DNA from: Sphaerolaimus hirsutus
Lineage: Eukaryota; Nematoda; Chromadorea; Monhysterida; Sphaerolaimidae
NCBI GenBank assembly: GCA_964036195.1
Contig: OZ038457.1
Span: 25,864,787-25,928,786 of the forward strand
DNA length: 64,000 nt
Direction of reading: 5' to 3'
Both the position numbers and the translations under genes were made by a program. Positions 1 through 64,000 of this stretch are shown here, one piece after another; the first letter of the stretch is position 1; each line of letters begins with the position of its first letter. The notes beneath the pieces were generated by a model that was not told where the DNA came from, made no database searches, and was given only the letters and a program-made list of their open reading frames with translations.

Positions 1-459
1 CTGTCCTCTTGTGACAAAAAAATTGTATGCTTACGCTTTTTTCACGCTTTTTTTACGCTTTCCCGCATTGTAGCGCTTCCAATAGCACATCAGGTAAAAA
101 TGTTGACGAAAAGATAAAACGGCGCTCTTCTATTAGAAGAAACACGGGATTATTTGTTTAAATTTTACCTGTTCGGCAATTGTAAAAATGAATATCCGTA
201 GAAGTTTTGTTTGGATTCCCGCAAGTAGTCCCCAGCGCCGTTGGCAGCGCCGCCGCTAAGAAAAGTAGCACAATTTTTGATTTCATTTTATCACTTCGAA
301 AACTAGCACGTTTCACTTTGAATTGACTAATAAATGCGCATTTTTCAGATACGTTTCGGAAAATTGTTTGTCTCCTATCAGCATGGAAATAAAAAATTAA
401 TCTTGTTTGCTCTATGGCGTCTTATGCAGAGTTATAAAAATACCGAATGTTTTTTCAAG
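1..459. other. Non-coding stretch
   Basis: AT-rich DNA with no supported gene. Short ORFs here are not conserved-looking and lack splice context. A short fragment near position 120 (AACGGCGCTCTTCTATTAG) resembles a piece near 21,750 and is probably an old repeat remnant. Confidence 0.5.
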
Positions 460-467
460 TATACGTG

Positions 468-1177
468 CATAGTTGTTAAAACATATTTACGTTTACTAAA
501 AAAGTATGTATACTCGGGTACTGAGTAACGTTTACGTATACTTTGAATAAGTACATGTACATAAACGTTACATGTAAATAGTACATTACGTATATGTTTG
601 GGAAAGTACCGTAAATTCTCTAATTGGGCGCCAGGTCTCCAATAATGCGTCCTCTCCAATAGTGTGCCACGCTTGCGCAAGTTGTATGAGTATAATGCGC
701 CACTCTCCAATAATGCGCCACCCTCCAATAATACGCCATCTCCAATAGTGCGCCCCCTAAAAATGTGCTGAAAACAATAGTACTCCTGGTTCCCAATTAG
801 AGAATTTACGGTACTTGAGTAGAAAAAACGTATTCTAGATTGGCTTTTTGGAGGCTTTTTCATGGTATAGTTAGGTTTAAAAAGGGGGAAAACTGCCAAA
901 AATAGCCAAAAATAGCTGAAAATAGGCATGAACACATGAACTAGTGATTTTGAAGGTTAAAATCGTCAAAAAGTATGAAAATTGGGGAAAAATGCCTAAA
1001 ACTACTAGGTATCTTTTACGTTTTCTGGAGGAAAAGTATGTATTTTATTCATGTTTACTAATGAATAAAATATAAAAAATGTTACTTTACGTTTTCTGTA
1101 TTCAGGGGGTGGGTAAAAAATAGATTCTTTACATTTACGTATACTTTGAATTATTTTTGGTACTTTTAACAACTCTG
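468..1177. mobile_element. hAT-like non-autonomous element, ACGTTTAC arms
   Basis: The element begins CATAGTTGTTAAAAC and ends with the inverted match TTTTAACAACTCTG. It lies between TATACGTG (460-467) and TATATGTG (1178-1185), a 7/8 match for an 8-bp target duplication. Its arms are built from ACGTTTAC/GTAAACGT-like words. A second short palindrome sits inside it at 607-814. It belongs to the same family as the copies at 40,340 and 41,105. Confidence 0.8.
607..814. repeat. Inverted-repeat insertion nested in the 468-1177 element
   Basis: The ends TACCGTAAATTCTCTAATTG and CAATTAGAGAATTTACGGTA are exact inverted repeats. The inside is a series of CTCCAATA-ATGCGCC words. Related 'CTCCAATAGAACGGCA' words occur near 12,430-12,760 and 21,090-21,240. 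No coding content is seen. Confidence 0.65.
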
Positions 1178-1489
1178 TATATGTGATGAACATTTGCATT
1201 TCGACGATATACGGTATTTTCTCCTATGTTTAGCTTTTTCCTTCTATGCGTTAATTACTCAGTACTTGAGTACATGTTTATTTTCGAGTAAATTTAAATA
1301 CGTTTTAACAACTATTGTCTTTTGATTGACATGAAAAATTATCTTTTGATGAGCTGTAAAAAATTTAGACTTAGCTCTTTTCACTCAACGACGACATGGG
1401 CACCTGACGTTTTTTCTGTGGTGCCATTTTGCGTCTGGTGCGGATTACGCAAGTGTGCCAAGTTACAATTGCTGTTGTGACCTATTTAG

Positions 1490-1751
1490 CACTGATGAAT
1501 TTAGTTCACTGATGAATTTAGTTCACTGATGAATTGAGTTCACTGATGAATTTAGTTCACTGACGAATTTAGTTCACTGATCAATTTATTTCCTCAGCCG
1601 AAATTTAGGGGGGGGGGTATTTCGAGGGAGGGAAAATTCAAGGGAGGGTTTATTCGAGGTAATACGGTAATTAAATCTCTCTCGAAAAAAAAACTGATGA
1701 ATTTAGTTCACTGATGAATTTAGTTCACTGATGAATTTAGTTCACTGATGA
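1490..1751. repeat. 17-bp tandem repeat (TTCACTGATGAATTTAG), two blocks
   Basis: About six 17-bp units run from 1490 to 1590 and about three more from 1693 to 1751. The blocks are split by a G-run segment ending TTCGAGGTAATACGGTAATT, the end of the ACCGTATT family. The units differ by single bases. A palindromic element probably inserted into an existing minisatellite. Confidence 0.75.
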
Positions 1752-1971
1752 CTGAGTGTCTTACTTATCCGCTTAACGAAGTGGCACTTGATTCATAATT
1801 TGAATGGCGACATATTGGTCCTACACACTATTTGACATCAAAATTCGCATCAACTACCTAGGTAAATTCAACTAAATTTTGTGATTTCAACTTTCTTATG
1901 TGGTAGAGCTTACCGTTGTTCAGATACTTTGTATCGGACACTTGATTTTCATTGTTTCTGTTAAGTGTGAT

Positions 1972-2676
1972 TAGCGTTCCAAAAAATGGGTGATTTTCAA
2001 AAAATAAAATAAAATATAATCTCAGAAAATCTCTCAAAAAATAAAATAAAATTAAATCTCTCTGAAAAAACGCTGAGAAAATATAAATAAATATAAATGA
2101 GAGATTTAATTATATTTTTTCTCATAGATAAAATATACCATATTACCTCGAAATACCCCCAGGGGGTTTATTATTTCGCCAGCAAAATTTGAGGGGAGGA
2201 TAATTCGAGGGGTTTTTTTTGAGGGGGGTCTATTATTTCGCCAGAAATTTTTGGAAATTCCCCATACGCAGATGTAGAAAAATCAAACAATTACATAGAT
2301 GTACCTATGTGTTTATAGGCATATATAACTGTATATATACACAAAAACCCATCCCTAAAGTCACTTAATCATCAGTTTTAACGTGTGTTCTGCATTGTAC
2401 AGATCACAAACTACGGTACTTGTCATGTACGTTCACGTTACCCTCAGTTTTAGTGGGGGTATTTCGAGGGGGGGGGGTTTATTATTTCCTCAGTCGAAAT
2501 TTAGGGGGGTATTTCGAGGGAGGGTTTATTCAAGGGGGGGGGGGGGTTAATTCGAGGTAATACGGTAATTAAATCTCTCTGGAAAAAAACTGGAGAAAAT
2601 ATAATTAAATAAGAGATTTTTTTATATTTAATTATATTTTTTAAATAAAAATCACCGAGAGATTTTTGGAACGCTA
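1972..2676. mobile_element. hAT-like element, AAAATAAAAT arms, with nested palindrome
   Basis: Ends TAGCGTTCCAAAAA and its inverted match TTTTTGGAACGCTA are flanked by perfect 8-bp duplications AGTGTGAT (1964-1971 and 2677-2684). The arms are runs of AAAATAAAAT and ATCTCTC words. The core is occupied by a G/C-run palindrome at about 2135-2567. Confidence 0.85.
2135..2567. repeat. ACCGTATT / CGAAATACCCC palindromic element
   Basis: The left end reads TACC-ATATTACCTCGAAATACCCCC and the right end TTCGAGGTAATACGGTA, with long G runs inside. Further copies are at 13,101, 13,319, 29,722 and 58,653. This one lies inside the 1972-2676 element, so it is the younger insertion. Confidence 0.7.
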
Positions 2677-2684
2677 AGTGTGAT

Positions 2685-3092
2685 GCTTTAACAATTTCTT
2701 GTGCTATTCAGTTGACATGCAGTTGACACAAGCTTGGCGCAATGTCAACTGATGTGTGTACGTGTAGGCCCAGGCCACACGGTGTGCATAGGCGGCGTAA
2801 ATGCTTGTGCGCTTGTGAATGTCACAAGCGGATTTTTTGGTGTCACAAGCAGAAATTTCACTGTCACATTGTGACAATCACCAGCATGCATTGTACAAAC
2901 GAGAGTGAAAGTTCAAAATTAGCTCAAAATTGCTAAAATTTGCTCCATTTTGCCAATTTTCACCTTTATAATCACTATTTTCATCTACATACATGGTTAT
3001 ATACCTATTTTAGCCAATTTTATTTATATTTAAAGCGATTTCAAAATTTTTGGCTGGCTGCCAACTTCACATAAGGGCTCCGATAAGAAGGT
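2685..3092. other. Non-coding stretch
   Basis: No exon is supported. It includes fragments of the TTGACA...CACTAGTTGACA repeat family (GTTGACACAAGCTTGG, CAACTGATGTGTGTA). The ORF at 2742-2936 has no recognisable domain. Confidence 0.4.
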
Positions 3093-3100
3093 GTCACAAG

Positions 3101-3969
3101 TAGGGTGTCAAATTTCCGTTTCCATTTCCGCCTTTCCGCAGGAAAATTTTTTACCTTTCCGTTTTCTGTTTTCCGGCAGCTGAAATTTTTTTACCTTTCC
3201 GTTTTCCGTTTTCCGGCAGACAAAATTTTTTTACCTTTCCGTTTTCCATTTTCCAGCAGCTGAAATTTTTTACCTTTCCGTTTCCGTTTTTCCGGCCCAT
3301 TTTTAAGTTTTCCGGCTGAAAATTTTTTACCTTTCCATTTCCATTTTTCCAGGCCATTTTTTTCATTTTCTGGCTCGATTTTCAGTTTTCTGGCATTTTT
3401 CCATTATTTTTCCAATCTGCATTTTTAGTTTTCCACTATGGTGTTTTTAACTACCAGGTTCTTGTGTCATTCATAATTTTTATCTGTATCCAAATCTGTA
3501 AAAAACACAAGTAATTTTGGACATATACTTTGCAGTCCGCTGAGTATACTTTTTACTGTTCAGTTACATCAAAGTTCACTTTTGCTAAATTCTTATTGTT
3601 GTTGTAGTGTATTTTTGCTACCTTTTGATGATTTTTTGTTGGTTCAGTTAAGCTTGAACTACAAGTGAAGTTACTGGCATGATCCATATTTGCAGAATGT
3701 ACAGCTACCACAATCAAAGCCAAATAGGCAAACATGCATGCAGGTTTTTCTTGTCCATTTTCCAGCATTTCATTTTTCCGTTTTCCGGCCAATAATTTTT
3801 TTTACCTTTCTGTTTTCTGTTTTCCGTTGAGTGAAATTTTTTTACCTTTCCGTATTCCGTTTTTGGGCAGAAATTTTTTTTTACCTTTCCGTTTTCCATT
3901 TTCCGTAAAGTGAAACATTTTTACCTTTCCGTTTTCCGTTTTCCGTAAAAAAAATTTTTTTACACCCTA
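3101..3969. mobile_element. hAT-like element, CCGTTTTCC arms, with Pao pol scrap
   Basis: Starts TAGGGTGTCAAATTTCC and ends TTTTTACACCCTA between perfect 8-bp duplications GTCACAAG (3093-3100 and 3970-3977). Both arms are irregular arrays of TTTCCGTTTTCCG(GCAG). The core, about 3595-3745, is nearly identical to 55,250-55,380, which is the 5' part of a Pao/BEL pol remnant in the larger copy. This is probably an internal-deletion relative of that copy. Confidence 0.85.
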
Positions 3970-3977
3970 GTCACAAG

Positions 3978-5210
3978 GTGAAATTTTGGCAGATGTGAAT
4001 GTCACAAGCGAAAATTGGGACCTTGCGCCGCCTGTGACGGTGTGCCCTCAGCGCTCGCAGGTGGCCCATCGAGGAGCGTGGTCAACGCCCTGGCGCCAGC
4101 GCCGCATTTTTCCATCACAAAGTGCGACCAACTTCTGTCTACCAAAATTTTTGGCTAAAATGTCCATTTTTCGCATTTCGTTTATCATTATTGTTTTTAT
4201 TTTACTCCAATCGTGAGAATTCAACAGATGTTTGTCCTTTGATAAGACGGTAGGAATATTTTTGAGAGAAGGACACGCTGTTACTTTTTTAGGAATGTGC
4301 ACGATTACAAGAAAATCCTAACGTGAAAATTGTTTTAAAAATAAATAGACATGGCTAGTGATGTAAAAGCGCCATGGCGCTGGCGCTTTTGACGTTAGCG
4401 CTATTTCGCTGCGGCGCTTTTGGCGCTTGGCGCTATTTTTGTCCGGTGCCAGGAACAAAGCGAAGAAGTACAAACGCTTTGCATAAGGCTTTGAGGTAAA
4501 TATAGATGTGCAACAAGAGAATTGTGCTACAGTTGTATACTCGGCAGACATGATACTATACAACTTGTTGCATGATGTCATATCATGCACGCTGTATCCA
4601 ACCCGTAGAACTCTGTTTTGGTGAATCGTGCTTACGCATATACGGAGTGAAACTATTCAATTGTGCCCGCACAATTCAAACCCCCGTCAAAGTGTAGTTG
4701 AGTTTTTTGGCATGATGCCATCCAAGCGTCGTCTGGATCTGAATAAATACAAAGCGGATGCTGTTATTTAGTGGCTTTCGTCAATTGACAAAATGTCAGC
4801 GGATGCTGTTATTTAGTGGCTTTCGTCAATTGATTTTGTGCTTTTTGAAGATCAAATGTCAAGGTCACAAATATCAAGGAAACAGACTCCAGCTACAACT
4901 TCAAGCACAAAGAAGCATAAAAAGGCACAAAGAAGCATAAAAGGGAAAAAGCACAAAACTGAATAGAACTCACTAGTTGGAGCAAGTAACCAAACCCAAT
5001 GATTACCTGAAACTGCAACCTTTGTGTTACTAACCTCTAAGACAAAAGCAACAACACAAGAAAACAAGAGAAGGTCAAACAAGATCAGGTAATTAGAAAC
5101 AAGGTTTATCACAGTGCATTTGTTATGTATATCACAACTGAAGTTACATTTCACAATATACAAGTTAGAACAAGCTGAAAGCTACAAGTTAGTGAAATAT
5201 CACACCTATT
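3978..5210. other. Non-coding stretch with repeat remnants
   Basis: No gene is supported. At 4355-4445 there is a piece of the GCGCCATGGCGC family, beginning TAGTGATGTAAAAGCGCC, without a clear right end. At 4758-4830 a 39-bp sequence is duplicated in tandem (GGATGCTGTTATTTAGTGGC and following bases). Confidence 0.4.
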
Positions 5211-5439
5211 GGCGCTACGCACACTGAAGCCGAAATATTCGGCATACGCACGTTTTTGACAAATGCCGAATTAAATGCTGAATAGAAAAAAACTTGCTGA
5301 ACTCAAATCGTCCGTACTCTTGAAAATTAGGCGGTTTGTCAATTCAGCATGTATTTCAGCATTCAAAAGATGCGTACACTTTTTCATGCGGAAACATTCA
5401 GCAATAGGATAAAATCTCAAATGCTGAAATGCAAAGATA

Positions 5440-5935
5440 AACGAGGATTGGTTTTTGAGATCTCGGGATCGGATCGGGATTGACCTTTTGGTATCGGGAT
5501 CGGGATTGGTTTTTGAGATTTCGGGATCGGGATTGACCTTTCGGGATCGGGATTGGCATTTTTCGGGATCGGTAATGGCATTTTTGAAAACATTCTAATA
5601 TACACGTTTTTTGCCAATGTTTTCACAAAACAGGCTCAAAAACACGTCTGGATGCCAGAAAAGAGGCATAAAGTGGACATTGGTTAAAATTTATTAATGC
5701 AAAAAGGGCATTTAATGAGGTTGACCAAATTTTCTGGGATCGGGATCGGGATTGTATAAAATTTTTTGGGATCGGGATTGTGATTTTGAAAGTTTCTGGA
5801 TCGGGATCGGGATTGGCTTTTGAGATTTCGGGATCGGGATCAGGATTGAGGTTTCAGGATCGGGATCGGGACCACCAAATCCCGAAATGTTTTGGGATCG
5901 GGATCGGGATTCTGTTTCGACCCTAGTGCCAACCC
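5440..5935. repeat. GGGATC-word repeat, degenerate copy
   Basis: Arrays of GGGATC and GGGATTGG words on both sides of a short spacer about 5590-5735. The right part ends TTTCGACCCTAGTGCC, a decayed form of the family end TTTGAACCCTA. The left end is not found. ORFs here rich in Asp-Pro or Arg-Asp are translations of the repeat, not genes. Confidence 0.7.
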
Positions 5936-6066
5936 TATCCAATATACATAATCACTATTGTCTATTGACCGAAGTTGATGCTGTACAGAGAATGTAACTA
6001 ATTATATCTTGTCATAAAGTTGACATCAAAAATTGTCATCAATTATATCTTGTCACACACACTAGT

Positions 6067-6549
6067 CAGGGGTAGGAAAGGGGGGGTTCCCCCCCCCCAA
6101 ATCGCCCAGCTATCTATCTATTCCAGAGGCCGCTCAGCTATCTATCTATCCCGGAGGCAAAATTTTGGGCTACTATCCCCTAAACCCCTCCCCCCAATCG
6201 GCCAGCTATCTACCTATCTGGAGCGATTTTTGGGAAACTATACCCTAATTTTCGCTCAAAATCGCTATTTTCATACCTATATATAGATTTTCACCTCCAA
6301 AATCACTAGTTCATGCATCTAACTGCCTATTTTGAGCTATTTTTAGTACTATATGTCCTTATATACCCATTTTTAGCCATTTTTCACCTACTTTCAGCAA
6401 TTTTTCTCCTTTTCCTCCCTTCTATGCCTATATATTGAGCCCCCGCGAACCCCCCCCCCCCCAGAAAAATTTTCAGCTATCTATCCCTCCGGAGGAGTGA
6501 TTTGCTATCTATCCAACACCCAGGAGGGCCGAAAACTAGAATACCCCTG
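6067..6549. mobile_element. hAT-like element, CTATCTATC family
   Basis: Begins CAGGGGTAGG and ends ATACCCCTG between perfect 8-bp repeats ACACTAGT (6059-6066 and 6550-6557). The arms contain CAGCTATCTATCTATCC words and long G/C runs. A close relative is at 48,478-49,689. The flanks suggest it inserted into a member of the CACACTAGTTGACATC family. Confidence 0.8.
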
Positions 6550-6613
6550 ACACTAGTTGACATCAAAAATTGTGTCAACTAAATTTTGGATAATTATTGG
6601 TTTTACTTGGCAG

Positions 6614-6886
6614 CAGGGTTGGCAAAATCTCAGAAAAAAAAATCAAATACAATTTTTATACAATTTTACTACAATTTTAGTAAAAAGAATTTCACAAAAA
6701 CTAATCCTGGTCACAAAGAATAAAAAATAAAAATAAAATAATAATAAAATAATAATAAAATGGAAAATTGAAGAATAAAAAAATAAAAATAAAATGGAAA
6801 ATTGAAGAAAAAATAAAAATAAAATATAATTTATTTACAATTTTACTGCAGTTTCAGTAAAAATAATTTTACTAAAACCAACCCTG
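6614..6886. mobile_element. hAT-like element, AAAATAAAAAT interior
   Basis: CAGGGTTGGCAAAAT at the left and AAAACCAACCCTG at the right, with perfect 8-bp duplications CTTGGCAG (6606-6613 and 6887-6894). The interior is almost entirely AATAAAATAAAAAT-type words. Confidence 0.88.
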
Positions 6887-7141
6887 CTTGGCAGATGCTA
6901 CAGTGTATGCACAACTTCATGTGTGCAGTGGCAAAAAGGATGAAAATTGGGGTTAAGGGTGACTTCTAGTGAAAATTATGGTCATCGTTTTCAAAAATAC
7001 TTACTTTTACATTTTCCCATGGAAATAAAAGTAAAAAATTCTACTATACGTTTTCTGCACTCAGGAGTGACTAAAAATGAATATTTTACATTAACTTTGA
7101 AAACATTGATTACTTTCAACAATCTGGTTTGCAGGCATGCT

Positions 7142-7704
7142 TAGGGTGACAAATTTCCGTTTCCGTTTTCTGCAGGCAAATTTTTTCCATTTTCCATTCC
7201 GTTTTCCGGTAATTGAATTAATTTTTCCATTTTCCGTTCCATTTTCCGACTACAAAATTTTTTCCATTTCCGTTCCTGTTTTTCTGGCTAATTATCCCTT
7301 TTCTGGCTAAATTTTTAGTTTTTCTGCCTTTTTCCGGCTGAATTTTCAGTTTTTCCGGCTGAATTTTCAGTTTTTCCTCCTTTTTCCCGTTTTCAGGCTC
7401 AATTTTCAGTTTTTCAGCCTCATATTCCCCTTTTCTGGCTCAATTGTCTGTTTTCTGTTTCAGCCAAACTGGTAAACATGCATGCAGGTTTTCAATTATG
7501 TGACTTTTTCCATCAAAATTTCAGCAATTTTTAGCATTTCCAGGAAATTTCCACAATTTTTTTGTTTTCTGGCAAAATTTCATTTTTCCATTTCCAGTTT
7601 TCCAGCCTTGTTTTCCTTGTTGCTGAAATTTTATTTCCGTTTTCTGGCAAGTGCAAAAAAATTTCCGTTTCCATTTTCCATAACAAAATTTTTTTGACAC
7701 CCTA
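7142..7704. mobile_element. hAT-like element, CCGTTTTCC arms
   Basis: TAGGGTGACAAATTTCCG at the left and TTTTTTGACACCCTA at the right. The flanks GGCATGCT and GGCACGCG match at 6 of 8 positions, as expected for an older insertion. It belongs to the same family as 3101-3969 and 53,493-55,676 but has no pol-like core. Confidence 0.75.
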
Positions 7705-7748
7705 GGCACGCGCTGTTCCAATGTTTATCATTACTATTCGCTCATGTA

Positions 7749-8277
7749 TAGGGTTCAAACGGGATCCCGATCCCGGATCCCGTGAAATTCCGGGATTTAC
7801 CAGTCCCGATCCCGATCCTGAAACCCCAATCCTGATCCCGATCCCGAAATCTCAAAAATACCAATCCCGATCCCGAAAGTTTTCAAATCCCGATCCCGAT
7901 CCCGAGAAACTCCCAAGTCCGGGATCCCGATCCCGGAAAAATTAGTGGAAATTATAAAAAGTGAAATAATGACGTTTTTGCATGCAAAAAAGTGGATGCA
8001 AACCCCCAGCGTCAATTTTATGCCACTTTTCTGGCATCCAACAGTGTTTTGAGACCTTTATGAACAACTGTGAATGCCAGAAAAATGGCCAAAATTTCTA
8101 TCCCTAGAACCCAATCCCGATCCCGGAAAAATGCCTATCCCAATCCCGATCCCGTGACCCCAATCCCGGCCAATCCCGATCCCGAAATCTCAAATTACCA
8201 ATCCCGATCCCGAAATCTCAAAAAGTGAATCCCGATCCCGATCCTGATCCCGAAAAGTCAATCCCATTTGAACCCTA
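7749..8277. mobile_element. hAT-like element, GGGATC arms
   Basis: TAGGGTTCAAACGGGATC at the left and TTTGAACCCTA at the right, with perfect 8-bp duplications CTCATGTA (7741-7748 and 8278-8285). The arms are GGGATC/GATCCC arrays. The core (about 7940-8110) is conserved among family members and includes GTTCATAAAGGTCTCAAAAC-like sequence in either orientation. Confidence 0.9.
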
Positions 8278-8769
8278 CTCATGTACACACATTGCCCAAA
8301 TTCCCAAAATGGTTCGTACGTTTTTTCTGTTTACACACTGTTGAACTGTGCTGAACTACAATATCTCAAGAATGAGCAGTTTTTAAAAAAATTTTATGGT
8401 CTTCATTTTTGAAGATCATGTTCATACATGTTCATAAAAAATGTTTCATGAAGATGTATGAAAAACTAGATGAGATCTGGATCATTTCACAGCAGTAGAT
8501 TTTCTGCCAATTGCTGAACTGGTTTGCTGAAATGAAAGTGTCCGGATACAATTTTTTCACAAGATGCTGAAATGTTAAATTCAGCATATGACCAAAAATG
8601 CTGGAAAATCATCTAAATCCGTCCGAATTTGTCCGAATTCGTACGGTTGCTGAATGTCTGGACCCAAAAATGCTGGTCTAAAACCGTCCGAACAGCATTT
8701 TTTTTCTTCGGATTCGGCAGATGAAAACGTGCGTATGCCGAATATTTCGGCTTCAGTGTGCGTAGCGCC

Positions 8770-10651
8770 AGTCACAACAAATATACATGAACATGGGTGA
8801 AGTTTTAAGTTGTTTAGAGTCACCCCAAAGTTGTATAAACAGTAAGAGAGCATAATACCGATCAAAATGGTACAAATTGCATCAAAATCTGATTACAAAC
8901 AAGTTAGATACAGCAAAAACTGTTTTTACTAAGAATTGACTTGTATCGAAAATATCGCAATTTTACAGCAAATATGGATCACATTGAGGTTTATGCCACG
9001 TATTCAAGGGCTTGTTTTCAGTCAGAATATCAAAAATCATTTAGTTGTGCTCAGAAATGGGCCCAGAATTAAAGGTGGAACATTTAAGTCAAATACGGAA
9101 ATAACACAGCATAAACCTCGAAAACAAGTGCAAACATGTTACAAACAAGAATATACAGTAAATACTGATTAGTTGAAACCATTTGAGTCCTGTCGGATCC
9201 TCCTGGATGTCCTTCTAGCTCAGAAACCGTTGTTGGAACTGTGCCAACGTCAGTAGAACACCGAGAGTATGAAGCCTGAAGTTGGCCATATCATCCACGA
9301 TTCACACGCTTGGCTGAACTTGGGGGTGGTATTTTATGAGGTGTGGAGTGTTATCAGAGGTCCAAGAAGGTGTTTAGGTGATCTACGCATCCTGCATTCC
9401 TTCTTGGCACTCTGCCAAAATGTTGATTAATGCCCGAAAATGCCTCCCGTAACTTTCCCAGTTATTTTGACGTGTTGTTGTGTGGAGACCACATACTCGG
9501 CCACCCGCAAGCCTCAATGCATCTCAGTAGTTTTAAGAGCCCAGTTTTAAATGTAATTTTACAAGGACAGTTTTCTTTTATTGAATTGTTGAATCCAACT
9601 AGTCGTAAAACATGATCAAAGGATGTATTTGACAAGATATGAGTTCTCGTATTACAAATCCGCTATTTGTCTCTTTCGCTATTTTGCTATTAAAAATAGT
9701 TGCCGTCAAATAGTGAAATTTTAATTTAAAATATATTTATATTTCGAGAGCCACTGGAGCTTTTTGAACAATTATTGAAAACGATGTACATTTGGGGACG
9801 GATATCTCTAAGCATTCTTGTGTATGTATTTGCACTTTGTTGGCACTGAATTTGTCGCATCACCTCTTATTGAGCGTTATTTTCATTATGCTGTAAATCC
9901 GCCTTATAATTGATGCGGGGGTAGTCGACAGCAGTCAGAAATGCACCGAAAACGTGACCACAGTGTAGAGAAAACACACGAAGAGTAGAATTTTTATATA
10001 GTTTTTATTTTTATTTCAAAATTTTCATTCTTATTTTTATATTTTTTTAAGATTTTGTGAACCCTGGTCATATGCGTTTATTAAAAACAAAATAGGCAAA
10101 AACACATTAACTTGTAGATGTGAATGTGAAAATGGGCAAAAAGGCATGAAAGGTAGTGCGTTTTTACAAAAAATCGTTGCACAATTTCTAAAAATACTGT
10201 ATTTCGTCGAAATACCCCCTCAAAATACTCGAATTTGAATTTCAAGAAAATCTATGGCGAAAAAAACCCCCTGGAAATCCCCCCATCGTATAACCTCCCT
10301 GAAAATTTGCACTATGAAGAACTAAACCCGGGGCTGTATTGCGAAGGAATATGGCATTCACTTTTACGCTTTCTGTGGAAAAGTATTTTACTCACGTTTA
10401 CTTACGTATTTTACACGAGTAAAATTTAAAAAAATTACTTAAGGTTTTCTGTACACAGGGGGTATTTAGAAAATGGATAATTTACATTTACCTCTACCGT
10501 TTGAAAATGTCGGTAGTTTCGGTGCTTCGACGCGCACAGGTTCAGGCCCAGGGAGATACCTAAAAGATAAATGCTCACAGAATCTAGTAAACTCAAATGT
10601 GTCCTAAAATCTGTCCGTCCCGTCCTAAAAGCTGAATTGACATGGACACCC
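8770..10651. other. Non-coding stretch
   Basis: No gene is supported. The 8936-9172 and 9430-9615 ORFs have no domain I recognise and no splice context. From about 10,200 there are pieces of the CGAAATACCCCC family and of the ACGTTTAC family. Confidence 0.45.
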
Positions 10652-10792
10652 GGGGGCAGTCCCAAGCCCTGTAAAGTGTAAAGTAAAGTGTCAAATGTAA
10701 AGTCAAATGCAAAGTAAACTGTCATTGACACTTACTTTGCATTTGACTTTACATTTGACACTTTTCACTTTACAGGGCTTGGGACTGCCCCC
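10652..10792. repeat. TGTAAAGTG foldback (CCC-AAGCCCTGTAAA family)
   Basis: GGGGGCAGTCCCAAGCCCTG and its exact inverted copy CAGGGCTTGGGACTGCCCCC enclose GTAAAGTGTCAAATG words. It belongs to the same family as the larger copy at 28,328-28,713. Confidence 0.8.
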
Positions 10793-11939
10793 AGTTGACA
10801 GCCAGTGTGCGGCGTCGTAATTCAATGCATTTCACAGACCCATTTTTGTGTACACGATGGTTTTTTAGAGTTTCGATTGATATTTTCCATTGTCCGATAT
10901 CGAGATTGGGGTTATGAAATCGGGGTCTTGAATTCCGAGAATTTGTTTTCGAAAACTCAGCATAAATAGAGTAATAAAAGTAATAAACAATAAATAGGTA
11001 AGCTAGCATTTCATTTCATGTCATTTTTCGTACCTCGAAAAGTTATGTTTGACTGAACTTACCAAAACAGCTCAAAATTGTGCCACAGCTGTTGCACATT
11101 TTAGTAGAAAGTCAAGAAGGTGCTACCGTAATTTACTGAATAGTATTTTGGTACTTTGTATTTTCGAGAGAAAAAGTAATTATTGGGAAAATTTGTCATG
11201 AATTTTTGGTCCAAATTTTTCTGGCGGAAGTATGGTAAAATGCGATGTACTTATTTACTTGCTGCCGCAAATGTCACCGGTACCAGTCACTTTTGCGAGT
11301 ATTTTTGCAGCGGCGGGAAATTTTGAAAAACTTTTATTTTCATTGTTTTAGTTAAATATGTCCAGAAACAAGACTGGTTAATTTCATTAATTTTCATATT
11401 GTCGTCGAAGTGTCAGGTTGAAACGTTTCCAGCGGGTGGTAAAGTCCGACTTATTTCTTATCGGACATTTTCTGGGGAATTCCTCTGAAACTTGTCATTT
11501 GAAAGTCCAAAAAAGGTATGCGGTATCTGTATTTTACCGGACGATACTTCGATACTTTTTGGCTAAAAATAGAGAAACCTTAAGATCTTCCCCAAGTTTT
11601 CTTTTTCAGAACATTCAAAACTCGAACTTGACTTGACGTTAACATGAAACGTTCCCAGCAATGCTTCACTTGTGGTACCCAAATATTTATAAGCTGTTTA
11701 TCCCTTTAAGGCGAGTAGTCTGTAAGGAACTTTGCTACGTACCTAATTGAAGTACATGTGTACCCAGCTTAAAGCCCCGAAGTACATATTTAGGTATACG
11801 TTTACTTATTACGTGGGGAAACTCGAACGTTTGCAATTTCGCAGTGTGCAAAACCAAGTGTGCAAAGTCATTACTGCACAAGAGAGTACCCACTTACTTT
11901 CCACAACACAAAACTGTCCATGTTGACACACATGGACCC

Positions 11940-12128
11940 TGTAAAATGTCGGACTAAATGTGAAATGTCAGGCCAAGTGTCAAAAGTCATGTAAAATGTC
12001 TTGTAAAATGTCAACACCGGTTGTAAAAATAGAAGAATATTTTACATTTTACGGGACACTTTAAATGACCTTTTTTAAATGGTAGATTGCATGACATTCG
12101 ACATTTTACAGGGCCTGGGACTGGGAGT
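11940..12128. repeat. TGTAAAATG foldback
   Basis: Left GACCCTGTAAAATGTC and right GACATTTTACAGGGCCTGGG form inverted ends around GTAAAATGTC words. The right flank reads GGGAGTGG, as in the other members of this family. Confidence 0.7.
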
Positions 12129-13100
12129 GGTGGTATTTATCCTCCGATCGAATAAACTGGAACTTCTCCACTGCGCACTTAAGAATTTGCCACTTTGATT
12201 TGCAAATTACCTAGCAAATACTCAGCCCTTTACACGTGTACATCATACAGACAAGTAAGTATTCAAATACCTACCCAAATTCATTTCTCCTTTGGTTGGT
12301 GTTGCGCAGTTTACAACACACGGCTTACTTCTTTATACAGACAGCAGGCCATATGTTTTAGCATTAGCACTGCGCTGCTGAGTGCACTGCCATTTTGCGT
12401 CCGCTTACCGTATTTTTTTGAATAGAACGGCACTGTTATGTTGTTGTTTTTTATTAACTTTTTAGTTGCCGTTCGATTGGAGGTGCCGTTCTATTTTTTT
12501 CACCAATATTTATTACACATTTCGCATTTCAACATATTATTTGGTAGCTTCATTTATCATGAAGCTTGAGCAATACCTAAATATCGGAGCATCGATTTGA
12601 TATTTGACATCTATTTGAATGCCTTGAACGTTCTTATCGTGTATTTTTGGCATATTTTTGTGTTTTGGCATTCTTCCAAGTCTCCAACGTAATTACTACC
12701 TGTCGTTCTATAGTTTTCGTGAGCGCAAAAACCCACCGTTCTATTGGATGTAGGCCGTTCTGTCAGAAGCGATACGGTATGTACAATGTATATGTGCGTA
12801 TGCGAAATGTACATCGGTATGTAGTATGTGTATGTGAGTATGTATTATGATGTGTTGTGGGGACTGCCTACGCAATTTTGTTGTGGGTTTGCGTCAATTT
12901 GCTTGTACTGGGTTCTTTATTTTTGGGGAATTTCAGCCCCGATGGTACCATTTTCTTTTGATATGATTGGTAGGTCTCCTTAGTTCCTATAAAATCATAA
13001 TTGTGTTGTTAGATACATTTTTGAGCAAATTTTAGTGCTGGGCCCAGTTTCAAATTGATACACAAATGCATGCTACACAATAACAACAGAAAGAAGTATC

Positions 13101-13219
13101 TACCGTATTTCCTCGAAATACCCCCCCCTCGAAATACCCCCCCCCCTCGAAATACCCCCCCTCAAAATTCTCACTCTGAAACAATAAACCCCCCGGGGGT
13201 ATTTCGAGGAAATACGGTA
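13101..13219. repeat. ACCGTATT palindrome, short copy
   Basis: TACCGTATTTCCTCGAAATA at the left and TATTTCGAGGAAATACGGTA at the right, with C runs between. The ends form an exact 20-bp inverted repeat flanked by A/T. Confidence 0.8.
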
Positions 13220-13318
13220 AATCTTAGATGTGCTTAAAAATATCTGTTAAAAAGCTTGTGTATCGATATGCGTTTGTAATTTGATAAATAAGTTCTATTA
13301 TTGTATATTATGCACATA

Positions 13319-13740
13319 TACCGTATTTTTTCGAAATACCCCCAGGGCCCAGGGGGTTTATTATTTCCCCAGCAAATTTTGAAAAGGGGAGGGTAATTCC
13401 AGGGGTTTTTTCACCAGAATTTTTTTGAAATCCCACATACTCAGAGGTAGAAAACTTCAATAATATGTATCAGACATTTATAAGCGTCTATCGATATGTA
13501 TCTGTATTTACCTAGACGCTGTAATACGATCCCTAATACAACTCACTCACTGTTGTTAACATGTATTCTGGTTCCCATGTATCACTAACTGCTGTCTTGT
13601 CGTTTGCATTCTCTTGACACTCAATTCGGGTGGGGGTATTTTGAGGGGGGTTGATTATTTACCCAGGTCGCGCAGTCCTGGCGTATTTCGGGGGGGGGGG
13701 GTTCAATTAGGGGGGGGGGGTAATTCGAGGTAATACGGTA
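13319..13740. repeat. ACCGTATT palindrome, long copy
   Basis: TACCGTATTTTTTCGAAATA at the left and TTCGAGGTAATACGGTA at the right, with G runs inside and a spacer that carries ATGTAT words. It is parallel in structure to 2135-2567. Confidence 0.75.
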
Positions 13741-14199
13741 AGCATTTATATTTACATTTTTCAGATTCCGCAAGCTGACAAGTGACAAGTAAAGTGTTAA
13801 GTGCTAAGTCAATATCAATTGGCAAGTCAAGTGAACATTAGATTCACAAGGTCAAGTAGACTTTAAGTGAACATTTTTTCAACCATAGATTCACTTGTCA
13901 CTGACTTTTAACTCGTCGGACATCACCCTTAGTATTTATGAAAACCTACCATAACCCACCTGAGTAATGAACCAAAAATTATAGTTTTCCATCATAATAT
14001 TTCGTTTTTATTATGGAATAATTAATAACGAAATTTATCATTTATTACGAAGATTATATTCATTTAATTATGGTAGGATTCTGCGCAAAGTATGCGCGCG
14101 ATATACCACATTACTTTTCTAACCATTCTATTTGTCACTTATCCAGTTGAAATTTTGGATTGTATGTTCATTTATTGACAAACTTCTTCCTTTTATAAA

Positions 14200-14666
14200 G
14201 CCGGAATTAGAGCCCAGCGTCGATTCAACGTGAAATGACGACGTGAAATGACGTCGTGAAATAAATTACACGAGTGTGGATCATGCTACGGGTCTACAAT
14301 TTTCTAAGGATAATATATGAATCAATACCTTAATCGTGTCCAATACTGAGTGTTATCAGCCACAACTAGAGCGAATTGAAAAAATCAATTTTATCATTCC
14401 ACGAATTGCAAGCAATAGTCTGACGTGAAATGTAAAGTTGTTCCCTGACGTAAAATGATGACGTGGAATGATAAAAATTGAATTTTTCAATTCGCTCTAG
14501 TTGTGGCTGATAACACTCAGTATTGGACACGATTAAGGTATTGATTCATATATTATCCTTAGAAAATTGTAGACCCGTAGCATGATCCACACTCGTGTAA
14601 TTAATTTCACGACGTCATTTCACGTCGTCATTTCACGTCGAACCGCCGCTGAGCTCTAATTCCGGC
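14200..14666. mobile_element. Foldback element, copy 1 of 3 (GCCGGAATTAGAG ends)
   Basis: A nearly perfect palindrome from GCCGGAATTAGAGC to GCTCTAATTCCGGC. The arms run through CGACGTGAAATGACGAC, CACGAGTGTGGATCATGC and CTCTAGTTGTGGCTGATAAC. A short centre is rich in GACGTGAAATG. The other copies are at 30,495-31,005 and 57,684-58,081. No ORF of note. Confidence 0.88.
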
Positions 14667-14780
14667 TTAACGCATGCTTTGCTTTAGATAAGTATTTTTT
14701 CCATGAATTTTCTTTTCAGTGCTTACTGCTTACTGAAGCCGATATTTGCTTACTGAAGCCTATTGTACATCTAAAAGCAA

Positions 14781-15718
14781 CACACATCTAGCCCCGGCCC
14801 ACATCTAATTCTACCCATCACACATCTAAGGCCATCACACATCTAAACCCCCCAAATATGTGTGATGGGTTCAGGTGTGTGATGTGTGATGCGCGTGTGT
14901 CAGCAATTTTTTTCGATTCACTGTGCTCATTCCACATTAGTTGACAGCTGATTCTGAGCACAATACCTTCAGAGTAGTAAAAACTACTGAAATTTTTTGA
15001 AAGTAAATGTAAACATACAGTATTCAATTTTTTACTCACCACTGAGTACAGGAATGTAAGCTCATGAATAAAACTGAGTAGATTACTCTTGTCCCTGGAA
15101 AACATAAAAGTGGGTATTTTGCATGAATTTTGCCCCACTTTTCACTCAAAATCATAAATTTACAACCTTATTTACCCTCAAGTTCACTAGGTATGCATTT
15201 TTGCCTATTTTTTAGCTACTGTATTACTTCTAATAGAAGGACACCCTTCTATTTTTTTGTCAACTTTTTTACCCACCCTCCTTTTGGAGACTTCCCTTCT
15301 ATTTTTTCACCATTTTTCGGTGAATTTTTTAAATGTTTCTGTCAAGGTTTTTCAAAGTGTTATGCCAGAGGCAGTTCATAGAATGATGATTTATAGAGCC
15401 CATTCAACATTTGATGTTAAACTAGCAACAAATCAATGGACAAAAGCCACTAAAGTACAGTATTCACTGATATTCTTAATTTTGATATTGATATTCACAG
15501 GTAAACACAAAGGCATAAAGATATATGCCTTTGTGTTTGCTGTCCACTGTAGCAGGCATACTGTGACACTACTTATCCTGTGCTCATCACACATCTGGAC
15601 TCATTACACATCACGCCCATCACATATCAAACGCCCATCACACATCTATTGGGTTTAGATGTGTGATGGGTAGAATTAGATGTGTGGCAGGTCTAGATGT
15701 GTGATGGGTTTATATGTG
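14781..15718. repeat. ACACATCTA inverted-repeat element
   Basis: The left arm (14,781-14,890) is made of CACATCTA/CATCACACATC words and the right arm (15,585-15,718) of the inverted words GATGTGTGATGGG. The middle includes a TGAGTACAG/TTTTACTC piece of the ACGTTTAC family and ordinary AT-rich DNA. The exact outer ends are not resolved. Confidence 0.55.
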
Positions 15719-16388
15719 AGCTGGAACGGGGTCATATTTGATACCTTTTTTAATTGTCCTACACACAATAGTTGACTATTGTAAAGTCCAAAGTTGATAA
15801 ATCTGTTTTGAACACATTTGAGTGAACATTCAAATTAAACTAAACTCCAATGTGTTCAAAACAGATTTGTCACAATTTTGGAAATTACGGTTGTCAACTA
15901 AATTATGTGCCTAGGAACAATCTCATCCTATTCCTCAAGTGACTTTAAGTTTCATGGCGCCAGCGCCAGAGAATTAGAAGTGTGTTGGCGCTAAAAATTT
16001 CTTTATCACAGTTATATCTCGATAAAAAGTTTCCTCCTTAAATGTCAACGCACACACTAGTTCGCTAGAACCAGTAAACTCAAAATTGAGTACCTATTCA
16101 TAAATCAGCTTTGAATACATTTGAGTTGAATCTTGACTGTTCTTCTTAATATTCAGTTGACAGAGATTATAAAGCAAACTCACAATTAATTAAAGTCAAA
16201 TACGCTCAAATGTGTAATCTCAAATCTCAAATCAAATACTCGGTTTCAAGTTTACTGGAGTGAGTAAACTATTTCTTAGCAAACTTTTTCAACTGTTGAA
16301 TACTCACCCAATTTCCAAGATCCAAATAATCACCCATTGACAATTTCCAGGCTTGGCTACAAATTAATAAAATTAAAAGGGCGACAAA
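15719..16388. other. Upstream region of the ZASP-like gene
   Basis: It has a TTGACTATTGTAAAGT...GTTGTCAACTAAATT inverted-repeat fragment (about 15,755-15,910), a GGCGCCAGCGCC scrap (about 15,955), and a second AACTCAAA-rich fragment (16,050-16,260). A promoter or 5' untranslated exon could be here but I cannot place one. Confidence 0.4.
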
Positions 16389-16465
16389 ATGACGATCGCT
16401 GGAGGGCCGGAAATTGTCACCGTGCGCATGTCCCGCAGTGATGGAAATACTGCGTGGGGGTTTAG
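16389..16465 (+). CDS. ZASP-like exon 1: start and first PDZ strand
   Basis: ATG in the context ACAAAATGA. It codes 25 residues ending NTAWGF, with the Arg codon split (AG|A). It carries the first beta strand (EIVTVRMSRSD) and the WGFRL carboxylate-binding loop. The position of this Met matches the start of Zasp52-type proteins, which open almost directly with the PDZ domain. Confidence 0.9.
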
Positions 16466-19400
16466 GTTGGCTATTTTCTTGCGCGTGAACCACTGGCACC
16501 AGGGAGCACTCCCAGACCCTGTAAAATTTCCTGTAAAATGTCATACAAAGTGTCAAAAATCATGTAAAATGCCGGGTAAAATGCATTTGACAGTGCATTT
16601 TACATGACGTTTGACACTTGTGCATAACATTGACTATTTCCAGGGCATTTTACAGTGTCTGGGAGTGGTACGAGCCCGCATGGTCCCCCCCATCGCTGAG
16701 TGTAACGCTGCACCCCCTCAGACTGGCGGGCGGGAGCGAATTCAGCCAACCCCTAGCCATCGCGGGGGTCGCCGCCGGCAGTCTGGCCGAGCGCGCCGGA
16801 CTCAAGGACGGCGACGTGCTGCAGACTCTGTGCGGCAGGGCCGCCGACAGCATGGCGCACCAGCAGGCGCAGGGGGTCATCCAGGGCGCCGGCAACAACG
16901 TCGATTTGATTGTCCAGAGGTCTGACTGCATTTTTGCTTTTTTCAGCCAAAAAAACTATTGAGCTGCAAGTACGATTCTGCAATTTGACATGCATATTCG
17001 CCTAGGTAGAATGTATAGTTGAGGACTTTTTCGCCTTACAAAAAAATCGTTTTCAACCCATCTCAAACATCCAAAGACAGTACCGCCCCCCTTAACACCC
17101 CCTACAACCCCCCTACACCCCAGGGGTTCGGGTGGCTCGGGCAGAGTATACAGCTCCATCGGAGGCGCGGGGGGTGGCGCCCAAGTGCACACGCAATCTT
17201 CATTCAAGAGCTACAGCAGCTCCACTGGGGGAGGGGGTGCCCCCGTTACCCACGTGGTGGAGAGGGACTCGCATTATGGGAGTTCTGGGGGTTAGTTCAA
17301 GGGGGGGGGGTTGAGGTTTGTTTTGGGTTTACGTGGACCTGTTTAAATATTTACTTGTTTTCATTAGTTCATGTATCAAACAACAGGTGCCAAAAGTGTC
17401 ACATGCATGAGTAGCGCCAAGGGCTAATGCTCCATGCGAGCATGTAAACCCGGCGCTGATGTAGGCTACCCTATTTGGGCATCGAGTCAAGATGGGCACC
17501 GGGTACAGGGTCGCACCAAGCGCCACACAACAATGGCACCAAGCGCCATGGTCCTCTGACACGACTACACAACATCACCAATCCCCCACAGGCCACAGGG
17601 AAACGCACAGCACCTCGCAGTCGCAGCACACCCACAGCCAGTCGCACCAGCAGTTATCCAGTGGCACCACCGCTGGCAGTGTGCCAAGTGCTCCCCCTGT
17701 GACTGCACCGAGTGTCACTGGCACTCAGCACCAACACCAGCAGCACCAGCAAGCCAATGTGAAGGTTTCGTTGGAGAGTCATTCGGAGGTTGGGCACTGA
17801 GGGGGTTCTGCGGGGGTTTGAGGGGTTGCCCTGCCCAAATGTTACAGCTATTTATCTTTCCTAGGCGCCGCTCAGCTAACTATCTATGCTAAGGTGCAGT
17901 TTGACCACCATCCACTGACCCCCCCCCCCCCCTACATCGGCCAGAAGAAATAATTACCTATAATAGACCACCCTTATCTCTGGACTGAAGGACTGAAGGG
18001 TTCGAGGAAACAAATCATTTTCGTCGTTGCCCAACCCCAAAACCCCAAGATACTCGAAGGGCACCAAAATCGGCCAACGTACAACAGAATTGGACGACAC
18101 AAAAGTCTGGTTGACCCCCCCCCCCCCCAAATTGCCACACCAATTTTATCAATGCGCTTACACCCAATTGCCAGGTCGGTCTAACGAACATCCCCGGCTT
18201 CAATCGTGCCGCCGAGCCGTGGAGCAGGGGCGCCCACGGCACGGGGGAAACCATGCCCGACGCGCCGACGCACTTGCCCCAGCACACGGACGCGTCGCTG
18301 CACATCCACGCCAGTGCGCCCGCACCCCCCGCGCATGCGCCGCCCCCCGCACCCGTTTCCGTCGGTTTGGGGGGTTGAGGGGTTCATTGTGAACCTGGGG
18401 GTGCAAGTTGATTGTGTGAAAAAGTTTGCATGTGTAAATACTCTGAAACTAGAATAGATGACACAATGTTTAAGTAGTTTCCACAGTTCTGGCCAAGTTA
18501 TTTATTCTATCTAAGCTATGGTAATGCTACCAGTGAATCGTGTTTTCATTCCTACCAACCATACATGCCACCACTCAAAATACACCCCCCACCCCAGCCC
18601 GCAATGGCCCCACCAGCCTTCTCAACCCCCCTGATGCCAGCCGCTTTGGTCAGCGGGGGTGACACTGGGGGACCACCCCCCGCACCCCCCGCACCCCCCG
18701 CCGCTGCGCCCAGTCCCAATGTGACGCATCACACGAGCAGTGCCACTGTGACGCATGCGTGCGTTCTTGTTGTTTTTTTTTTCGGGGGGGGGGGTAATAT
18801 TTTTTGTGGGGGTAAGTGTGTGTCTGAAAGTTTAAATTGGGCCTTAATTCAACTGGGTGTCAATTGTGAGAGCACTTTTGGGCCCTGTAAAATGTCACAG
18901 AACATGTAAAATGCCATGTAAAATATAAGGTGAGAAAATAGAGGGAAAAGAATAGCCGGTGGACAAAAAATGACCACTAAAATACAGGCAATACAACACG
19001 CCGTCGGCGCTGTATTCTCCAAAAACTACCGCTGAGGAATATCTGGCGCAGACTGGTGGATGCTTTGGCACAGAGTTGGTTATACAGGGTGGCCCATGTC
19101 AGGCGCACGGTTTCAATTGGTACCCAACACATCAATTTTCAATGAAAACTGCTCAAATTTTGTATGGTGGTAAATAAATGTACCCCATTTGTTGTGTTAA
19201 GAGCAAGGTTCAACATCACAAATTTTCATGTCGCAATCTGAAGCACAGTTGTATACGTGTTTGAACGTGGCGCACGGGTTCAATCGTCTACCAAAGCACC
19301 AATTCTTCATAAAAATGGTCCAAATTTGGCATGGCAGTAGATAATTGTACCCTATTTAGTATGTTAAGTGCACACATTCATATCTCTCAATTTTCACATT

Positions 19401-22400
19401 TATCACATCATTTGCAAAAACGTCACTCCACATAACCACCTAAATACAATGGGACACGTTCAAACACATAAATATGAAAGTGTGCTTCATGTTCCCGCAC
19501 GAAATCTTGCGATACGAAACTTCGCACTTAACACAACAAACAGGGTACATTTATCTACCCCCATACAAAATTTGAACAGTTTTTATTCAAAATTGACGTG
19601 TTGGGAGCCAATTGAAACCTGACGTGGGCCACCCTGTACTTTTTAAGTGTGTAAACTGTTTCATGTCTAAAACGAACTGTGCAATCTGACAAGTGAATTC
19701 ATTGAGATAAATATCCAAGTGCAGTTCGGCACCTTGTAAAGTGTAAAGTGTTTAATGTCATGTAAAATGTCAATTCAAATAAATAAAAAAAAATTTTACT
19801 GAACTTTCGAGACTATTCATGACAACTGACAAATGTGCACGATTGGCACCTGAGTGGTCCATCTGTGATTGTCGGCTTAAATTAACATGTATTTCTGGTT
19901 GAAAAAAAAACATTCAGCGAGCAGTTATTGCCTTGCTTTTTACACATTCAATTACAACACCACTAGCTGAGCTGTCTGCACAAAATCATCTACAATTACT
20001 ATTGTCCACTCCACAAACTTCAAAAAATCCCCCAAATCAAATTTCAGTCCATCCCTCAACAAGAAGATTCCCGAGCGCGAACTGAAAGTCAATTCGGCAA
20101 CTCTGGCCCTAATTCGGGAACAGGAAGGGGATAGGGCGCGATCTAGATCCCCTGCACCTCCCAGGTAGGGCGATTTTATGTACCTATTGGGTTTTTTAAA
20201 GGTGTAGAAGGTAGAGAAGCTTCAAATTTGCTTAAAAAATAAAGAGGGCAATAGCTAGCAGAAATGGGTTTAACTGAGCTAAAAATGGGCATGTTAATAC
20301 GTACGTAGATAGCCAAAAATAGCGATTTTGAAGATGAGAAAGGGCAAAAATGTTTGAAAAATTCAGTGGTTTTGAGTGAAAATTGAGGCAAAATCTCTTA
20401 AAATTGCTCCAGATAGATAAGATAGCGTTTAGGGTATAATATCAGTATAGTAGCCAAAATATTTTCCTGGGGTTAAATACATAAAATAGCTAGGCGGCAT
20501 CTGGGATATACCTTGTTTTTTTCTGAGCGACACCTCGCGAATCGAATAGACAATAGCTAGAGCGTTTTGGACGGTAGTACCCCCCAACCCTCACTACTAA
20601 CCCCACAGGGCCCCACTCAAACACCCCCCCCCCCTGCAGACAAAGCGAAGCCGAACTAGCCGAACTCCGACAAATGTCGCTGCACCACGAACACTCTCAT
20701 CTGACTGCAGAGCAATCGGGAAGTTTCAAACGTTTGACCCACGCCCTGCACGCTGAGGGGGGTCCCGAGGGAGGCCAGTATGTGGAGGGGGGTGAAATGA
20801 TTGAGGGGGCTCCTGTGTGCGACGGCTGTGGAAGGTATATTAGGTGGGTCGGGGGCAATTTTTGGGCGGTTTTTTACTTCCCTCGCCACTCCCGGATCCT
20901 GTAAAATTCCTGGCAACATGTAAAATGCCATGTAAAGTGTCAAAAGTCATGTAAAATGTCAAAACTGTCTAACAACCAGTTCAAGAATAAAGTAAAATTT
21001 GACTTTTTTTATGACTTTTGACACTTCACGTGGCATTTACAGGGCTTTTGCACCCACGGCGTGATTTTCCAACGAGAAATAACTACCGTGATTCTTCTAA
21101 TAGCACGGCATACCTCCAATAGAACAGCACCTCCAATAGAACGGCAGGTTTTGACACATTTGCGCGCTCGCTTAAACAATATAACGGCAGCCTCCAATTG
21201 AACGGCACCTACACTAGAATGGAAGGTAGAATCTATGTTTGGTTGGGAGTGTGCCAAAACGCAGAAATAAGTCAAAAATGGATTATGAGAACGTTCAGGG
21301 GCCAGTTCCGCAAGTTAAAGGCAGGGCATAAAAATTGGAGAGTAGAGTAAAATGGCAAGTAGAGTAAAAATTGAAAAGTAGAGGAAAAAATAAAAAATGT
21401 GCCAAATGTAAAATAAAGTGTCAATTGTGTATCCAAATCTTATTGTTTTCATATCCAAATCTTATGTTTTTGTATCCAAATCTTACTTTTCGGCATAAGA
21501 TTTGGATACAAAAACATAAGATAGGATACAACAAATAAGATTTGGATACACAATTGACACTTTACTTTACATTTGGCACTTTTTTATTTTTTACTCTACT
21601 TTTCAATTTTTACTTCACACTTCAATTTTTACTCTAACTCTTCACTGAGGGGAGGGGGGTATTTCGAGGGGGGGGGGGGGGGTATTTCAAGGAAATACGG
21701 TATCTAATTGAACTGCAGTTAAAAACATTTGAAGAAACAAATCGAACAGCGCTTTTCTATTAGAAGAAATACGGTATGAGTTACGAAAAGGGATTATCGC
21801 GAAAATTATATGGTATTGTGATGTTAAAACAAATTTTAATGGGTGAGGGAAAACGACCCCCATTTGAATAATCCCACAAACCGCTGCTGATAAATAAGAA
21901 CTTAGGCATGTGATAAATTTCTTTTGTCCAATTTGAATGAAAATGGCTTTTTAGTTTGTTAATAAGCTTACTGTGTGAAATGAACTGAAAATGCTTGACA
22001 ATTTTGGCGAAAAAATTATCCCCCCTTGAATAACCTCCCCCCTCAAAAATGTCTCACGAAAAATACTTCTCAATGAAATTTTTCAAGTATAATAGGTAGA
22101 TACAGACTGTACATCGTTTAACATAAATGCCCTCAACCCATACCCCCCCAAAAAACCTACCCCCCCCCCCCCCCAGCGGCATGTTCTGCACAGCGGGGGG
22201 TCGTAACCTGCACGCGTCCTGCTTCAAGTGCTCCACGTGCGGCACCCCCCTGCAGCACGAGCCCGGCTTCGAGCAGATACACGGAAAAATGTACTGCGAG
22301 ATCCATGCCCAGCAGAGGCACAGGATCAATCAGTTCGGGGCTACGGCTCCTAAGGATCCGGGCGCCTTTTTGTAAGTTGCATTTGAGGGAGGGGGGGTTT

Positions 22401-25400
22401 GGCTCTGTTAGAGTTTGAACTAGCGCGATTGTCATCCGTTACCTTCGGTCCGGTTTTTCTGTATTGGACACTTTCATCTGCAGGCACAAAAGTGCCTGAA
22501 AACGCCTGACCGATTGCGAAAACGATGCAAATGTGCTGGCAACATAACGGTATATCGATATCGCTTTCCCCCGTTTTATTGGTAGTTGTTAAATTGAGAT
22601 CCTGTAGTTCCTTAAAAACACCCCCCTGTTGACAGAATCATGAAAAATCTCCCCCCCCCCCCTGAAGAACTACCTGGAATAGTAGAGTGTAAATGGACAT
22701 TACATCACATTTTCCTAAACATTAAACCCTTGCATCTGATTTTCAGCGCGCGCGCCCCTCGCGTAGAACAGCCACGTATGGGACCTGATTCCGTCCGTGC
22801 CTTGTGAGTCTTGCATCCTTTTGTAGTTTTGTACTTTCACAAATTTAAGTATACCGTATTTCCTCGAAATACCCCCCCCCTCGAAATACCCCTCTCAAAA
22901 TGGGCACTAGGAATTTGTGGTCCGGGAAATGCATAACAGACGTTCAAAACACTTACTGTGTTACGTTAGAACATCGTTTATACCATCTACATCCTTATAT
23001 AAGGCTGTAAAAACTTATAAATGGTGGTTATTTTTGCATTTTTCACGGTTTTCTCTCAAAATCTTCACTCTGAAAAAATAAACCCCCCAGGGGTGTAATT
23101 CGAGTAGTTTAAGTGTAATCGAGAATTATAAAACTATAAAAAGCAGCATACTAGATAATTGTTTGATGGAGCGCAGAACAGAAACCGTAATAAGCCAAAT
23201 TTAAAAAATCACGATTTGAAAAATCATCTATCATATCCAATATTCCCTCACGCCCACGCAAACATTTTTCTCACCCCCCAAAAAACAAACCCCCCTCACC
23301 CCCCAGCTACCAGCCTGAAATCCTCAAGCCGGGCCCAGTGAACATGCACACGCAGATGCACGTCGGCAGTGCCTCCCATATGTCACCCCACAGTAGGGGG
23401 GTGCCCACCCAGCACAAGATGCCTTCTAGGATGGTTGGTTGGGGTTGTGGTTGAATTGGCCTTGGACGTGGGGGGGACACTTTTGGGAATTTTTACTTTT
23501 GGTGTGATTTGAATTATTTGGAGTAGTAATATTAATAAATAAGAGTATTTTTGAACATGGGGGTTAGGTGGTTATTTACGAAAAATCCAGATGCGGGATT
23601 ATTGAAATGTGGCATTATTTTTTTCTCCACTTCACTCACAGGTTTTCAAGCGGAATTTTTCAGTAATATACAGAATTTATCTGTAATAATATTGTACATA
23701 AAACTTCGCTTCTAATTAATTTCCACAATAAAAACCCCCTCAAAACACTCAAAAACACCTTCATTCCAAAATCTGCCCCCTTCAAACCCCCAAAACATGC
23801 CCCCCCCCCCAGATGCAGCAGCAAGAATACTCGAACTACACGAGCAGCCAGCAAGAGTACCACTCTGGTGGTGGTGGTGGGTACCCCGGTGGGGGTGCCA
23901 TGGCGCCACCCCCGGCACCAGCACCGATGCCCCAGCAGACTTACCAACAGTACCAGCCACCTGGTGAGATGACTTTTTTTTTTGTTTTTTTTTGGGGGGG
24001 GTTGGGGCGGGGGGTTAGAGCTTTTGGATTTAAAAAAATGTTCTTTTTTCAGGGTTTTTTTGTGTGTGTTTGTTTGTTGTTTGTTTTGTTACCTGCTACC
24101 TTTTTGTCTGTTGCTGTGGTAGGTATTTATGTGTCTGTTGATGACAATGGGGATGAAAGAATGCTGATGTGCAGAAAAAGGGCTGGATGTGTGTGGGGTT
24201 GTTGTTCTGAAGGCACTGGAGTTTTTACTGATGTAAAAAAGTGTCATGAGACCATGGCCTCTGGCACCAAATATCTAGCACTTTTTACATCACTAGAAGT
24301 GTCCACTTTTCACATTGACACATTGTCACAAAATTTTAATTATTTGGATTATTTGGATTTGGATTATACAAGTATCTTCACACTGTGAAAAGCACACTTG
24401 AACTCATGGTAATAGGTCAAAACAAAATTGTCAAGTGACAAAAATCAATTGCCCATTACAACTTCCCCTACCACATGCCACTTTTCTGTCACTTTACAAA
24501 GTGCAGAATATTCTGAAAAACCTTGGCAAGCTTCCAAACACAAACGATTTAGCCAACATCCAACACAGAAATAGTCTTCAGTTGCTGCACTCGTACCAGC
24601 ATGCAGCCACAATGTCACTCTTGTATTCCAGTCTCCACCCCAGCTACTTCAAGTCAAAAGTGTGTGTTTTGTTTTGTCCAAATTTTTTTGTTGATTTTTA
24701 TTGTTTTTTTTGTTGATTTTGATTTGAATGTTTTTGTTTCTATTTATTGTATTATCTTGATAAAATACCCCCCGGTGCCGGTTTCGCAAGATGCAAAGTA
24801 AAATGACAAAGGATAAAAGCAAGCTAATTTGACAAATAAGTAAAGTAAAAAGTTAAGAGATAAATAACTGATGACAAGAATATGTGATTAAAAAACAAGT
24901 AAAAAAGAAATTCTGACCTAGAGAGCGTCGTTTCAATGATTATCGCGAGCAGTTTCGAGCAGATAGTGCAAATTTTTCACTGTTTATTACATTTTGTGTC
25001 ATTTGCCTTTTGTCTCTTAATGTTTCACTTAACATCAACCTTTTCCTTTACTTGACTGACACTTTAGATTTATTCAAAACGGTATTTAATCAAGGCAATA
25101 CTTTATATTTTATCCTTATGTTTTCCCATCCAGCTTTCACCCAGCAATTTTGCATCGCGGCCCCATAAAGTCTGAAAAAAGAGTCATCTTGCGTGCATTT
25201 AAATCCGGAAAAATGCACTGCTACTGGGAAAAAGAATCATATTCCAAAGTGGAACCACGTTCCACCAAAAACAACTTGCTGCCTGAAGCAACATTGGAAT
25301 TGTTAGAGCGCTCATTGGACCAAAGTTGTCAGCTTTCAAAGAAATTGTGGTCTGCTCCAAAAGTTCATAGACGCAAGAAAATTGACAAAAGTTCCGTGCC

Positions 25401-28400
25401 AGATTGGGTAGTAGATGTGCAGAGAAAAAATGCAGCCAGAAATTCCACATATGATGATGGCTCGATAGCACAAATGCAGAGAGTGCCAATGTTGGTAAAT
25501 TGTTAAAAAGTTATTTAGAATGAAAATTTGAAAAATGTGCCTGAAAAATTTATCATTTCTTGTATCAGCAAGATACTCTGACTTTCATCCAATTGGCCAT
25601 GCAAATATTTTTGAGTGCTCTCGTAAGGATATTTTATTGGAAATTCTATATTGTCTGAGAAAATTTTCCAAGACATGGGTAAAATATGCTTGATGATGTC
25701 ATAGGGTTTCTCTCCCAAATTTTTATTATGACATCACCTTGGATGCTTTTAACGGGGCAGGCCCGATACGCACATTTGCCCGTTTTTTTCACTTGACACT
25801 TTTTCAAGTGATTTTCAGACATGAGTGAAGTGAAAAAAGTTCACTAATGTCATTGCGCAACATTTTTTCACTTCACTCATATCTGAAAATCACTTTTAAA
25901 AGTGTCAAGTGAAAAAAACGGGCAAATGTGCGTAACGGGCAGATGTGCGTATCAGTGCACCCCCCTTTTAACCTATGTGATGGAAAATTCTCTGGAACAC
26001 ACCTGCAACTTTCACTAAACTAAGGTCATGGGAACATTTATTAATTCCAATGTAAAAAACCATAGGGCCAGTCATTCAGCTTATCTGAATTTCAATACAA
26101 AAACAGCTATTTCCTTACTGCCTTCAGCAACTTCATTCATTCTCTCAACTATATTTCCATTAAACACAGTTCAAAGTCAAACAATGAAGGTGATAAATCA
26201 AGTGAGCAATCATTCTGTGTTGATCTTGCTGGGAGGCTGGACCTTTTACAAAAATTGGCAGACAAAGCCTTCAAGGAAAAATGGAATGAATTGTGGCTGA
26301 GAAAAAATGTTTGCAATGACAAATCAGTTCAGGATTCCAATGTGCCAGTTGTGCAAAAATCACTGCAAAATACTGACAAAAGATTATCAATTCTGGAAGA
26401 TGAGTTGAGCATGACTAATGCCCAAATCTGCATGGGGTGATTCATTGTCCTTTTAACTCTTATTTTCCAACTGGTTTTAATTAAATGGCTTGATACTGTG
26501 CATTTTCAGTTCGCACTGACAATGTGCCAGCATTTGTCAACCAGCCAGCCAAATGTCTGGAAATATTGTAAATCATTAAAGTTTTTTCATTTAAATGTTT
26601 TACATTTATGATCATGTTTTCACAATAATGAAAATATTTGTGTTAGGTACTTTACAAAAGTCACATGCATTAGTTGTCTTTTGTACACTGCCAAAGCAAA
26701 ACAACATACTGCACGTGCACAGTACAAAGTCCTAGAAGGAATCTAGGTTGAAAAAATTATATCACACATCCCCAGACAGGAACCAAAATCAAATCCTGAT
26801 GACATAATGGCCAGATTAGCAGCCATAGATGATGCCGTAGCTGACTCATCCAAAGACTTTTTGAACACCACCCCATTTAAAATGGATGAAGATTTTGAAA
26901 GAAAGTTAAATGTTGATGAACCTGAATTGACCACAGAAGAATTGGAAATGATCCAAAAGTTTCGAGACACCATTGAAACTGAGATCGTTGGTTTAAAATC
27001 AGAAGTTGCAAAACCACCCCCAGCAAAAGTGCCCAGGAGAGATGAGAGACAGTGGTCCAGAAATGAAAATGTAAATGAGTGTACTGAAAATGATTTTCAA
27101 ACATTGAAAATGAGAGATCTCACCCTGCAAGAGTATACTTTTGATAAAATGATCAATACAGCAACTTTGGATGAAACTGCTGAAAAAATCAATACCTTGT
27201 TTGATTGGTTGAAGGGTGATACAGATGTTGAAAATGTAGAAAGGGGTGAAAATCAGATAAATTCTGTCTCGTCTGAGGATTCTGGGCATCATAGCAATTG
27301 TGAGTGCCACTGTGACCATTTCATTTCACCATTTATGTTTCATATTTTTTCAGTTACTTTTTTGTTCTTGTTACTTTATGTTCAATTATTTACGTCCAGT
27401 CCATTGTGTTTTCATTTCAGTTGGGTTACTTTCCATTACATCTGTAAAAGCATTTTCACTACTCTAGATAGTAAAAAAAACTAAATAAATAAATAACTAA
27501 ATAATGGCACCACACACCAGTTTACAGCCAAACTGTTCAAAACTAATAAGATAGCGTTGAATGCATTTGAGTTTTGCTGGGATGTGTGTAACAACGATGG
27601 CCCCACATGCTAATTTAGAAATTTAATAATTAAACTTTTAGAGAGCAATTTTAGAACAATTTATCAGAGTAAGGTGTGTGTCAACTACAATGAAAAGAGA
27701 TCAAAAATAACTCATGATAGCAAACTCAAATGTGCTGAAAGATGATCGGAGTACTCAATTTTTGTTGAAAACTAGTGCGTGTAGGCACAATGATAAATAC
27801 CATAATTCATCACACCCCAAAATACCCCCAATTGCAGCACCCCCTGCGGCACCCCCCACTCAAGGCTCCGCCCCCTTCTCAGCGAGCCAACAGCACATCA
27901 CCAGCTCAACCACGGGCATATCGTCGAGCCTGAATAGGTCCATTGGATCGGCAGTTTCTGGAGGGGGGCCCACGGCACCCATCAGGGGCAGGGGGGTGCT
28001 CAAACAGCTGGGGGAGGTCCCCAGAATCCCCATGTGTGAGGACTGCAGGAAGGAAATTAGGTGGGTCATTTTTCCAGTCAATCAAAAGCTACAGTCTACT
28101 GACTGCATATTTTACTGATATCTACCATAACCCGTCCGAATAATGAACAAAGGTGGTATTCAATTGAGACCCGGAATTCATTGGATAATGATAGCAGTTT
28201 CTCCATGCACGGTCAATTCATTGTTTTTATAGGTCCAACACACACTAGTTGACAAGGACAACGGGTTCCCTTCCCATCCCAATTCAAAGCTGAGTAGTGA
28301 TGGAAAAGCGCCATGGCGCTGGCGCCAAAGCCCAAGCCCTGTAAAGTGTCAAATGTAAAGTCAAGTGTCATGTCAAATGTCAAGTCAAATGTCAAATGTA

Positions 28401-31400
28401 AAGTAAAGTGTCAAATGTAAAGTCAAGTGTCAAGTCAAATGTAAAGTAAAGTGTCAATTGTGTATCCAAATCTTATTTTTTTTGTATCCAAATCTTATGT
28501 TTTTGTATCCAAATCTTATTTCGAAAAACAAGATTTGGATACAAAAACATAAGATTTGGACACGAAAAATAAGATTTGGATACACAATTGACACTTTACT
28601 TTACATTTGACTTTACATTTGACACTTTACGTTACATTTGACATTTGACTTGACACTTTACTTTACATTTGACACTTTACTTTACACTTTACAGGGCTTG
28701 GGACTGCCCCCTGGTCTCTTATTGTAAACTATAGTATCCAGGGCCATAACCCCCCCCCCCACCCCACAGGGGCCCCTTTGTGTTGGCTCTATCAAAAGCC
28801 TGGTGCCCGGAGCATTTTATCTGCGCCCAGCCGAACTGCCACAGGCAATTGCTGGACATTGGCTTCGTTGAGGAGCAGGGCAAGAAGTATTGCGAGTATT
28901 GTTTTGAGCAATATTTAGCCCCCAAATGTGCCCAGTGTGGCAGGGCTGTCACTGGGGTGTGTATTTTAATTGTTGTAAAAAATTGTTTTGGTTGTTTTTG
29001 TAGGTTGGGAAAACTCCGATCATCCCTGGCAGCAGTCCCGCACCCTGTAAATAAGTGTAAAGTCAAGTGTCAAATGTCACACAAATTCGCCAAAATAAAG
29101 TGACCATTAGTAAGCATGAGACGCTCATGAATAATTGAAACATGCCGCCAAACATCAAATGTGGACAACATCCACAAATTCAACACACTCAAAAAGTTTG
29201 ACGAATTTCCATTGGAAAACGAAACACATAATGCCAGAACGGCAAACTGGGGCCAGTTCCGCAAGTGGAAAAGTTAAGAGTTCAAACTTAAGAGTTGAGT
29301 AAAATGACAAGTTACGAGTAAAGTTAAAACTTAAGAGTTAAGTAAAACAACAAATGATTTTACTCAACTCTTAACTCAACTTATCATTCATCATTTCACT
29401 CAACTCTTAAGTTTTAACTCTTAACTTTTCCACTTGTGGAACCGGCACCTGGTCGCAGGATTGTCTGAACGCGCTGGACAAGCAGTGGCACCCGGAGTGT
29501 TTCTGCTGCGCCGCCTGCAGGCAGCCTTTCGGCAACAACTCGTTCTTTTTGGAAGACGGAAAGGCTTATTGCGAGAAAGGTCAGTTTTACTCTCATTGAT
29601 GTGTTATGTGAATATAAACTCGTGTTTAGGTACTCTAAATACACCCAATTTTTGCATACATGGAATGATTAATTAAAATTAAATTCATCACAAGATTTTA
29701 TTCATAGAATTATGCTAGAATTACCGTATTTCCTCGAAATACCCACAGGGGTTTATTTTTTCAGAGTGGAAATTTTGAGGGGGATATTTCCAGGGGAGGT
29801 TATTCGAGGGGGGGGGTATTATTTCGTCAGAAATTTTCGTGAAATGGGTAGTGAACATTATGTGAAAACATGCCCAAAAGGGGTAATAAACGTGACTAAA
29901 TAGGATATATGTGGGCATATTAACGTACATCGCTACTCACATTGGGTATGTGTAGCTGCGGTGCAAACCGGCAGCTAAAAATACATCATGTAAATTTACG
30001 TTACATACAAGATGTACATCATTTCAGAGGGGGTATTACGAGGGGGGGTTTATTTTTTCCCCATCTCGAAAAAAACTGGGGGTATTTCGAGGGGGCGGGG
30101 GTTAACTCAAGGGGGTATTTCGAGGAAATACGATACGCACATAAATACATTCCCACAGTATTCCCAGAAAAACACACATCCACTGCATGCAACCCCCCCA
30201 AATCCCCCCTGCAGACTGGAACACAATGTTCACCACCAAATGTGTTTCGTGTCAATTCCCAATTGAATCTGGAGACAAATGGGTCGAGGCCCTGGGCGGC
30301 GCTTACCATTCGGAGTGTTTTGAGTGCTCGGTCGGTTTTGTTGTTGTGTTAAAAAAGTTGATTTTGAAGGGTAAGATGTTCAAAGGTAAGGGTTCAAAAT
30401 GGGTGTTTTTGGGAGCAGAGTTGACAAAATCTGAGTAAACAAATATATTTTTGCAATGCTACCAATTTTGCTAGGAAGATTGAGTGACATTGAAGCGGGA
30501 ATTAGAGCTCAGCGTCGATTCGACGTGAAATGATGACGTGAAATGTCGTCGTGAAATTAATTACACAAGTGTGGATTATGCTACGGGTCTACAATTTTCT
30601 AAGGATAATATATGAATCAATACCTTAATCGTGTCCAATACTGAGTGTTATCAGCCACAACTAGAGCGAATTGAAAAAATCAACATTTCACGTCACAGTG
30701 TCAGGGAACAACTTGACATTTCACGTCAGACTGCTGCTTGCAATAGTCTGACGTGAAATGTCAAGTTGTTCCCTGACACTGTGACGTGAAATGATGATGA
30801 CGTGAAATGATAAAAATTGAATTTTTCAATTCGCTCTAGTTGTGGCTGATAACACTCAGTATTGGACACGATTAAGGTATTGATTCATATATTATCCTTA
30901 GAGAATTGTAGACCCGTAGCATGATCCACACTCGTGTAATTAATTTCACGACGACATTTCACGTCATCATTTCACGTCGAATCGACGCTGAGCTCTAATT
31001 CCGGCCTGAGAGAAAAAAATGGTAAAAAATTACATAAAATTGTTTTTCAACCACCTTGGGAGAAATGTTTACCCTGGGCAAACAAGTTTTTTTCTTTGCA
31101 CACATGATGGCAGATCCGTTTCCCACATTTGGGAATTAAGCTCTTACCACACTACATGCCAGGGTATCTTGAATAGTGAACGTGAACTAGCGATTTTGGT
31201 GGTGAAAATCTATTAAAAAGCATGAAAAGTAACAATTTTGAGCAACAATTTGGATACAATTAATTTCTCAAAAATCGCTCGGGATAGGTAGATAGCTGGG
31301 CGATTTTTTTTTTTTTTGGGGGGGGGGGGGTTAGGGGGTAGTAACCCAAAATTTTGTCTCCGGGATAGATAGATGAGCGGTATTGAGGGGGGGGTAACCC

Positions 31401-31756
31401 CCCCCCATTCGAGACACCTGCTACATGCATGAATACACATGTAGCAAAAATGTATAACATCCTAAATTTAAAAGTCCAATTGAACATCAAGTATATGCAA
31501 TTTTTATGTTTCCCAGGTGCCAGTTATGCTATAAGCAAAGTTAAGGGAAAATTTATGTTATAAGTAAATTAAAACTTAAAATGGCATATTAAAAGTAATA
31601 TGAAAACTTTGCATCTAGCGGAACTGGCCCCGTAAGTGATAAAACGACAAGTACCACGTTCACGAAAAAAATTCTTTACAGTACTGCCATCAAAATCTGG
31701 AGGGCCAAAGTTTTTATGCAAAGGGAGGCCGACCTTACTGCAAGGCACACGCTTGA
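16389..31756 (+). CDS. PDZ and LIM domain Z-disc scaffold protein, ZASP/LDB3 type
   Basis: Seventeen coding exons: 16389-16465, 16722-16919, 17124-17290, 17592-17788, 18175-18360, 18598-18758, 20048-20164, 20640-20843, 22177-22371, 22747-22803, 23307-23433, 23813-23963, 27838-28060, 28770-28956, 29459-29579, 30215-30330, 31682-31756. Every junction has GT and AG, and the phases agree throughout, giving 852 residues. The order is an N-terminal PDZ (WGFRLAGG carboxylate loop), a Ser/Gly/Pro/Gln-rich linker, a first LIM domain, a second Pro/Gln-rich linker, and three LIM domains at the C-terminus. The phrases RGPFVLALSKAWCPEHFIC and DIGFVEEQGKKYCEYCFE match the Zasp52/LDB3 LIM cluster closely. 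Proteins of this family bind alpha-actinin through the PDZ domain and organise muscle Z-discs and integrin attachment sites. The exon 5 donor (18,360 or 18,354) and the 5' UTR are the least certain parts. Alternative splicing is typical of the family but cannot be seen here. Confidence 0.92.
16506..16668. repeat. TGTAAAATG foldback in ZASP-like intron 1
   Basis: CACTCCCAGACCCTGTAAAA and TTTTACAGTGTCTGGGAGTG are near-perfect inverted ends. The element fills most of the 256-bp intron and ends about 50 bp before the exon 2 acceptor. Confidence 0.8.
16722..16919 (+). CDS. ZASP-like exon 2: rest of PDZ domain
   Basis: Codes GGSEFSQPLAIAGVAAGSLA, AERAGLKDGDVLQTL and QGAGNNVDLIVQR. These are the PDZ core: the beta-B/beta-C turn, the 'G-S-A-x-x-A-G-L-x-x-G-D' signature, and the last strand. 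The exon is strongly GC-rich compared with the surrounding introns. Confidence 0.93.
17124..17290 (+). CDS. ZASP-like exon 3: Ser/Gly-rich linker
   Basis: Follows an acceptor CTACACCCCAG. It codes GSGGSGRVYSS...SSFKSYSSST...THVVERDSHYGSSG. Its donor is GTTAGT. Low-complexity linker, presumably disordered. The frame continues exactly from exon 2. Confidence 0.8.
17592..17788 (+). CDS. ZASP-like exon 4: His/Gln/Ser-rich linker
   Basis: Codes GHRETHSTSQSQHTHSQSHQ, a Val/Pro stretch, then QHQHQQHQQANVKVSLESHS. It follows CCCCCACAG and ends in GAG|GTTGGG. The Gln/His tract is a plausible length-variable segment. Confidence 0.78.
18175..18360 (+). CDS. ZASP-like exon 5: VGLTNIPGFNRAAEPW segment
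   Basis: Opens VGLTNIPGFNRAAEPWSRGA and continues into an Ala/Pro/His-rich tail. The opening reads as a conserved block within the linker, possibly a counterpart of the alpha-actinin-binding motif region, but I cannot assign it firmly. The 3' end could be 18,360 (GTCGGT) or 18,354 (GTTTCC). Both keep the frame. Confidence 0.7.
18598..18758 (+). CDS. ZASP-like exon 6: Pro/Ala-rich linker
   Basis: Codes PAMAPPAFSTPLMPAALVSG followed by Pro/Ala repeats and NVTHHTSSATVTH. It follows CACCCCAG and ends at GC|GTGCGT. Low complexity, but the phase joins both neighbours. Confidence 0.7.
19083..19638. mobile_element. Mariner-like non-autonomous element, copy 1
   Basis: ACAGGGTGGCCCATGTCAGG at the left and CTGACGTGGGCCACCCTGTA at the right, next to TA dinucleotides as expected for Tc1/mariner-type insertion. 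The interior has repeated CAAATTTTGTATGG and AAATGTACCCCATTTGTTGTG segments in both orientations. It lies in intron 6 of the ZASP-like gene. The second copy is at 38,169. Confidence 0.75.
20048..20164 (+). CDS. ZASP-like exon 7: basic linker segment
   Basis: Codes PSLNKKIPERELKVNSATLA then LIREQEGDRARSRSPAPP. It follows AAATTTCAG and ends at CCAG|GTAGGG. Charged and less repetitive than the neighbours, so it may be a conserved helix. Confidence 0.82.
20640..20843 (+). CDS. ZASP-like exon 8: pre-LIM helix and first zinc ligands
   Basis: Codes QSEAELAELRQMSLHHEHSH, then KRLTHALHAEGG, and ends VCDGCGRYI with the Arg codon split. The CxxC pair gives the first two zinc ligands of LIM1. The acceptor tract is almost pure C. 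Confidence 0.9.
20887..21052. repeat. TGTAAAATG foldback in ZASP-like intron 8
   Basis: Begins CACTCCCGGATCCTGTAAAA about 45 bp after the exon 8 donor. The right end reads GTGGCATTTACAGGGC. Interior words are AAAGTGTCAAAAGTCATG. Confidence 0.65.
21420..21606. repeat. CCAAATCTTAT foldback
   Basis: GTGTATCCAAATCTTATTG words on the left are mirrored by ATAAGATTTGGATACA on the right, inside wider CAAATGTAAA arms. A second copy forms the core of 28,328-28,713, and a one-sided array is at 57,080-57,220. Confidence 0.7.
22177..22371 (+). CDS. ZASP-like exon 9: rest of LIM1
   Basis: Codes SGMFCTAGGRNLHASCFKCS, TCGTPL, then GKMYCEIHAQQRHR. The His/Cys spacing completes LIM1. It ends in the consensus donor GTAAGT after GAF. 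The acceptor is a run of C. Confidence 0.93.
22747..22803 (+). CDS. ZASP-like exon 10: 57-base linker exon
   Basis: Codes ARAPRVEQPRMGPDSVRA between TGATTTTCAG and GTGAGT, and the phases fit exons 9 and 11. Too small to find by ORF length. Possibly a cassette exon, since skipping it keeps the frame. Confidence 0.8.
23307..23433 (+). CDS. ZASP-like exon 11: linker
   Basis: Codes YQPEILKPGPVNMHTQMHVG, then SASHMSPHSRGVPTQHKMPS and RM. It follows CACCCCCCAG and its donor is GTTGGT. Met/His/Pro-rich, with no domain. Confidence 0.8.
23813..23963 (+). CDS. ZASP-like exon 12: Gln/Gly/Pro-rich linker
   Basis: Codes MQQQEYSNYTSSQQEYHSGG, a Gly run, PAPMPQQTYQQYQPP. It follows a C-run acceptor and ends at CCTG|GTGAGA. 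The intron after it (3.9 kb) houses a separate nested gene. Confidence 0.82.
24435..24659 (+). CDS. Possible upstream exon of the nested gene
   Basis: An open frame from ATG at 24,435 codes KVQNILKNLGKLPNTNDLAN and QHRNSLQLLHSYQHAATMS. A usable donor follows SYFKSK (AAAA|GTGTGT). Its phase does not join cleanly to the next exon as I have drawn it, so either a boundary is wrong or it is not an exon. Confidence 0.35.
25145..27467 (+). CDS. Unrecognised gene nested in a ZASP-like intron
   Basis: Exons about 25145-25494, 26177-26436, 26776-27299 and 27421-27467. The last three junctions agree in phase (TTG|; ATG GG|A; AAT T|TT), and the stop TAG at 27465 is followed by AATAAATAAATAA, a likely polyadenylation signal. 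Segments include LLPEATLELLERSLDQSCQL, DKSSVPDWVVDVQRKNAARN, LAGRLDLLQKLADKAFKEKW, RLSILEDELSMTNAQICM, MARLAAIDDAVADSSKDFLN and EPELTTEELEMIQKFRDTIE. The product is hydrophilic, with basic N-terminal and acidic C-terminal halves and likely coiled coils. I see no catalytic domain or signal peptide. A coiled-coil cytoskeletal or centrosomal protein is possible, but I do not recognise the family. Codon use is AT-rich, unlike its host gene. The start and first exon are unresolved. Confidence 0.65.
25757..25955. repeat. Foldback in intron 1 of the nested gene
   Basis: GATACGCACATTTGCCCGTT at the left is mirrored by CGGGCAAATGTGCG and a second GGGCAGATGTGCGTATC at the right. The arms continue through TTTTTTCACTTGACACTTTT. 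The loop is short. Confidence 0.7.
27838..28060 (+). CDS. ZASP-like exon 13: linker and first ligands of LIM2
   Basis: Codes APPAAPPTQGSAPFSASQQH, a Ser/Thr stretch, GRGVLKQLGEVPRIPMCEDC and RKEI. The 'RGVL...VPR.P.C..C...IRGPF' pattern is the hallmark just before the C-terminal LIM triplet of Zasp52 and PDLIM proteins. Confidence 0.92.
28328..28713. repeat. TGTAAAGTG foldback with CCAAATCTTAT core
   Basis: CCCAAGCCCTGTAAAGTGTC at the left and GACACTTTACTTTACACTTT then ACAGGGCTTGGGACTGCC at the right. A nested inverted repeat of ATCCAAATCTTAT lies in the middle. It occupies more than half of intron 13, ending about 55 bp before the LIM2 acceptor. Confidence 0.8.
28770..28956 (+). CDS. ZASP-like exon 14: LIM2
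   Basis: Codes GPFVLALSKAWCPEHFICAQ, PNCHRQLLDIGFVEEQGKKY, CEYCFEQYLAPKCAQCGRAV. It has the full set of Cys/His ligands and continues into the first CxxC of LIM3. It is the best-conserved exon in the window. The acceptor tract is C-rich. Confidence 0.95.
29270..29440. repeat. Foldback of TTAAGAGTT words before exon 15
   Basis: CCAGTTCCGCAAGTGGAAAA and AAGTTAAGAGTTCAAACTT on the left are mirrored by AAGTTTTAACTCTTAACTTTTCC and CACTTGTGGAACCGG on the right. The right end reaches to about 20 bp from the exon 15 acceptor. Confidence 0.7.
29459..29579 (+). CDS. ZASP-like exon 15: LIM3
   Basis: Codes DCLNALDKQWHPECFCCAAC, RQPFGNNSFFLEDGKAYCEK. It matches the DCL/WHPECF/FFLEDG/AYCE pattern of the penultimate LIM in Zasp52. 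The donor is GTCAGT. The intron before it is mainly foldback sequence of AGTTAAGAGTT words (29,270-29,430). Confidence 0.95.
29722..30134. repeat. ACCGTATT palindrome in ZASP-like intron 15
   Basis: TACCGTATTTCCTCGAAATA on the left and TATTTCGAGGAAATACGATA on the right, with G runs (GAGGGGGGGG) inside. A very similar copy, including the spacer, is at 58,653-59,068. Confidence 0.78.
30215..30330 (+). CDS. ZASP-like exon 16: first half of LIM4
   Basis: Codes DWNTMFTTKCVSCQFPIESG, DKWVEALGGAYHSECFECS. It matches the W-N-x-x-F-T-T-K-C opening of the last LIM in Zasp52/LDB3. The acceptor is CCCCCCTGCAG and the donor follows TCG|GTCGGT. Confidence 0.95.
30495..31005. mobile_element. Foldback element, copy 2 of 3
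   Basis: GCGGGAATTAGAGCTCAGCG at the left and CGCTGAGCTCTAATTCCGGC at the right, a palindrome nearly identical over its length to copies 1 and 3. It lies in the last ZASP-like intron. The centre repeats GTCTGACGTGAAATGTCAAG in both directions. Confidence 0.88.
31225..31400. repeat. CTATCTATC-family fragment
   Basis: GGATAGGTAGATAGCTGG and a GGGGGGGGG/TTTTTTTTTT run followed by CCGGGATAGATAGATGAG. One-sided piece of the family seen whole at 6067 and 48,478. Confidence 0.55.
31682..31756 (+). CDS. ZASP-like exon 17: end of LIM4 and stop
   Basis: Codes YCHQNLEGQSFYAKGGRPYC, KAHA, then TGA. This is the end typical of Zasp52 proteins (N-L-E-G-Q-S-F-Y-x-K-G-G-R-P-x-C). An AT-rich 3' UTR follows. 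I saw no exact AATAAA close by. Confidence 0.96.
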   Translation, partial: YCHQNLEGQSFYAKGGRPYCKAHA

Positions 31757-32528
31757 TTTTTTTATTCTTTTGTATGCAAATTTTATGATTTTTAATTTTT
31801 TCTACTTTTTGAGGTTTTTAGCAGCTGTTTTTGTGGGCGGAGTCTTGTTTCTGGACACATTTATCTGATGCATAATTTGCTTTGTTTGCTGATGATTATG
31901 ATTGAGAGCATTGATTTAGGTATTGATTGATATTTAGGAGTGAATGAGATGTTTACTTGATTCTTCATGAAAGTATCTATTTATTCAAATATATTGAAAT
32001 ATATTTTAAGTATATATGTAATAGATGACAGCTATAAATTTATAGGATACCTATGTAGATAAGCCTACAACACCTTTTGTGCCTTTTTTAACTTTTCCAT
32101 CATGTTGAAACTGTCATTGACAAAATACTGCTCTAGGACTATGTTTGTTTTGCATTCTTCATAAATTGCACAATGCAGTGTTTTTTTATAAAATAGTTGA
32201 GATGCTACTTGTCCTTTACAATATGTTGGCATAACTTTCTTTAGAAAGGAACTTCAAGATTTTGGTGTGAATGGATACCCTTTTAGTACCTATATTACCT
32301 GTAAACCATATTTATGTATTTAAATTTTATAAATATTCTATAGCTCATCCCTTTGTAGAATATTTACCTGTGTGGAATATATTTAGTAGGAATATTAAGT
32401 TTACTGTATTGAAATCGCTTACAGACGTTATTGAAGCTGCCAATGAAAGACAAAATGTTTTTAAGTGTATAGTTAAGCATGCAAAGTCGATTCTTGGCTG
32501 AAACAATCACAATTACTGGCTAGCTAAC
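31757..32528. other. 3' flank of the ZASP-like gene
   Basis: AT-rich DNA that probably includes the 3' UTR. The 32,271-32,501 ORF has no recognised domain. No repeat with clear ends. Confidence 0.4.
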
Positions 32529-32531
32529 TGG

Positions 32532-32702
32532 TCGAATGGGCCCACACACGCTAGTTGACATCGAGACAAAATGTCAACTGGTGCCGATCCCGATTCAAAG
32601 CTTACTGAAGAGTGGACGAACGACGTTCAAACGTAATATTTGAATTAGGAACGAATCAATTGACATTTGGTTCCGGGGTCAACTAGCGTGCGTGGGGCTA
32701 TT
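32532..32702. repeat. CACACACTAGTTGACA-family inverted repeat
   Basis: GGGCCCACACACGCTAGTTG at the left and CAACTAGCGTGCGTGGGGC at the right, around AAAATGTCAACTGG. Related copies are at 34,391, 59,440, 60,073 and 63,225. Confidence 0.65.
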
Positions 32703-32872
32703 GGAGGGGGGCTAGGTGATAGAAATTTTGTCAAAATGAATGCAAATCCAGAACTCAATATCTCGTCCAATTCTCAGTTGATTGTCACCAATGAACACTT
32801 AAAATGATCAGAATCACCGGGAGATTTCATTTTTATATTCTGATTATCTGTATGCCCTCTCTGTCATGCAAT

Positions 32873-33516
32873 TGAGGCGTCCAATTCTAAAAGTCGACAA
32901 GTCCAAAATATGAAAATTTCGAGTTAGGCCCGAAAACGTCATCTGGGGCTACTTCCGCACATTTTTCATCATTTTCCATAAATTTTTTGACCTCATATGC
33001 CCATATGGCAAAGTGCCAAATTTGACATTTTTGGGAAAAATGCAAAAAAAATTGGGCAAGAAGTCAACAAGTCCACTTAGTTTTGGGCTAAAAGTCGACA
33101 AGTCCACCTTCCGCCACCTTATTTTATGGGAAAAAACCGCAAGAAATGTGATAAGTCCATCATGGACACCGATTTCTAAAAGTCGACAAGTCCATAAATT
33201 TCCCATAAGGCAGGCGCAGATTGGACGGTAACAAAAATGTTCTCGAGTGCAAGAAGTCGACAAGTCCATTTTCCTCCCCAAAACGGTTTTGTTCGGTCCG
33301 AGTAGAATTTTATAGACACCCAATTTTTTCATTATACGTTGAGAGCAGGGGCTGAAAATTTGACACTTTATTGTTAACATTTGAAACTTAATGTTGAGCA
33401 TGAGAGAGCCCCATTGGACACGCACCTCGGACCTGGAATTGGAAATGAAACTTAAAATGCGATTTACTCAAAATCGCATTTTGTGGACTTGTCGACTTTT
33501 AGAATTAGACGCCTCA
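32873..33516. repeat. AAAAGTCGACAAGTCCA inverted-repeat element
   Basis: TGAGGCGTCCAATTCTAAAA at the left and TTTTAGAATTAGACGCCTCA at the right. Several internal copies of AGTCGACAAGTCCA occur in both directions. A partial relative is at 45,070-45,443. Confidence 0.7.
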
Positions 33517-34390
33517 ATTTTTTTATGGTTGGTAGATGGAAGTTTAAAGTGCTACAGCTCTTGATTGGAAAGAGATGTCGAAATAATGTTTGTGCCAGAT
33601 AAATTCTTTTGCCCAAAGTATAAACCAGCATGCCCAAAAATAAGTTTTTAGCGTTCAAAATGTATTTAGGCATCACTACTCTGACGACAAAAATAAAATT
33701 TGCAGGTTGTCCTGGTCATTTTAAGCGTTAAACGATCCAAATCGGCCCAGAAATAGCCAATATTTTAAGCTTCAAAATCTGTCTCCAGATCGGCCATGCA
33801 AAATAAACACCTTTTTATAGAGCCCCCTTATCTCGGGACTGGGGGATTTTTCGACCAAACAAAAACATTTCAGCATAGCCCAGACTCCAAATCCCAATAT
33901 ACCCGAAGGGCATCAAAATCGGCCAACGTACAACAGAATGGGACGCAGGAATATGTGTAATATTTGTATGAGATGGCAAAAAATGTGAGAAACTGAGTTT
34001 ACAGCCTGATAATATTTAGAACCCTGCTATTTACTGTAAAAAGTCAAGCGAAAATAAATCACCCCAGAAAACTCAACAACATTTAACACCAAAATGAGTA
34101 GATTTTTTTAGTTTTTATTCATTTATCAGTACCATATCACAGAGCAACAAACGGATTATACCCATATAATTTCAATTTTACAAACATTTAGCTGTAAAAA
34201 TGGCCACCATATGCAAATGTTGTCAATAACACAAGCCGTATTGGAAGCAATTTTGAAAGACACGAGCGAAAATGATTGATCTGTTATGGATTGATACATG
34301 CTTCATTTTGTGCCTGCGCACACCAGTTGACAAGCAGAGCTTCGACAACAGGAAATCAGTTTTCAAAATAAATATTTGAGTTTACCATAA
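33517..34390. other. Non-coding stretch
   Basis: No gene is supported. A segment near 33,900 (GGGCATCAAAATCGGCCAAC) repeats sequence near 18,058, so both are pieces of one dispersed repeat. Confidence 0.45.
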
Positions 34391-34447
34391 TGGCCCTACA
34401 CACACTAGCTAGTTGATTTTGTGAAAACTGGAATGGCCACATGTATT

Positions 34448-35752
34448 TAGGGTTCGAACTAGGGTTCAAACGGGATTGACTTTTCGGGATCGGGATCGTG
34501 ATTCACTTTTTGAGATTTCGGGATCGGGATCGGGATTGGGGTTTCGGGATCGGGATTGTTTTTTTTGAGATTTCGGGATCGGGATCGGGATCGGGATTGG
34601 CCGGGATTGGGGTCACGGGATCGGGATCGGGATTGTGATTGGCATTTTTCTGGGATCGGGATTGGGTTCTAGGGATAGAGATTTTGGCCATTTTTCTGGC
34701 ATTCACAGTTGTTCATAAAGGTCTCAAAACACTGTTGGATGCCAGAAAAGTGGCATAAAATTGACACTTGGGGTTTGCATCCACTTTTTTGCATGCAAAA
34801 ACGTCATTATTTCACTTTTTTTTATTTCCACAAAATTTTCCGGGATCGGGATCCCGGACTTGGGAGTTTCTCGGGATCGGGATTTGAAAATTTTCGGGAT
34901 CGGGATCGGGATTGGTATTTATGGATTTCGGGATCGGGATTGGGGTTTCGGGATCGGGATCGGGACTGGTAAATCCCGGAATTTCACGGGATCCGGGATC
35001 GGGATCGGGATCCCGTTTGAACCCTAGTTCGAACAATATGACTTTTCGATATCGATATTCAATATTCGATATTTTTTCTGAAACTCGATATTCGATATCG
35101 ATACGATATGGAACCTTGATATCGAGATTCGATATTGATAAATGGTCGATATTCGATATTCGATATTTTCGATATTCGATATTGCGATTTACTTTTGGTA
35201 TAGCAAGGCATATTTCAAGTGGCATATTGTATTTTCATGTGGTTGCACACATGGTTACCTAATCATCTCTTTACTGAAATGTGAATGGTACATGTGATTT
35301 TAACAAGGTTTACATCACTCAAAAGTAGAAAATGGAAGAGAAACATGATAAATCAAAGTGTATCAGACAAATAACAATTGGTAGATATTACAGTTCATAC
35401 TTATAACTTTATTGCTTAAGGATATTTTGCAAAAAATAGCGAGTCAGTATTTTCTAGCTTCAAATTTAGCACTCCATTAACAAAAATGACATGGTAAATA
35501 CTGTACTTTTACTCATCAAATACAATACTATAAGCAAATCAGATCAATCATAAATATCTCAAAATGAAAATGATAACTTAATTGAGGGACACAATACAGG
35601 TTCGATATATCGAAAAAAATAGTCGATATTCGATATTTTTCAAAATTTTCGATATCGATATTCGATATTTTTTCAAAATTTTCGATATCGATATTCGATA
35701 TGAAAAAATGGTCGATATCCGATATTCGATACGATATATCGTTTGAACCCTA
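34448..35752. mobile_element. hAT-like element, ATATCG arms, interrupted
   Basis: Left end TAGGGTTCGAAC and right end TATATCGTTTGAACCCTA, with the 8-bp duplication GCCACATG at 34,436-34,443 and 35,753-35,760. Four extra bases (TATT) separate the left duplication from TAGGG. The arms are ATATCGAT words. The core shares GTATAGCAAGGCATATTTCA with copies at 48,770 and 49,897. A GGGATC element sits 12 bp inside its left end. Confidence 0.8.
34460..35026. mobile_element. hAT-like element, GGGATC arms, nested
   Basis: TAGGGTTCAAACGGGATTG to TTTGAACCCTA between perfect 8-bp duplications GTTCGAAC (34,452-34,459 and 35,027-35,034). It has inserted into the tip of an ATATCG-armed element. Confidence 0.92.
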
Positions 35753-36643
35753 GCCACATGACCACATTCAGCCTACTCTTAATGTATGCTATATGTGTTT
35801 TAGTTTTCAAATTTCAAATTTTAACTTTCATTTTTAATTCAAATTTAAATAAATTTAAATGATTCAACCATGTTGATTCATTTCCATTTGAAAAAAATTC
35901 AGTTTTCACCGAAATCACGGTGCAAACTGGTGCGTGTAGGCACAATGGGATATTTTTTATCAATGTCAAAAGTAGTTGACAAACTCCACATTCCAGTAAA
36001 CTCAAATGTGTGAAAAAGAGAATTATCAGCGTTGAGAGTTGCTGTTGTCAACTAACGTACGTTTTTACCGCAGAGGTAAACATATTCATCATCTGTAACG
36101 ATGTCAAACGGTCGGAAACGTTTTCGAGTTTTTCTACAAATTTTGAAAATCTTTTGGAATTTCTGTTTGTCATCATTGATCACGTGTATGTAACCATGTA
36201 ATTTACATGCCTATTCAAACTGACAAAACTGGGAGCGACAAATTACTCGTAAATCTTCAAATGAAATGTAAGTGGGCAGAGTGTACACGAAAAGGCTTAC
36301 AAATTGTCTAGAGAACAAAAAAACTCTTAATACACCTAATATCTGTAGCGCATAAATCTACACGCAAATAAATTCAGTGAGAAATCCTTGAAAATAAAAT
36401 GGAAGTTCAAATAAATCTGCTTTCAAAAAGGCTTAGAATATAAATAAATAACAATTTAGCCACATAAACATGTCAATCATACTGTCAATAAAAAACCTTC
36501 ACCTAAAAAGCTTTTTTTCGCAACAATTTTATGTTTAAAAAAGTTTAACACCTTTTTAAATAGACGACACCCATTTAAATGGTAACACACTCTTATGAAG
36601 CAGAAGAAAACACTTTTTTAAATAAATTCAACAGTCCATCAAG

Positions 36644-36858
36644 TAGGGCTCGAAACTCGATTTTTTTCAAACTCGAGTTCGAGTCTCAACCCAAAAAATT
36701 TTCCGGTCGAGTCGGGTGAGTCAGTGAAAATTCGAGTCGAGTCAGGCAAAAATCTCGAGTCTCGAGTCAGGGCGATATTTTTTTCGGTCGAGTCGGGCCA
36801 GTCGAGTCAGTACCCGATTTTACCCTCGAGTCACGAGTCGAGTCGAGTTCGAGCCCTA
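36644..36858. mobile_element. hAT-like element, CTCGAGT interior
   Basis: A 215-bp element, TAGGGCTCGAAACTCGA at the left and CGAGTTCGAGCCCTA at the right, between perfect 8-bp duplications CCATCAAG (36,636-36,643 and 36,859-36,866). The interior is CTCGAGTCGAGTC words. Confidence 0.92.
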
Positions 36859-37015
36859 CCATCAAGTTGATGAAATCTATTTTTTCTCAAGTCTGAGTCT
36901 GAAGTGTAAAAAACTTTATCGCGGGCGGCTCCTTGCATCAATAAAATCAAATCTTAAAAAAAATCAACATTTGAAAGAAAAAAAACAATTTGACAAACTA
37001 ACTTAAAAAAACAGC

Positions 37016-37156
37016 TCACGCCAATGTCCTCACCCTGCCTTTAGATTCCTCAATTTGTTCCTCCATTCTAGCTAATCTGGCAGATCTGGATTCTTCTTGC
37101 GCGATCGTTGAAAATGAACGAACCTCCATCGAACGATCGTCATACGGCTTTTCATT
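37016..37156 (-). CDS. SPT2 last exon
   Basis: After AAAAAACTCAG it codes NEKPYDDRSMEVRSFSTIAQ, EESRSARLARMEEQIEESKG and RVRTLA, then TGA. This fits the helix at the end of the SPT2 domain (M-E-x-S-F-x-x-I...E-E-x-x-S-x-R-x-x-R-x-E). Confidence 0.88.
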   Translation of the reverse strand, partial: NEKPYDDRSMEVRSFSTIAQEESRSARLARMEEQIEESKGRVRTLA

Positions 37157-40100
37157 CTGAGTTTTTTGGATATTAAAATTTATTTTTGGAAATTTGGTTT
37201 GTGGTCTGGTATGTGATTAGATGGAGAACGGTACAGTCTAAAGTAGTTGGAAAAAAGGGATTTTTTATATTTCAATTTTAATTAATCCTATTTTGCTTAC
37301 GTCCTACGCAGTAGTCAATCTAATTTTTAATAATTGAAAATACAAAAAAAAATTGTACCAAAAACTGGGTACTTCGAAAACGTTTACGTGCGTCCTCGAT
37401 ATTCCATAAACCTGTGACGATAAATTTTCCCCGCAACTAGGGTTCAAACGGGATTGACTTTTCGGGATCGGGATTGTTTTTTTTGAGATTTCGGGATCGG
37501 GATCGGGATTGGCCGGGATTGGGGTCACGGGATCGGGATCGGGATTGGCATTTTTTCGGGATCGGGATTGGGGTCTTGGATAGAGATTTTGGCCAATGTT
37601 CTGGCATCCACAGTTGTTCATAAAGGTGTCAAAACACTGTTGGATGCCAGAAAATTGGCATAAAATGGACGCTGGGGGTTTGTGTTCACATTTTTTCACT
37701 TTTTATTATTTCCACTAATTTTTCCGGGATCGGGATGCCGGACTTGGGAGTTTTTCGGGATCGGGATTTCACGGGATCCGGGATCGGGATTGCTAAATCC
37801 CGGAATTTCACGGGATCCGGGATCGGGATCGGGATCCCGTTTGAACCCTACCCGCAACACACCTTGAACTTTTTACTGTCATATCCAAAAACATTCAGCA
37901 GAGTTTTCTTCAATTCTTTCATATCCCCATTGTCCTGTTCCATCGGGGAGTCATCTGAAATAGACACGAATTCATTTAGGTCAGTTTGTTTGGTTGTTTT
38001 TTATCAACGGAAAATTTCGAGCACAATTTAAGAACCCACACGATGTTTTGATTGAAATTATATTGAACAGATTGAACGTTTTGATTGAATCAAATTTCGA
38101 ACAGACTTCTAAAATTCACACCCGGAACCTGGACAGTCCCGCTAGCATTGGAACATTCTCCGAAAGATATATCGGGTGGCCCACGTCAGGCGCACGGTTT
38201 CAATTGGCTCTCAAAACGTCAATTTTGAATGAAAACTGCTCAAATTTTGTATGTCGGTAGAAAAATGTACCCCATTTGTTGTGTTAAGTGCACGGTTCCA
38301 CATAACAAAAATTCATGTCAGAGTGTGAAACACAGTTTTGTACGTGTTCGAACTGTCGAATGAGCTTCAATTGTCTACCAAATCACCAATTCCTCATAAA
38401 AATAGCCCAAATTTGGCATGGCAGTAGATAAATGTTCCCTATTTAGTATGTTAAGTGCACACATTCATATCACCAGATTTATCACATTTATCACATCATA
38501 TGAAAAAAACGTGACTCTAAAGTACCACCTAAATTGGGACTGTTTTCAACATGTGAATATGAAACTGTGCTTCACGTTCAACACGAAATATTGTGATATG
38601 AAACCGTGCACTTAACATAACAAATGGGGTACATTTATCTACACTCATACCAAATTTCAGCCATTTCCATCCAAAATTGACGTGTTGGGAGCCAATTGAA
38701 ACCGTGCGGCTGACGTGGGCCACCCTGTATATTTGAAAATATCAGAAAATTTTATGTTATATTGTATCAAAGGTTTTTCCAGAGATTTAAACATTTTCTT
38801 TTTTGAATTTTTCCTTCTCATTTCGCTTCATTTTTAAATTTTTACCGGACACCAAAAATGTTTAAATACTTTTCAACTTGCGGAATTGGCGCCAGAATAC
38901 ATTTAAGCTTCACACAAAAAAACGTGTTCACAAAACACCCTCCAAAAACTGAACCAATAAAATCAGCCATTTCCTCATCATACTCATCATCCTCTGAGTA
39001 CTCATCCGGGTACTCATCCCCATTGGTGCGGTACCCAGCCCTTTGCAAATGCAAGTTTCTACGCCACTCTTCCCTGCCTGGAGGCAGTCCCAGATCCTGT
39101 AAAATGCCCTGGACCATGTCAAATGTCATGCAGTGTCTTCAGTTCAGTGAAAAATACGAGTAGGTAAATTAGACATTTTGCATGGCATTTTACATTACTT
39201 TAGACACTTTGCATGATATTAGACACAGTCCAGGGCATTTTACAGGGTCTGGGAGTGGCACCGGGAGCTCTCGATTTTGCTGGTGGAAGTGGACTGGTAT
39301 CACGGTACTTGGATGACGATACTTTTTGTTTTGGTGGGGGCGGAGTCGGGGACTCTGGAATGGTGATTGATTGGGATATTAAATGGTGCGGTAAACACTC
39401 ATATGTAGTAGTACACCCCGCTGAGATTTGTGTAACAGATAAGGCTGTTTTAAAACTAGTTGAGTTTACCAGAATAAGGTAGTTTGTCAACTGAATACTG
39501 TTCACGGATATCCAAAACCATTCATTCAGGTAAACTCAAATGTGTGCAACATAAATTTTGTAAAATTCCCATATTTTTCCCAAATTCCAAAATCCCTACT
39601 AGTGTGCTCGGCCAAAAAAATGCTTATGATAAGCTTTTGGAACGTTCTTGTATTTATTTTCGTTGAATGTTTCACATCTCTTTAGTTTTCAGACTTGGCA
39701 GATCCACACATTTGGCAAGGTTGAATACTTTTGAATAGATTATACAATCGTCAATGAAAATGTTGTCACAGTAACTTTGCTTTATGATTTTGATTTTCGA
39801 ATGAATAACATCATGCGACTACTTATGTTGATGAACGTTTTTCACGATAAAAATGGGATACGGTAAATTAGTGTATAACGACTGCGGTCGGTAGAATTAA
39901 AATTTCCAGCTTTCATGATGAGAAAAAATTTCACACGTGATAATTTTCTTTTCTTAAAAAAAAGTAAATCAGAGAAGAACCACCCACTCGTTCTCGGTCG
40001 TTTCACCGGGTAATCCTTCCGTAGATTTTCCGGCTTTTTACCATTTTTAGACTTCATTTGTTCCTCATAAATTTTCTTGAACATAACCAGCATTTCCGGA

Positions 40101-43100
40101 GTGAGATCTTTCATTCCCAGTGATTTTCTGGCAGCTTCCACTTTGGCGTCAAGGGAGCTATCTGAAATTTTGAAGGGGTTTTTAGTTTTTTAAAAACGAT
40201 GTTGATTGTATAGAGGGCAGGGGTTTAGTAGGGAGATTGGGGGTTCCTCCACTAACGCCGCCCCAGTGAGAACTTTGGAGCGATTTTTGACAAATTTTGA
40301 CGGCAAGATCTCGGCCGTAAAGTAAACCCGGCCGTAATGCATAGTATAGTTGCACAAACGTATTTACGTTTACTCGATAAATACGTATACTCGAGTGCTG
40401 CGTAAATACGTTGACGTTTCCTCCCGAAAAAATACCGGTACTCAGTTACTCGCCTACTTTTTGAAAGTACGCGAGTACAGAAAAAGAGTATTTACATATA
40501 TTTACGTTTACTCACCTTTTACACAGCGTAAAAGTAGTAAATTTTTACTTCACGTTTTCTGTATTCAGGTGTGACTAAAAATAAAATACTTTACGTTTAC
40601 GTTTACTTTGAAAAAAGTTCAGTACTTTTAACAACTCCGCCGTAATGATGCCCGGCTAAAGTAGCACCCTCTACTTTACGGCCGGGTTTACTTTACGGCC
40701 GGACCATCCCCAATTTTGACACCATTTTCATCACCAAAATCACTGTTTATTTTTAGCTAGACAGATAAGACAGCTGGCCGATTGGGGGGGGGGGGTTCAG
40801 GGGTAGATAGATAGCTGGTGTGTTTTGGCCCGGGCGGACGGGTAACCCCTCTCCCCCAGTAAACCCCAGCTAGGTTTCAAACGGGATTGACTTTTCGGGA
40901 TCGGGATTGGGGTTTCGGGATTGGGACTGCTAAACCCCGCAACTTTTTGGGATTCGGGACCCGTTTGAACCCCAACTTGGCGACCGGTGACAGTGAAACA
41001 TGCCTATATACATAGCATCAATAATTTCAAAAACGCTAGCTACTATTCATCCAAGCCCCACTCCAAAAAGTCAAAATGCCGAAGACCCGAAATCATGAAA
41101 ACGCCAGAGTTGTAAAGTACTGAACTTTTTCAAAGGTAAATGTAAACGAAAAGCCTTAATTTTTTACTCACATGTGAGTACAGAAAACGGAAAGTATTTA
41201 TTTTTTTACTTTTACTCATGAGTAAATTACTTTTGTACCCGGAAAACGTTAAAGCGGGTATTGTTGTGAAATTTTGCCCCAATTTTCGCTCAAAATCACT
41301 AATTTTCAGATTTTTTCACCATTGAATTCGCTGAATGTGTTTTAGCCTATTTTTGTGATATTTTGTCCCCATTTTTGGCTTTTCGCTCCCTTTTTCCCTG
41401 TATGCCTTAAAGAAGACTATAAAAATCCTGTTTGAAATACGTTTTCTGTACTCGCGTACTTTTAAAAAGTATGCCAGTAAGTGAGTACCGGTATTTTTAT
41501 GGAGGGAACGTAAACGTATTTACGCAGTACTCCCAGTATCCGTATTTATCGAGTAAACGTAAATACGTTTTAACAACTATGGAAAACGCACCTTTCCTAG
41601 CAATGCTGCCCTGTTGACTGGAACTCGGTCTCTGATCACTCGCACTGCTATCTTTTCGTCTCTTCTCATCAAAATCACTTTTACGTTTGATTCCCGAAAC
41701 TAATGATGCACTATTTTGATGCGGTTTTTGAATGACAATTTTTGGTTTCGAAGAAATTTTCGCCATGTTTCTCTGCGATTTAACCACATCGGCGATTTTT
41801 GAATCTTCCGAATTTCGAATTTTTGTCGCTTCGTTGGTTTGCCGCACTCTGTTCAGATTGAGGTAGGCACTAACGCCAAGCTGCACGGGGGAGGTTTTAT
41901 TGTAGGTAAAATTAGAGGAAAAAATTATTGTAAAATTTCAGTGAGGTTTCAAACGGGAATTTTATTGATTTGGAATTTTACGGTTCCGATCCCGAAGTCA
42001 AAATCCCGATCCCAAAAATTTAAAAAAATGAAATTTGAGAATTTATGAGGTGTTGGTGTAGAAATTTTCTAAATTGTAGAATACTATAAACGAAAACGGT
42101 TCAAAAAAACCCGTTAAAGATCAGATTAAAGAATGGCCCAAATTTACATGGCGTACTATGGTACAGTGCATGCCCACAATAAATCATAAGCAAATTCTAC
42201 ACCCAAAAATGCTTTTCTCAATCGAAAAACCTCATATTTATAGACACAAAACTGACCTCCTGCTTATTTTTCTCTTTCTGCCTATCCTCGTACTCCTTCA
42301 ACCTACCCATTTTCTCAGCCTTCAACCTCTGCTCAGCCTCAAATTCATCCCTTTCAATATCTCTCACTGATCTATTACCAGCTTTCGATTGGGCCACCTT
42401 CATTAGACTGGCAAAATCTAGGCCAGAAGTAGGTTTAGGTTTTGAGGTTGTAGGTTTCGTTGAGGTTGTAGGTTTTGAAGTTCGCTCTGGGACGGGTGTC
42501 TTTTGGGAGGTAGATGGAGGTTTGTATTTAGTCGGTTGGTAGTAGGGATGAGCGAAAAAGGTTTTTTTCAATGACAGGAGTTTTTAAAAAACAACAACAT
42601 TTTTTTCAAAAATAGGGTTTTATTTTAAAATAAAACCGTTTTTTTTTTCTAAAGCTCCCAGATATGGTCATGAGTCAACATATACAGGTAAATCAGACAG
42701 GTGACAGTACTTTATGATGTTATATATAGCGATATAATGGCTGTAGTCATGGGATAGCATTATAAGTGGTGATTTCTGTCAAAAAATGTCCGATTTATGT
42801 CGACTTATTACGTATACCGGCTTTTGTCGAACATTCGTGACTTCAAGTGAAGTTGGCCATGGAATAGTGTTTAAATTAGGTTACAATAGAAGGCTAGCAC
42901 ATTGGCAGTGGTGTTTCACACTGTACAAGTATGTGCGGGACCCATTCGCTATATATTATATACTACACTAGCACATCATGGGTTATTATGACATAATAGC
43001 ACAAACAAATGGAAGCTTTTACACTAAAAATGCCTCAAAACCAATGAAAACCAACACAAATAGTAAAGTGCAGGTTAGGGATGGAAAAAAGCGCTTTTTT

Positions 43101-46100
43101 TACGGCCCCGCTTTTTTTATAAAAAGCGCTTTTTTTAAATGCGCTTTTTTCGCTTTTTTCAAAAATTGTCAAGACGTTACCTACAAAGCTCCCAAATATG
43201 GTCCTGAGTCAATATATACAGGTATATCAGACAAGTGACAGTACTTGTGATGATATATAACCATAGAATGGCTATGTAATCATCTGATGGCATTATAAGT
43301 GCTGATTTCTGCCAAAAAAATCCAATTTTATGTCGACTAATTATGTATATCGCCGTTTTCGAATGTTTCTTGACTGCAAGCGAAGTTAGGCATGGAATAG
43401 TGCTTAAATTTGGCTATAAAAGATGGCTAATACATGGCAGTGATGTTTCACACTGTAGAAAAGTGGAAGCACATTGGCTGGATATTATTTACTACACTGA
43501 CATATCTCCTCAACTTATTTTTACATGATACCATGCAGGAATAGAAGCAATGCCACTAAAATGCTACAAAACCAATGAAAACAACCACCAATGGCAATTT
43601 GCATGTGAAATTATGCGCTTGCGCACAAAAAAATTTGCAAAATACCTAGTACAAGTTGCTTAGTTACCTAGTACTAGTACCTGAGAAAAAAAATTTTTGC
43701 CACCGCTTTTTTAATAAAAAAAGCGCTGGGACCCTTGCGCATTTTTTTTTTTAAAAAAGCGGCGTTTTTTCAAAAAAAAACGCTTGAAAAAGAGCGCTTG
43801 CCATCCCTAGTGCAGGTGAAATTGCGCGCTTGCATGCGAAAAATTGCAAAATACCAAAGTGCTTAGTACTAAAATTTTTGGCAAAAATAAAAAAAACGGT
43901 TTCAATGGTCGGGTTTTTTATATAAATAAAACGTCTTTATTTAACAAAACCTTTGAAAAAAAACCTGGCCATCCCTAGTTGGTAGGTATACATGGGTTCA
44001 AAGCAGGGGTCTAGTAGGAAGTTGTCGGCCCATCACGGGTTCAGTTATCTTTCCTAGGGCAAAATATTCGGCTTATCCTGTCATGGTCGTAAACGGTATG
44101 GTGTGGCAGGGGTCTCCAAAGTTTTGACCCTCGCGGGGACTGGATAGATAGCAAATCGCTCCACCGCAGTGATAGATAGCTGGAAAAAAAATCTGGGTAG
44201 GGGCTGGGGGGGGGGCTCGGGTGGGGGCACGCGGGGTCAAAATATATAGGCTTTTTCAAGGTAGTGAAGGCAGACGGGGGAAAAAATCGCCATAGGTCAA
44301 AGGTCAAAAGTAGCCAAAAGTACGTTTGAAATGGCTAAAAATAGGTATATAACCATACCATGTTTATAAACGAAAACCACGATTTTGAAGGTGAAAACTG
44401 GTAAAAATTGTGGGAAAATTAGCGATTTTGAGCGAAAATTAGGGAATTACTCAAAAATCACACATAATAGTTAGATAGCTGAGAATTGTTTTTTCGGGGG
44501 AGGGGGGGGGTGCTCAAAAGAAAGTAGCCAAAAAAATTGCCTCGGGACATAGATAGCTGAGCCTCCGGGATAGAAAGATAGCTGACCGATTTGGGGGGGG
44601 AACCCTTTCCCCCTAGGAGACCCCTGCGGTGCGGCAACTTCTGTTTTGCGGTAAACGGTACGGTAAATCTTCAATTCTGGGGGAAACGGTACGGCTAAAT
44701 TTCTCCATTTTGCTGCTGTACACCATAATCACTGCTATCTTTTCAACAATCACCAATTCACAAACAAAAACAAAACCTTTGAACTGGAAGGCAACATGTC
44801 ATTTTGGGTCTGCACCACGGCACGAAGAAAACTGGCCGTATCTTTCTTTTTAGATATATCAGCTGATTTTCTGGCGTCAATTTTGTCATCTTTTCGGTAG
44901 TTGCGGGAATTTGTTGTAGATTGGGCGCTCTGCGAATGGTGTGAAAATTGGCAATTAACTGACATTTTTTAAAGAAATAATTCCATACATAATGAAGAAT
45001 AATGTATATTTCTCCAAATTTGCCTTATAAAACTGAACGTTTTTGGGAGGGAACTAAACTGTTTTTGGGAATTGAAGTGAACTTGTCGACTTCTTGCACT
45101 AACACACATTTTTGTTCCTGGGGAAGCCGAGGCTGCCTTATGGGCAATTTATGCACTTGTCGACTTTTAGAAGTAGCTGTCCATAGTGGACATATCACAC
45201 TTCTTGCTATTTTTTCCCATAAAAAAGGAAGCGGAGGAATGGACTTGTCGACTTCTTGCACGAAATTTTTGCATTTTTCCCAAAAAATGTCAAATTTGGC
45301 ACTTTGTCATATGGGCATGTGAGGTCAAAAATTTTATGGATAATAATAAAAAATGTGCGGAAGTAGCCCCAGATGACGTTTCCGGGCCTAACTCGAAATT
45401 TTCATATTTTGGACTTGTCGACTTTTAGAAGTAGACGCCTCATATATAAATACATATGTAAACCCCCGTTTACCTAGGTCCGAACGCTTACGAATTTTTG
45501 AAAAACGATTCATTCACGGCCACCCCTAAACTTTTTGGGAAAATTCACCCCATACAAAAGATAGCCCAAATAGTCGTCTAAATGATGTATGGTATGCCCC
45601 CCAATATAAGGCCGCGTGGGCCGTTTACACGGCCCACGCGGCCTTATATTGGGGGGGGCATACCATACATCATTTAGACGACTCTTTGGGCTATCTTTTG
45701 TATGGGGTGAATTTTCCCAAAAAGTTTAGGGGGGGCCGTGAATGAATCGTTTTTCAAAAATTCGTAAGCGTTCGGACCTAGGTAAACGGGGGTTTACATA
45801 TACCTAAGCAACGACACCCTAGGGTTCAAACGGGATCCCGATCCCGGATCCCGTGAAATTCCGGGATTTAGCAGTCCCGATCCCGATCCCGATCCCGAAA
45901 CCCCAATCCCGATCCCGAAATCCAAAAATACCAATCCCGATCCCGATCCCGAAAACTTTCAAATCCCGATCCCGAGAATCTCCCAAGTCCGGGATCCCGA
46001 TCCCGGAAAAAATAGTGAAAATTATAAAAAGTGAAAAAATGACATTTTTGCGTGCAAAAATGTGAACGCAAACCCCCAGCGTCCATTTTTGTCACTTTTC

Positions 46101-49100
46101 TGGCATCCAACACTGTTTTGAGACCTTTATGAACAACTGTGAATGCCAGAACAGTGACGAAAATTTCTATCCCTAGACCCCAATCCCGATCCCGAAAAAA
46201 TGCCAATCCCGATCCCGATCCCGTGACCCCAATCCCGGCCAATCCCGATCCCGATCCCGAAATCTCAAAATACCAATCCCGATCCCGAAACCCCAATCCC
46301 GATCCCGAAATCTCAAAAAGTGAAATCTCCCGAAAAGTCAATCCCGTTTGAACCCTACGACACCCCTCTGTGTAGGGTTCAAACGAGATCCCGAATCCCG
46401 AGAAATTTCGGGATTTGGCAGTCCCGATCTTGAATACCCAAACCAATCACGAAATCTAAGAAAAGACGATCCTGATCCCGATCCTGAAACTTTTGTAAAC
46501 CCAATCCCGATCGCGAAAAAATTTCCCCAAACCCGATCACGGAATTTTTTTAATTTGCCAAATGACTTTTTGCACTGTGGAAGGTGTAGGAAAACATTCA
46601 TTGAAGTAGTTTATTCCATGTCTCTGGCATGTAACTGTGTTTTATACCTTTTAAGTAAAAACCCTCAATACTAGAACATTTTTCAAACTGACAATCCCGA
46701 TCCCCAAAAAATGACAATCCCAATCCCGATTCCCGGACACCAATCCCGATCATGAAATCTCAAAATGCCAATCACGATGCCGATCCCATAACCCCAATCC
46801 CAAAATCTCAAAATGCCAATCCCGATCCCGAAAAGTCAATCCCGTTTGAAACCTACTTCTGTGGAGTGATTTTTCAGAGATTTGGGCTTACACGGTGATG
46901 GATCTAGTGATGATACCTTGTCTGTAGTGGAAAATATTTTTTAAAGTACCTTAAAATATAGGTCTAGGGTCTACCTTGTCTCTAGGGCTCAGCCCCCCCC
47001 CCCTAAAATTTTAGCTACATAGTGGCGGAATGGCGCCATGTTGCTGGCGCCATAAGTAGGCGCCACGCCATAGTGCCATTGGCGTTGGCGCCAGCGCCAT
47101 GGAACGCTGTATATGTATGTACACTCCAGGAAAAATGAACACAAAACAGCAAAAACCACAACATTGAGTGTATTTATAACAATTTGTGGCCACATGGAGC
47201 AAATATGATACTAATACCTCATGTCTGGCGAAGAATGCGCGCTCGCGCGCAAAATTTTTTACGCTGATGTTGAAAAAGTCGCATTTTCCGGTCACTTTCT
47301 GGTCTCGCCCCGGGAGGGGGGGGGGGGGGGCTGCAGCCCCCCCGCCCCCCCTGGATACGGCCCTGGTTCCCCTGGATACGCCCCTGTTTCACCTTTAAAA
47401 TCGTCATTCAATGTGCTTGTATGCATAATTTGAGCGATTTTTCTCCGTGTTTTGCTTTTATACTTTGAAAACTGAGACCCTAAATACTGAGCCCCCAGAA
47501 AATTTGTCAGCTACATAAGCATCCCTGAGAAGGAGCGACTTACTATCTATATTTATTTACTATTTTTTGAACCCCGCATCCGTCCAAATCAACAAAACCC
47601 CCGTATCAGTCACCCCTCACCTGTCCGTGCCTTGCCCCAAAACTTGGCACACTGCCAGTCTGCGTGGGCGGCGGTGGTTCGTAACGTTTCCCATCTGGTC
47701 CCGTGGCGATTCGTCCCGTCAGCCGGTGGTACTCTACGAGAATGTCCCGCGGTTCCATGTTCATCGCTTTGGACAGACGGATGGTTACCTGTACATGGGG
47801 GTTTGTTTGATACGCATGTATTCTAGGGTGCAGTTGGTGGGGATGGTTGGACTGATATTTCGTTATATCAAAAAATAAGATTTTGACAAAAATAGTAAAA
47901 GTATTTTTTTTCGCTTTTTCAATCGCCATTCACGATCCTGACGTGCTAGGGGGCTGAAATTGGTATCAAAAATAGCCCAAACATTTCACTATCGACGTAT
48001 GAAATTTCAGAGCTCTAGCTTTTTCACACCCCTGTTGAGAGCCCCTCAAACAAAAATCGCAGCTTAAAGTTTGTTCATTAGGAACAAAAGTTGACTTCAT
48101 GGTTGTTGATGATCATCTCAACTCAGCCACACACACCACCTTCAAGTGAAGTGGTTTTCTGAGAGAGTAGGCATCGACGAAAAATGTGTTGCTGGGGATA
48201 AAGATCTGGCCCCCTCATGTGTAACTGTGGGTGTGAATTTACAAACATAAAAAATCCCAAAAATTATACTTTTTTTATCACAGTAAAAACGGACAAAATT
48301 GCTTGCAAGCCACGTTTGCAGGCCCTCTCTTAAGCTTTGCCACTAAGGAGCATCTGAAATTTGCTAGGGACTGGCGTGGAACTCACTGGAACACATGGTT
48401 TTATTGTGATGAAAAAGTAGGTCTTTTTAGGATTTTCAACTTTTGTAAATTCACACCCACAGTGACACATGAGGGGCAGAGGTTCAGTAGGGGGGGTTGG
48501 GGGGGGGGGTTGTGGGGGGGGGTTCCCCCCCCCAAATCCGCCAACTATCTATCTATCCCGGAGGCAAATTTTTTGGATACTATCCCCCAAACCCCCCCCC
48601 CCCCCAAATCGGCCAGCTATCTACCTATCTCGAGCGATTTTTGAGAACCTATACCCTTAATTTCGCTCAAAATCACTACTTTTCATACCTTTATATAGAT
48701 TTTCACCTCCAAAATCACTAGTTCATGCATCTAACTGCCTATTTTCAGCTATTTTTAGTACTATATGTCTAGGGTTCAAACGATATATCGTATCGATAAT
48801 CGAATATCGGATATCGACCATTTTTTCATATCGAATATCGATATTGAAAATTTTGAAAAAATATCGAATATCGATATCAAAAATTTTGAAAAAATATCGA
48901 ATATCGACCATTTTTTCGATACATCGAACCTGTATTGTGTCCCTAAATTAAGTTATCATTTTCATTTTGACATATTTATGATTTATCTGATTTGCTTATA
49001 GTATTGTATCTGATGAGTAAAAGTACAGTATTTATAATGTTATTTTTGTTGGAGTGCTAAATTTGGAGCTAGAAAATGCTGATATGCTATTTTTTGCAAC

Positions 49101-52100
49101 ATGCCATTAAGCAATTAGGTTATAAGTATGAACTGTAATATCTACCAATTGTTATTTGTCTGATACACTTTTGTTCATCATGTTTTTCTTCCATGTTCTA
49201 CTTTTGACTGATGTAAACCTTTTTAAATCACATGTAACATTCACATTTCAGTAAAGAGATGATTAACCATGTGTGCAACCACATGAAAATACAATATGCC
49301 ACTTGAAATATGCCTTGCTATACCAAAAGCAAATCGCAATATCGAATATCGAAAATATCGAAATATCGAATATCGACCATTTTTCAATATCGAATATCGA
49401 ATATCGATATCATCGTTCCATATCGTATCGATATCGAATATCGAGTTTCAGAAAAAAATATCGAATATCGATATCGAAAAGTCATATCGTTTGAACCCTA
49501 TATATGTCCTTATATACCCATTTTTCACCTACTTTTAGCGATTTTTCTCCTTTTCCTCCCTTCTATGCCTATATATTGAACCCCCGCGAACCCCCCCCCC
49601 AGAAAATTTTTCAGCTATATATCCCTCCGGAGGAGCGATTTGCTATCTTTATGAACCCCCGCGGAGGTCCAAATCTACAAAACCCCTGATGAGGGGCCAG
49701 ATCTTAATCCCCAGCAACACATTTTTTGCCAATGCCTACTCTCTCAGAAAACCACTTCACTTGAAGGTGGCATTTGTGGCTGAGTTGCTATGACCATCAA
49801 CAGCCATTCCCAGGAAGTGAATTTTTGTTCCTAACGTTTAAACTGCAGTTTTTTTATTTAGGGGGCTCTCAACAAGGCTGTGAAAAAGCTAGAGAGTAGG
49901 GTTCAAACGATATATCGTATCGAATATCGAATATCGGATATCGACCATTTTTTAATATCGAATATCACATATCGATATCGAAAAGATTGAAAAAATATCG
50001 AATATCGATCGAAAATTTTGAAAAAATATCGAATATCGACCATTTTCTCGATATATCGACCCTGTATTGTGTCCCCAAATTTACTTTTCATTTTCATTTT
50101 GAGATGTTTATGGTTGATCTGATGTGCTTATAGTATTGTATTTGATGAGTAAAAGTACAGTATTGATAATGTCATTGTTGTTGGAGTGCTAAATTTGAAG
50201 CCAGAAAACGCTGATATACTTTTTTGCAACATGCCCTTAAGCAATTAGGTTAGGATGATTCTTCTTCTATTTTCTACCATTGAGTGATGTAAAGCTTGTT
50301 AAAATCACTTGTACCTAGGGTTGGCCGATGTTTTTTTAAAACGTTTTTTTTTTTAAACGTTTTTTTTTTTAAAACACGACGTCCGAAATGTTTGTTTTTT
50401 TAAAAAAACATCGGCCGAAATTTTTAGTACTAAGCACTAGGTATTTTGCAAAATTTTTGCGCGCAAGCGCGCAATTTCACACACAAATTGACATTGGTGG
50501 TTGTTTTCATTGGTTTTGTTGCATTTTTAGTATCAAAACATCCATTTCTATGTGCTACCATGGGTGAATAAGCCGACATATGTTGCTGTAATATAGAATA
50601 TTGAGGTAATGTGCTTCTATGTACCTCCACAGTGTGTAACTTCACTCCCAAAGTAACAACCTCCTTTTATAACCTTGTTTGATCACCATTCCGTGCCAAA
50701 CTTTACCTGAAGTCACGAACATTCGACTATAAGGCGATATACAAACGATATGTCAACAAAAAATGGATATTTTTGACACAAATCACCACTTATAATGCTA
50801 TCCCATGGCTCCACAGCCATTATATGGTCATATTCAACATCACAGAGTATTGCCAGTGTCTGATATACCTATATATATGTTGACACTAGGTCATATCTGG
50901 GAGCTTTAAAAAAAAACGTTTTTTATTATAAAAAAACGTTTTTTTTAATAAAAAAACGTTGTTTTTTTTAAAAAAACATCGAGTTAAAAAAAAGGTTTTT
51001 TTTCCAACCCTACTTGTACCATTCAAATTTCAGTAAAGAGATGATTAAACATGTTGCAACCACATGAAAATACAATATGCCACTTGAAATATGCCTTGCT
51101 ATACCAAAAGCATATCGCAATATCGAATATCGAAAATATCGAAATATCGAATATCGACATTTTTCAATATCGAATATCGAATATCGATATCGAGGTTCCA
51201 TATCGTATCGATATCGAATATCGAGTTTCAGAAAAAAATAACGAATATCGATATCGAAAAGTCATATCGTTTGAACCCTACTAGAGAGCTGAAATTCCAT
51301 ACGTTGGTGAAGACATGTTTGGGCTATTTTTATACCAATTTCAGCCCCCTAGCATGTCAGGATCATGAATGGCGATTGAAAAAGCGAAAAAAAAAATTTT
51401 CCCGGCCCTACGCGGAACGATGTTCAAATGAGCAAGCCCATTTTAATTCCTCTTTGCTTAAGTGCACGTGAAAATTGCCCTGCGACCCGTCAACTAAAAG
51501 CTGAACTGACATGGAAACCAGTAGCGTAGGGCCACAGGGTAGGGTTCAAACGGGATCCCGATCCCGGATCCCGTGAAATTCCGGGATTTAGCAATCCCGA
51601 TCCCGAAACTTTTCAAATCCCGATCCCGATCCCGAGAAACTCCAAAGTCCGGGATCCCGATCCCGGAAAAATTAGTGGAAATTATCAAAAGTGAAAAAAC
51701 GACGTTTTTGCATGCAAAAATGTGAACGAAAACCCCCAGCGTTCATTTTATGCCACGTTTCTGGCATCCAACAGTGTTTTTAGACCTTTATGAACAACCG
51801 TGGATGCCGAAACATTGGCCAAAATCTCTATCCCAAAACCCCAATCCCGATCCCGAAAAAACGCCAGTCCCGATCCCGTGACCCCAATCCCGGCCAATCC
51901 CGATCCCGATATCTCAAAAAACCAATCCCGAAAAGTCAATCCCGTTTGAACCCTACAACAGGGTGCAAAATTTCTAAAAATTTAGCTTTAACTTCTAAAC
52001 CTGTGACTTAACTTCTCATCATGCCTCTTAACTCTGCTCACAAGTAATTGTTTCTTTGTTTCGATTCGTTTTTTCTCTTCAATTTTCTTGGATACAGCCT

Positions 52101-52824
52101 TTTTGGCCAGAAATTTTGCCACCGCTGAATCGCTTGGACCAGCTTCTTCGCTGAAAAATAGGTTTGGATAATTTTGACGATTTCTGACATTAAGTGAGTT
52201 GAAAATCAATAGTTTCTGGTTTGACAAGACTGGAAAGTGATTGGGGGAATGGTGTTTTGTCATTGTTTTCGATTTGAGATCAAAAAGACCCGATTTTCAA
52301 TCGATAGCTCGATATTTTTATGTCTATATTTGTAAATTTTCAATCTTAACTTGATGAATTGAGAACTCGTAATTGTTTTTTACAAATGTTTACTCATTTC
52401 CACTCATTTAGATGATCCTTTAAACTGATTTAAAAAAATTCTTTTCAGTTAAACCATATTTTATGAACCATAATATAAAAGAGGGCCCAAAAACACAAGA
52501 ATTGCAACTGATTGGCACTGAGCCAGAAAGTTGTCAAATACGGAAAAAATAAACAAACCTTTTCCCACTGACCGCAGCTGTCGCTTTTACCTTTGGAATT
52601 TTGAAAGAAGGTTTTGATATTTTTTCAGGTTCCTTTTGCTTGGGAATTTCCGTAGATTTTCCATTTGTTTTTGCCTTCGCAGATGATTTTTTGGCAACTC
52701 CTTGCAAAGTTTTCTTCAAAATTTCTGTCTCTTTTATCTTTGATTCCGTCTTCAATGTGTTCGCTTTTTTGACCGCAGTTGACGCATTTTTGTCAGCCGT
52801 GTCTAGTAGCGAGAAAAAGTCCAT
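37016..52824 (-). CDS. SPT2-type histone chaperone (SPTY2D1 homologue)
   Basis: Minus-strand exons, in order of translation: 52824-52559, 52150-52001 (or to 52042), 47788-47621, 44929-44833, about 42540-42257, 41880-41592, 40161-39988, 39077-38955, 37954-37863, 37156-37016. The start MDFFSLLDTA resembles the MDF start of SPT2 proteins. Exon 2 (AVAKFLAKKAVSKKIEEKKR) matches the basic N-terminal block. The C-terminal exons give DEYSEDDEYDEEMADFI, NVFGYDSKKFK and FSTIAQEESRSARLARMEEQ, which match the SPT2 domain that binds histone H3-H4. Family members act in the nucleus, holding H3-H4 during transcription. Phases agree from exon 5 to the stop. Joins around the third, fourth and fifth exons are uncertain, and an exon may be missing. 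Confidence 0.85.
37438..37850. mobile_element. hAT-like element, GGGATC arms, next to an SPT2 donor
   Basis: TAGGGTTCAAACGGGATTG to TTGAACCCTA between perfect duplications CCCGCAAC (37,430-37,437 and 37,851-37,858). On the gene strand the duplication covers intron positions +5 to +12 after the exon at 37,863-37,954. Confidence 0.92.
37863..37954 (-). CDS. SPT2 exon with FGYD motif
   Basis: Codes DSPMEQDNGDMKELKKTLLN, VFGYDSKKFK. It matches the I-R-x-I-F-G-Y-D-x-x-K-Y motif of the histone-binding domain. Acceptor TCTATTTCAG, donor GTGTGT. Confidence 0.9.
38169..38730. mobile_element. Mariner-like non-autonomous element, copy 2
   Basis: ATCGGGTGGCCCACGTCAGG at the left and CTGACGTGGGCCACCCTGTA at the right next to TA. 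Same interior as the copy at 19,083. It lies in an SPT2 intron. Confidence 0.75.
38955..39077 (-). CDS. SPT2 exon with acidic DEYDEEMADFI motif
   Basis: Codes REEWRRNLHLQRAGYRTNGD, EYPDEYSEDDEYDEEMADFI. The acidic run and E-M-x-D-F-I are typical of the SPT2 domain entry. The acceptor is CTGCCTCCAG at 39,078, and the sequence just upstream belongs to a foldback repeat. Confidence 0.88.
39083..39263. repeat. TGTAAAATG foldback abutting an SPT2 acceptor
   Basis: GGCAGTCCCAGATCCTGTAA and the inverted TTACAGGGTCTGGGAGTGGC. Internally it has GCATTTTACA/TGTAAAATG words and a loop with CAGTGTCTTCAGTTCAG. On the gene strand it ends about 6 bp before exon 39,077, so the branch-point region of this intron is repeat DNA. 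Confidence 0.78.
39264..39987. other. SPT2 intron sequence
   Basis: Includes a piece of the AACTCAAATG/TAGTTGAC family (39,450-39,545). No other exon is seen. Confidence 0.45.
39988..40161 (-). CDS. SPT2 exon: EAARKSLGMKDLTPEM
   Basis: Codes SSLDAKVEAARKSLGMKDLT, PEMLVMFKKIYEEQMKSKNG, KKPENLRKDYPVKRPRT. A basic segment just before the acidic part, with phase 1 on both sides. Acceptor AAATTTCAG, donor GTGGGT. Confidence 0.82.
40340..40639. mobile_element. hAT-like element, ACGTTTAC arms
   Basis: CATAGTATAGTTGCAC at the left and TTTTAACAACTCCG at the right between perfect duplications CCGTAATG (40,332-40,339 and 40,640-40,647). The flanking DNA is itself an inverted repeat of GTAAACCCGGCCGTAA words. 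Confidence 0.82.
40735..40980. repeat. CTATCTATC fragment and small GGGATC element
   Basis: 40,755-40,850 has AGACAGCTGGCCGATTGG and a G run. 40,870-40,975 starts TAGGTTTCAAACGGGATTG and ends CCCGTTTGAACCCCA, a short decayed GGGATC-family copy without a clear duplication. Confidence 0.55.
41105..41581. mobile_element. hAT-like element, ACGTTTAC arms, next to an SPT2 donor
   Basis: CAGAGTTGTAAAGTAC at the left and GTTTTAACAACTATG at the right between perfect duplications GAAAACGC (41,097-41,104 and 41,582-41,589). On the gene strand the duplication covers intron bases +3 to +10 after the exon at 41,592-41,880. Confidence 0.9.
41592..41880 (-). CDS. SPT2 exon: LGVSAYLNLNRVRQ
   Basis: Follows CCCCCGTGCAG and codes LGVSAYLNLNRVRQTNEATK, a Lys/Ser-rich middle (KIVIQKPHQNSASLVSGIKR) and QRPSSSQQGSIARK. 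Low-complexity basic linker. The frame joins the neighbours on both sides. Confidence 0.8.
42257..42540 (-). CDS. SPT2 exon: LDFASLMKVAQSKAG
   Basis: Codes a Pro/Thr/Lys-rich stretch, then SGLDFASLMKVAQSKAGNRS, VRDIERDEFEAEQRLKAEKM and GRLKEYEDRQKEKNKQE. It resembles the 'MNFTDLLRLAEKK' and 'R-E-F-L-E' region of vertebrate SPT2. The 3' boundary (donor GTCAGT) is clear. The 5' boundary is not: a transposon lies at 42,543, and the acceptor may be CCCAAAAG at about 42,507. Confidence 0.75.
42543..43977. mobile_element. hAT-like element, AAAACG/TTTTATT arms, at an SPT2 exon edge
   Basis: TAGGGATGAGCGAAAAAGG at the left and CCTGGCCATCCCTA at the right between perfect duplications GTTGGTAG (42,535-42,542 and 43,978-43,985). 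The core contains TCCGATTTATGTCGACT and GGCATGGAATAGTG-like segments, and holds a second element at 43,076-43,809. Confidence 0.9.
43076..43809. mobile_element. hAT-like element, AAAAAGCGC arms, nested
   Basis: TAGGGATGGAAAAAAGCGC at the left and GCGCTTGCCATCCCTA at the right between perfect duplications GTGCAGGT (43,068-43,075 and 43,810-43,817). Its core is a diverged copy of its host element's core (CAGTACTT..TATATAACCATAGAATGG), so one family member has jumped into another. Confidence 0.92.
44005..44632. repeat. CTATCTATC-family element
   Basis: CAGGGGTCTAGTAGG at the left and CCTAGGAGACCCCTG at the right, with GGATAGATAGC and G-run arms. The ends match the 48,478 element. The flanks (GTTCAAAG and CGGTGCGG) do not match, so the insertion is old or one side is rearranged. 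Confidence 0.6.
44833..44929 (-). CDS. SPT2 probable middle exon (basic)
   Basis: After CATTCGCAG it codes SAQSTTNSRNYRKDDKIDAR and KSADISKKKDTA. The donor is either GTTTTC at 44,832 or a GTGGTG about 15 bases on. Basic and Ser-rich, as expected for the SPT2 middle region. The acceptor is phase 0, as is the donor of the exon at 47,621. Confidence 0.65.
45070..45443. repeat. AAGTCGACAAGTCC repeat, partial copy
   Basis: CTTGTCGACTTCTTGCAC words on the left and GGACTTGTCGACTTTTAGAA, GTAGACGCCTCA at the right. The right half matches the start of 32,873-33,516 closely in inverted order. Confidence 0.6.
45454..45801. repeat. 348-bp near-perfect palindrome
   Basis: The left arm ATATGTAAACCCCCGTTTAC runs through CTAGGTCCGAACGCTTACG, CATACAAAAGATAGCCCAAA and CCAATATAAGGCCGCGTGG. 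The right arm mirrors it with only a few mismatches, around a loop of about 8 bases (GTTTACAC). No ORF. It is the only copy in the window. Confidence 0.9.
45820..46357. mobile_element. hAT-like element, GGGATC arms
   Basis: TAGGGTTCAAACGGGATC to CGTTTGAACCCTA between perfect duplications CGACACCC (45,812-45,819 and 46,358-46,365). Confidence 0.92.
46373..46855. mobile_element. hAT-like element, GGGATC arms, older copy
   Basis: TAGGGTTCAAACGAGATC to CCCGTTTGAAACCTA. The flanks CCTCTGTG (46,365-46,372) and CTTCTGTG (46,856-46,863) match at 7 of 8. More decayed than the copy 15 bp to its left. An unrelated spacer lies at 46,560-46,680. Confidence 0.82.
46985..47110. repeat. GCGCCATGGCGC-family fragment
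   Basis: Contains GGCGCCATGTTGCTGGCGCC and GCGTTGGCGCCAGCGCCATG words after a C run. No clear ends. Confidence 0.5.
47280..47400. repeat. Poly-G/poly-C hairpin fragment
   Basis: A G run, CTGCAG, then C runs and CCCTGGATACGGCCCTGG. It resembles the end structure of the 63,553 element but lacks its termini. Confidence 0.5.
47621..47788 (-). CDS. Probable SPT2 exon: RLSKAMNMEPRDIL
   Basis: Codes VTIRLSKAMNMEPRDILVEY, HRLTGRIATGPDGKRYEPPP and PTQTGSVPSFGARHGQ between CATGTACAG and GTGAGG. Its length is exactly 56 codons with phase 0 at both ends. GC-rich coding quality stands out. It can join the next exon (44,929) in phase. Joining exon 2 requires the alternative donor at 52,041, or a missing exon. 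It could instead belong to another transcript. Confidence 0.6.
48303..48420 (+). pseudogene. Tc1/mariner-type transposase fragment
   Basis: A short plus-strand stretch codes KLLSFATKEHLKFARDW-like sequence and NTWFYCDEKV. It resembles the R-L-x-F-A-x-x-H-L...W...V-x-W-x-D-E block, where the D of CDEK would be the second catalytic Asp. No other part of a transposase is open nearby. It is too short to be active. Confidence 0.55.
48478..49689. mobile_element. hAT-like element, CTATCTATC family, interrupted
   Basis: AGAGGTTCAGTAGGGGG at the left and CAAAACCCCTGA at the right between perfect 8-bp duplications TGAGGGGC (48,470-48,477 and 49,690-49,697). Same family as 6067-6549. Split by an ATATCG element at 48,770-49,500. 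Confidence 0.82.
48770..49500. mobile_element. hAT-like element, ATATCG arms, nested
   Basis: TAGGGTTCAAACGATATATC at the left and ATATCGTTTGAACCCTA at the right between perfect duplications TATATGTC (48,762-48,769 and 49,501-49,508). The same core as 34,448-35,752 lies between the arms. Confidence 0.93.
49897..51280. mobile_element. hAT-like element, ATATCG arms, interrupted
   Basis: TAGGGTTCAAACGATATATC to ATATCGTTTGAACCCTA between perfect duplications CTAGAGAG (49,889-49,896 and 51,281-51,288). It lies inside the right arm of the 47,902-51,398 palindrome. It is itself split by 50,316-51,012. Confidence 0.93.
50316..51012. mobile_element. hAT-like element, AAAAAACG arms, nested
   Basis: TAGGGTTGGCCGATGTTTT at the left and TTTTTTCCAACCCTA at the right between perfect duplications CTTGTACC (50,308-50,315 and 51,013-51,020). 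Its core shares AATGGATGTTTTGATAC-like and CACTTATAATGC segments with 42,543-43,977. Confidence 0.92.
51540..51955. mobile_element. hAT-like element, GGGATC arms
   Basis: TAGGGTTCAAACGGGATC to CCCGTTTGAACCCTA. The flanks CCACAGGG (51,532-51,539) and CAACAGGG (51,956-51,963) match at 7 of 8. It lies about 35 bp beyond the donor of SPT2 exon 2. Confidence 0.87.
52001..52150 (-). CDS. SPT2 exon 2: conserved basic block
   Basis: After TATTTTTCAG it codes EEAGPSDSAVAKFLAKKAVS, KKIEEKKRIETKKQLLVSRV, KRHDEKLSH. It fits the 'A-V-x-x-F-L-x-x-K...E-E-K-R-x-x-E...K-K' block near the N-terminus of SPT2 proteins. Two donors are possible: GTTTAG after CACAG, or GTGAGC at 52,041. Confidence 0.85.
52559..52824 (-). 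CDS. SPT2 exon 1 with start codon
   Basis: Codes MDFFSLLDTADKNASTAVKK, then a Lys/Ser-rich stretch to KVKATAAVSGK. The MDF start and the basic character agree with SPT2 proteins. The donor is GTTTGT. The 5' UTR extends to higher coordinates. Confidence 0.82.
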
Positions 52825-53484
52825 TTTGGAATCTGCATTTATAGAAATTATTTTTGGGAGGGTTGACCCTGAAAAAAAAATTGTGGTGACACTTGTACTG
52901 AAAAAATTATTCGACGTTAATAAAAAAGTAAATGAACGTAAGACTAGTTGAGTAGCATGAAAGCAATTTATCTGAACTACACAGTTCTCGTATATTGGAA
53001 ACATAACAAATGATGTGTAATTTTAACAGGTTGTTTTTTTGAGCGAAACAGTTTTCGAAGTTTGTTTGCAAATCTTTTTGGTTCAAGGGTCTGTACGAAT
53101 GTTCCTATTTTTCTTTTTCTGCAAAACTAGTTATTTGGATGCAGACACAAAAATTCTTGCAAAGTAAGCCAGTGACAATTAGAACGAGAGATAAGTAATA
53201 AGTGAAAAGAAAAGTAGTGGTCAGGTAAATGTGATGGGTAAATTTGAAAATGCAAATACTTGTTAGCTATAATTCACCTGTCTCACAAATTACATGTTTA
53301 CTTGAAATACCACTTGCGATATGACCCCAGGCCCCAGATTTAATTGGGCAGACAGATTTCTGCCCTCCGCGCCCGGCACCTGACACGCCCGTCATGCACG
53401 CCTGGCAAAATTTTGTAAAACGAGATTCAATTGCGCCCTGCATGCCAGACACCTGACACGCCCGATGCGCCTGCCAGGCACGCC
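52825..53484. other. 5' flank of the SPT2 gene
   Basis: Presumed promoter and 5' UTR side, but no motif is strong enough to call. From about 53,330 there is a GC-rich CCAGGC/CACGCC repeat (CCTGACACGCCCG words) that resumes at 57,235-57,400 and is interrupted by the elements listed below. Confidence 0.45.
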
Positions 53485-53829
53485 CTCACAAGTAGGGTGT
53501 CAAATTTCCGTTTCCGTTTTCCGTTTCCGTTTTCCGTTTCCGCCTTTCCGCAGGAAAATTTTTTACCTTTCCGTTTTCTGTTTTCCGGCAGCCGAAAAAT
53601 TTTTACCTTTCCGTTTTCCGTTTTCCGGCAGCTGAAAAATTTTTACCTTTCCGTTTTCCGGCAGCTTAAATTTTTTTACCTTTCCGTTTCCGTTTTTCCG
53701 GCCCATTTTTCCGTTTTCCGGCTGAAAATTTTTTACCTTTCCGTTTCCGTTTTACCAGGCCATTTTTCCATTTTCTGGCTCGATTTTCAGTTTTCTGGCA
53801 TTTTTCCATTGTTTTTCCAATCTGTATTT

Positions 53830-55390
53830 ATCTTCAATTGGCTCATCCCATTGTGTTGTTTTTGTCTCTTGGAGCAGCATTGACAACTGGGATTTCAGGG
53901 TCAGTGAAACAGGTGCTGTGAACCCAATTGGGTCATATGCTGACACTAATAATTTATTCAAGTTTTGTTTGGTTGGTGTTGTGATGCTGTCAATTTGCAA
54001 TTTTGGTGTTGATATTGCCAGCATGTCCGTTCGGTGATTTTATTTCATGCCCATTACTGCGACAATTTTATTCACCTATGGACTCCTGTCGTTTTCTGCT
54101 ATTTCATTCATGACTGATCTAGAGTTTGACAGCCATTCCCTCATGTTGATAGAACATTGGTTAAATAAAGCTTTGACTTTGTAATATAGTTCTAAAGCTT
54201 TAACTTCATTCGTGACACTCATGATGAAGTTATCGATGTAAATGTTGTTTATTATCATTGCCAACTGGTTTCCCCCGCCAATTCCCCTTCATTTTCTTCA
54301 TATTCATTCATGTTGTTTATTGTCACATTTAAATGGTATTTTATGACTGCTCCCAAAATTGCTGGGCTGCAGACAAGTCCAAACAGTATGCTTTTAAAAT
54401 GAAGTACTATCTAGTTATTTTCAGTTACTGGTTTTGAGGCATCTTTCAGCCAGAAAAATTGTGTGTAGTCTCTAGCTTGGTCATGCAATCCTATTTGCAA
54501 AAATGCCTTTTCAATATCGGCAATTAATGCTAGATTGCCTGCCCTGAACCTCAGTAGTAGGCCCAGTGCTAATGTAGCCACACAAGCTAGTTTTCAATGT
54601 TCCTTTTTGAAAACTCGTAAATCAGCATTGAACGCATTGAGTTTTCCAGAATGAGTCGTTTTTACTCTCCGTCAACTGTAGATGAGGGGCACCTCATTCT
54701 AGAAAACTCAAATGCATTCAATGCAGATCTACAAGTTTTCAAAATTTTGGTTGAAAACTAGCTTGTGTGGCGCCAATGGTGTTGTAATTGGTCCTCTAAA
54801 AAGGCACTCATTGAAACTGGGCTTACCTGCTGACCCATCGTACATGATTCTGCATGATGTCGATTTGCCCGGCGTGATTACTGGCTGGTGTGGCAGGTAA
54901 TGAATCCCCTTGTTGTCTGTTTTGTCGTCACAGATCTCAATTATTCCCTTTTCTAGTTGGTTGTCCAACACTTTCCGGTATTGTTCGAATAAGTTTGGAT
55001 CTTTGTTGAATCTTCTTATCAGTGATTTAAACCGCACCAAGGCTTCTGCTTTTCCCGTGGGCAGGTCACTGATACTCTCTTTATACGGCCAGTCAATATA
55101 GTATCGTTTGTTGTTGTCATTAAATTTTATGCTATTTATTATCATCTCCTCTGCAATGTTGTCATCAATTGCATAGGGGTCATCAGTGATTCCCACTGCT
55201 TCTAGACTGTGAAATTGTCATAGTGTTTCCTTTCCTATGGCCACTATGGCTACTTTTTGATGATTTTTTGTTGGTTCAGTTAGGCTTGAACTACAAGTGA
55301 AGTTACAGGCATGATCCATAGTTGCAGAATGTACAGCTACCACAATCAAAGCCAAACAGGCAAACCTGCATGCAGGTTTTCCTTCTGCAA
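53830..55390 (-). pseudogene. Pao/BEL retrotransposon pol remnant
   Basis: Minus-strand pieces in pol order: 55,390-55,200 (upstream of the reverse transcriptase), 55,196-54,780 (GITDDPYAIDDN..., KGIHYLPHQPVITPGKSTSC, RIMYDGSAG: the start of the Pao reverse transcriptase), 54,560-54,290 (decayed), 54,264-54,076 (YIDNFIMSVTNEVKALELY, the catalytic Y-x-D-x box, with an Asn in place of the second Asp), and 54,024-53,830 (LVSAYDPIGFTAPVSLTLKS, typical after the reverse transcriptase in Pao elements). Stops, frame changes, an insertion and the altered active site show it is dead. No LTRs are seen. Confidence 0.85.
54565..54780. repeat. Inverted-repeat insertion inside the pol remnant
   Basis: GCCACACAAGCTAGTTTTCA at the left and TGAAAACTAGCTTGTGTGGC at the right (20-bp inverted repeat). 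Inside is a mirrored CTCAAATGCATTCAATGC/GCATTGAACGCATTGAG pair. It splits the pol frame at FRGPITTPLAPHKL. Confidence 0.75.
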
Positions 55391-55731
55391 ATTTGTCTAT
55401 TACCGTGCTAATTTCACTTTATTTTTTTCTGTTTCCGTGAAAATTTTGCTTTCCGTTTTCCGTTTTCCGGCATTTCATTTTTCCGTTTTCCAGCCAACAA
55501 TTTGTTTTTACCTTTCCGTTTTCCGTTTTCCGCTGAGTGAAATTTTTTTACCTTTCCGTTTTCCGTTTTCCGGCATAAATTTTTTTTTTACCTTTCCGTT
55601 TTCCGTTTTCCGTAAAGTGAAAAAATTTTACCTTTCCGTTTTCCGTTTTCCGTAAAAAAATTTTTTTGACACCCTACTCACAAGTGCCTGACTTGCCTGA
55701 AAATTGCAAAATGAGATTTAATTGTGAGGGC

Positions 55732-56973
55732 TAGTGATGGAAAAGCGCCATGGCGCTGGCGCCTGGCGCTAGCGCCAAAGCAAAAAGCGCCATGGCGCTT
55801 CTGGCGCTTGGCGCTAAAATCCTCTGGCGCCATTGGCGCTTGGCGCCGGGATCTGAGAAAGCGCCATGGCGCTTTTGGCGCTTGGCGCCATTTTCTTGTG
55901 GCGCTATTGGCGCCTGGTGCCAGCATTTTGAATGGCGCCAAAAAAGCGCCAACCGTGATCATAAAAAGTGTAGTAATATGGTATAAACGACAATCAGTTG
56001 ATTACCTAAGTTTGTGGAGAACTGAAAAACATATTGAATCATAAATATAAGGGTGTAAGGGAACATAAGTATTTACAAAATATTGATCAGGCAATATTAG
56101 GGCATACCTTTCTATACATAGAATAAAATCAAATGTGATAAACTGTTTTTGCTTTTTACTCATTTTTGGACATTTTACCTCATATCTAAATTTGGTATAT
56201 ATGTGAAACAAATTTTTTTAGTTTTTTGCTTAGAAATGTGGGTGGATTATACACCGCGAGATTCATTTTAAGCCTTGACAAACGTTGATAAGTAAAAGTT
56301 GATGGTAATGTTGATAGTTGATGAAAATTGTGTTTTGTGTTTTGTAACCATCTTGGAATAATTCCCATTCCCTCAAAAAGTCAAACAAAATAATTCCTCA
56401 GGGGACTTATTCCAGCTAATACGGTATATGGGAAAGCTGTACCCGAGTAATGTATTTTTCGAGTAAATGTAAATACATTTGAGCAACTATGAATGGAAAA
56501 AATTGCTCTGTCTAGAAAAAGCATACATCAGCAGAAAAAGTAAAGAAAAATACCATAAATTCTCAAAACTTTTAGCCGAATAAGAAACAAATAAACGTCT
56601 CTTAAATAACTCCACCTTTTGGCTGTGTGAGGAACCTTTGTTTTAGCTGTGTGTGGAACCTCACTTCCCATTGGAAGCTCCCCAATGACAATGGCAAATG
56701 TTAAATCGACTACTATGACATGTCACGTTATGCACCCATTATTCTAGAACATATTGCAGAAAACAATTTTTGGCGCTGGCGCTATTGGCGCTTGGCGCCA
56801 TCCATCTCTGGCGCCATTGGCGCTTGGCGCTGAGGTTCAGAAAAGCGCCATGGCGCTTTTGGCGACTGGCACCATTTTGCTCTGGCGCTATTGGCGCTTG
56901 GCGCTGGGGTCAGAAAAGCGCCATGGCGCTTTTGGCGCTTGGCGCCAAAAGTCTGGCGCTTTTTCCATCACTA
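55732..56973. mobile_element. hAT-like element, GCGCCATGGCGC arms
   Basis: TAGTGATGGAAAAGCGCC at the left and GCGCTTTTTCCATCACTA at the right between perfect 8-bp duplications GTGAGGGC (55,724-55,731 and 56,974-56,981). The arms are GGCGCCATTGGCGCTTGGCG words. The 0.75 kb core is AT-rich with no clear ORF. Scraps of this family are at 4355, 15,955, 28,300, 47,030 and 61,415. Confidence 0.93.
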
Positions 56974-57079
56974 GTGAGGGCATGCCTGGCAAAATTTAAC
57001 AGAACATGAAAAATGTGCCCTGCATCCTCAGAGGTGCAGGGCAGGTAACTTTTCATGTTTTCAGTTTGACTTTTTCCAT

Positions 57080-57225
57080 AGTGTATCCAAATATTTTTTT
57101 TTGTATCCAAATCTTATTTTTCATGTATCCAAATCTTATGTTTTCAATACCCAAACCTTATGTTTTGTATCCAAAACTTATGTTTTGTATCCAAAACTTA
57201 TGTTTGTGTATCCAAATCTTATGTT
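57080..57225. repeat. One-sided CCAAATCTTATG array
   Basis: Six or more units of GTATCCAAATCTTATGTTTT in one direction. Related to the foldbacks at 21,420 and 28,450 but without the inverted half. Confidence 0.7.
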
Positions 57226-57440
57226 CATGCCTGTCCTGCCAGGCACCTGACAGCTGCCGCCCGGCACGCAATTAAATCTCGCTCTGCCTGGCAGTCGGGT
57301 GGCGGCTGTCAGGCGCCTGGCATGACGGGCGGGCGGCGCGGGCATGCCTGCCCAATCAAATCTCGAATTGCCAGACACGCCCGTCATGTCCTCCCTCTCA
57401 GGGATAATCTGCCCAATTAATTCTGGGGCCAGGGGCCAGA

Positions 57441-57683
57441 TTTAATTCTCCCTACAGATTTGTAGGACAAACCGCTACGCCGGATAGATTTTCAATGTTC
57501 CGCCAGCTCGACGCGTACGCACTGAGAGAAACGCAGTTCGTGAATACGGGGGCGCATTACTCGCATAACTCGCGATTTTGTGTAGTCCGGTGCGCACTTC
57601 CCAGCTTTCACTACCCTACAGCCACAACATGAGGGCAGTGAAGATAAAGGAAGCATGCACCAGCATATAAAATCGTGAGTAAA
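57441..57683. other. Short unassigned stretch
   Basis: No ORF or repeat recognised. Slightly higher GC (TCGACGCGTACGCACTGAG). Nothing further can be said. Confidence 0.35.
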
Positions 57684-58081
57684 GCGGGAATTAGAGCTCA
57701 GCGTCGATTCGACGTGAAATGATGATGTGAAATGACGTCGTGAAATTAATTACACGAGTGTGGATCATGCTACGGGTCTACAATTTTCTAAGGATAATAT
57801 ATGAATCAATACCTTAATCGTGTCCAATACTGAGTGTTATCAGCCACAACTAGAGCGAATTGAAAAATTCAATTTTTATCATTCCACGTCATCATTTCAC
57901 GTCAGACTGCAATAGTTGTGGCTGATAACACTCAGTATTGGACACGATTAAGGTATTGATTCATCTATTATCCTTAGAAAATTGTAGACCCGTAGCATGA
58001 TCCACACTCGTGTAATTAATTTCACGACGTCATTTCACGTGGTCATTTCACGTCGAATCGACTCTGAGCTCTAATTCCGGC
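57684..58081. mobile_element. Foldback element, copy 3 of 3
   Basis: GCGGGAATTAGAGCTCAGCG at the left and CTGAGCTCTAATTCCGGC at the right. Slightly shorter at the centre than copies 1 and 2. The flanks are GAGTAAA and TTAATGC. Confidence 0.88.
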
Positions 58082-58652
58082 TTAATGCGAGTAAAGTGCC
58101 CGACAAAATCCAAAAAAGAAAGACTTGGCCGACAGCCAAAAAATGACGAAATCGTGATTTTCGTGCCAAAATCTAAGTGATGTTGCAATATCGGCGACAT
58201 AAGGACAACGTTTCGTGTATTTCACGAAGTGCATCTGGCCCCTGGTGTCCAGTGTTCGTTTTCAAATGGCACCATTGGCGCTCTGCTCGTTTTTTTTATA
58301 TACTTCATTTTCAATGGGAGGAGGTTAAATGGGGGGGGGGTATTATTTCGCCAATAATTTATTGAACTCGCAGTACTAATGTGTTGTGTGTAACGCACGT
58401 AGATGTTGTTGTTGGTATAAAAAACCCTGTTCTAAAGTAACACAGTCAGTGTGTTAACGTGTGTTCCGCATTGCTTGGATAATAAGCCGCAGTTTTTGTC
58501 ACTGACGTTCTGTTTACACTCATATCTGGGGGATATTTCGAGGGGGGTCTATTATTTCATTAGTCATTTTGAGGGGGTGTATTTCGACAAAATACGGTAC
58601 ACCTACGTTAATGGCATTGATGTCTATATTTGGTTACTATGAATATTAAATT

Positions 58653-59068
58653 TACCGTATTTCCTCTAAATACCCCCAGGGGGTTTATTTTTTCAGAGTG
58701 GAAATTTTGAGGGGGGGTATTTCGAGGGGGGAGGCTTATTCAAGGGGAGTTTATCATTTCGTCAGAAATTTTCGCGAAATTCATAGTAAGGAACACGCTT
58801 TTACATACCTAAAACCGGTTCTAAACGTGACTAGAAAGGATAACGTGGGACATTCAACGTACATACCTATACAAACTAGCGTATCGGTGTATCTAAGATG
58901 CAAATTGGCAGTAATAAATACATCATATACATTGCATACATGATGTACATCATTCCAGACGGGGGGTATTTCGAGGGGGGTTTATTGTTTCCCCAGCTCG
59001 AAAACACGTGGGGGTATTTCGAGGGGGGGTTAATTCAAGGGGGGGGGGGCATTCGAGGAAATACGGTA
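58653..59068. repeat. ACCGTATT palindrome with spacer
   Basis: TACCGTATTTCCTCTAAATA at the left and TTCGAGGAAATACGGTA at the right. G-run arms around a spacer with AACGTACATACCTATACAAA that also occurs, diverged, at 29,900-30,010. Confidence 0.78.
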
Positions 59069-59439
59069 TATCCATTATGCTCCAATCAAGACAAAATATC
59101 ATGAAAATAGATATAGCTTATTTCTCAGTGTGCATTTTGTTATTTTATATACGTTTTCAATACGCAAATTTGATGATCAATGGTGAACGTCCCAGATTTT
59201 ATGGAATCATGATTGTGTAGCTCTGCTGCGCGAAAATGCTGTCAAATGAAAAACACATTACATTTTTAAAGTAAAGTATTGGATTTTACATTGATCGGAT
59301 TTTTCAAACAAAAAAATCTAAATACAGAGGAAAATACAAAGGTCAAAAAGAAAATATGAGAGCATCCTTAAAAATATCTGTAACCACCATAAATCCTTGA
59401 ATAATACCCCTCACTGAAAAATTCAGTATGATGATGTGC

Positions 59440-59882
59440 CTATGCAAACTAGTTGACAACTCAGATTTCTATAACTGATAAACCTGTTTGGCGCACCGCA
59501 CACTGAAATTTTGCGTTCAGCGTTCGAACGTTTTTGCACGCTGAACTACAAACGCTGAAATCGATATTTAAAGAACCGAACGTTTTTAAGCGATAAAATA
59601 TTCGGAATTTGCAATATTTAGTGAAATTCGCATGCTAGCCGAATTTATACGCTTCAAAAACGTTGTGTTCTTCAGATTTTGATTTCAGCGTTTATAGTTC
59701 AGCGTGCGAAAACGTTCGAACGCTGAACGCGAAATTTCAGTGTGTGGTGCGCCTTTCAAGCACTTTTTAGTTTATCTCCACCAAAAGTAGTTGACGGATG
59801 ACTCATCCCGTCAACTCAAATGCGTTTAAAACAGATTCATCAGCTCTGGAAATTTCGGCTGTTAACTAATGTGTGTAGGGCC
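59440..59882. repeat. CACTAGTTGACA-family element with a palindromic insert
   Basis: TGCCTATGCAAACTAGTTGA at the left and TTAACTAATGTGTGTAGGGC at the right. A perfect-looking palindrome sits inside at 59,490-59,753 (GGCGCACCGCACACTGAAAT to ATTTCAGTGTGTGGTGCGCC), rich in TTCGAACG words. Confidence 0.65.
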
Positions 59883-60072
59883 AATATCCCAAAAAAATCT
59901 GTCATAAAAATTACGATCAAAAAAATATGTCCATGGGATTTATTCAAGAATACACGGCGAACACACCAAAATCACAACTTTTTTCAAGTCACAGGGAAAA
60001 AATGTCAATGGTGGCAAAATGTTAGCGGCAACAAGATTGAAGAAATTAACCGTAGGATACACGTTGAATAAA

Positions 60073-60318
60073 TGGCCCTACACACACTAGTTTTTACCGT
60101 GACATGTGTGAAAACTGAAATGGCGACATGGCGACATTCAGCCTAGTCTTATCGTATGCTATATGTGTTTTAGTTTTCAAATTTTCAAAGTTAAATGTTC
60201 ATTATTTAAAATTCAAATTTAAATTAAATTAAATGAGTCAACCGTGCTCATTAATTTGCACTTTTAAAAATTTCAGTTTTCACACGAAGTCACGGTGAAA
60301 ACTAGTGTGTGTAGGCAC
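60073..60318. mobile_element. CACACACTAG-family element, uninterrupted copy
   Basis: TGGCCCTACACACACTAG at the left and AACTAGTGTGTGTAGGCACA at the right, with TTTTCACAC and TGTGAAAAC inside. It is the empty-site counterpart of the element split at 34,443/35,753. Confidence 0.75.
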
Positions 60319-60863
60319 ATTCAGCAATGTAAGATCTGTGGCCAGGTATCCATTCCGCAAGTCGAAAAGAAAAACCAATGATAGGCAAGTGAGAAGTAAA
60401 AAATTAAAAGAAAAGTAAATTTATAAGTGAGAATTGAAATGGCAAGTAAAAGGTTAAAATGGAAATGGCAACAGACACTAAAAGCAACTTTGACTGGCCA
60501 TTTCACCTCTCAATCTTCTTTTCTTTTAACTTTTTACTGATTTTATAAATAGATTTTTCACTTTTCCATCTGAAAACTTTTTCAGTCATTTTACACTTTT
60601 GGGCTAGTCCAGAAAATTTCACATTTTACGGAGTGCAAGTATAGTATTTTTGTGCAAAAACACATTGAAAATGATGTTTTTATAATTACAAATCGACTCA
60701 TATACAAAGAAATATGGTAGTCATCAATATTAATTTTTGTTGAGAAGATTCAATCAAGACTGGCAAAACAATATAAATATGTAAACAGTATTTACAACTA
60801 AGTAATCTAATCAAATCTAAGATTGAACTAAAATAGGTAAATATGTATGTGGGATGAATTCAG

Positions 60864-61086
60864 TGGCACTCCCACCCAGAACCTTTAAAATGCAAATTGT
60901 CAAAAGTAAAGCAAAATGTCTTGGTAAAATGTCAAATGTCATTCAAAGTGTCATAAGAGGTGCAAAATGGCACTTTTTACTATATGCTTTACATTTTTCA
61001 TGACAGTTTAACATGACAGTTAACACTTTGCTTGACATTTGACATTTTACGAGGCATTTTACACTGTGGATCTCTGGGAGTGGCAC
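60864..61086. repeat. TGTAAAATG foldback
   Basis: GTGGCACTCCCACCCAGAAC at the left and GATCTCTGGGAGTGGCACC at the right, with GTCAAAAGTAAAGC and CATTTTACGAGGC words. Ends are more diverged than in the intron copies. Confidence 0.65.
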
Positions 61087-61652
61087 CATTGTCCAATTCT
61101 GCAAGTTCACAAGTGACAAGTCAAGTGTTAATTAATAAATCATGTGGCAATTTCACTGAAAAGTAGATTGATAAGTGATAAGCAAATTACTGAATCAAAA
61201 AACTTCTCAACTGTATGTTAACTTATTACTTTACTTACCACTGAACACTTTTGTCACTTGTCAATTTGATAGATATGCACCAATTGGAGGATTTAAAGCA
61301 GGAATCTCCAAAATTTGGGAGGTGACGGCGCGGTGTCACATAAAAATATCTGGCTAAACAAATAAATATTTGGGTAAAAATTATGTGCCAAAAATATGAA
61401 AATGTGCGCTGTGGCGCCAAGCACCATTATTCTTGGCGCGTTTCCATATCTACTCAAGACTGTTGATGGAATGACTCCATCTTAGGCGCTTTTTATCTGC
61501 GCATTTCCATCACAACTGGGGACCCCCAGTAAGCACCCCCTTTGGAGACCCCTGATAAAAAGGATACCACTATCTCCACAAAAAAATTCATCAAAAATTT
61601 CACATTCAATAAAATGAAACAAACCAAAAGTAATTTTTACAAAATCAATTAA

Positions 61653-61799
61653 TCAATAATACAATTTCGCGTCAACAGTTGGTTTCTGTGCATTTTCGCT
61701 ATTCGTACTCAATCTTCTGCCATTTTGCCAGACATACTGCGCTTGGGCGTAATATCCATTGTTTTCCTTCATTCTTTCAATGTCGTCCGTTGTGAAGAC
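61653..61799 (-). CDS. Membrane protein last exon
   Basis: After AAAATCCCGCAG it codes VFTTDDIERMKENNGYYAQA, QYVWQNGRRLSTNSENAQKP and TVDAKLYY, then TGA. The C-terminal LYY could bind a PDZ domain, but this is only a guess. Confidence 0.75.
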   Translation of the reverse strand, partial: VFTTDDIERMKENNGYYAQAQYVWQNGRRLSTNSENAQKPTVDAKLYY

Positions 61800-64000
61800 C
61801 TGCGGGATTTTGTATTTTTTTGTTGTGAAAATGATACATTTTACAATATTTTTGACACTTTGCACGACAATTGACATTTTACAGGATCTGGGAGGACCCC
61901 AGAGCAGGTGCCGCCACTCACAGAACCTGCAAAATGTCCTGTTAAATGTCAAATGCAATGGAAAGTATAAAAAGTCATGTAAAATTTCATGAAAAATGTA
62001 AAACATCCAGTACAAAAGAAAATTAGATTGACAAATTTGACATTTTACTGGGTATTTTACACGATTTTTGATACTTTGCATGAAATGTTTCACTTTACAG
62101 GACGTTTTATAGACTCTAGACTAGCTACAATAGTTTACTTTACACACACAATTATATTTATCAAAGTAAAAAAGCCAAAACCCCACTCACCCGATGTTCA
62201 TGCGCATAAGCTGGATTATCCGCCGCTGAATCCAACTGACCCCCATAGGATACCTGGCGCGTATCCAAATCTGATGCTGTAGAACTGGTAACATAATGTC
62301 CATTCTGTGTGCCATTTTGGGCACCCCCCGCGCCCTCGGCACCCCCCGTTTCCCAATGGTGATTTCTTTGTTGCGTTTCGAAACTGTCAGGACTGGGACT
62401 GTGGCTGTTTCCCGCTAATCTGAGGGGGGGGGATTCTTTCTTGGGATCTTTGATTAATTGTATTTGAAATTGGAGGCTTTTGAAGTGTCTTCAGAGGAGC
62501 AAAAATTATGTATTTATGTGAGGTGGTGCTGGGTGTATTTGGCAGGGGTGTGTTGGTGCACAAGTAAACCCGGTGCACAAGTCGCAAAAGTAGTAGAAGG
62601 ACGCCATGGTGCCACGGTACCATACTGAACCCCTGCAGTGCCCATGAAGACCCAGTGCGTAATTATGAGGGTCGTACCTAAGCAACAGGTCTACATTGCC
62701 ACTGGACATTGTTACTTGTGCACCGGGTTTACTTGTGCACTGGTCCTGCCCTGTATTTGGCATAAATAATGGCCGTGGAGACAGCTTTTCATCCTTGTTA
62801 GCGTTTTTAAGTGGTATTTTCTGCATGAATACATTGAGCGTAATCATGTTTTCAGAATAATACATTGGAGCAGTGGGACAACATTAGCTGAAATTACATA
62901 AATACACAAAGATTTAACAGGTAAATATTACATTATATGCAAGCAGACCCTGCCTTTCAATTCACTCAAAAAAATCACCCCCTCCCACCTCAAATGTCCA
63001 CTCTGCGTGGTGCCATTTCTAATATGAAGATGGTTCTGATCACCATTAACCGTACTCTTCCTGTACAAACACGCGGCTGCGGCACACAAGGCGCATAGAA
63101 GGACCCCCGCAAAAACACACACGGCTACTATGAGACCCATGGCTGCAGCGTCTTGACCGGGGGTGCCACCAGTGCTCGAGTCTGGGGGAGGGTCGCTATA
63201 GGGTTTTTTTCGCCTCACTTGACAGACTAGTTGACAGGCACACCAAATGTCAACTGGTTCCCAGCCCAATTCGAAACTGGCTCACCAGTGACACTATGCA
63301 CATATAAATATTTACTTCATGCCGCTTTTACTTATACATTGCATATATTAGTTCCAGCACGACAGTTCAGTTTGCAACATGCTGTAACACTTTTGCATTT
63401 GAACGTCTTTCGTCGGCTCGCGAGCATGCTTTGAATTGGGATGGGAACCAGTAGACATGTGGTGTCCTTGTCAACTGATGTGTGTAGGGCCTTAACGTTG
63501 GCCAGCCCCAGGTGCCATGGCGCATTTTCTCTGGTTTTGAGATGCAAAAAGTCAGGGACGTACGCAGGATTTTTGAGCGGGGGGGGGCGGATTGTATACG
63601 GAGCCCGGCGAACGGGGGGGGGGGCGGCGCCCCCCCCCCCTAAATTTTGGCCCATTAGTAAAGAAATGGCGCCATGGTCTAAAAAAATTTTAGAAGTGCC
63701 TACAAAATCGCTTTAGAAAAGTGCCATTTCTGGCAAATTTTTATGTCCGGCCCGGGAACGGGGGGGGGGGGGCGGCCGCCCCCCCCCCCGCCCCCCCCCC
63801 CCCCCTGCGTACGTCCTTGCAAAAAGTCAATCAAACTGTTTTTTGAACACGCTCACCTGCACCCACGAGGGGCTTATTGACAATTCGGACACTGTCACTT
63901 TTCGCTCTGTAAGTGTATCCATCGTGAACAAAGTAGAATGCATTCGCGGCAATTTTCGATTTAATTTTCTCCGCGAAATATGGAGCTTGGGGTCCAGTTA
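61653..64000 (-). CDS. Single-pass membrane protein, 3' end of gene
   Basis: Four minus-strand exons in frame: 64000-63857 (continues beyond the window), 63181-62989, 62419-62191, 61799-61653. The first gives PYFAEKIKSKIAANAFYFVH and DGYTYRAKSDSVRIVNKPLV, a beta-rich ectodomain end. The second has a Ser/Gly/Pro stalk and a membrane segment GLIVAVCVFAGVLLCALCAA followed by CLYRK. The tail contains SPSPDSFETQQRNHH, a Gly/Ala run, ADNPAYAHEHR and ends VDAKLYY. The NPAY motif is of the NPxY endocytosis/PTB type. The ectodomain could be of fibronectin type III or another beta fold. I do not recognise the family. All phases agree. Confidence 0.78.
61840..62120. repeat. TGTAAAATG foldback(s) in the membrane protein intron
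   Basis: CACTTTGCACGACAATTGAC and CATTTTACAGGATCTGGGAG form one end. A second set, CTCACAGAACCTGCAAAATG to TTTACAGGACGTTTTATAG, follows directly. Two related foldbacks in tandem or one rearranged copy. Confidence 0.6.
62191..62419 (-). CDS. Membrane protein exon: cytoplasmic tail
   Basis: After ACCCCCTCAG-type C-rich acceptor it codes LAGNSHSPSPDSFETQQRNH, a Gly/Ala stretch, QNGTQNGHYVTSSTASDLDT and DSAADNPAYAHEHR. The donor is the consensus GTGAGT. Confidence 0.8.
62420..62988. other. Intron of the membrane protein gene
   Basis: Contains an inverted repeat of GTGCACAAGTAAACCCGGTG and CACCGGGTTTACTTGTGCAC around 62,550-62,740. The latter is followed by a TGGTCCTGCCCTGTATTTGG flank that mirrors TATTTGGCAGGGGTGTG. 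Likely a small foldback element. Confidence 0.6.
62989..63181 (-). CDS. Membrane protein exon: stalk, transmembrane helix, basic stop-transfer
   Basis: After CCCTCCCCCAG it codes DSSTGGTPGQDAAAMGLIVA, VCVFAGVLLCALCAAAACLY, RKSTVNGDQNHLHIRNGTTQ and SGHL. The hydrophobic run is about 23 residues and is followed by RK, as expected of a type I orientation. Confidence 0.85.
63225..63492. repeat. TAGTTGACA...TGTGTAGGGCC element
   Basis: ACTAGTTGACAGGCACACCA at the left and GTCAACTGATGTGTGTAGGG at the right. A second inverted pair, ATGTCAACTGGTTCCCAGCC and GGGATGGGAACCAGTAGACA, lies inside. Confidence 0.65.
63553..63819. mobile_element. hAT-like element with poly-G/poly-C arms
   Basis: CAGGGACGTACGCAGGATTT at the left and CCCTGCGTACGTCCTTG at the right between duplications CAAAAAGT (63,545-63,552 and 63,820-63,827). 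Two G-run/C-run hairpins are inside. It lies in an intron of the membrane protein gene. Confidence 0.85.
63857..64000 (-). CDS. Membrane protein exon: end of ectodomain (runs off window)
   Basis: Open in frame from the window edge to GTGGGTGCAG|GTGAGC. Codes GPQAPYFAEKIKSKIAANAF, YFVHDGYTYRAKSDSVRIVN and KPLVGA. Alternating hydrophobic pattern suggests beta strands. The 5' part of the gene lies outside. Confidence 0.75.

Follow-up and report, generated by a model that had tools for sequence, protein, structure and literature searches.

Related families of hAT transposons in the nematode Sphaerolaimus hirsutus carry different short words at corresponding places in their arms, where the spacers match position by position and one base differs at nearly every word (ACGTTT/ACGCTT/ACACTT; GGGATC/GGGACC). 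We interpret the words as binding sites of a BED finger, and the families as having split by site-by-site recoding that matched a changed finger, a reading to which we assign a probability of roughly 0.6. By analogy with other hAT systems, BED binding is the most likely role of these putative sites; that a changed finger drove the recoding, we only infer.

The analysed window is a 64,000-nucleotide stretch of contig OZ038457.1 (positions 25,864,787 to 25,928,786, assembly GCA_964036195.1), in which a first-pass annotation had proposed about twenty hAT-type elements with 8-bp target duplications. Eighteen of its 19 listed starts have a perfect duplication and an inverted terminus; 40340 fails. 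A strict scan of the window, with a spacing limit of 3 kb and a minimum of 7 matching bases in 10, returned 2539 YA[GT]NG-type end pairs. Of these pairs, 18 have perfect 8-bp duplications, against ~0.04 expected by chance (2539/65536). These 18 are 17 of the previously noted elements together with 3101-3969. At the same setting, each of twelve displaced registers produced between 0 and 4 matches; the ones listed (at most two for any register) are located inside the ATATCG arrays or between them. A looser scan gave 43 matches versus 11-38 in displaced registers, and one with the end requirement lowered to 4 of 10 matching bases gave 18 versus 0-17; such scans are noisy because word arrays generate spurious pairs, and they were discarded, the clean separation from displaced registers holding at the strict setting only. 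In the window and fetched loci combined there are 73 perfect-duplication pairs, including a few that overlap or are spurious.

Inverted ends of hAT elements take the form YA(G/T)NG. Ends of this type are present in the window elements and fetched loci, a result that is not independent, because the scans demanded that form or a slightly wider one. Duplications of the Ac subfamily follow nTnnnnAn; here T is found at place 2 in 34 of the 71 distinct duplications and A at place 7 in 36, an apparent preference rather than a rule. VANDAL elements and other MULEs make 9-10-bp duplications, and membership among them was rejected, the duplications being 8 bp long and hATC being present. The 19 window elements span 215-2184 bp and are MITE-like (short, high copy number), and an hATC profile search found no match in the window or elsewhere on its contig. 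We class the elements as hAT transposons with an Ac-like target preference, almost all of the ones seen being non-autonomous. Random flank matches, which the first-pass annotation had named as one outcome that would count against it, are not what the copies sampled elsewhere show: these also bear perfect duplications, as do 10 of 20 stretches taken from an array list, the remainder being mostly clipped.

The window elements are given here with strand where one was assigned. GGGATC-word elements lie at 7749..8277 (+; end TAGGGTTCAAAC, duplication CTCATGTA), 34460..35026 (-; duplication GTTCGAAC), 37438..37850 (-; duplication CCCGCAAC) and 45820..46357 (+; duplication CGACACCC), the last with an inverted word pair, CGGGATCCCGATCCCG, directly after the end repeat. 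The two 200-bp arms of 34460..35026 together hold CGGGATC 24 times, CGGGATT 10 times, CGGGACT once and CGGGACC never. An ATATCG-word element at 48770..49500 (+; end TAGGGTTCAAAC, duplication TATATGTC), for which a preliminary look found 3096 candidate places genome-wide (40 of them scored), is nested inside a hAT-type element at 48477..49688 (ends CAGAGGTTC / CAGGGGTTT, duplication ATGAGGGG), whose start is corrected by one base from 48478. A second ATATCG-word element, 49897..51280 (+; duplication CTAGAGAG), encloses a AAAACGTTTT-word element at 50316..51012 (end TAGGGTTGG, duplication CTTGTACC). TTTCCG-word elements share the end TAGGGTGTCAAA at 3101..3969 (+; duplication GTCACAAG; absent from the earlier list) and 53493..55676 (+; duplication CTCACAAG). 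A GGCGCC/AGCGCC-word element occupies 55732..56973 (+; end TAGTGATGG, duplication GTGAGGGC), with the inverted word pair AGCGCCATGGCGCT past its end repeat, and a CTCGAGT-word element 36644..36858 (end TAGGGCTCGAA, duplication CCATCAAG).

The ACGTTTAC word group is represented by a CAGAGTTG/CATAGTTG element at 41105..41581 (duplication GAAAACGC) and by a partial stretch at 40312..40710 (+), within which the failing start 40340 falls. About 400 bp of this stretch match, at 95%, the region around a complete element of the group (L018:6290-6584); a partner end and a duplication were looked for at 40340 and neither was found. A AAAAAGCGCTTTTT-word element at 43076..43809 (duplication GTGCAGGT) is nested inside a hAT-type element at 42543..43977 (ends TAGGGATGAGCG / TAGGGATGGCCA, duplication GTTGGTAG). 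The other hAT-type elements are 1972..2676 (end TAGCGTTCCAAAAA, AT-rich arms of AAAATAAA, duplication AGTGTGAT), 6614..6886 (end CAGGGTTGG, arms AAAATAAA, duplication CTTGGCAG), 6067..6549 (end CAGGGGTA, a G-run and CTATC words, duplication ACACTAGT) and a short G-rich element at 63553..63819 (ends CAGGGACGTACGCAG / CAAGGACGTACGCAG, duplication CAAAAAGT), whose second end lies outside the strict YA[GT]NG-type pattern.

The per-family word arrays described in the first-pass annotation are real, and its proposals that the elements form one hAT clan, that the terminus runs on into the word, that new families arose from a common end and that words were replaced wholesale are all supported, the replacement being more orderly than it described. 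Unrelated termini, the annotation's other refuting outcome, were not seen in the comparisons made between word families: a 12-bp end, TAGGGTTCAAAC, is common to the GGGATC, GGGACC and ATATCG families, inner spacer stretches are common to GGGATC and GGGACC, and the inner spacer TGACTTTTCG is common to GGGATC and ATATCG. Just past the end repeat, at one end, 9 of 12 elements examined carry an inverted pair of their family's own word, and the ATATCG, GGCGCC and AAGCGCTT families have a second inverted pair deeper in the opposite arm. Correspondence between families varies in quality. The GGCGCC/GGCACC pair corresponds more loosely than the ACGTTT-type and GGGATC/GGGACC pairs, with 0 to 2 foreign words in each GGCGCC element; in the TTGGG pair (ACCCG/AACCG) the words are mixed without a clean split, and the arrays of GGGATC and ATATCG are laid out differently.

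The replacement is clearest in the CAGAGTTG group, where two ACGCTT elements have TTACGCTT at 12/12 eight-letter arm words and two ACACTT elements have TTACACTT at 12/12. Within the ACGCTT pair 0/98 word columns differ, against 32/195 spacer columns (p 1e-6); within the ACACTT pair the figures are 0/98 and 8/191 (only p 0.055). Between the families, L022_600 (ACGCTT) and L022_309 (ACACTT) differ at 13/98 word columns and 23/190 spacer columns. All 13 word differences fall at one place of the word and run in one direction on the word strand, and the other word positions differ at 0/85 columns versus 23/190 in the spacers (Fisher p 2e-4). Spacer identity between families of this group is 76-88% of aligned columns. 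Arms are less pure when scored by seven-letter cores: the ACGCTT elements hold 13 ACGCTT plus 2 TACACTT and 14 plus 1, L012 holds 13 ACGTTT plus 1 ACGCTT, and the ACACTT elements are 15/15. In every ACGCTT copy, too, one word-like site reads TACACTT, so the switch did not reach all sites.

Genome-wide, there are 3454 fixed-context arrays of the ACGTTT group. Those listed, 100 arrays from contig C1, comprise 35 pure ACGTTT, 25 pure ACGCTT, 27 pure ACACTT and 13 mixed arrays; 87/100 pure arrays compare with 10.8 expected under independent sites and a maximum of 24 in 20000 shuffles. Since copies share descent, the pure arrays tally events at each site rather than in each copy. For GGGATC/GGGACC there are 4307 arrays, and hand counts of the 100 listed gave 74 pure GGGATC, 22 pure GGGACC and 4 mixed.

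The first-pass annotation had attributed new words to slippage or repair copying. On such an account, gene conversion included, one variant word would arise and overwrite its array neighbours. The arrays are indeed tandem and of different lengths in different copies, their layout changes between GGGATC and ATATCG, and VANDAL motifs are thought to spread through tandem repeat formation, according to the available part of the Arabidopsis study (PMC5735166). Among ACGTTT, ACGCTT and ACACTT, however, spacers, word number and spacing are largely kept while one or two places per word differ, and isolated words flanked by unlike spacers have switched too, in both orientations and both arms. Conversion would need tracts of ~8 bp at a dozen places with the spacers untouched. 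Because spacers and spacing are kept, we reject slippage for the single-base word pairs and consider it an unlikely source of the new words overall; it may account for arrays being longer in some copies than in others, and perhaps for the bigger step from GGGATC to ATATCG.

The first-pass annotation proposed seeking a hAT transposase with the same ends, and hATC, the C-terminal dimerisation domain of such enzymes, is present inside elements of this clan. The hATC profile (PF05699) has 28 matches genome-wide, and 20 fetched loci cover 22 of them: 13 loci lie inside a clan element with a perfect duplication, three inside one with a one-mismatch duplication and three inside no complete element. 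The hATC of L022 lies within a GGCACC element and probably also within a TTTCCG element nested there. None of the 20 loci was assigned to the GGGATC, GGGACC or GGCGCC families. On a tree of 17 rows (L025, L026, L028 and the second matches in L017 and L023 omitted; L019 unlabelled), hATC groups by word with three label changes, the minimum, and 0/200 shuffles were as low, a result that near-copies favour. Word-defined groups hold separate hATC lineages.

A protein search (103 of 203 candidates scored) gave candidate BED exons at three loci only: L011, L060 and L059, the last with two copies. L011 and L060 belong to one ACGTTT-type subfamily, and L059 has no visible arms in the 4.4 kb viewed. 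In L011 and L060 a putative BED domain was read by eye, split by an intron, and the L011 frames holding its two halves gave no Pfam BED match. L011 is a 6-kb element in which hATC alone passed the Pfam cut-off among 10 open frames scanned; Asp-containing exons noted by eye make a candidate RNase-H-like core. The PF14372 profile gave 0 matches, as it did in the controls. The genome's eight Pfam BED matches were considered as word-family transposases and rejected, none lying in a word element in the 1.5-kb flanks viewed. L061 ends in an ACACTT arm and carries its own hATC fragment (1 kb viewed). The same single protein search, with 103/203 candidates scored, found no complete ACGCTT or ACACTT transposase, and the changed finger has therefore not been seen.

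The analogy with known systems draws on the portions of four studies available to us. Maize Ac/Ds (PMC3260210) resembles our elements in its 8-bp duplications, its 11-bp end repeats and a transposase-binding word, AAACGG, repeated in ~200-bp arms. Short non-autonomous copies are likewise numerous there, and the interiors of some are unrelated. It is described with a single word per family, whereas S. hirsutus sibling families carry different words at aligned positions, with arrays numbering thousands in total. In Hermes, the short repeats AAG(T/C) of the subterminal regions are targets of the BED domain, which at the left end binds a quasi-palindromic pair in bp 11-27 (PMC10368747). A pair right past one end repeat and asymmetric ends are common to both systems; Hermes, however, has 17 and 14 scattered 4-bp sites at its two ends, in contrast to the dense arrays of 6- to 8-bp words, several in one genome, in S. 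hirsutus. Work on CGGBP and hAT-19 domains (PMC8097297) likewise describes related N-terminal domains with many DNA preferences, binding CGG, GCGC or AT-rich sites; four hAT-encoded domains yielded motifs, and these match their own subterminal regions. That study compares proteins, and sibling families with sites recoded in place are undescribed in the portion available.

The words could instead be sites of another protein, either a VANC-like anti-silencing protein encoded by the element or a host factor, and track its changes. VANC proteins bind tandemly repeated short motifs that co-vary with the element-coded protein and come in single-base types, as the accessible text reports (PMC5735166), and tests on sequence are blind to the identity of the bound protein. 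VANDALs nevertheless belong to another superfamily, the MULEs; there the sites of the anti-silencing protein lie in non-coding inner regions, and their spread is attributed to tandem repeat formation rather than to site-by-site change amid kept spacers (PMC5735166). The S. hirsutus words adjoin the end repeat in the terminal arms, with an inverted pair at one end, which is the place of known hAT transposase sites, and L011 yielded no second domain above the Pfam cut-off. We judge another protein to be distinctly improbable, and prefer the transposase's own BED finger.

Copies with mixed words bear on how the change proceeded. Twenty stretches were sampled for alignment from a separate array listing (by hand count, all 12 mixed and 8/88 pure), with L042 and L025 excluded from the alignment, tree and CG-state counts. 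Built without word columns, the tree supports the ACGCTT clade at 99 and the base of the ACACTT-side clade at 74, and groups the mixed-word elements with the ACACTT clade; two of them branch at the base of that clade, where support is weak. It is affected by unsure far-end sites in L039, L048, L051, L052 and L054, since copies without a found duplication were cut by rule or run into flank, and by a late cut in L046. Chimerism between two families was rejected for L040 and L041: their C and T words are interspersed rather than in two blocks, so a single crossover is inadequate. We favour mixed copies as steps along a recoding path rather than decayed copies, although the CG-site states of L041 (6 TG and 3 CA) and L040 (4 TG and 1 CA) indicate that chance CG decay contributes to the mixing.

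Functionless methylation decay of CG pairs, inherited by descent, might by itself have turned ACGCTT into ACACTT. On one strand of the word the C of a CG pair has become T, and individual copies display decay to TG as well as to CA. Random decay would yield equal TG and CA, but the 11 ACACTT-side elements have TG 152, CA 0, CG 5, TA 4, others 2 and gaps 2, and this inequality leads us to reject decay as the main cause. CG ratios are moreover near expectation (0.86 in the window, 0.49-1.12 across six loci), and the ACGTTT/ACGCTT and GGGATC/GGGACC differences are not CG decay, so that we regard this account as very improbable. Convergence of unrelated families on a favoured arm layout is more improbable still: brief end similarity is weak evidence of kinship because hAT ends share short termini, but spacers of the CAGAGTTG group align at the identities given above, and the shared 12-bp end of GGGATC, GGGACC and ATATCG is accompanied by partly common inner spacers.

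Under the preferred reading, the transposase of each family would recognise the word in both arms through its N-terminal BED zinc finger, and the word would thereby act as the family's address. The finger's preference would change first; the word sites of both arms would then take on a single new spelling, one site after another, as the spacer DNA merely drifted, and copies bearing the new word would amplify afterwards. More tentatively, we propose that at least two hAT groups (ACGTTT/ACGCTT/ACACTT and GGGATC/GGGACC), perhaps also GGCGCC/GGCACC, may have split as each element had a dozen or more putative transposase sites recoded, one site at a time, to suit an altered BED finger, and that some partly recoded copies persist. 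Among the titles and abstract openings that our searches of an open-access library listed, none reported hAT arms recoded in place; a coral MITE paper (PMC2872659), considered as precedent, concerns piggyBac-like elements in the portion available.

If correct, these families would form a natural, readable series of protein-DNA code switching. They would bear on the long-standing question of how a protein that binds DNA at many sites can evolve in step with those sites when each single change is expected to be harmful: thousands of copies keep both end states, mixed forms and spacers, and the order and speed of site replacement can therefore be read from sequence. Were the BED link shown, the families would also match fingers to words as they occur in nature, material for a DNA recognition code, and would constitute a set of transposition systems kept separate from one another.

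For eighteen of the nineteen element starts listed in the first-pass annotation, a partner end was located, together with a perfect 8-bp target site duplication. The start given as 48478 belongs to a real element, with the position one base off, and that at 40340 marks merely a partial stretch, which resembles the surroundings of a complete element at the fetched locus L018. An additional element, absent from that list, lies at 3101–3969. In the window, which falls within contig C13 of the 348-Mb genome, a strict test gave perfect duplications for 18 of 2539 end pairs against ~0.04 expected. Under the same test, each of twelve displaced registers yielded 0 to 4 hits, those printed lying within or between ATATCG arrays; looser settings did not separate the real register from the displaced ones in the window. 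Three elements are nested, each with its own perfect duplication, and are therefore insertions rather than sequence accidents.

Other repeats share the window. Three copies of another element type (14199–14667, ~30490–31010 and ~57680–58090) have near-identical inverted arms (GGAATTAGAGCTCAGCG...) in which ACGTGAAATGACG, a word of 13 bp, is repeated in tandem; none of the three showed an 8-bp duplication, and one perhaps has TAA. Arrays of the 20–21-bp unit TGTATCCAAATCTTATTTTT occur at 21430–21550, 28461–28584 and 57082–57229, the first two each followed by their own reverse complement. One 17-bp unit, CACTGATGAATTTAGTT, forms two arrays (1490–1592 and 1693–1751; 93–100% matches).

The word families among these hAT-type elements carry a short word in both arms, with spacers between the words. 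We aligned six elements of the CAGAGTTG group, two each with ACGTTT, ACGCTT and ACACTT; the alignment spans 133 columns on the left and 172 on the right. The eight-letter words were TTACGCTT in 12 of 12 cases in the ACGCTT elements and TTACACTT in 12 of 12 in the ACACTT elements, while the ACGTTT elements had 12 and 10 TTACGTTT and neither of the other two. At the level of seven-letter cores, exceptions were present in the ACGCTT elements (13 and 2; 14 and 1) and in the ACGTTT element of locus L012 (13 and 1), the other three having none. Within the ACGCTT pair and within the ACACTT pair, 0 of 98 word columns differ, against 32 of 195 and 8 of 191 spacer columns, respectively; the ACGTTT pair differs in 1 of 90 word columns.

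Between families, the elements L022_600 (ACGCTT) and L022_309 (ACACTT), both of locus L022, differ in 13 of 98 columns in the words and in 23 of 190 in the spacers, and all 13 word differences fall at one place of the word and in one direction on the word strand. ACGTTT and ACGCTT elements differ in 14 or 15 word columns, most of them at one place, where the word strand has T in the former and C in the latter; two or three lie elsewhere in the word. Both halves of the inverted pair that follows one end are switched (AAACGTATTTACGTTT, AAGCGTATTTACGCTT, AAGTGTATTTACACTT). The words are constrained, yet at one place they have been switched nearly throughout.

Arrays elsewhere in the genome are mostly pure, all listed places for the three patterns searched being on contig C1. 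The pattern AAGYGTAAGYGTAAGYGTAAATAC gave 2236 genome matches and its reversed control none; by hand count, the 100 listed comprise 45 pure T, 43 pure C and 12 mixed arrays. With both letters free there were 3454 matches, and 87 of the 100 listed were pure (35 ACGTTT, 25 ACGCTT and 27 ACACTT) and 13 mixed; independent sites would give 10.8 pure arrays per 100, and the highest of 20000 shuffles gave 24. For GGGAYCGGGAYCGGGAYTGGC (4307 matches), the 100 listed held 74 pure GGGATC, 22 pure GGGACC and 4 mixed arrays, again counted by hand. Because copies share descent, this purity shows families rather than independent events.

All 12 mixed and 8 of the 88 pure arrays among the 100 listed AAGYGTAAGYGTAAGYGTAAATAC places were fetched, and 10 of these 20 stretches yielded a perfect duplication. 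Coding the first three words as T or C at the switched place, five TTC copies keep one C, always at the same site, all their other intact word sites being ACACTT; three TCC copies belong to the ACGCTT type and have a single T in the first three words. The CTC copies are mixed (8 C and 5 T in L040; 4 C and 7 T in L041), and one T in each falls at a site where all copies but the ACGTTT one have T. A tree of 24 elements, built from 608 columns without words and with the ACGTTT element as its root, unites the ACGCTT elements in a clade (support 99). L040 and L041 are sisters (100) and branch at the base of a clade that also holds the ACACTT-type elements (74); another CTC copy, L039, lies inside this ACACTT-side clade. 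Random CG decay as the source of ACACTT would not give the dinucleotides summed over the 11 elements of the ACACTT side, TG 152 against CA 0 (CG 5, TA 4). Stepwise replacement fits the placement of the mixed copies on the word-free tree; counting against it are CA decays beside TG (3 vs 6 in L041, 1 vs 4 in L040).

Among other word pairs, GGGATC and GGGACC elements are exclusive in their words: the arms of seven GGGATC-type elements lack CGGGACC and hold 0 to 2 CGGGACT, and those of two GGGACC-type elements lack CGGGATC and CGGGATT, with stretches of spacer alignable between the types. Foreign words number 0 to 2 in six GGCGCC elements and are absent from two GGCACC elements; the alignment of this pair is looser. 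A TTGGG pair is mixed (word counts 25 and 1; 7 and 25). The GGGATC and ATATCG families have a 12-bp end and the spacer TGACTTTTCG in common, and not the array layout. At L014:875–1008, a 134-bp ATATCG element has the ends TAGGGTTGG instead of TAGGGTTCAAAC, that is, the word with a different end. Elements ending in CAGGGGT/CAGAGGT, which have CTATC/GATAG words and long runs of G, form a group found at 6067–6549 and 48477–49688 of the window, L015:7057–9656 and L016:4028–4538.

A profile search with PF05699 (hATC, the C-terminal hAT dimerisation domain) gave 28 genome matches, none on the window's contig, and we fetched 20 loci covering 22 of them. Thirteen of the 20 lie inside a clan element with a perfect duplication, three more inside clan elements with a one-mismatch duplication and three outside any complete element; the hATC of L022 lies inside a GGCACC element, and probably also in a TTTCCG element nested there. 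Among 71 distinct duplications, T stands at place 2 in 34 and A at place 7 in 36, the positions at which Ac-type hATs prefer T and A.

On the hATC tree, the word groups TTTCCG, TTCGAA (ends TAACGATGGC), ACGTTT-type and ATATCG need three label changes, the minimum, and 0 of 200 label shuffles were as low, a result favoured by several rows being near-copies. The ACGTTT and ATATCG groups are not each starred clades; L025, L026, L028 and the second matches in L017 and L023 are omitted, and L019 is unlabelled. Word and hATC lineage go together.

At locus L011, a 6006-bp element contains transposase exons and a BED-like N-terminal zinc finger split by an intron, the finger being read by eye and Pfam calling hATC only. 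In a protein search that scored 103 of 203 candidates, the only BED exons recovered were those of L011, L060 and two L059 copies; ACGCTT and ACACTT elements gave none. A locus that ends in an ACACTT arm carries an hATC fragment 59% identical to that of L012, so the ACACTT family had, or came from, a transposase line of its own. An ACGTTT-type transposase copy at L060 has a TTTCCG element, flanked by the perfect duplication GTGGCGAG, lying between its arm and its BED exon (L060:360–888). The two L059 copies, both with a BED exon, have diverged from each other and stand in tandem within ~3 kb, adjoined by a GGGATC element. Six of the genome's eight Pfam BED matches fall within 23 kb at C1:7466186–7488779 (L029–L031, L033, L034 and L036), in a tandem cluster that is not set in word elements and may be a family of host genes.

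The arms of hAT elements are already known to carry binding words. In Ac, the word AAACGG is described as binding the transposase (PMC3260210), and in Hermes the subterminal repeats are described as bound by the BED domain, and a quasi-palindromic pair follows the left end (PMC10368747). hAT N-terminal domains are reported to have widely different DNA preferences, the motifs of four hAT-encoded ones matching their own subterminal regions (PMC8097297). The anatomy here is alike: words occupy both arms, and of the 12 elements examined, 9 have an inverted word pair directly behind the end repeat at one end. In three of the families with such a pair the other arm also has one, deeper in. By this analogy, we infer that the words are BED sites. 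For VANDAL elements, short motifs are reported to change jointly with the element-coded protein VANC, a change credited there to tandem repeat formation (PMC5735166). In the open-access literature we found no report of in-place recoding, in hAT elements, of at least a dozen words within kept spacers, with mixed copies. In the proposed mechanism, the recoding of the words would follow a change in the putative BED finger.
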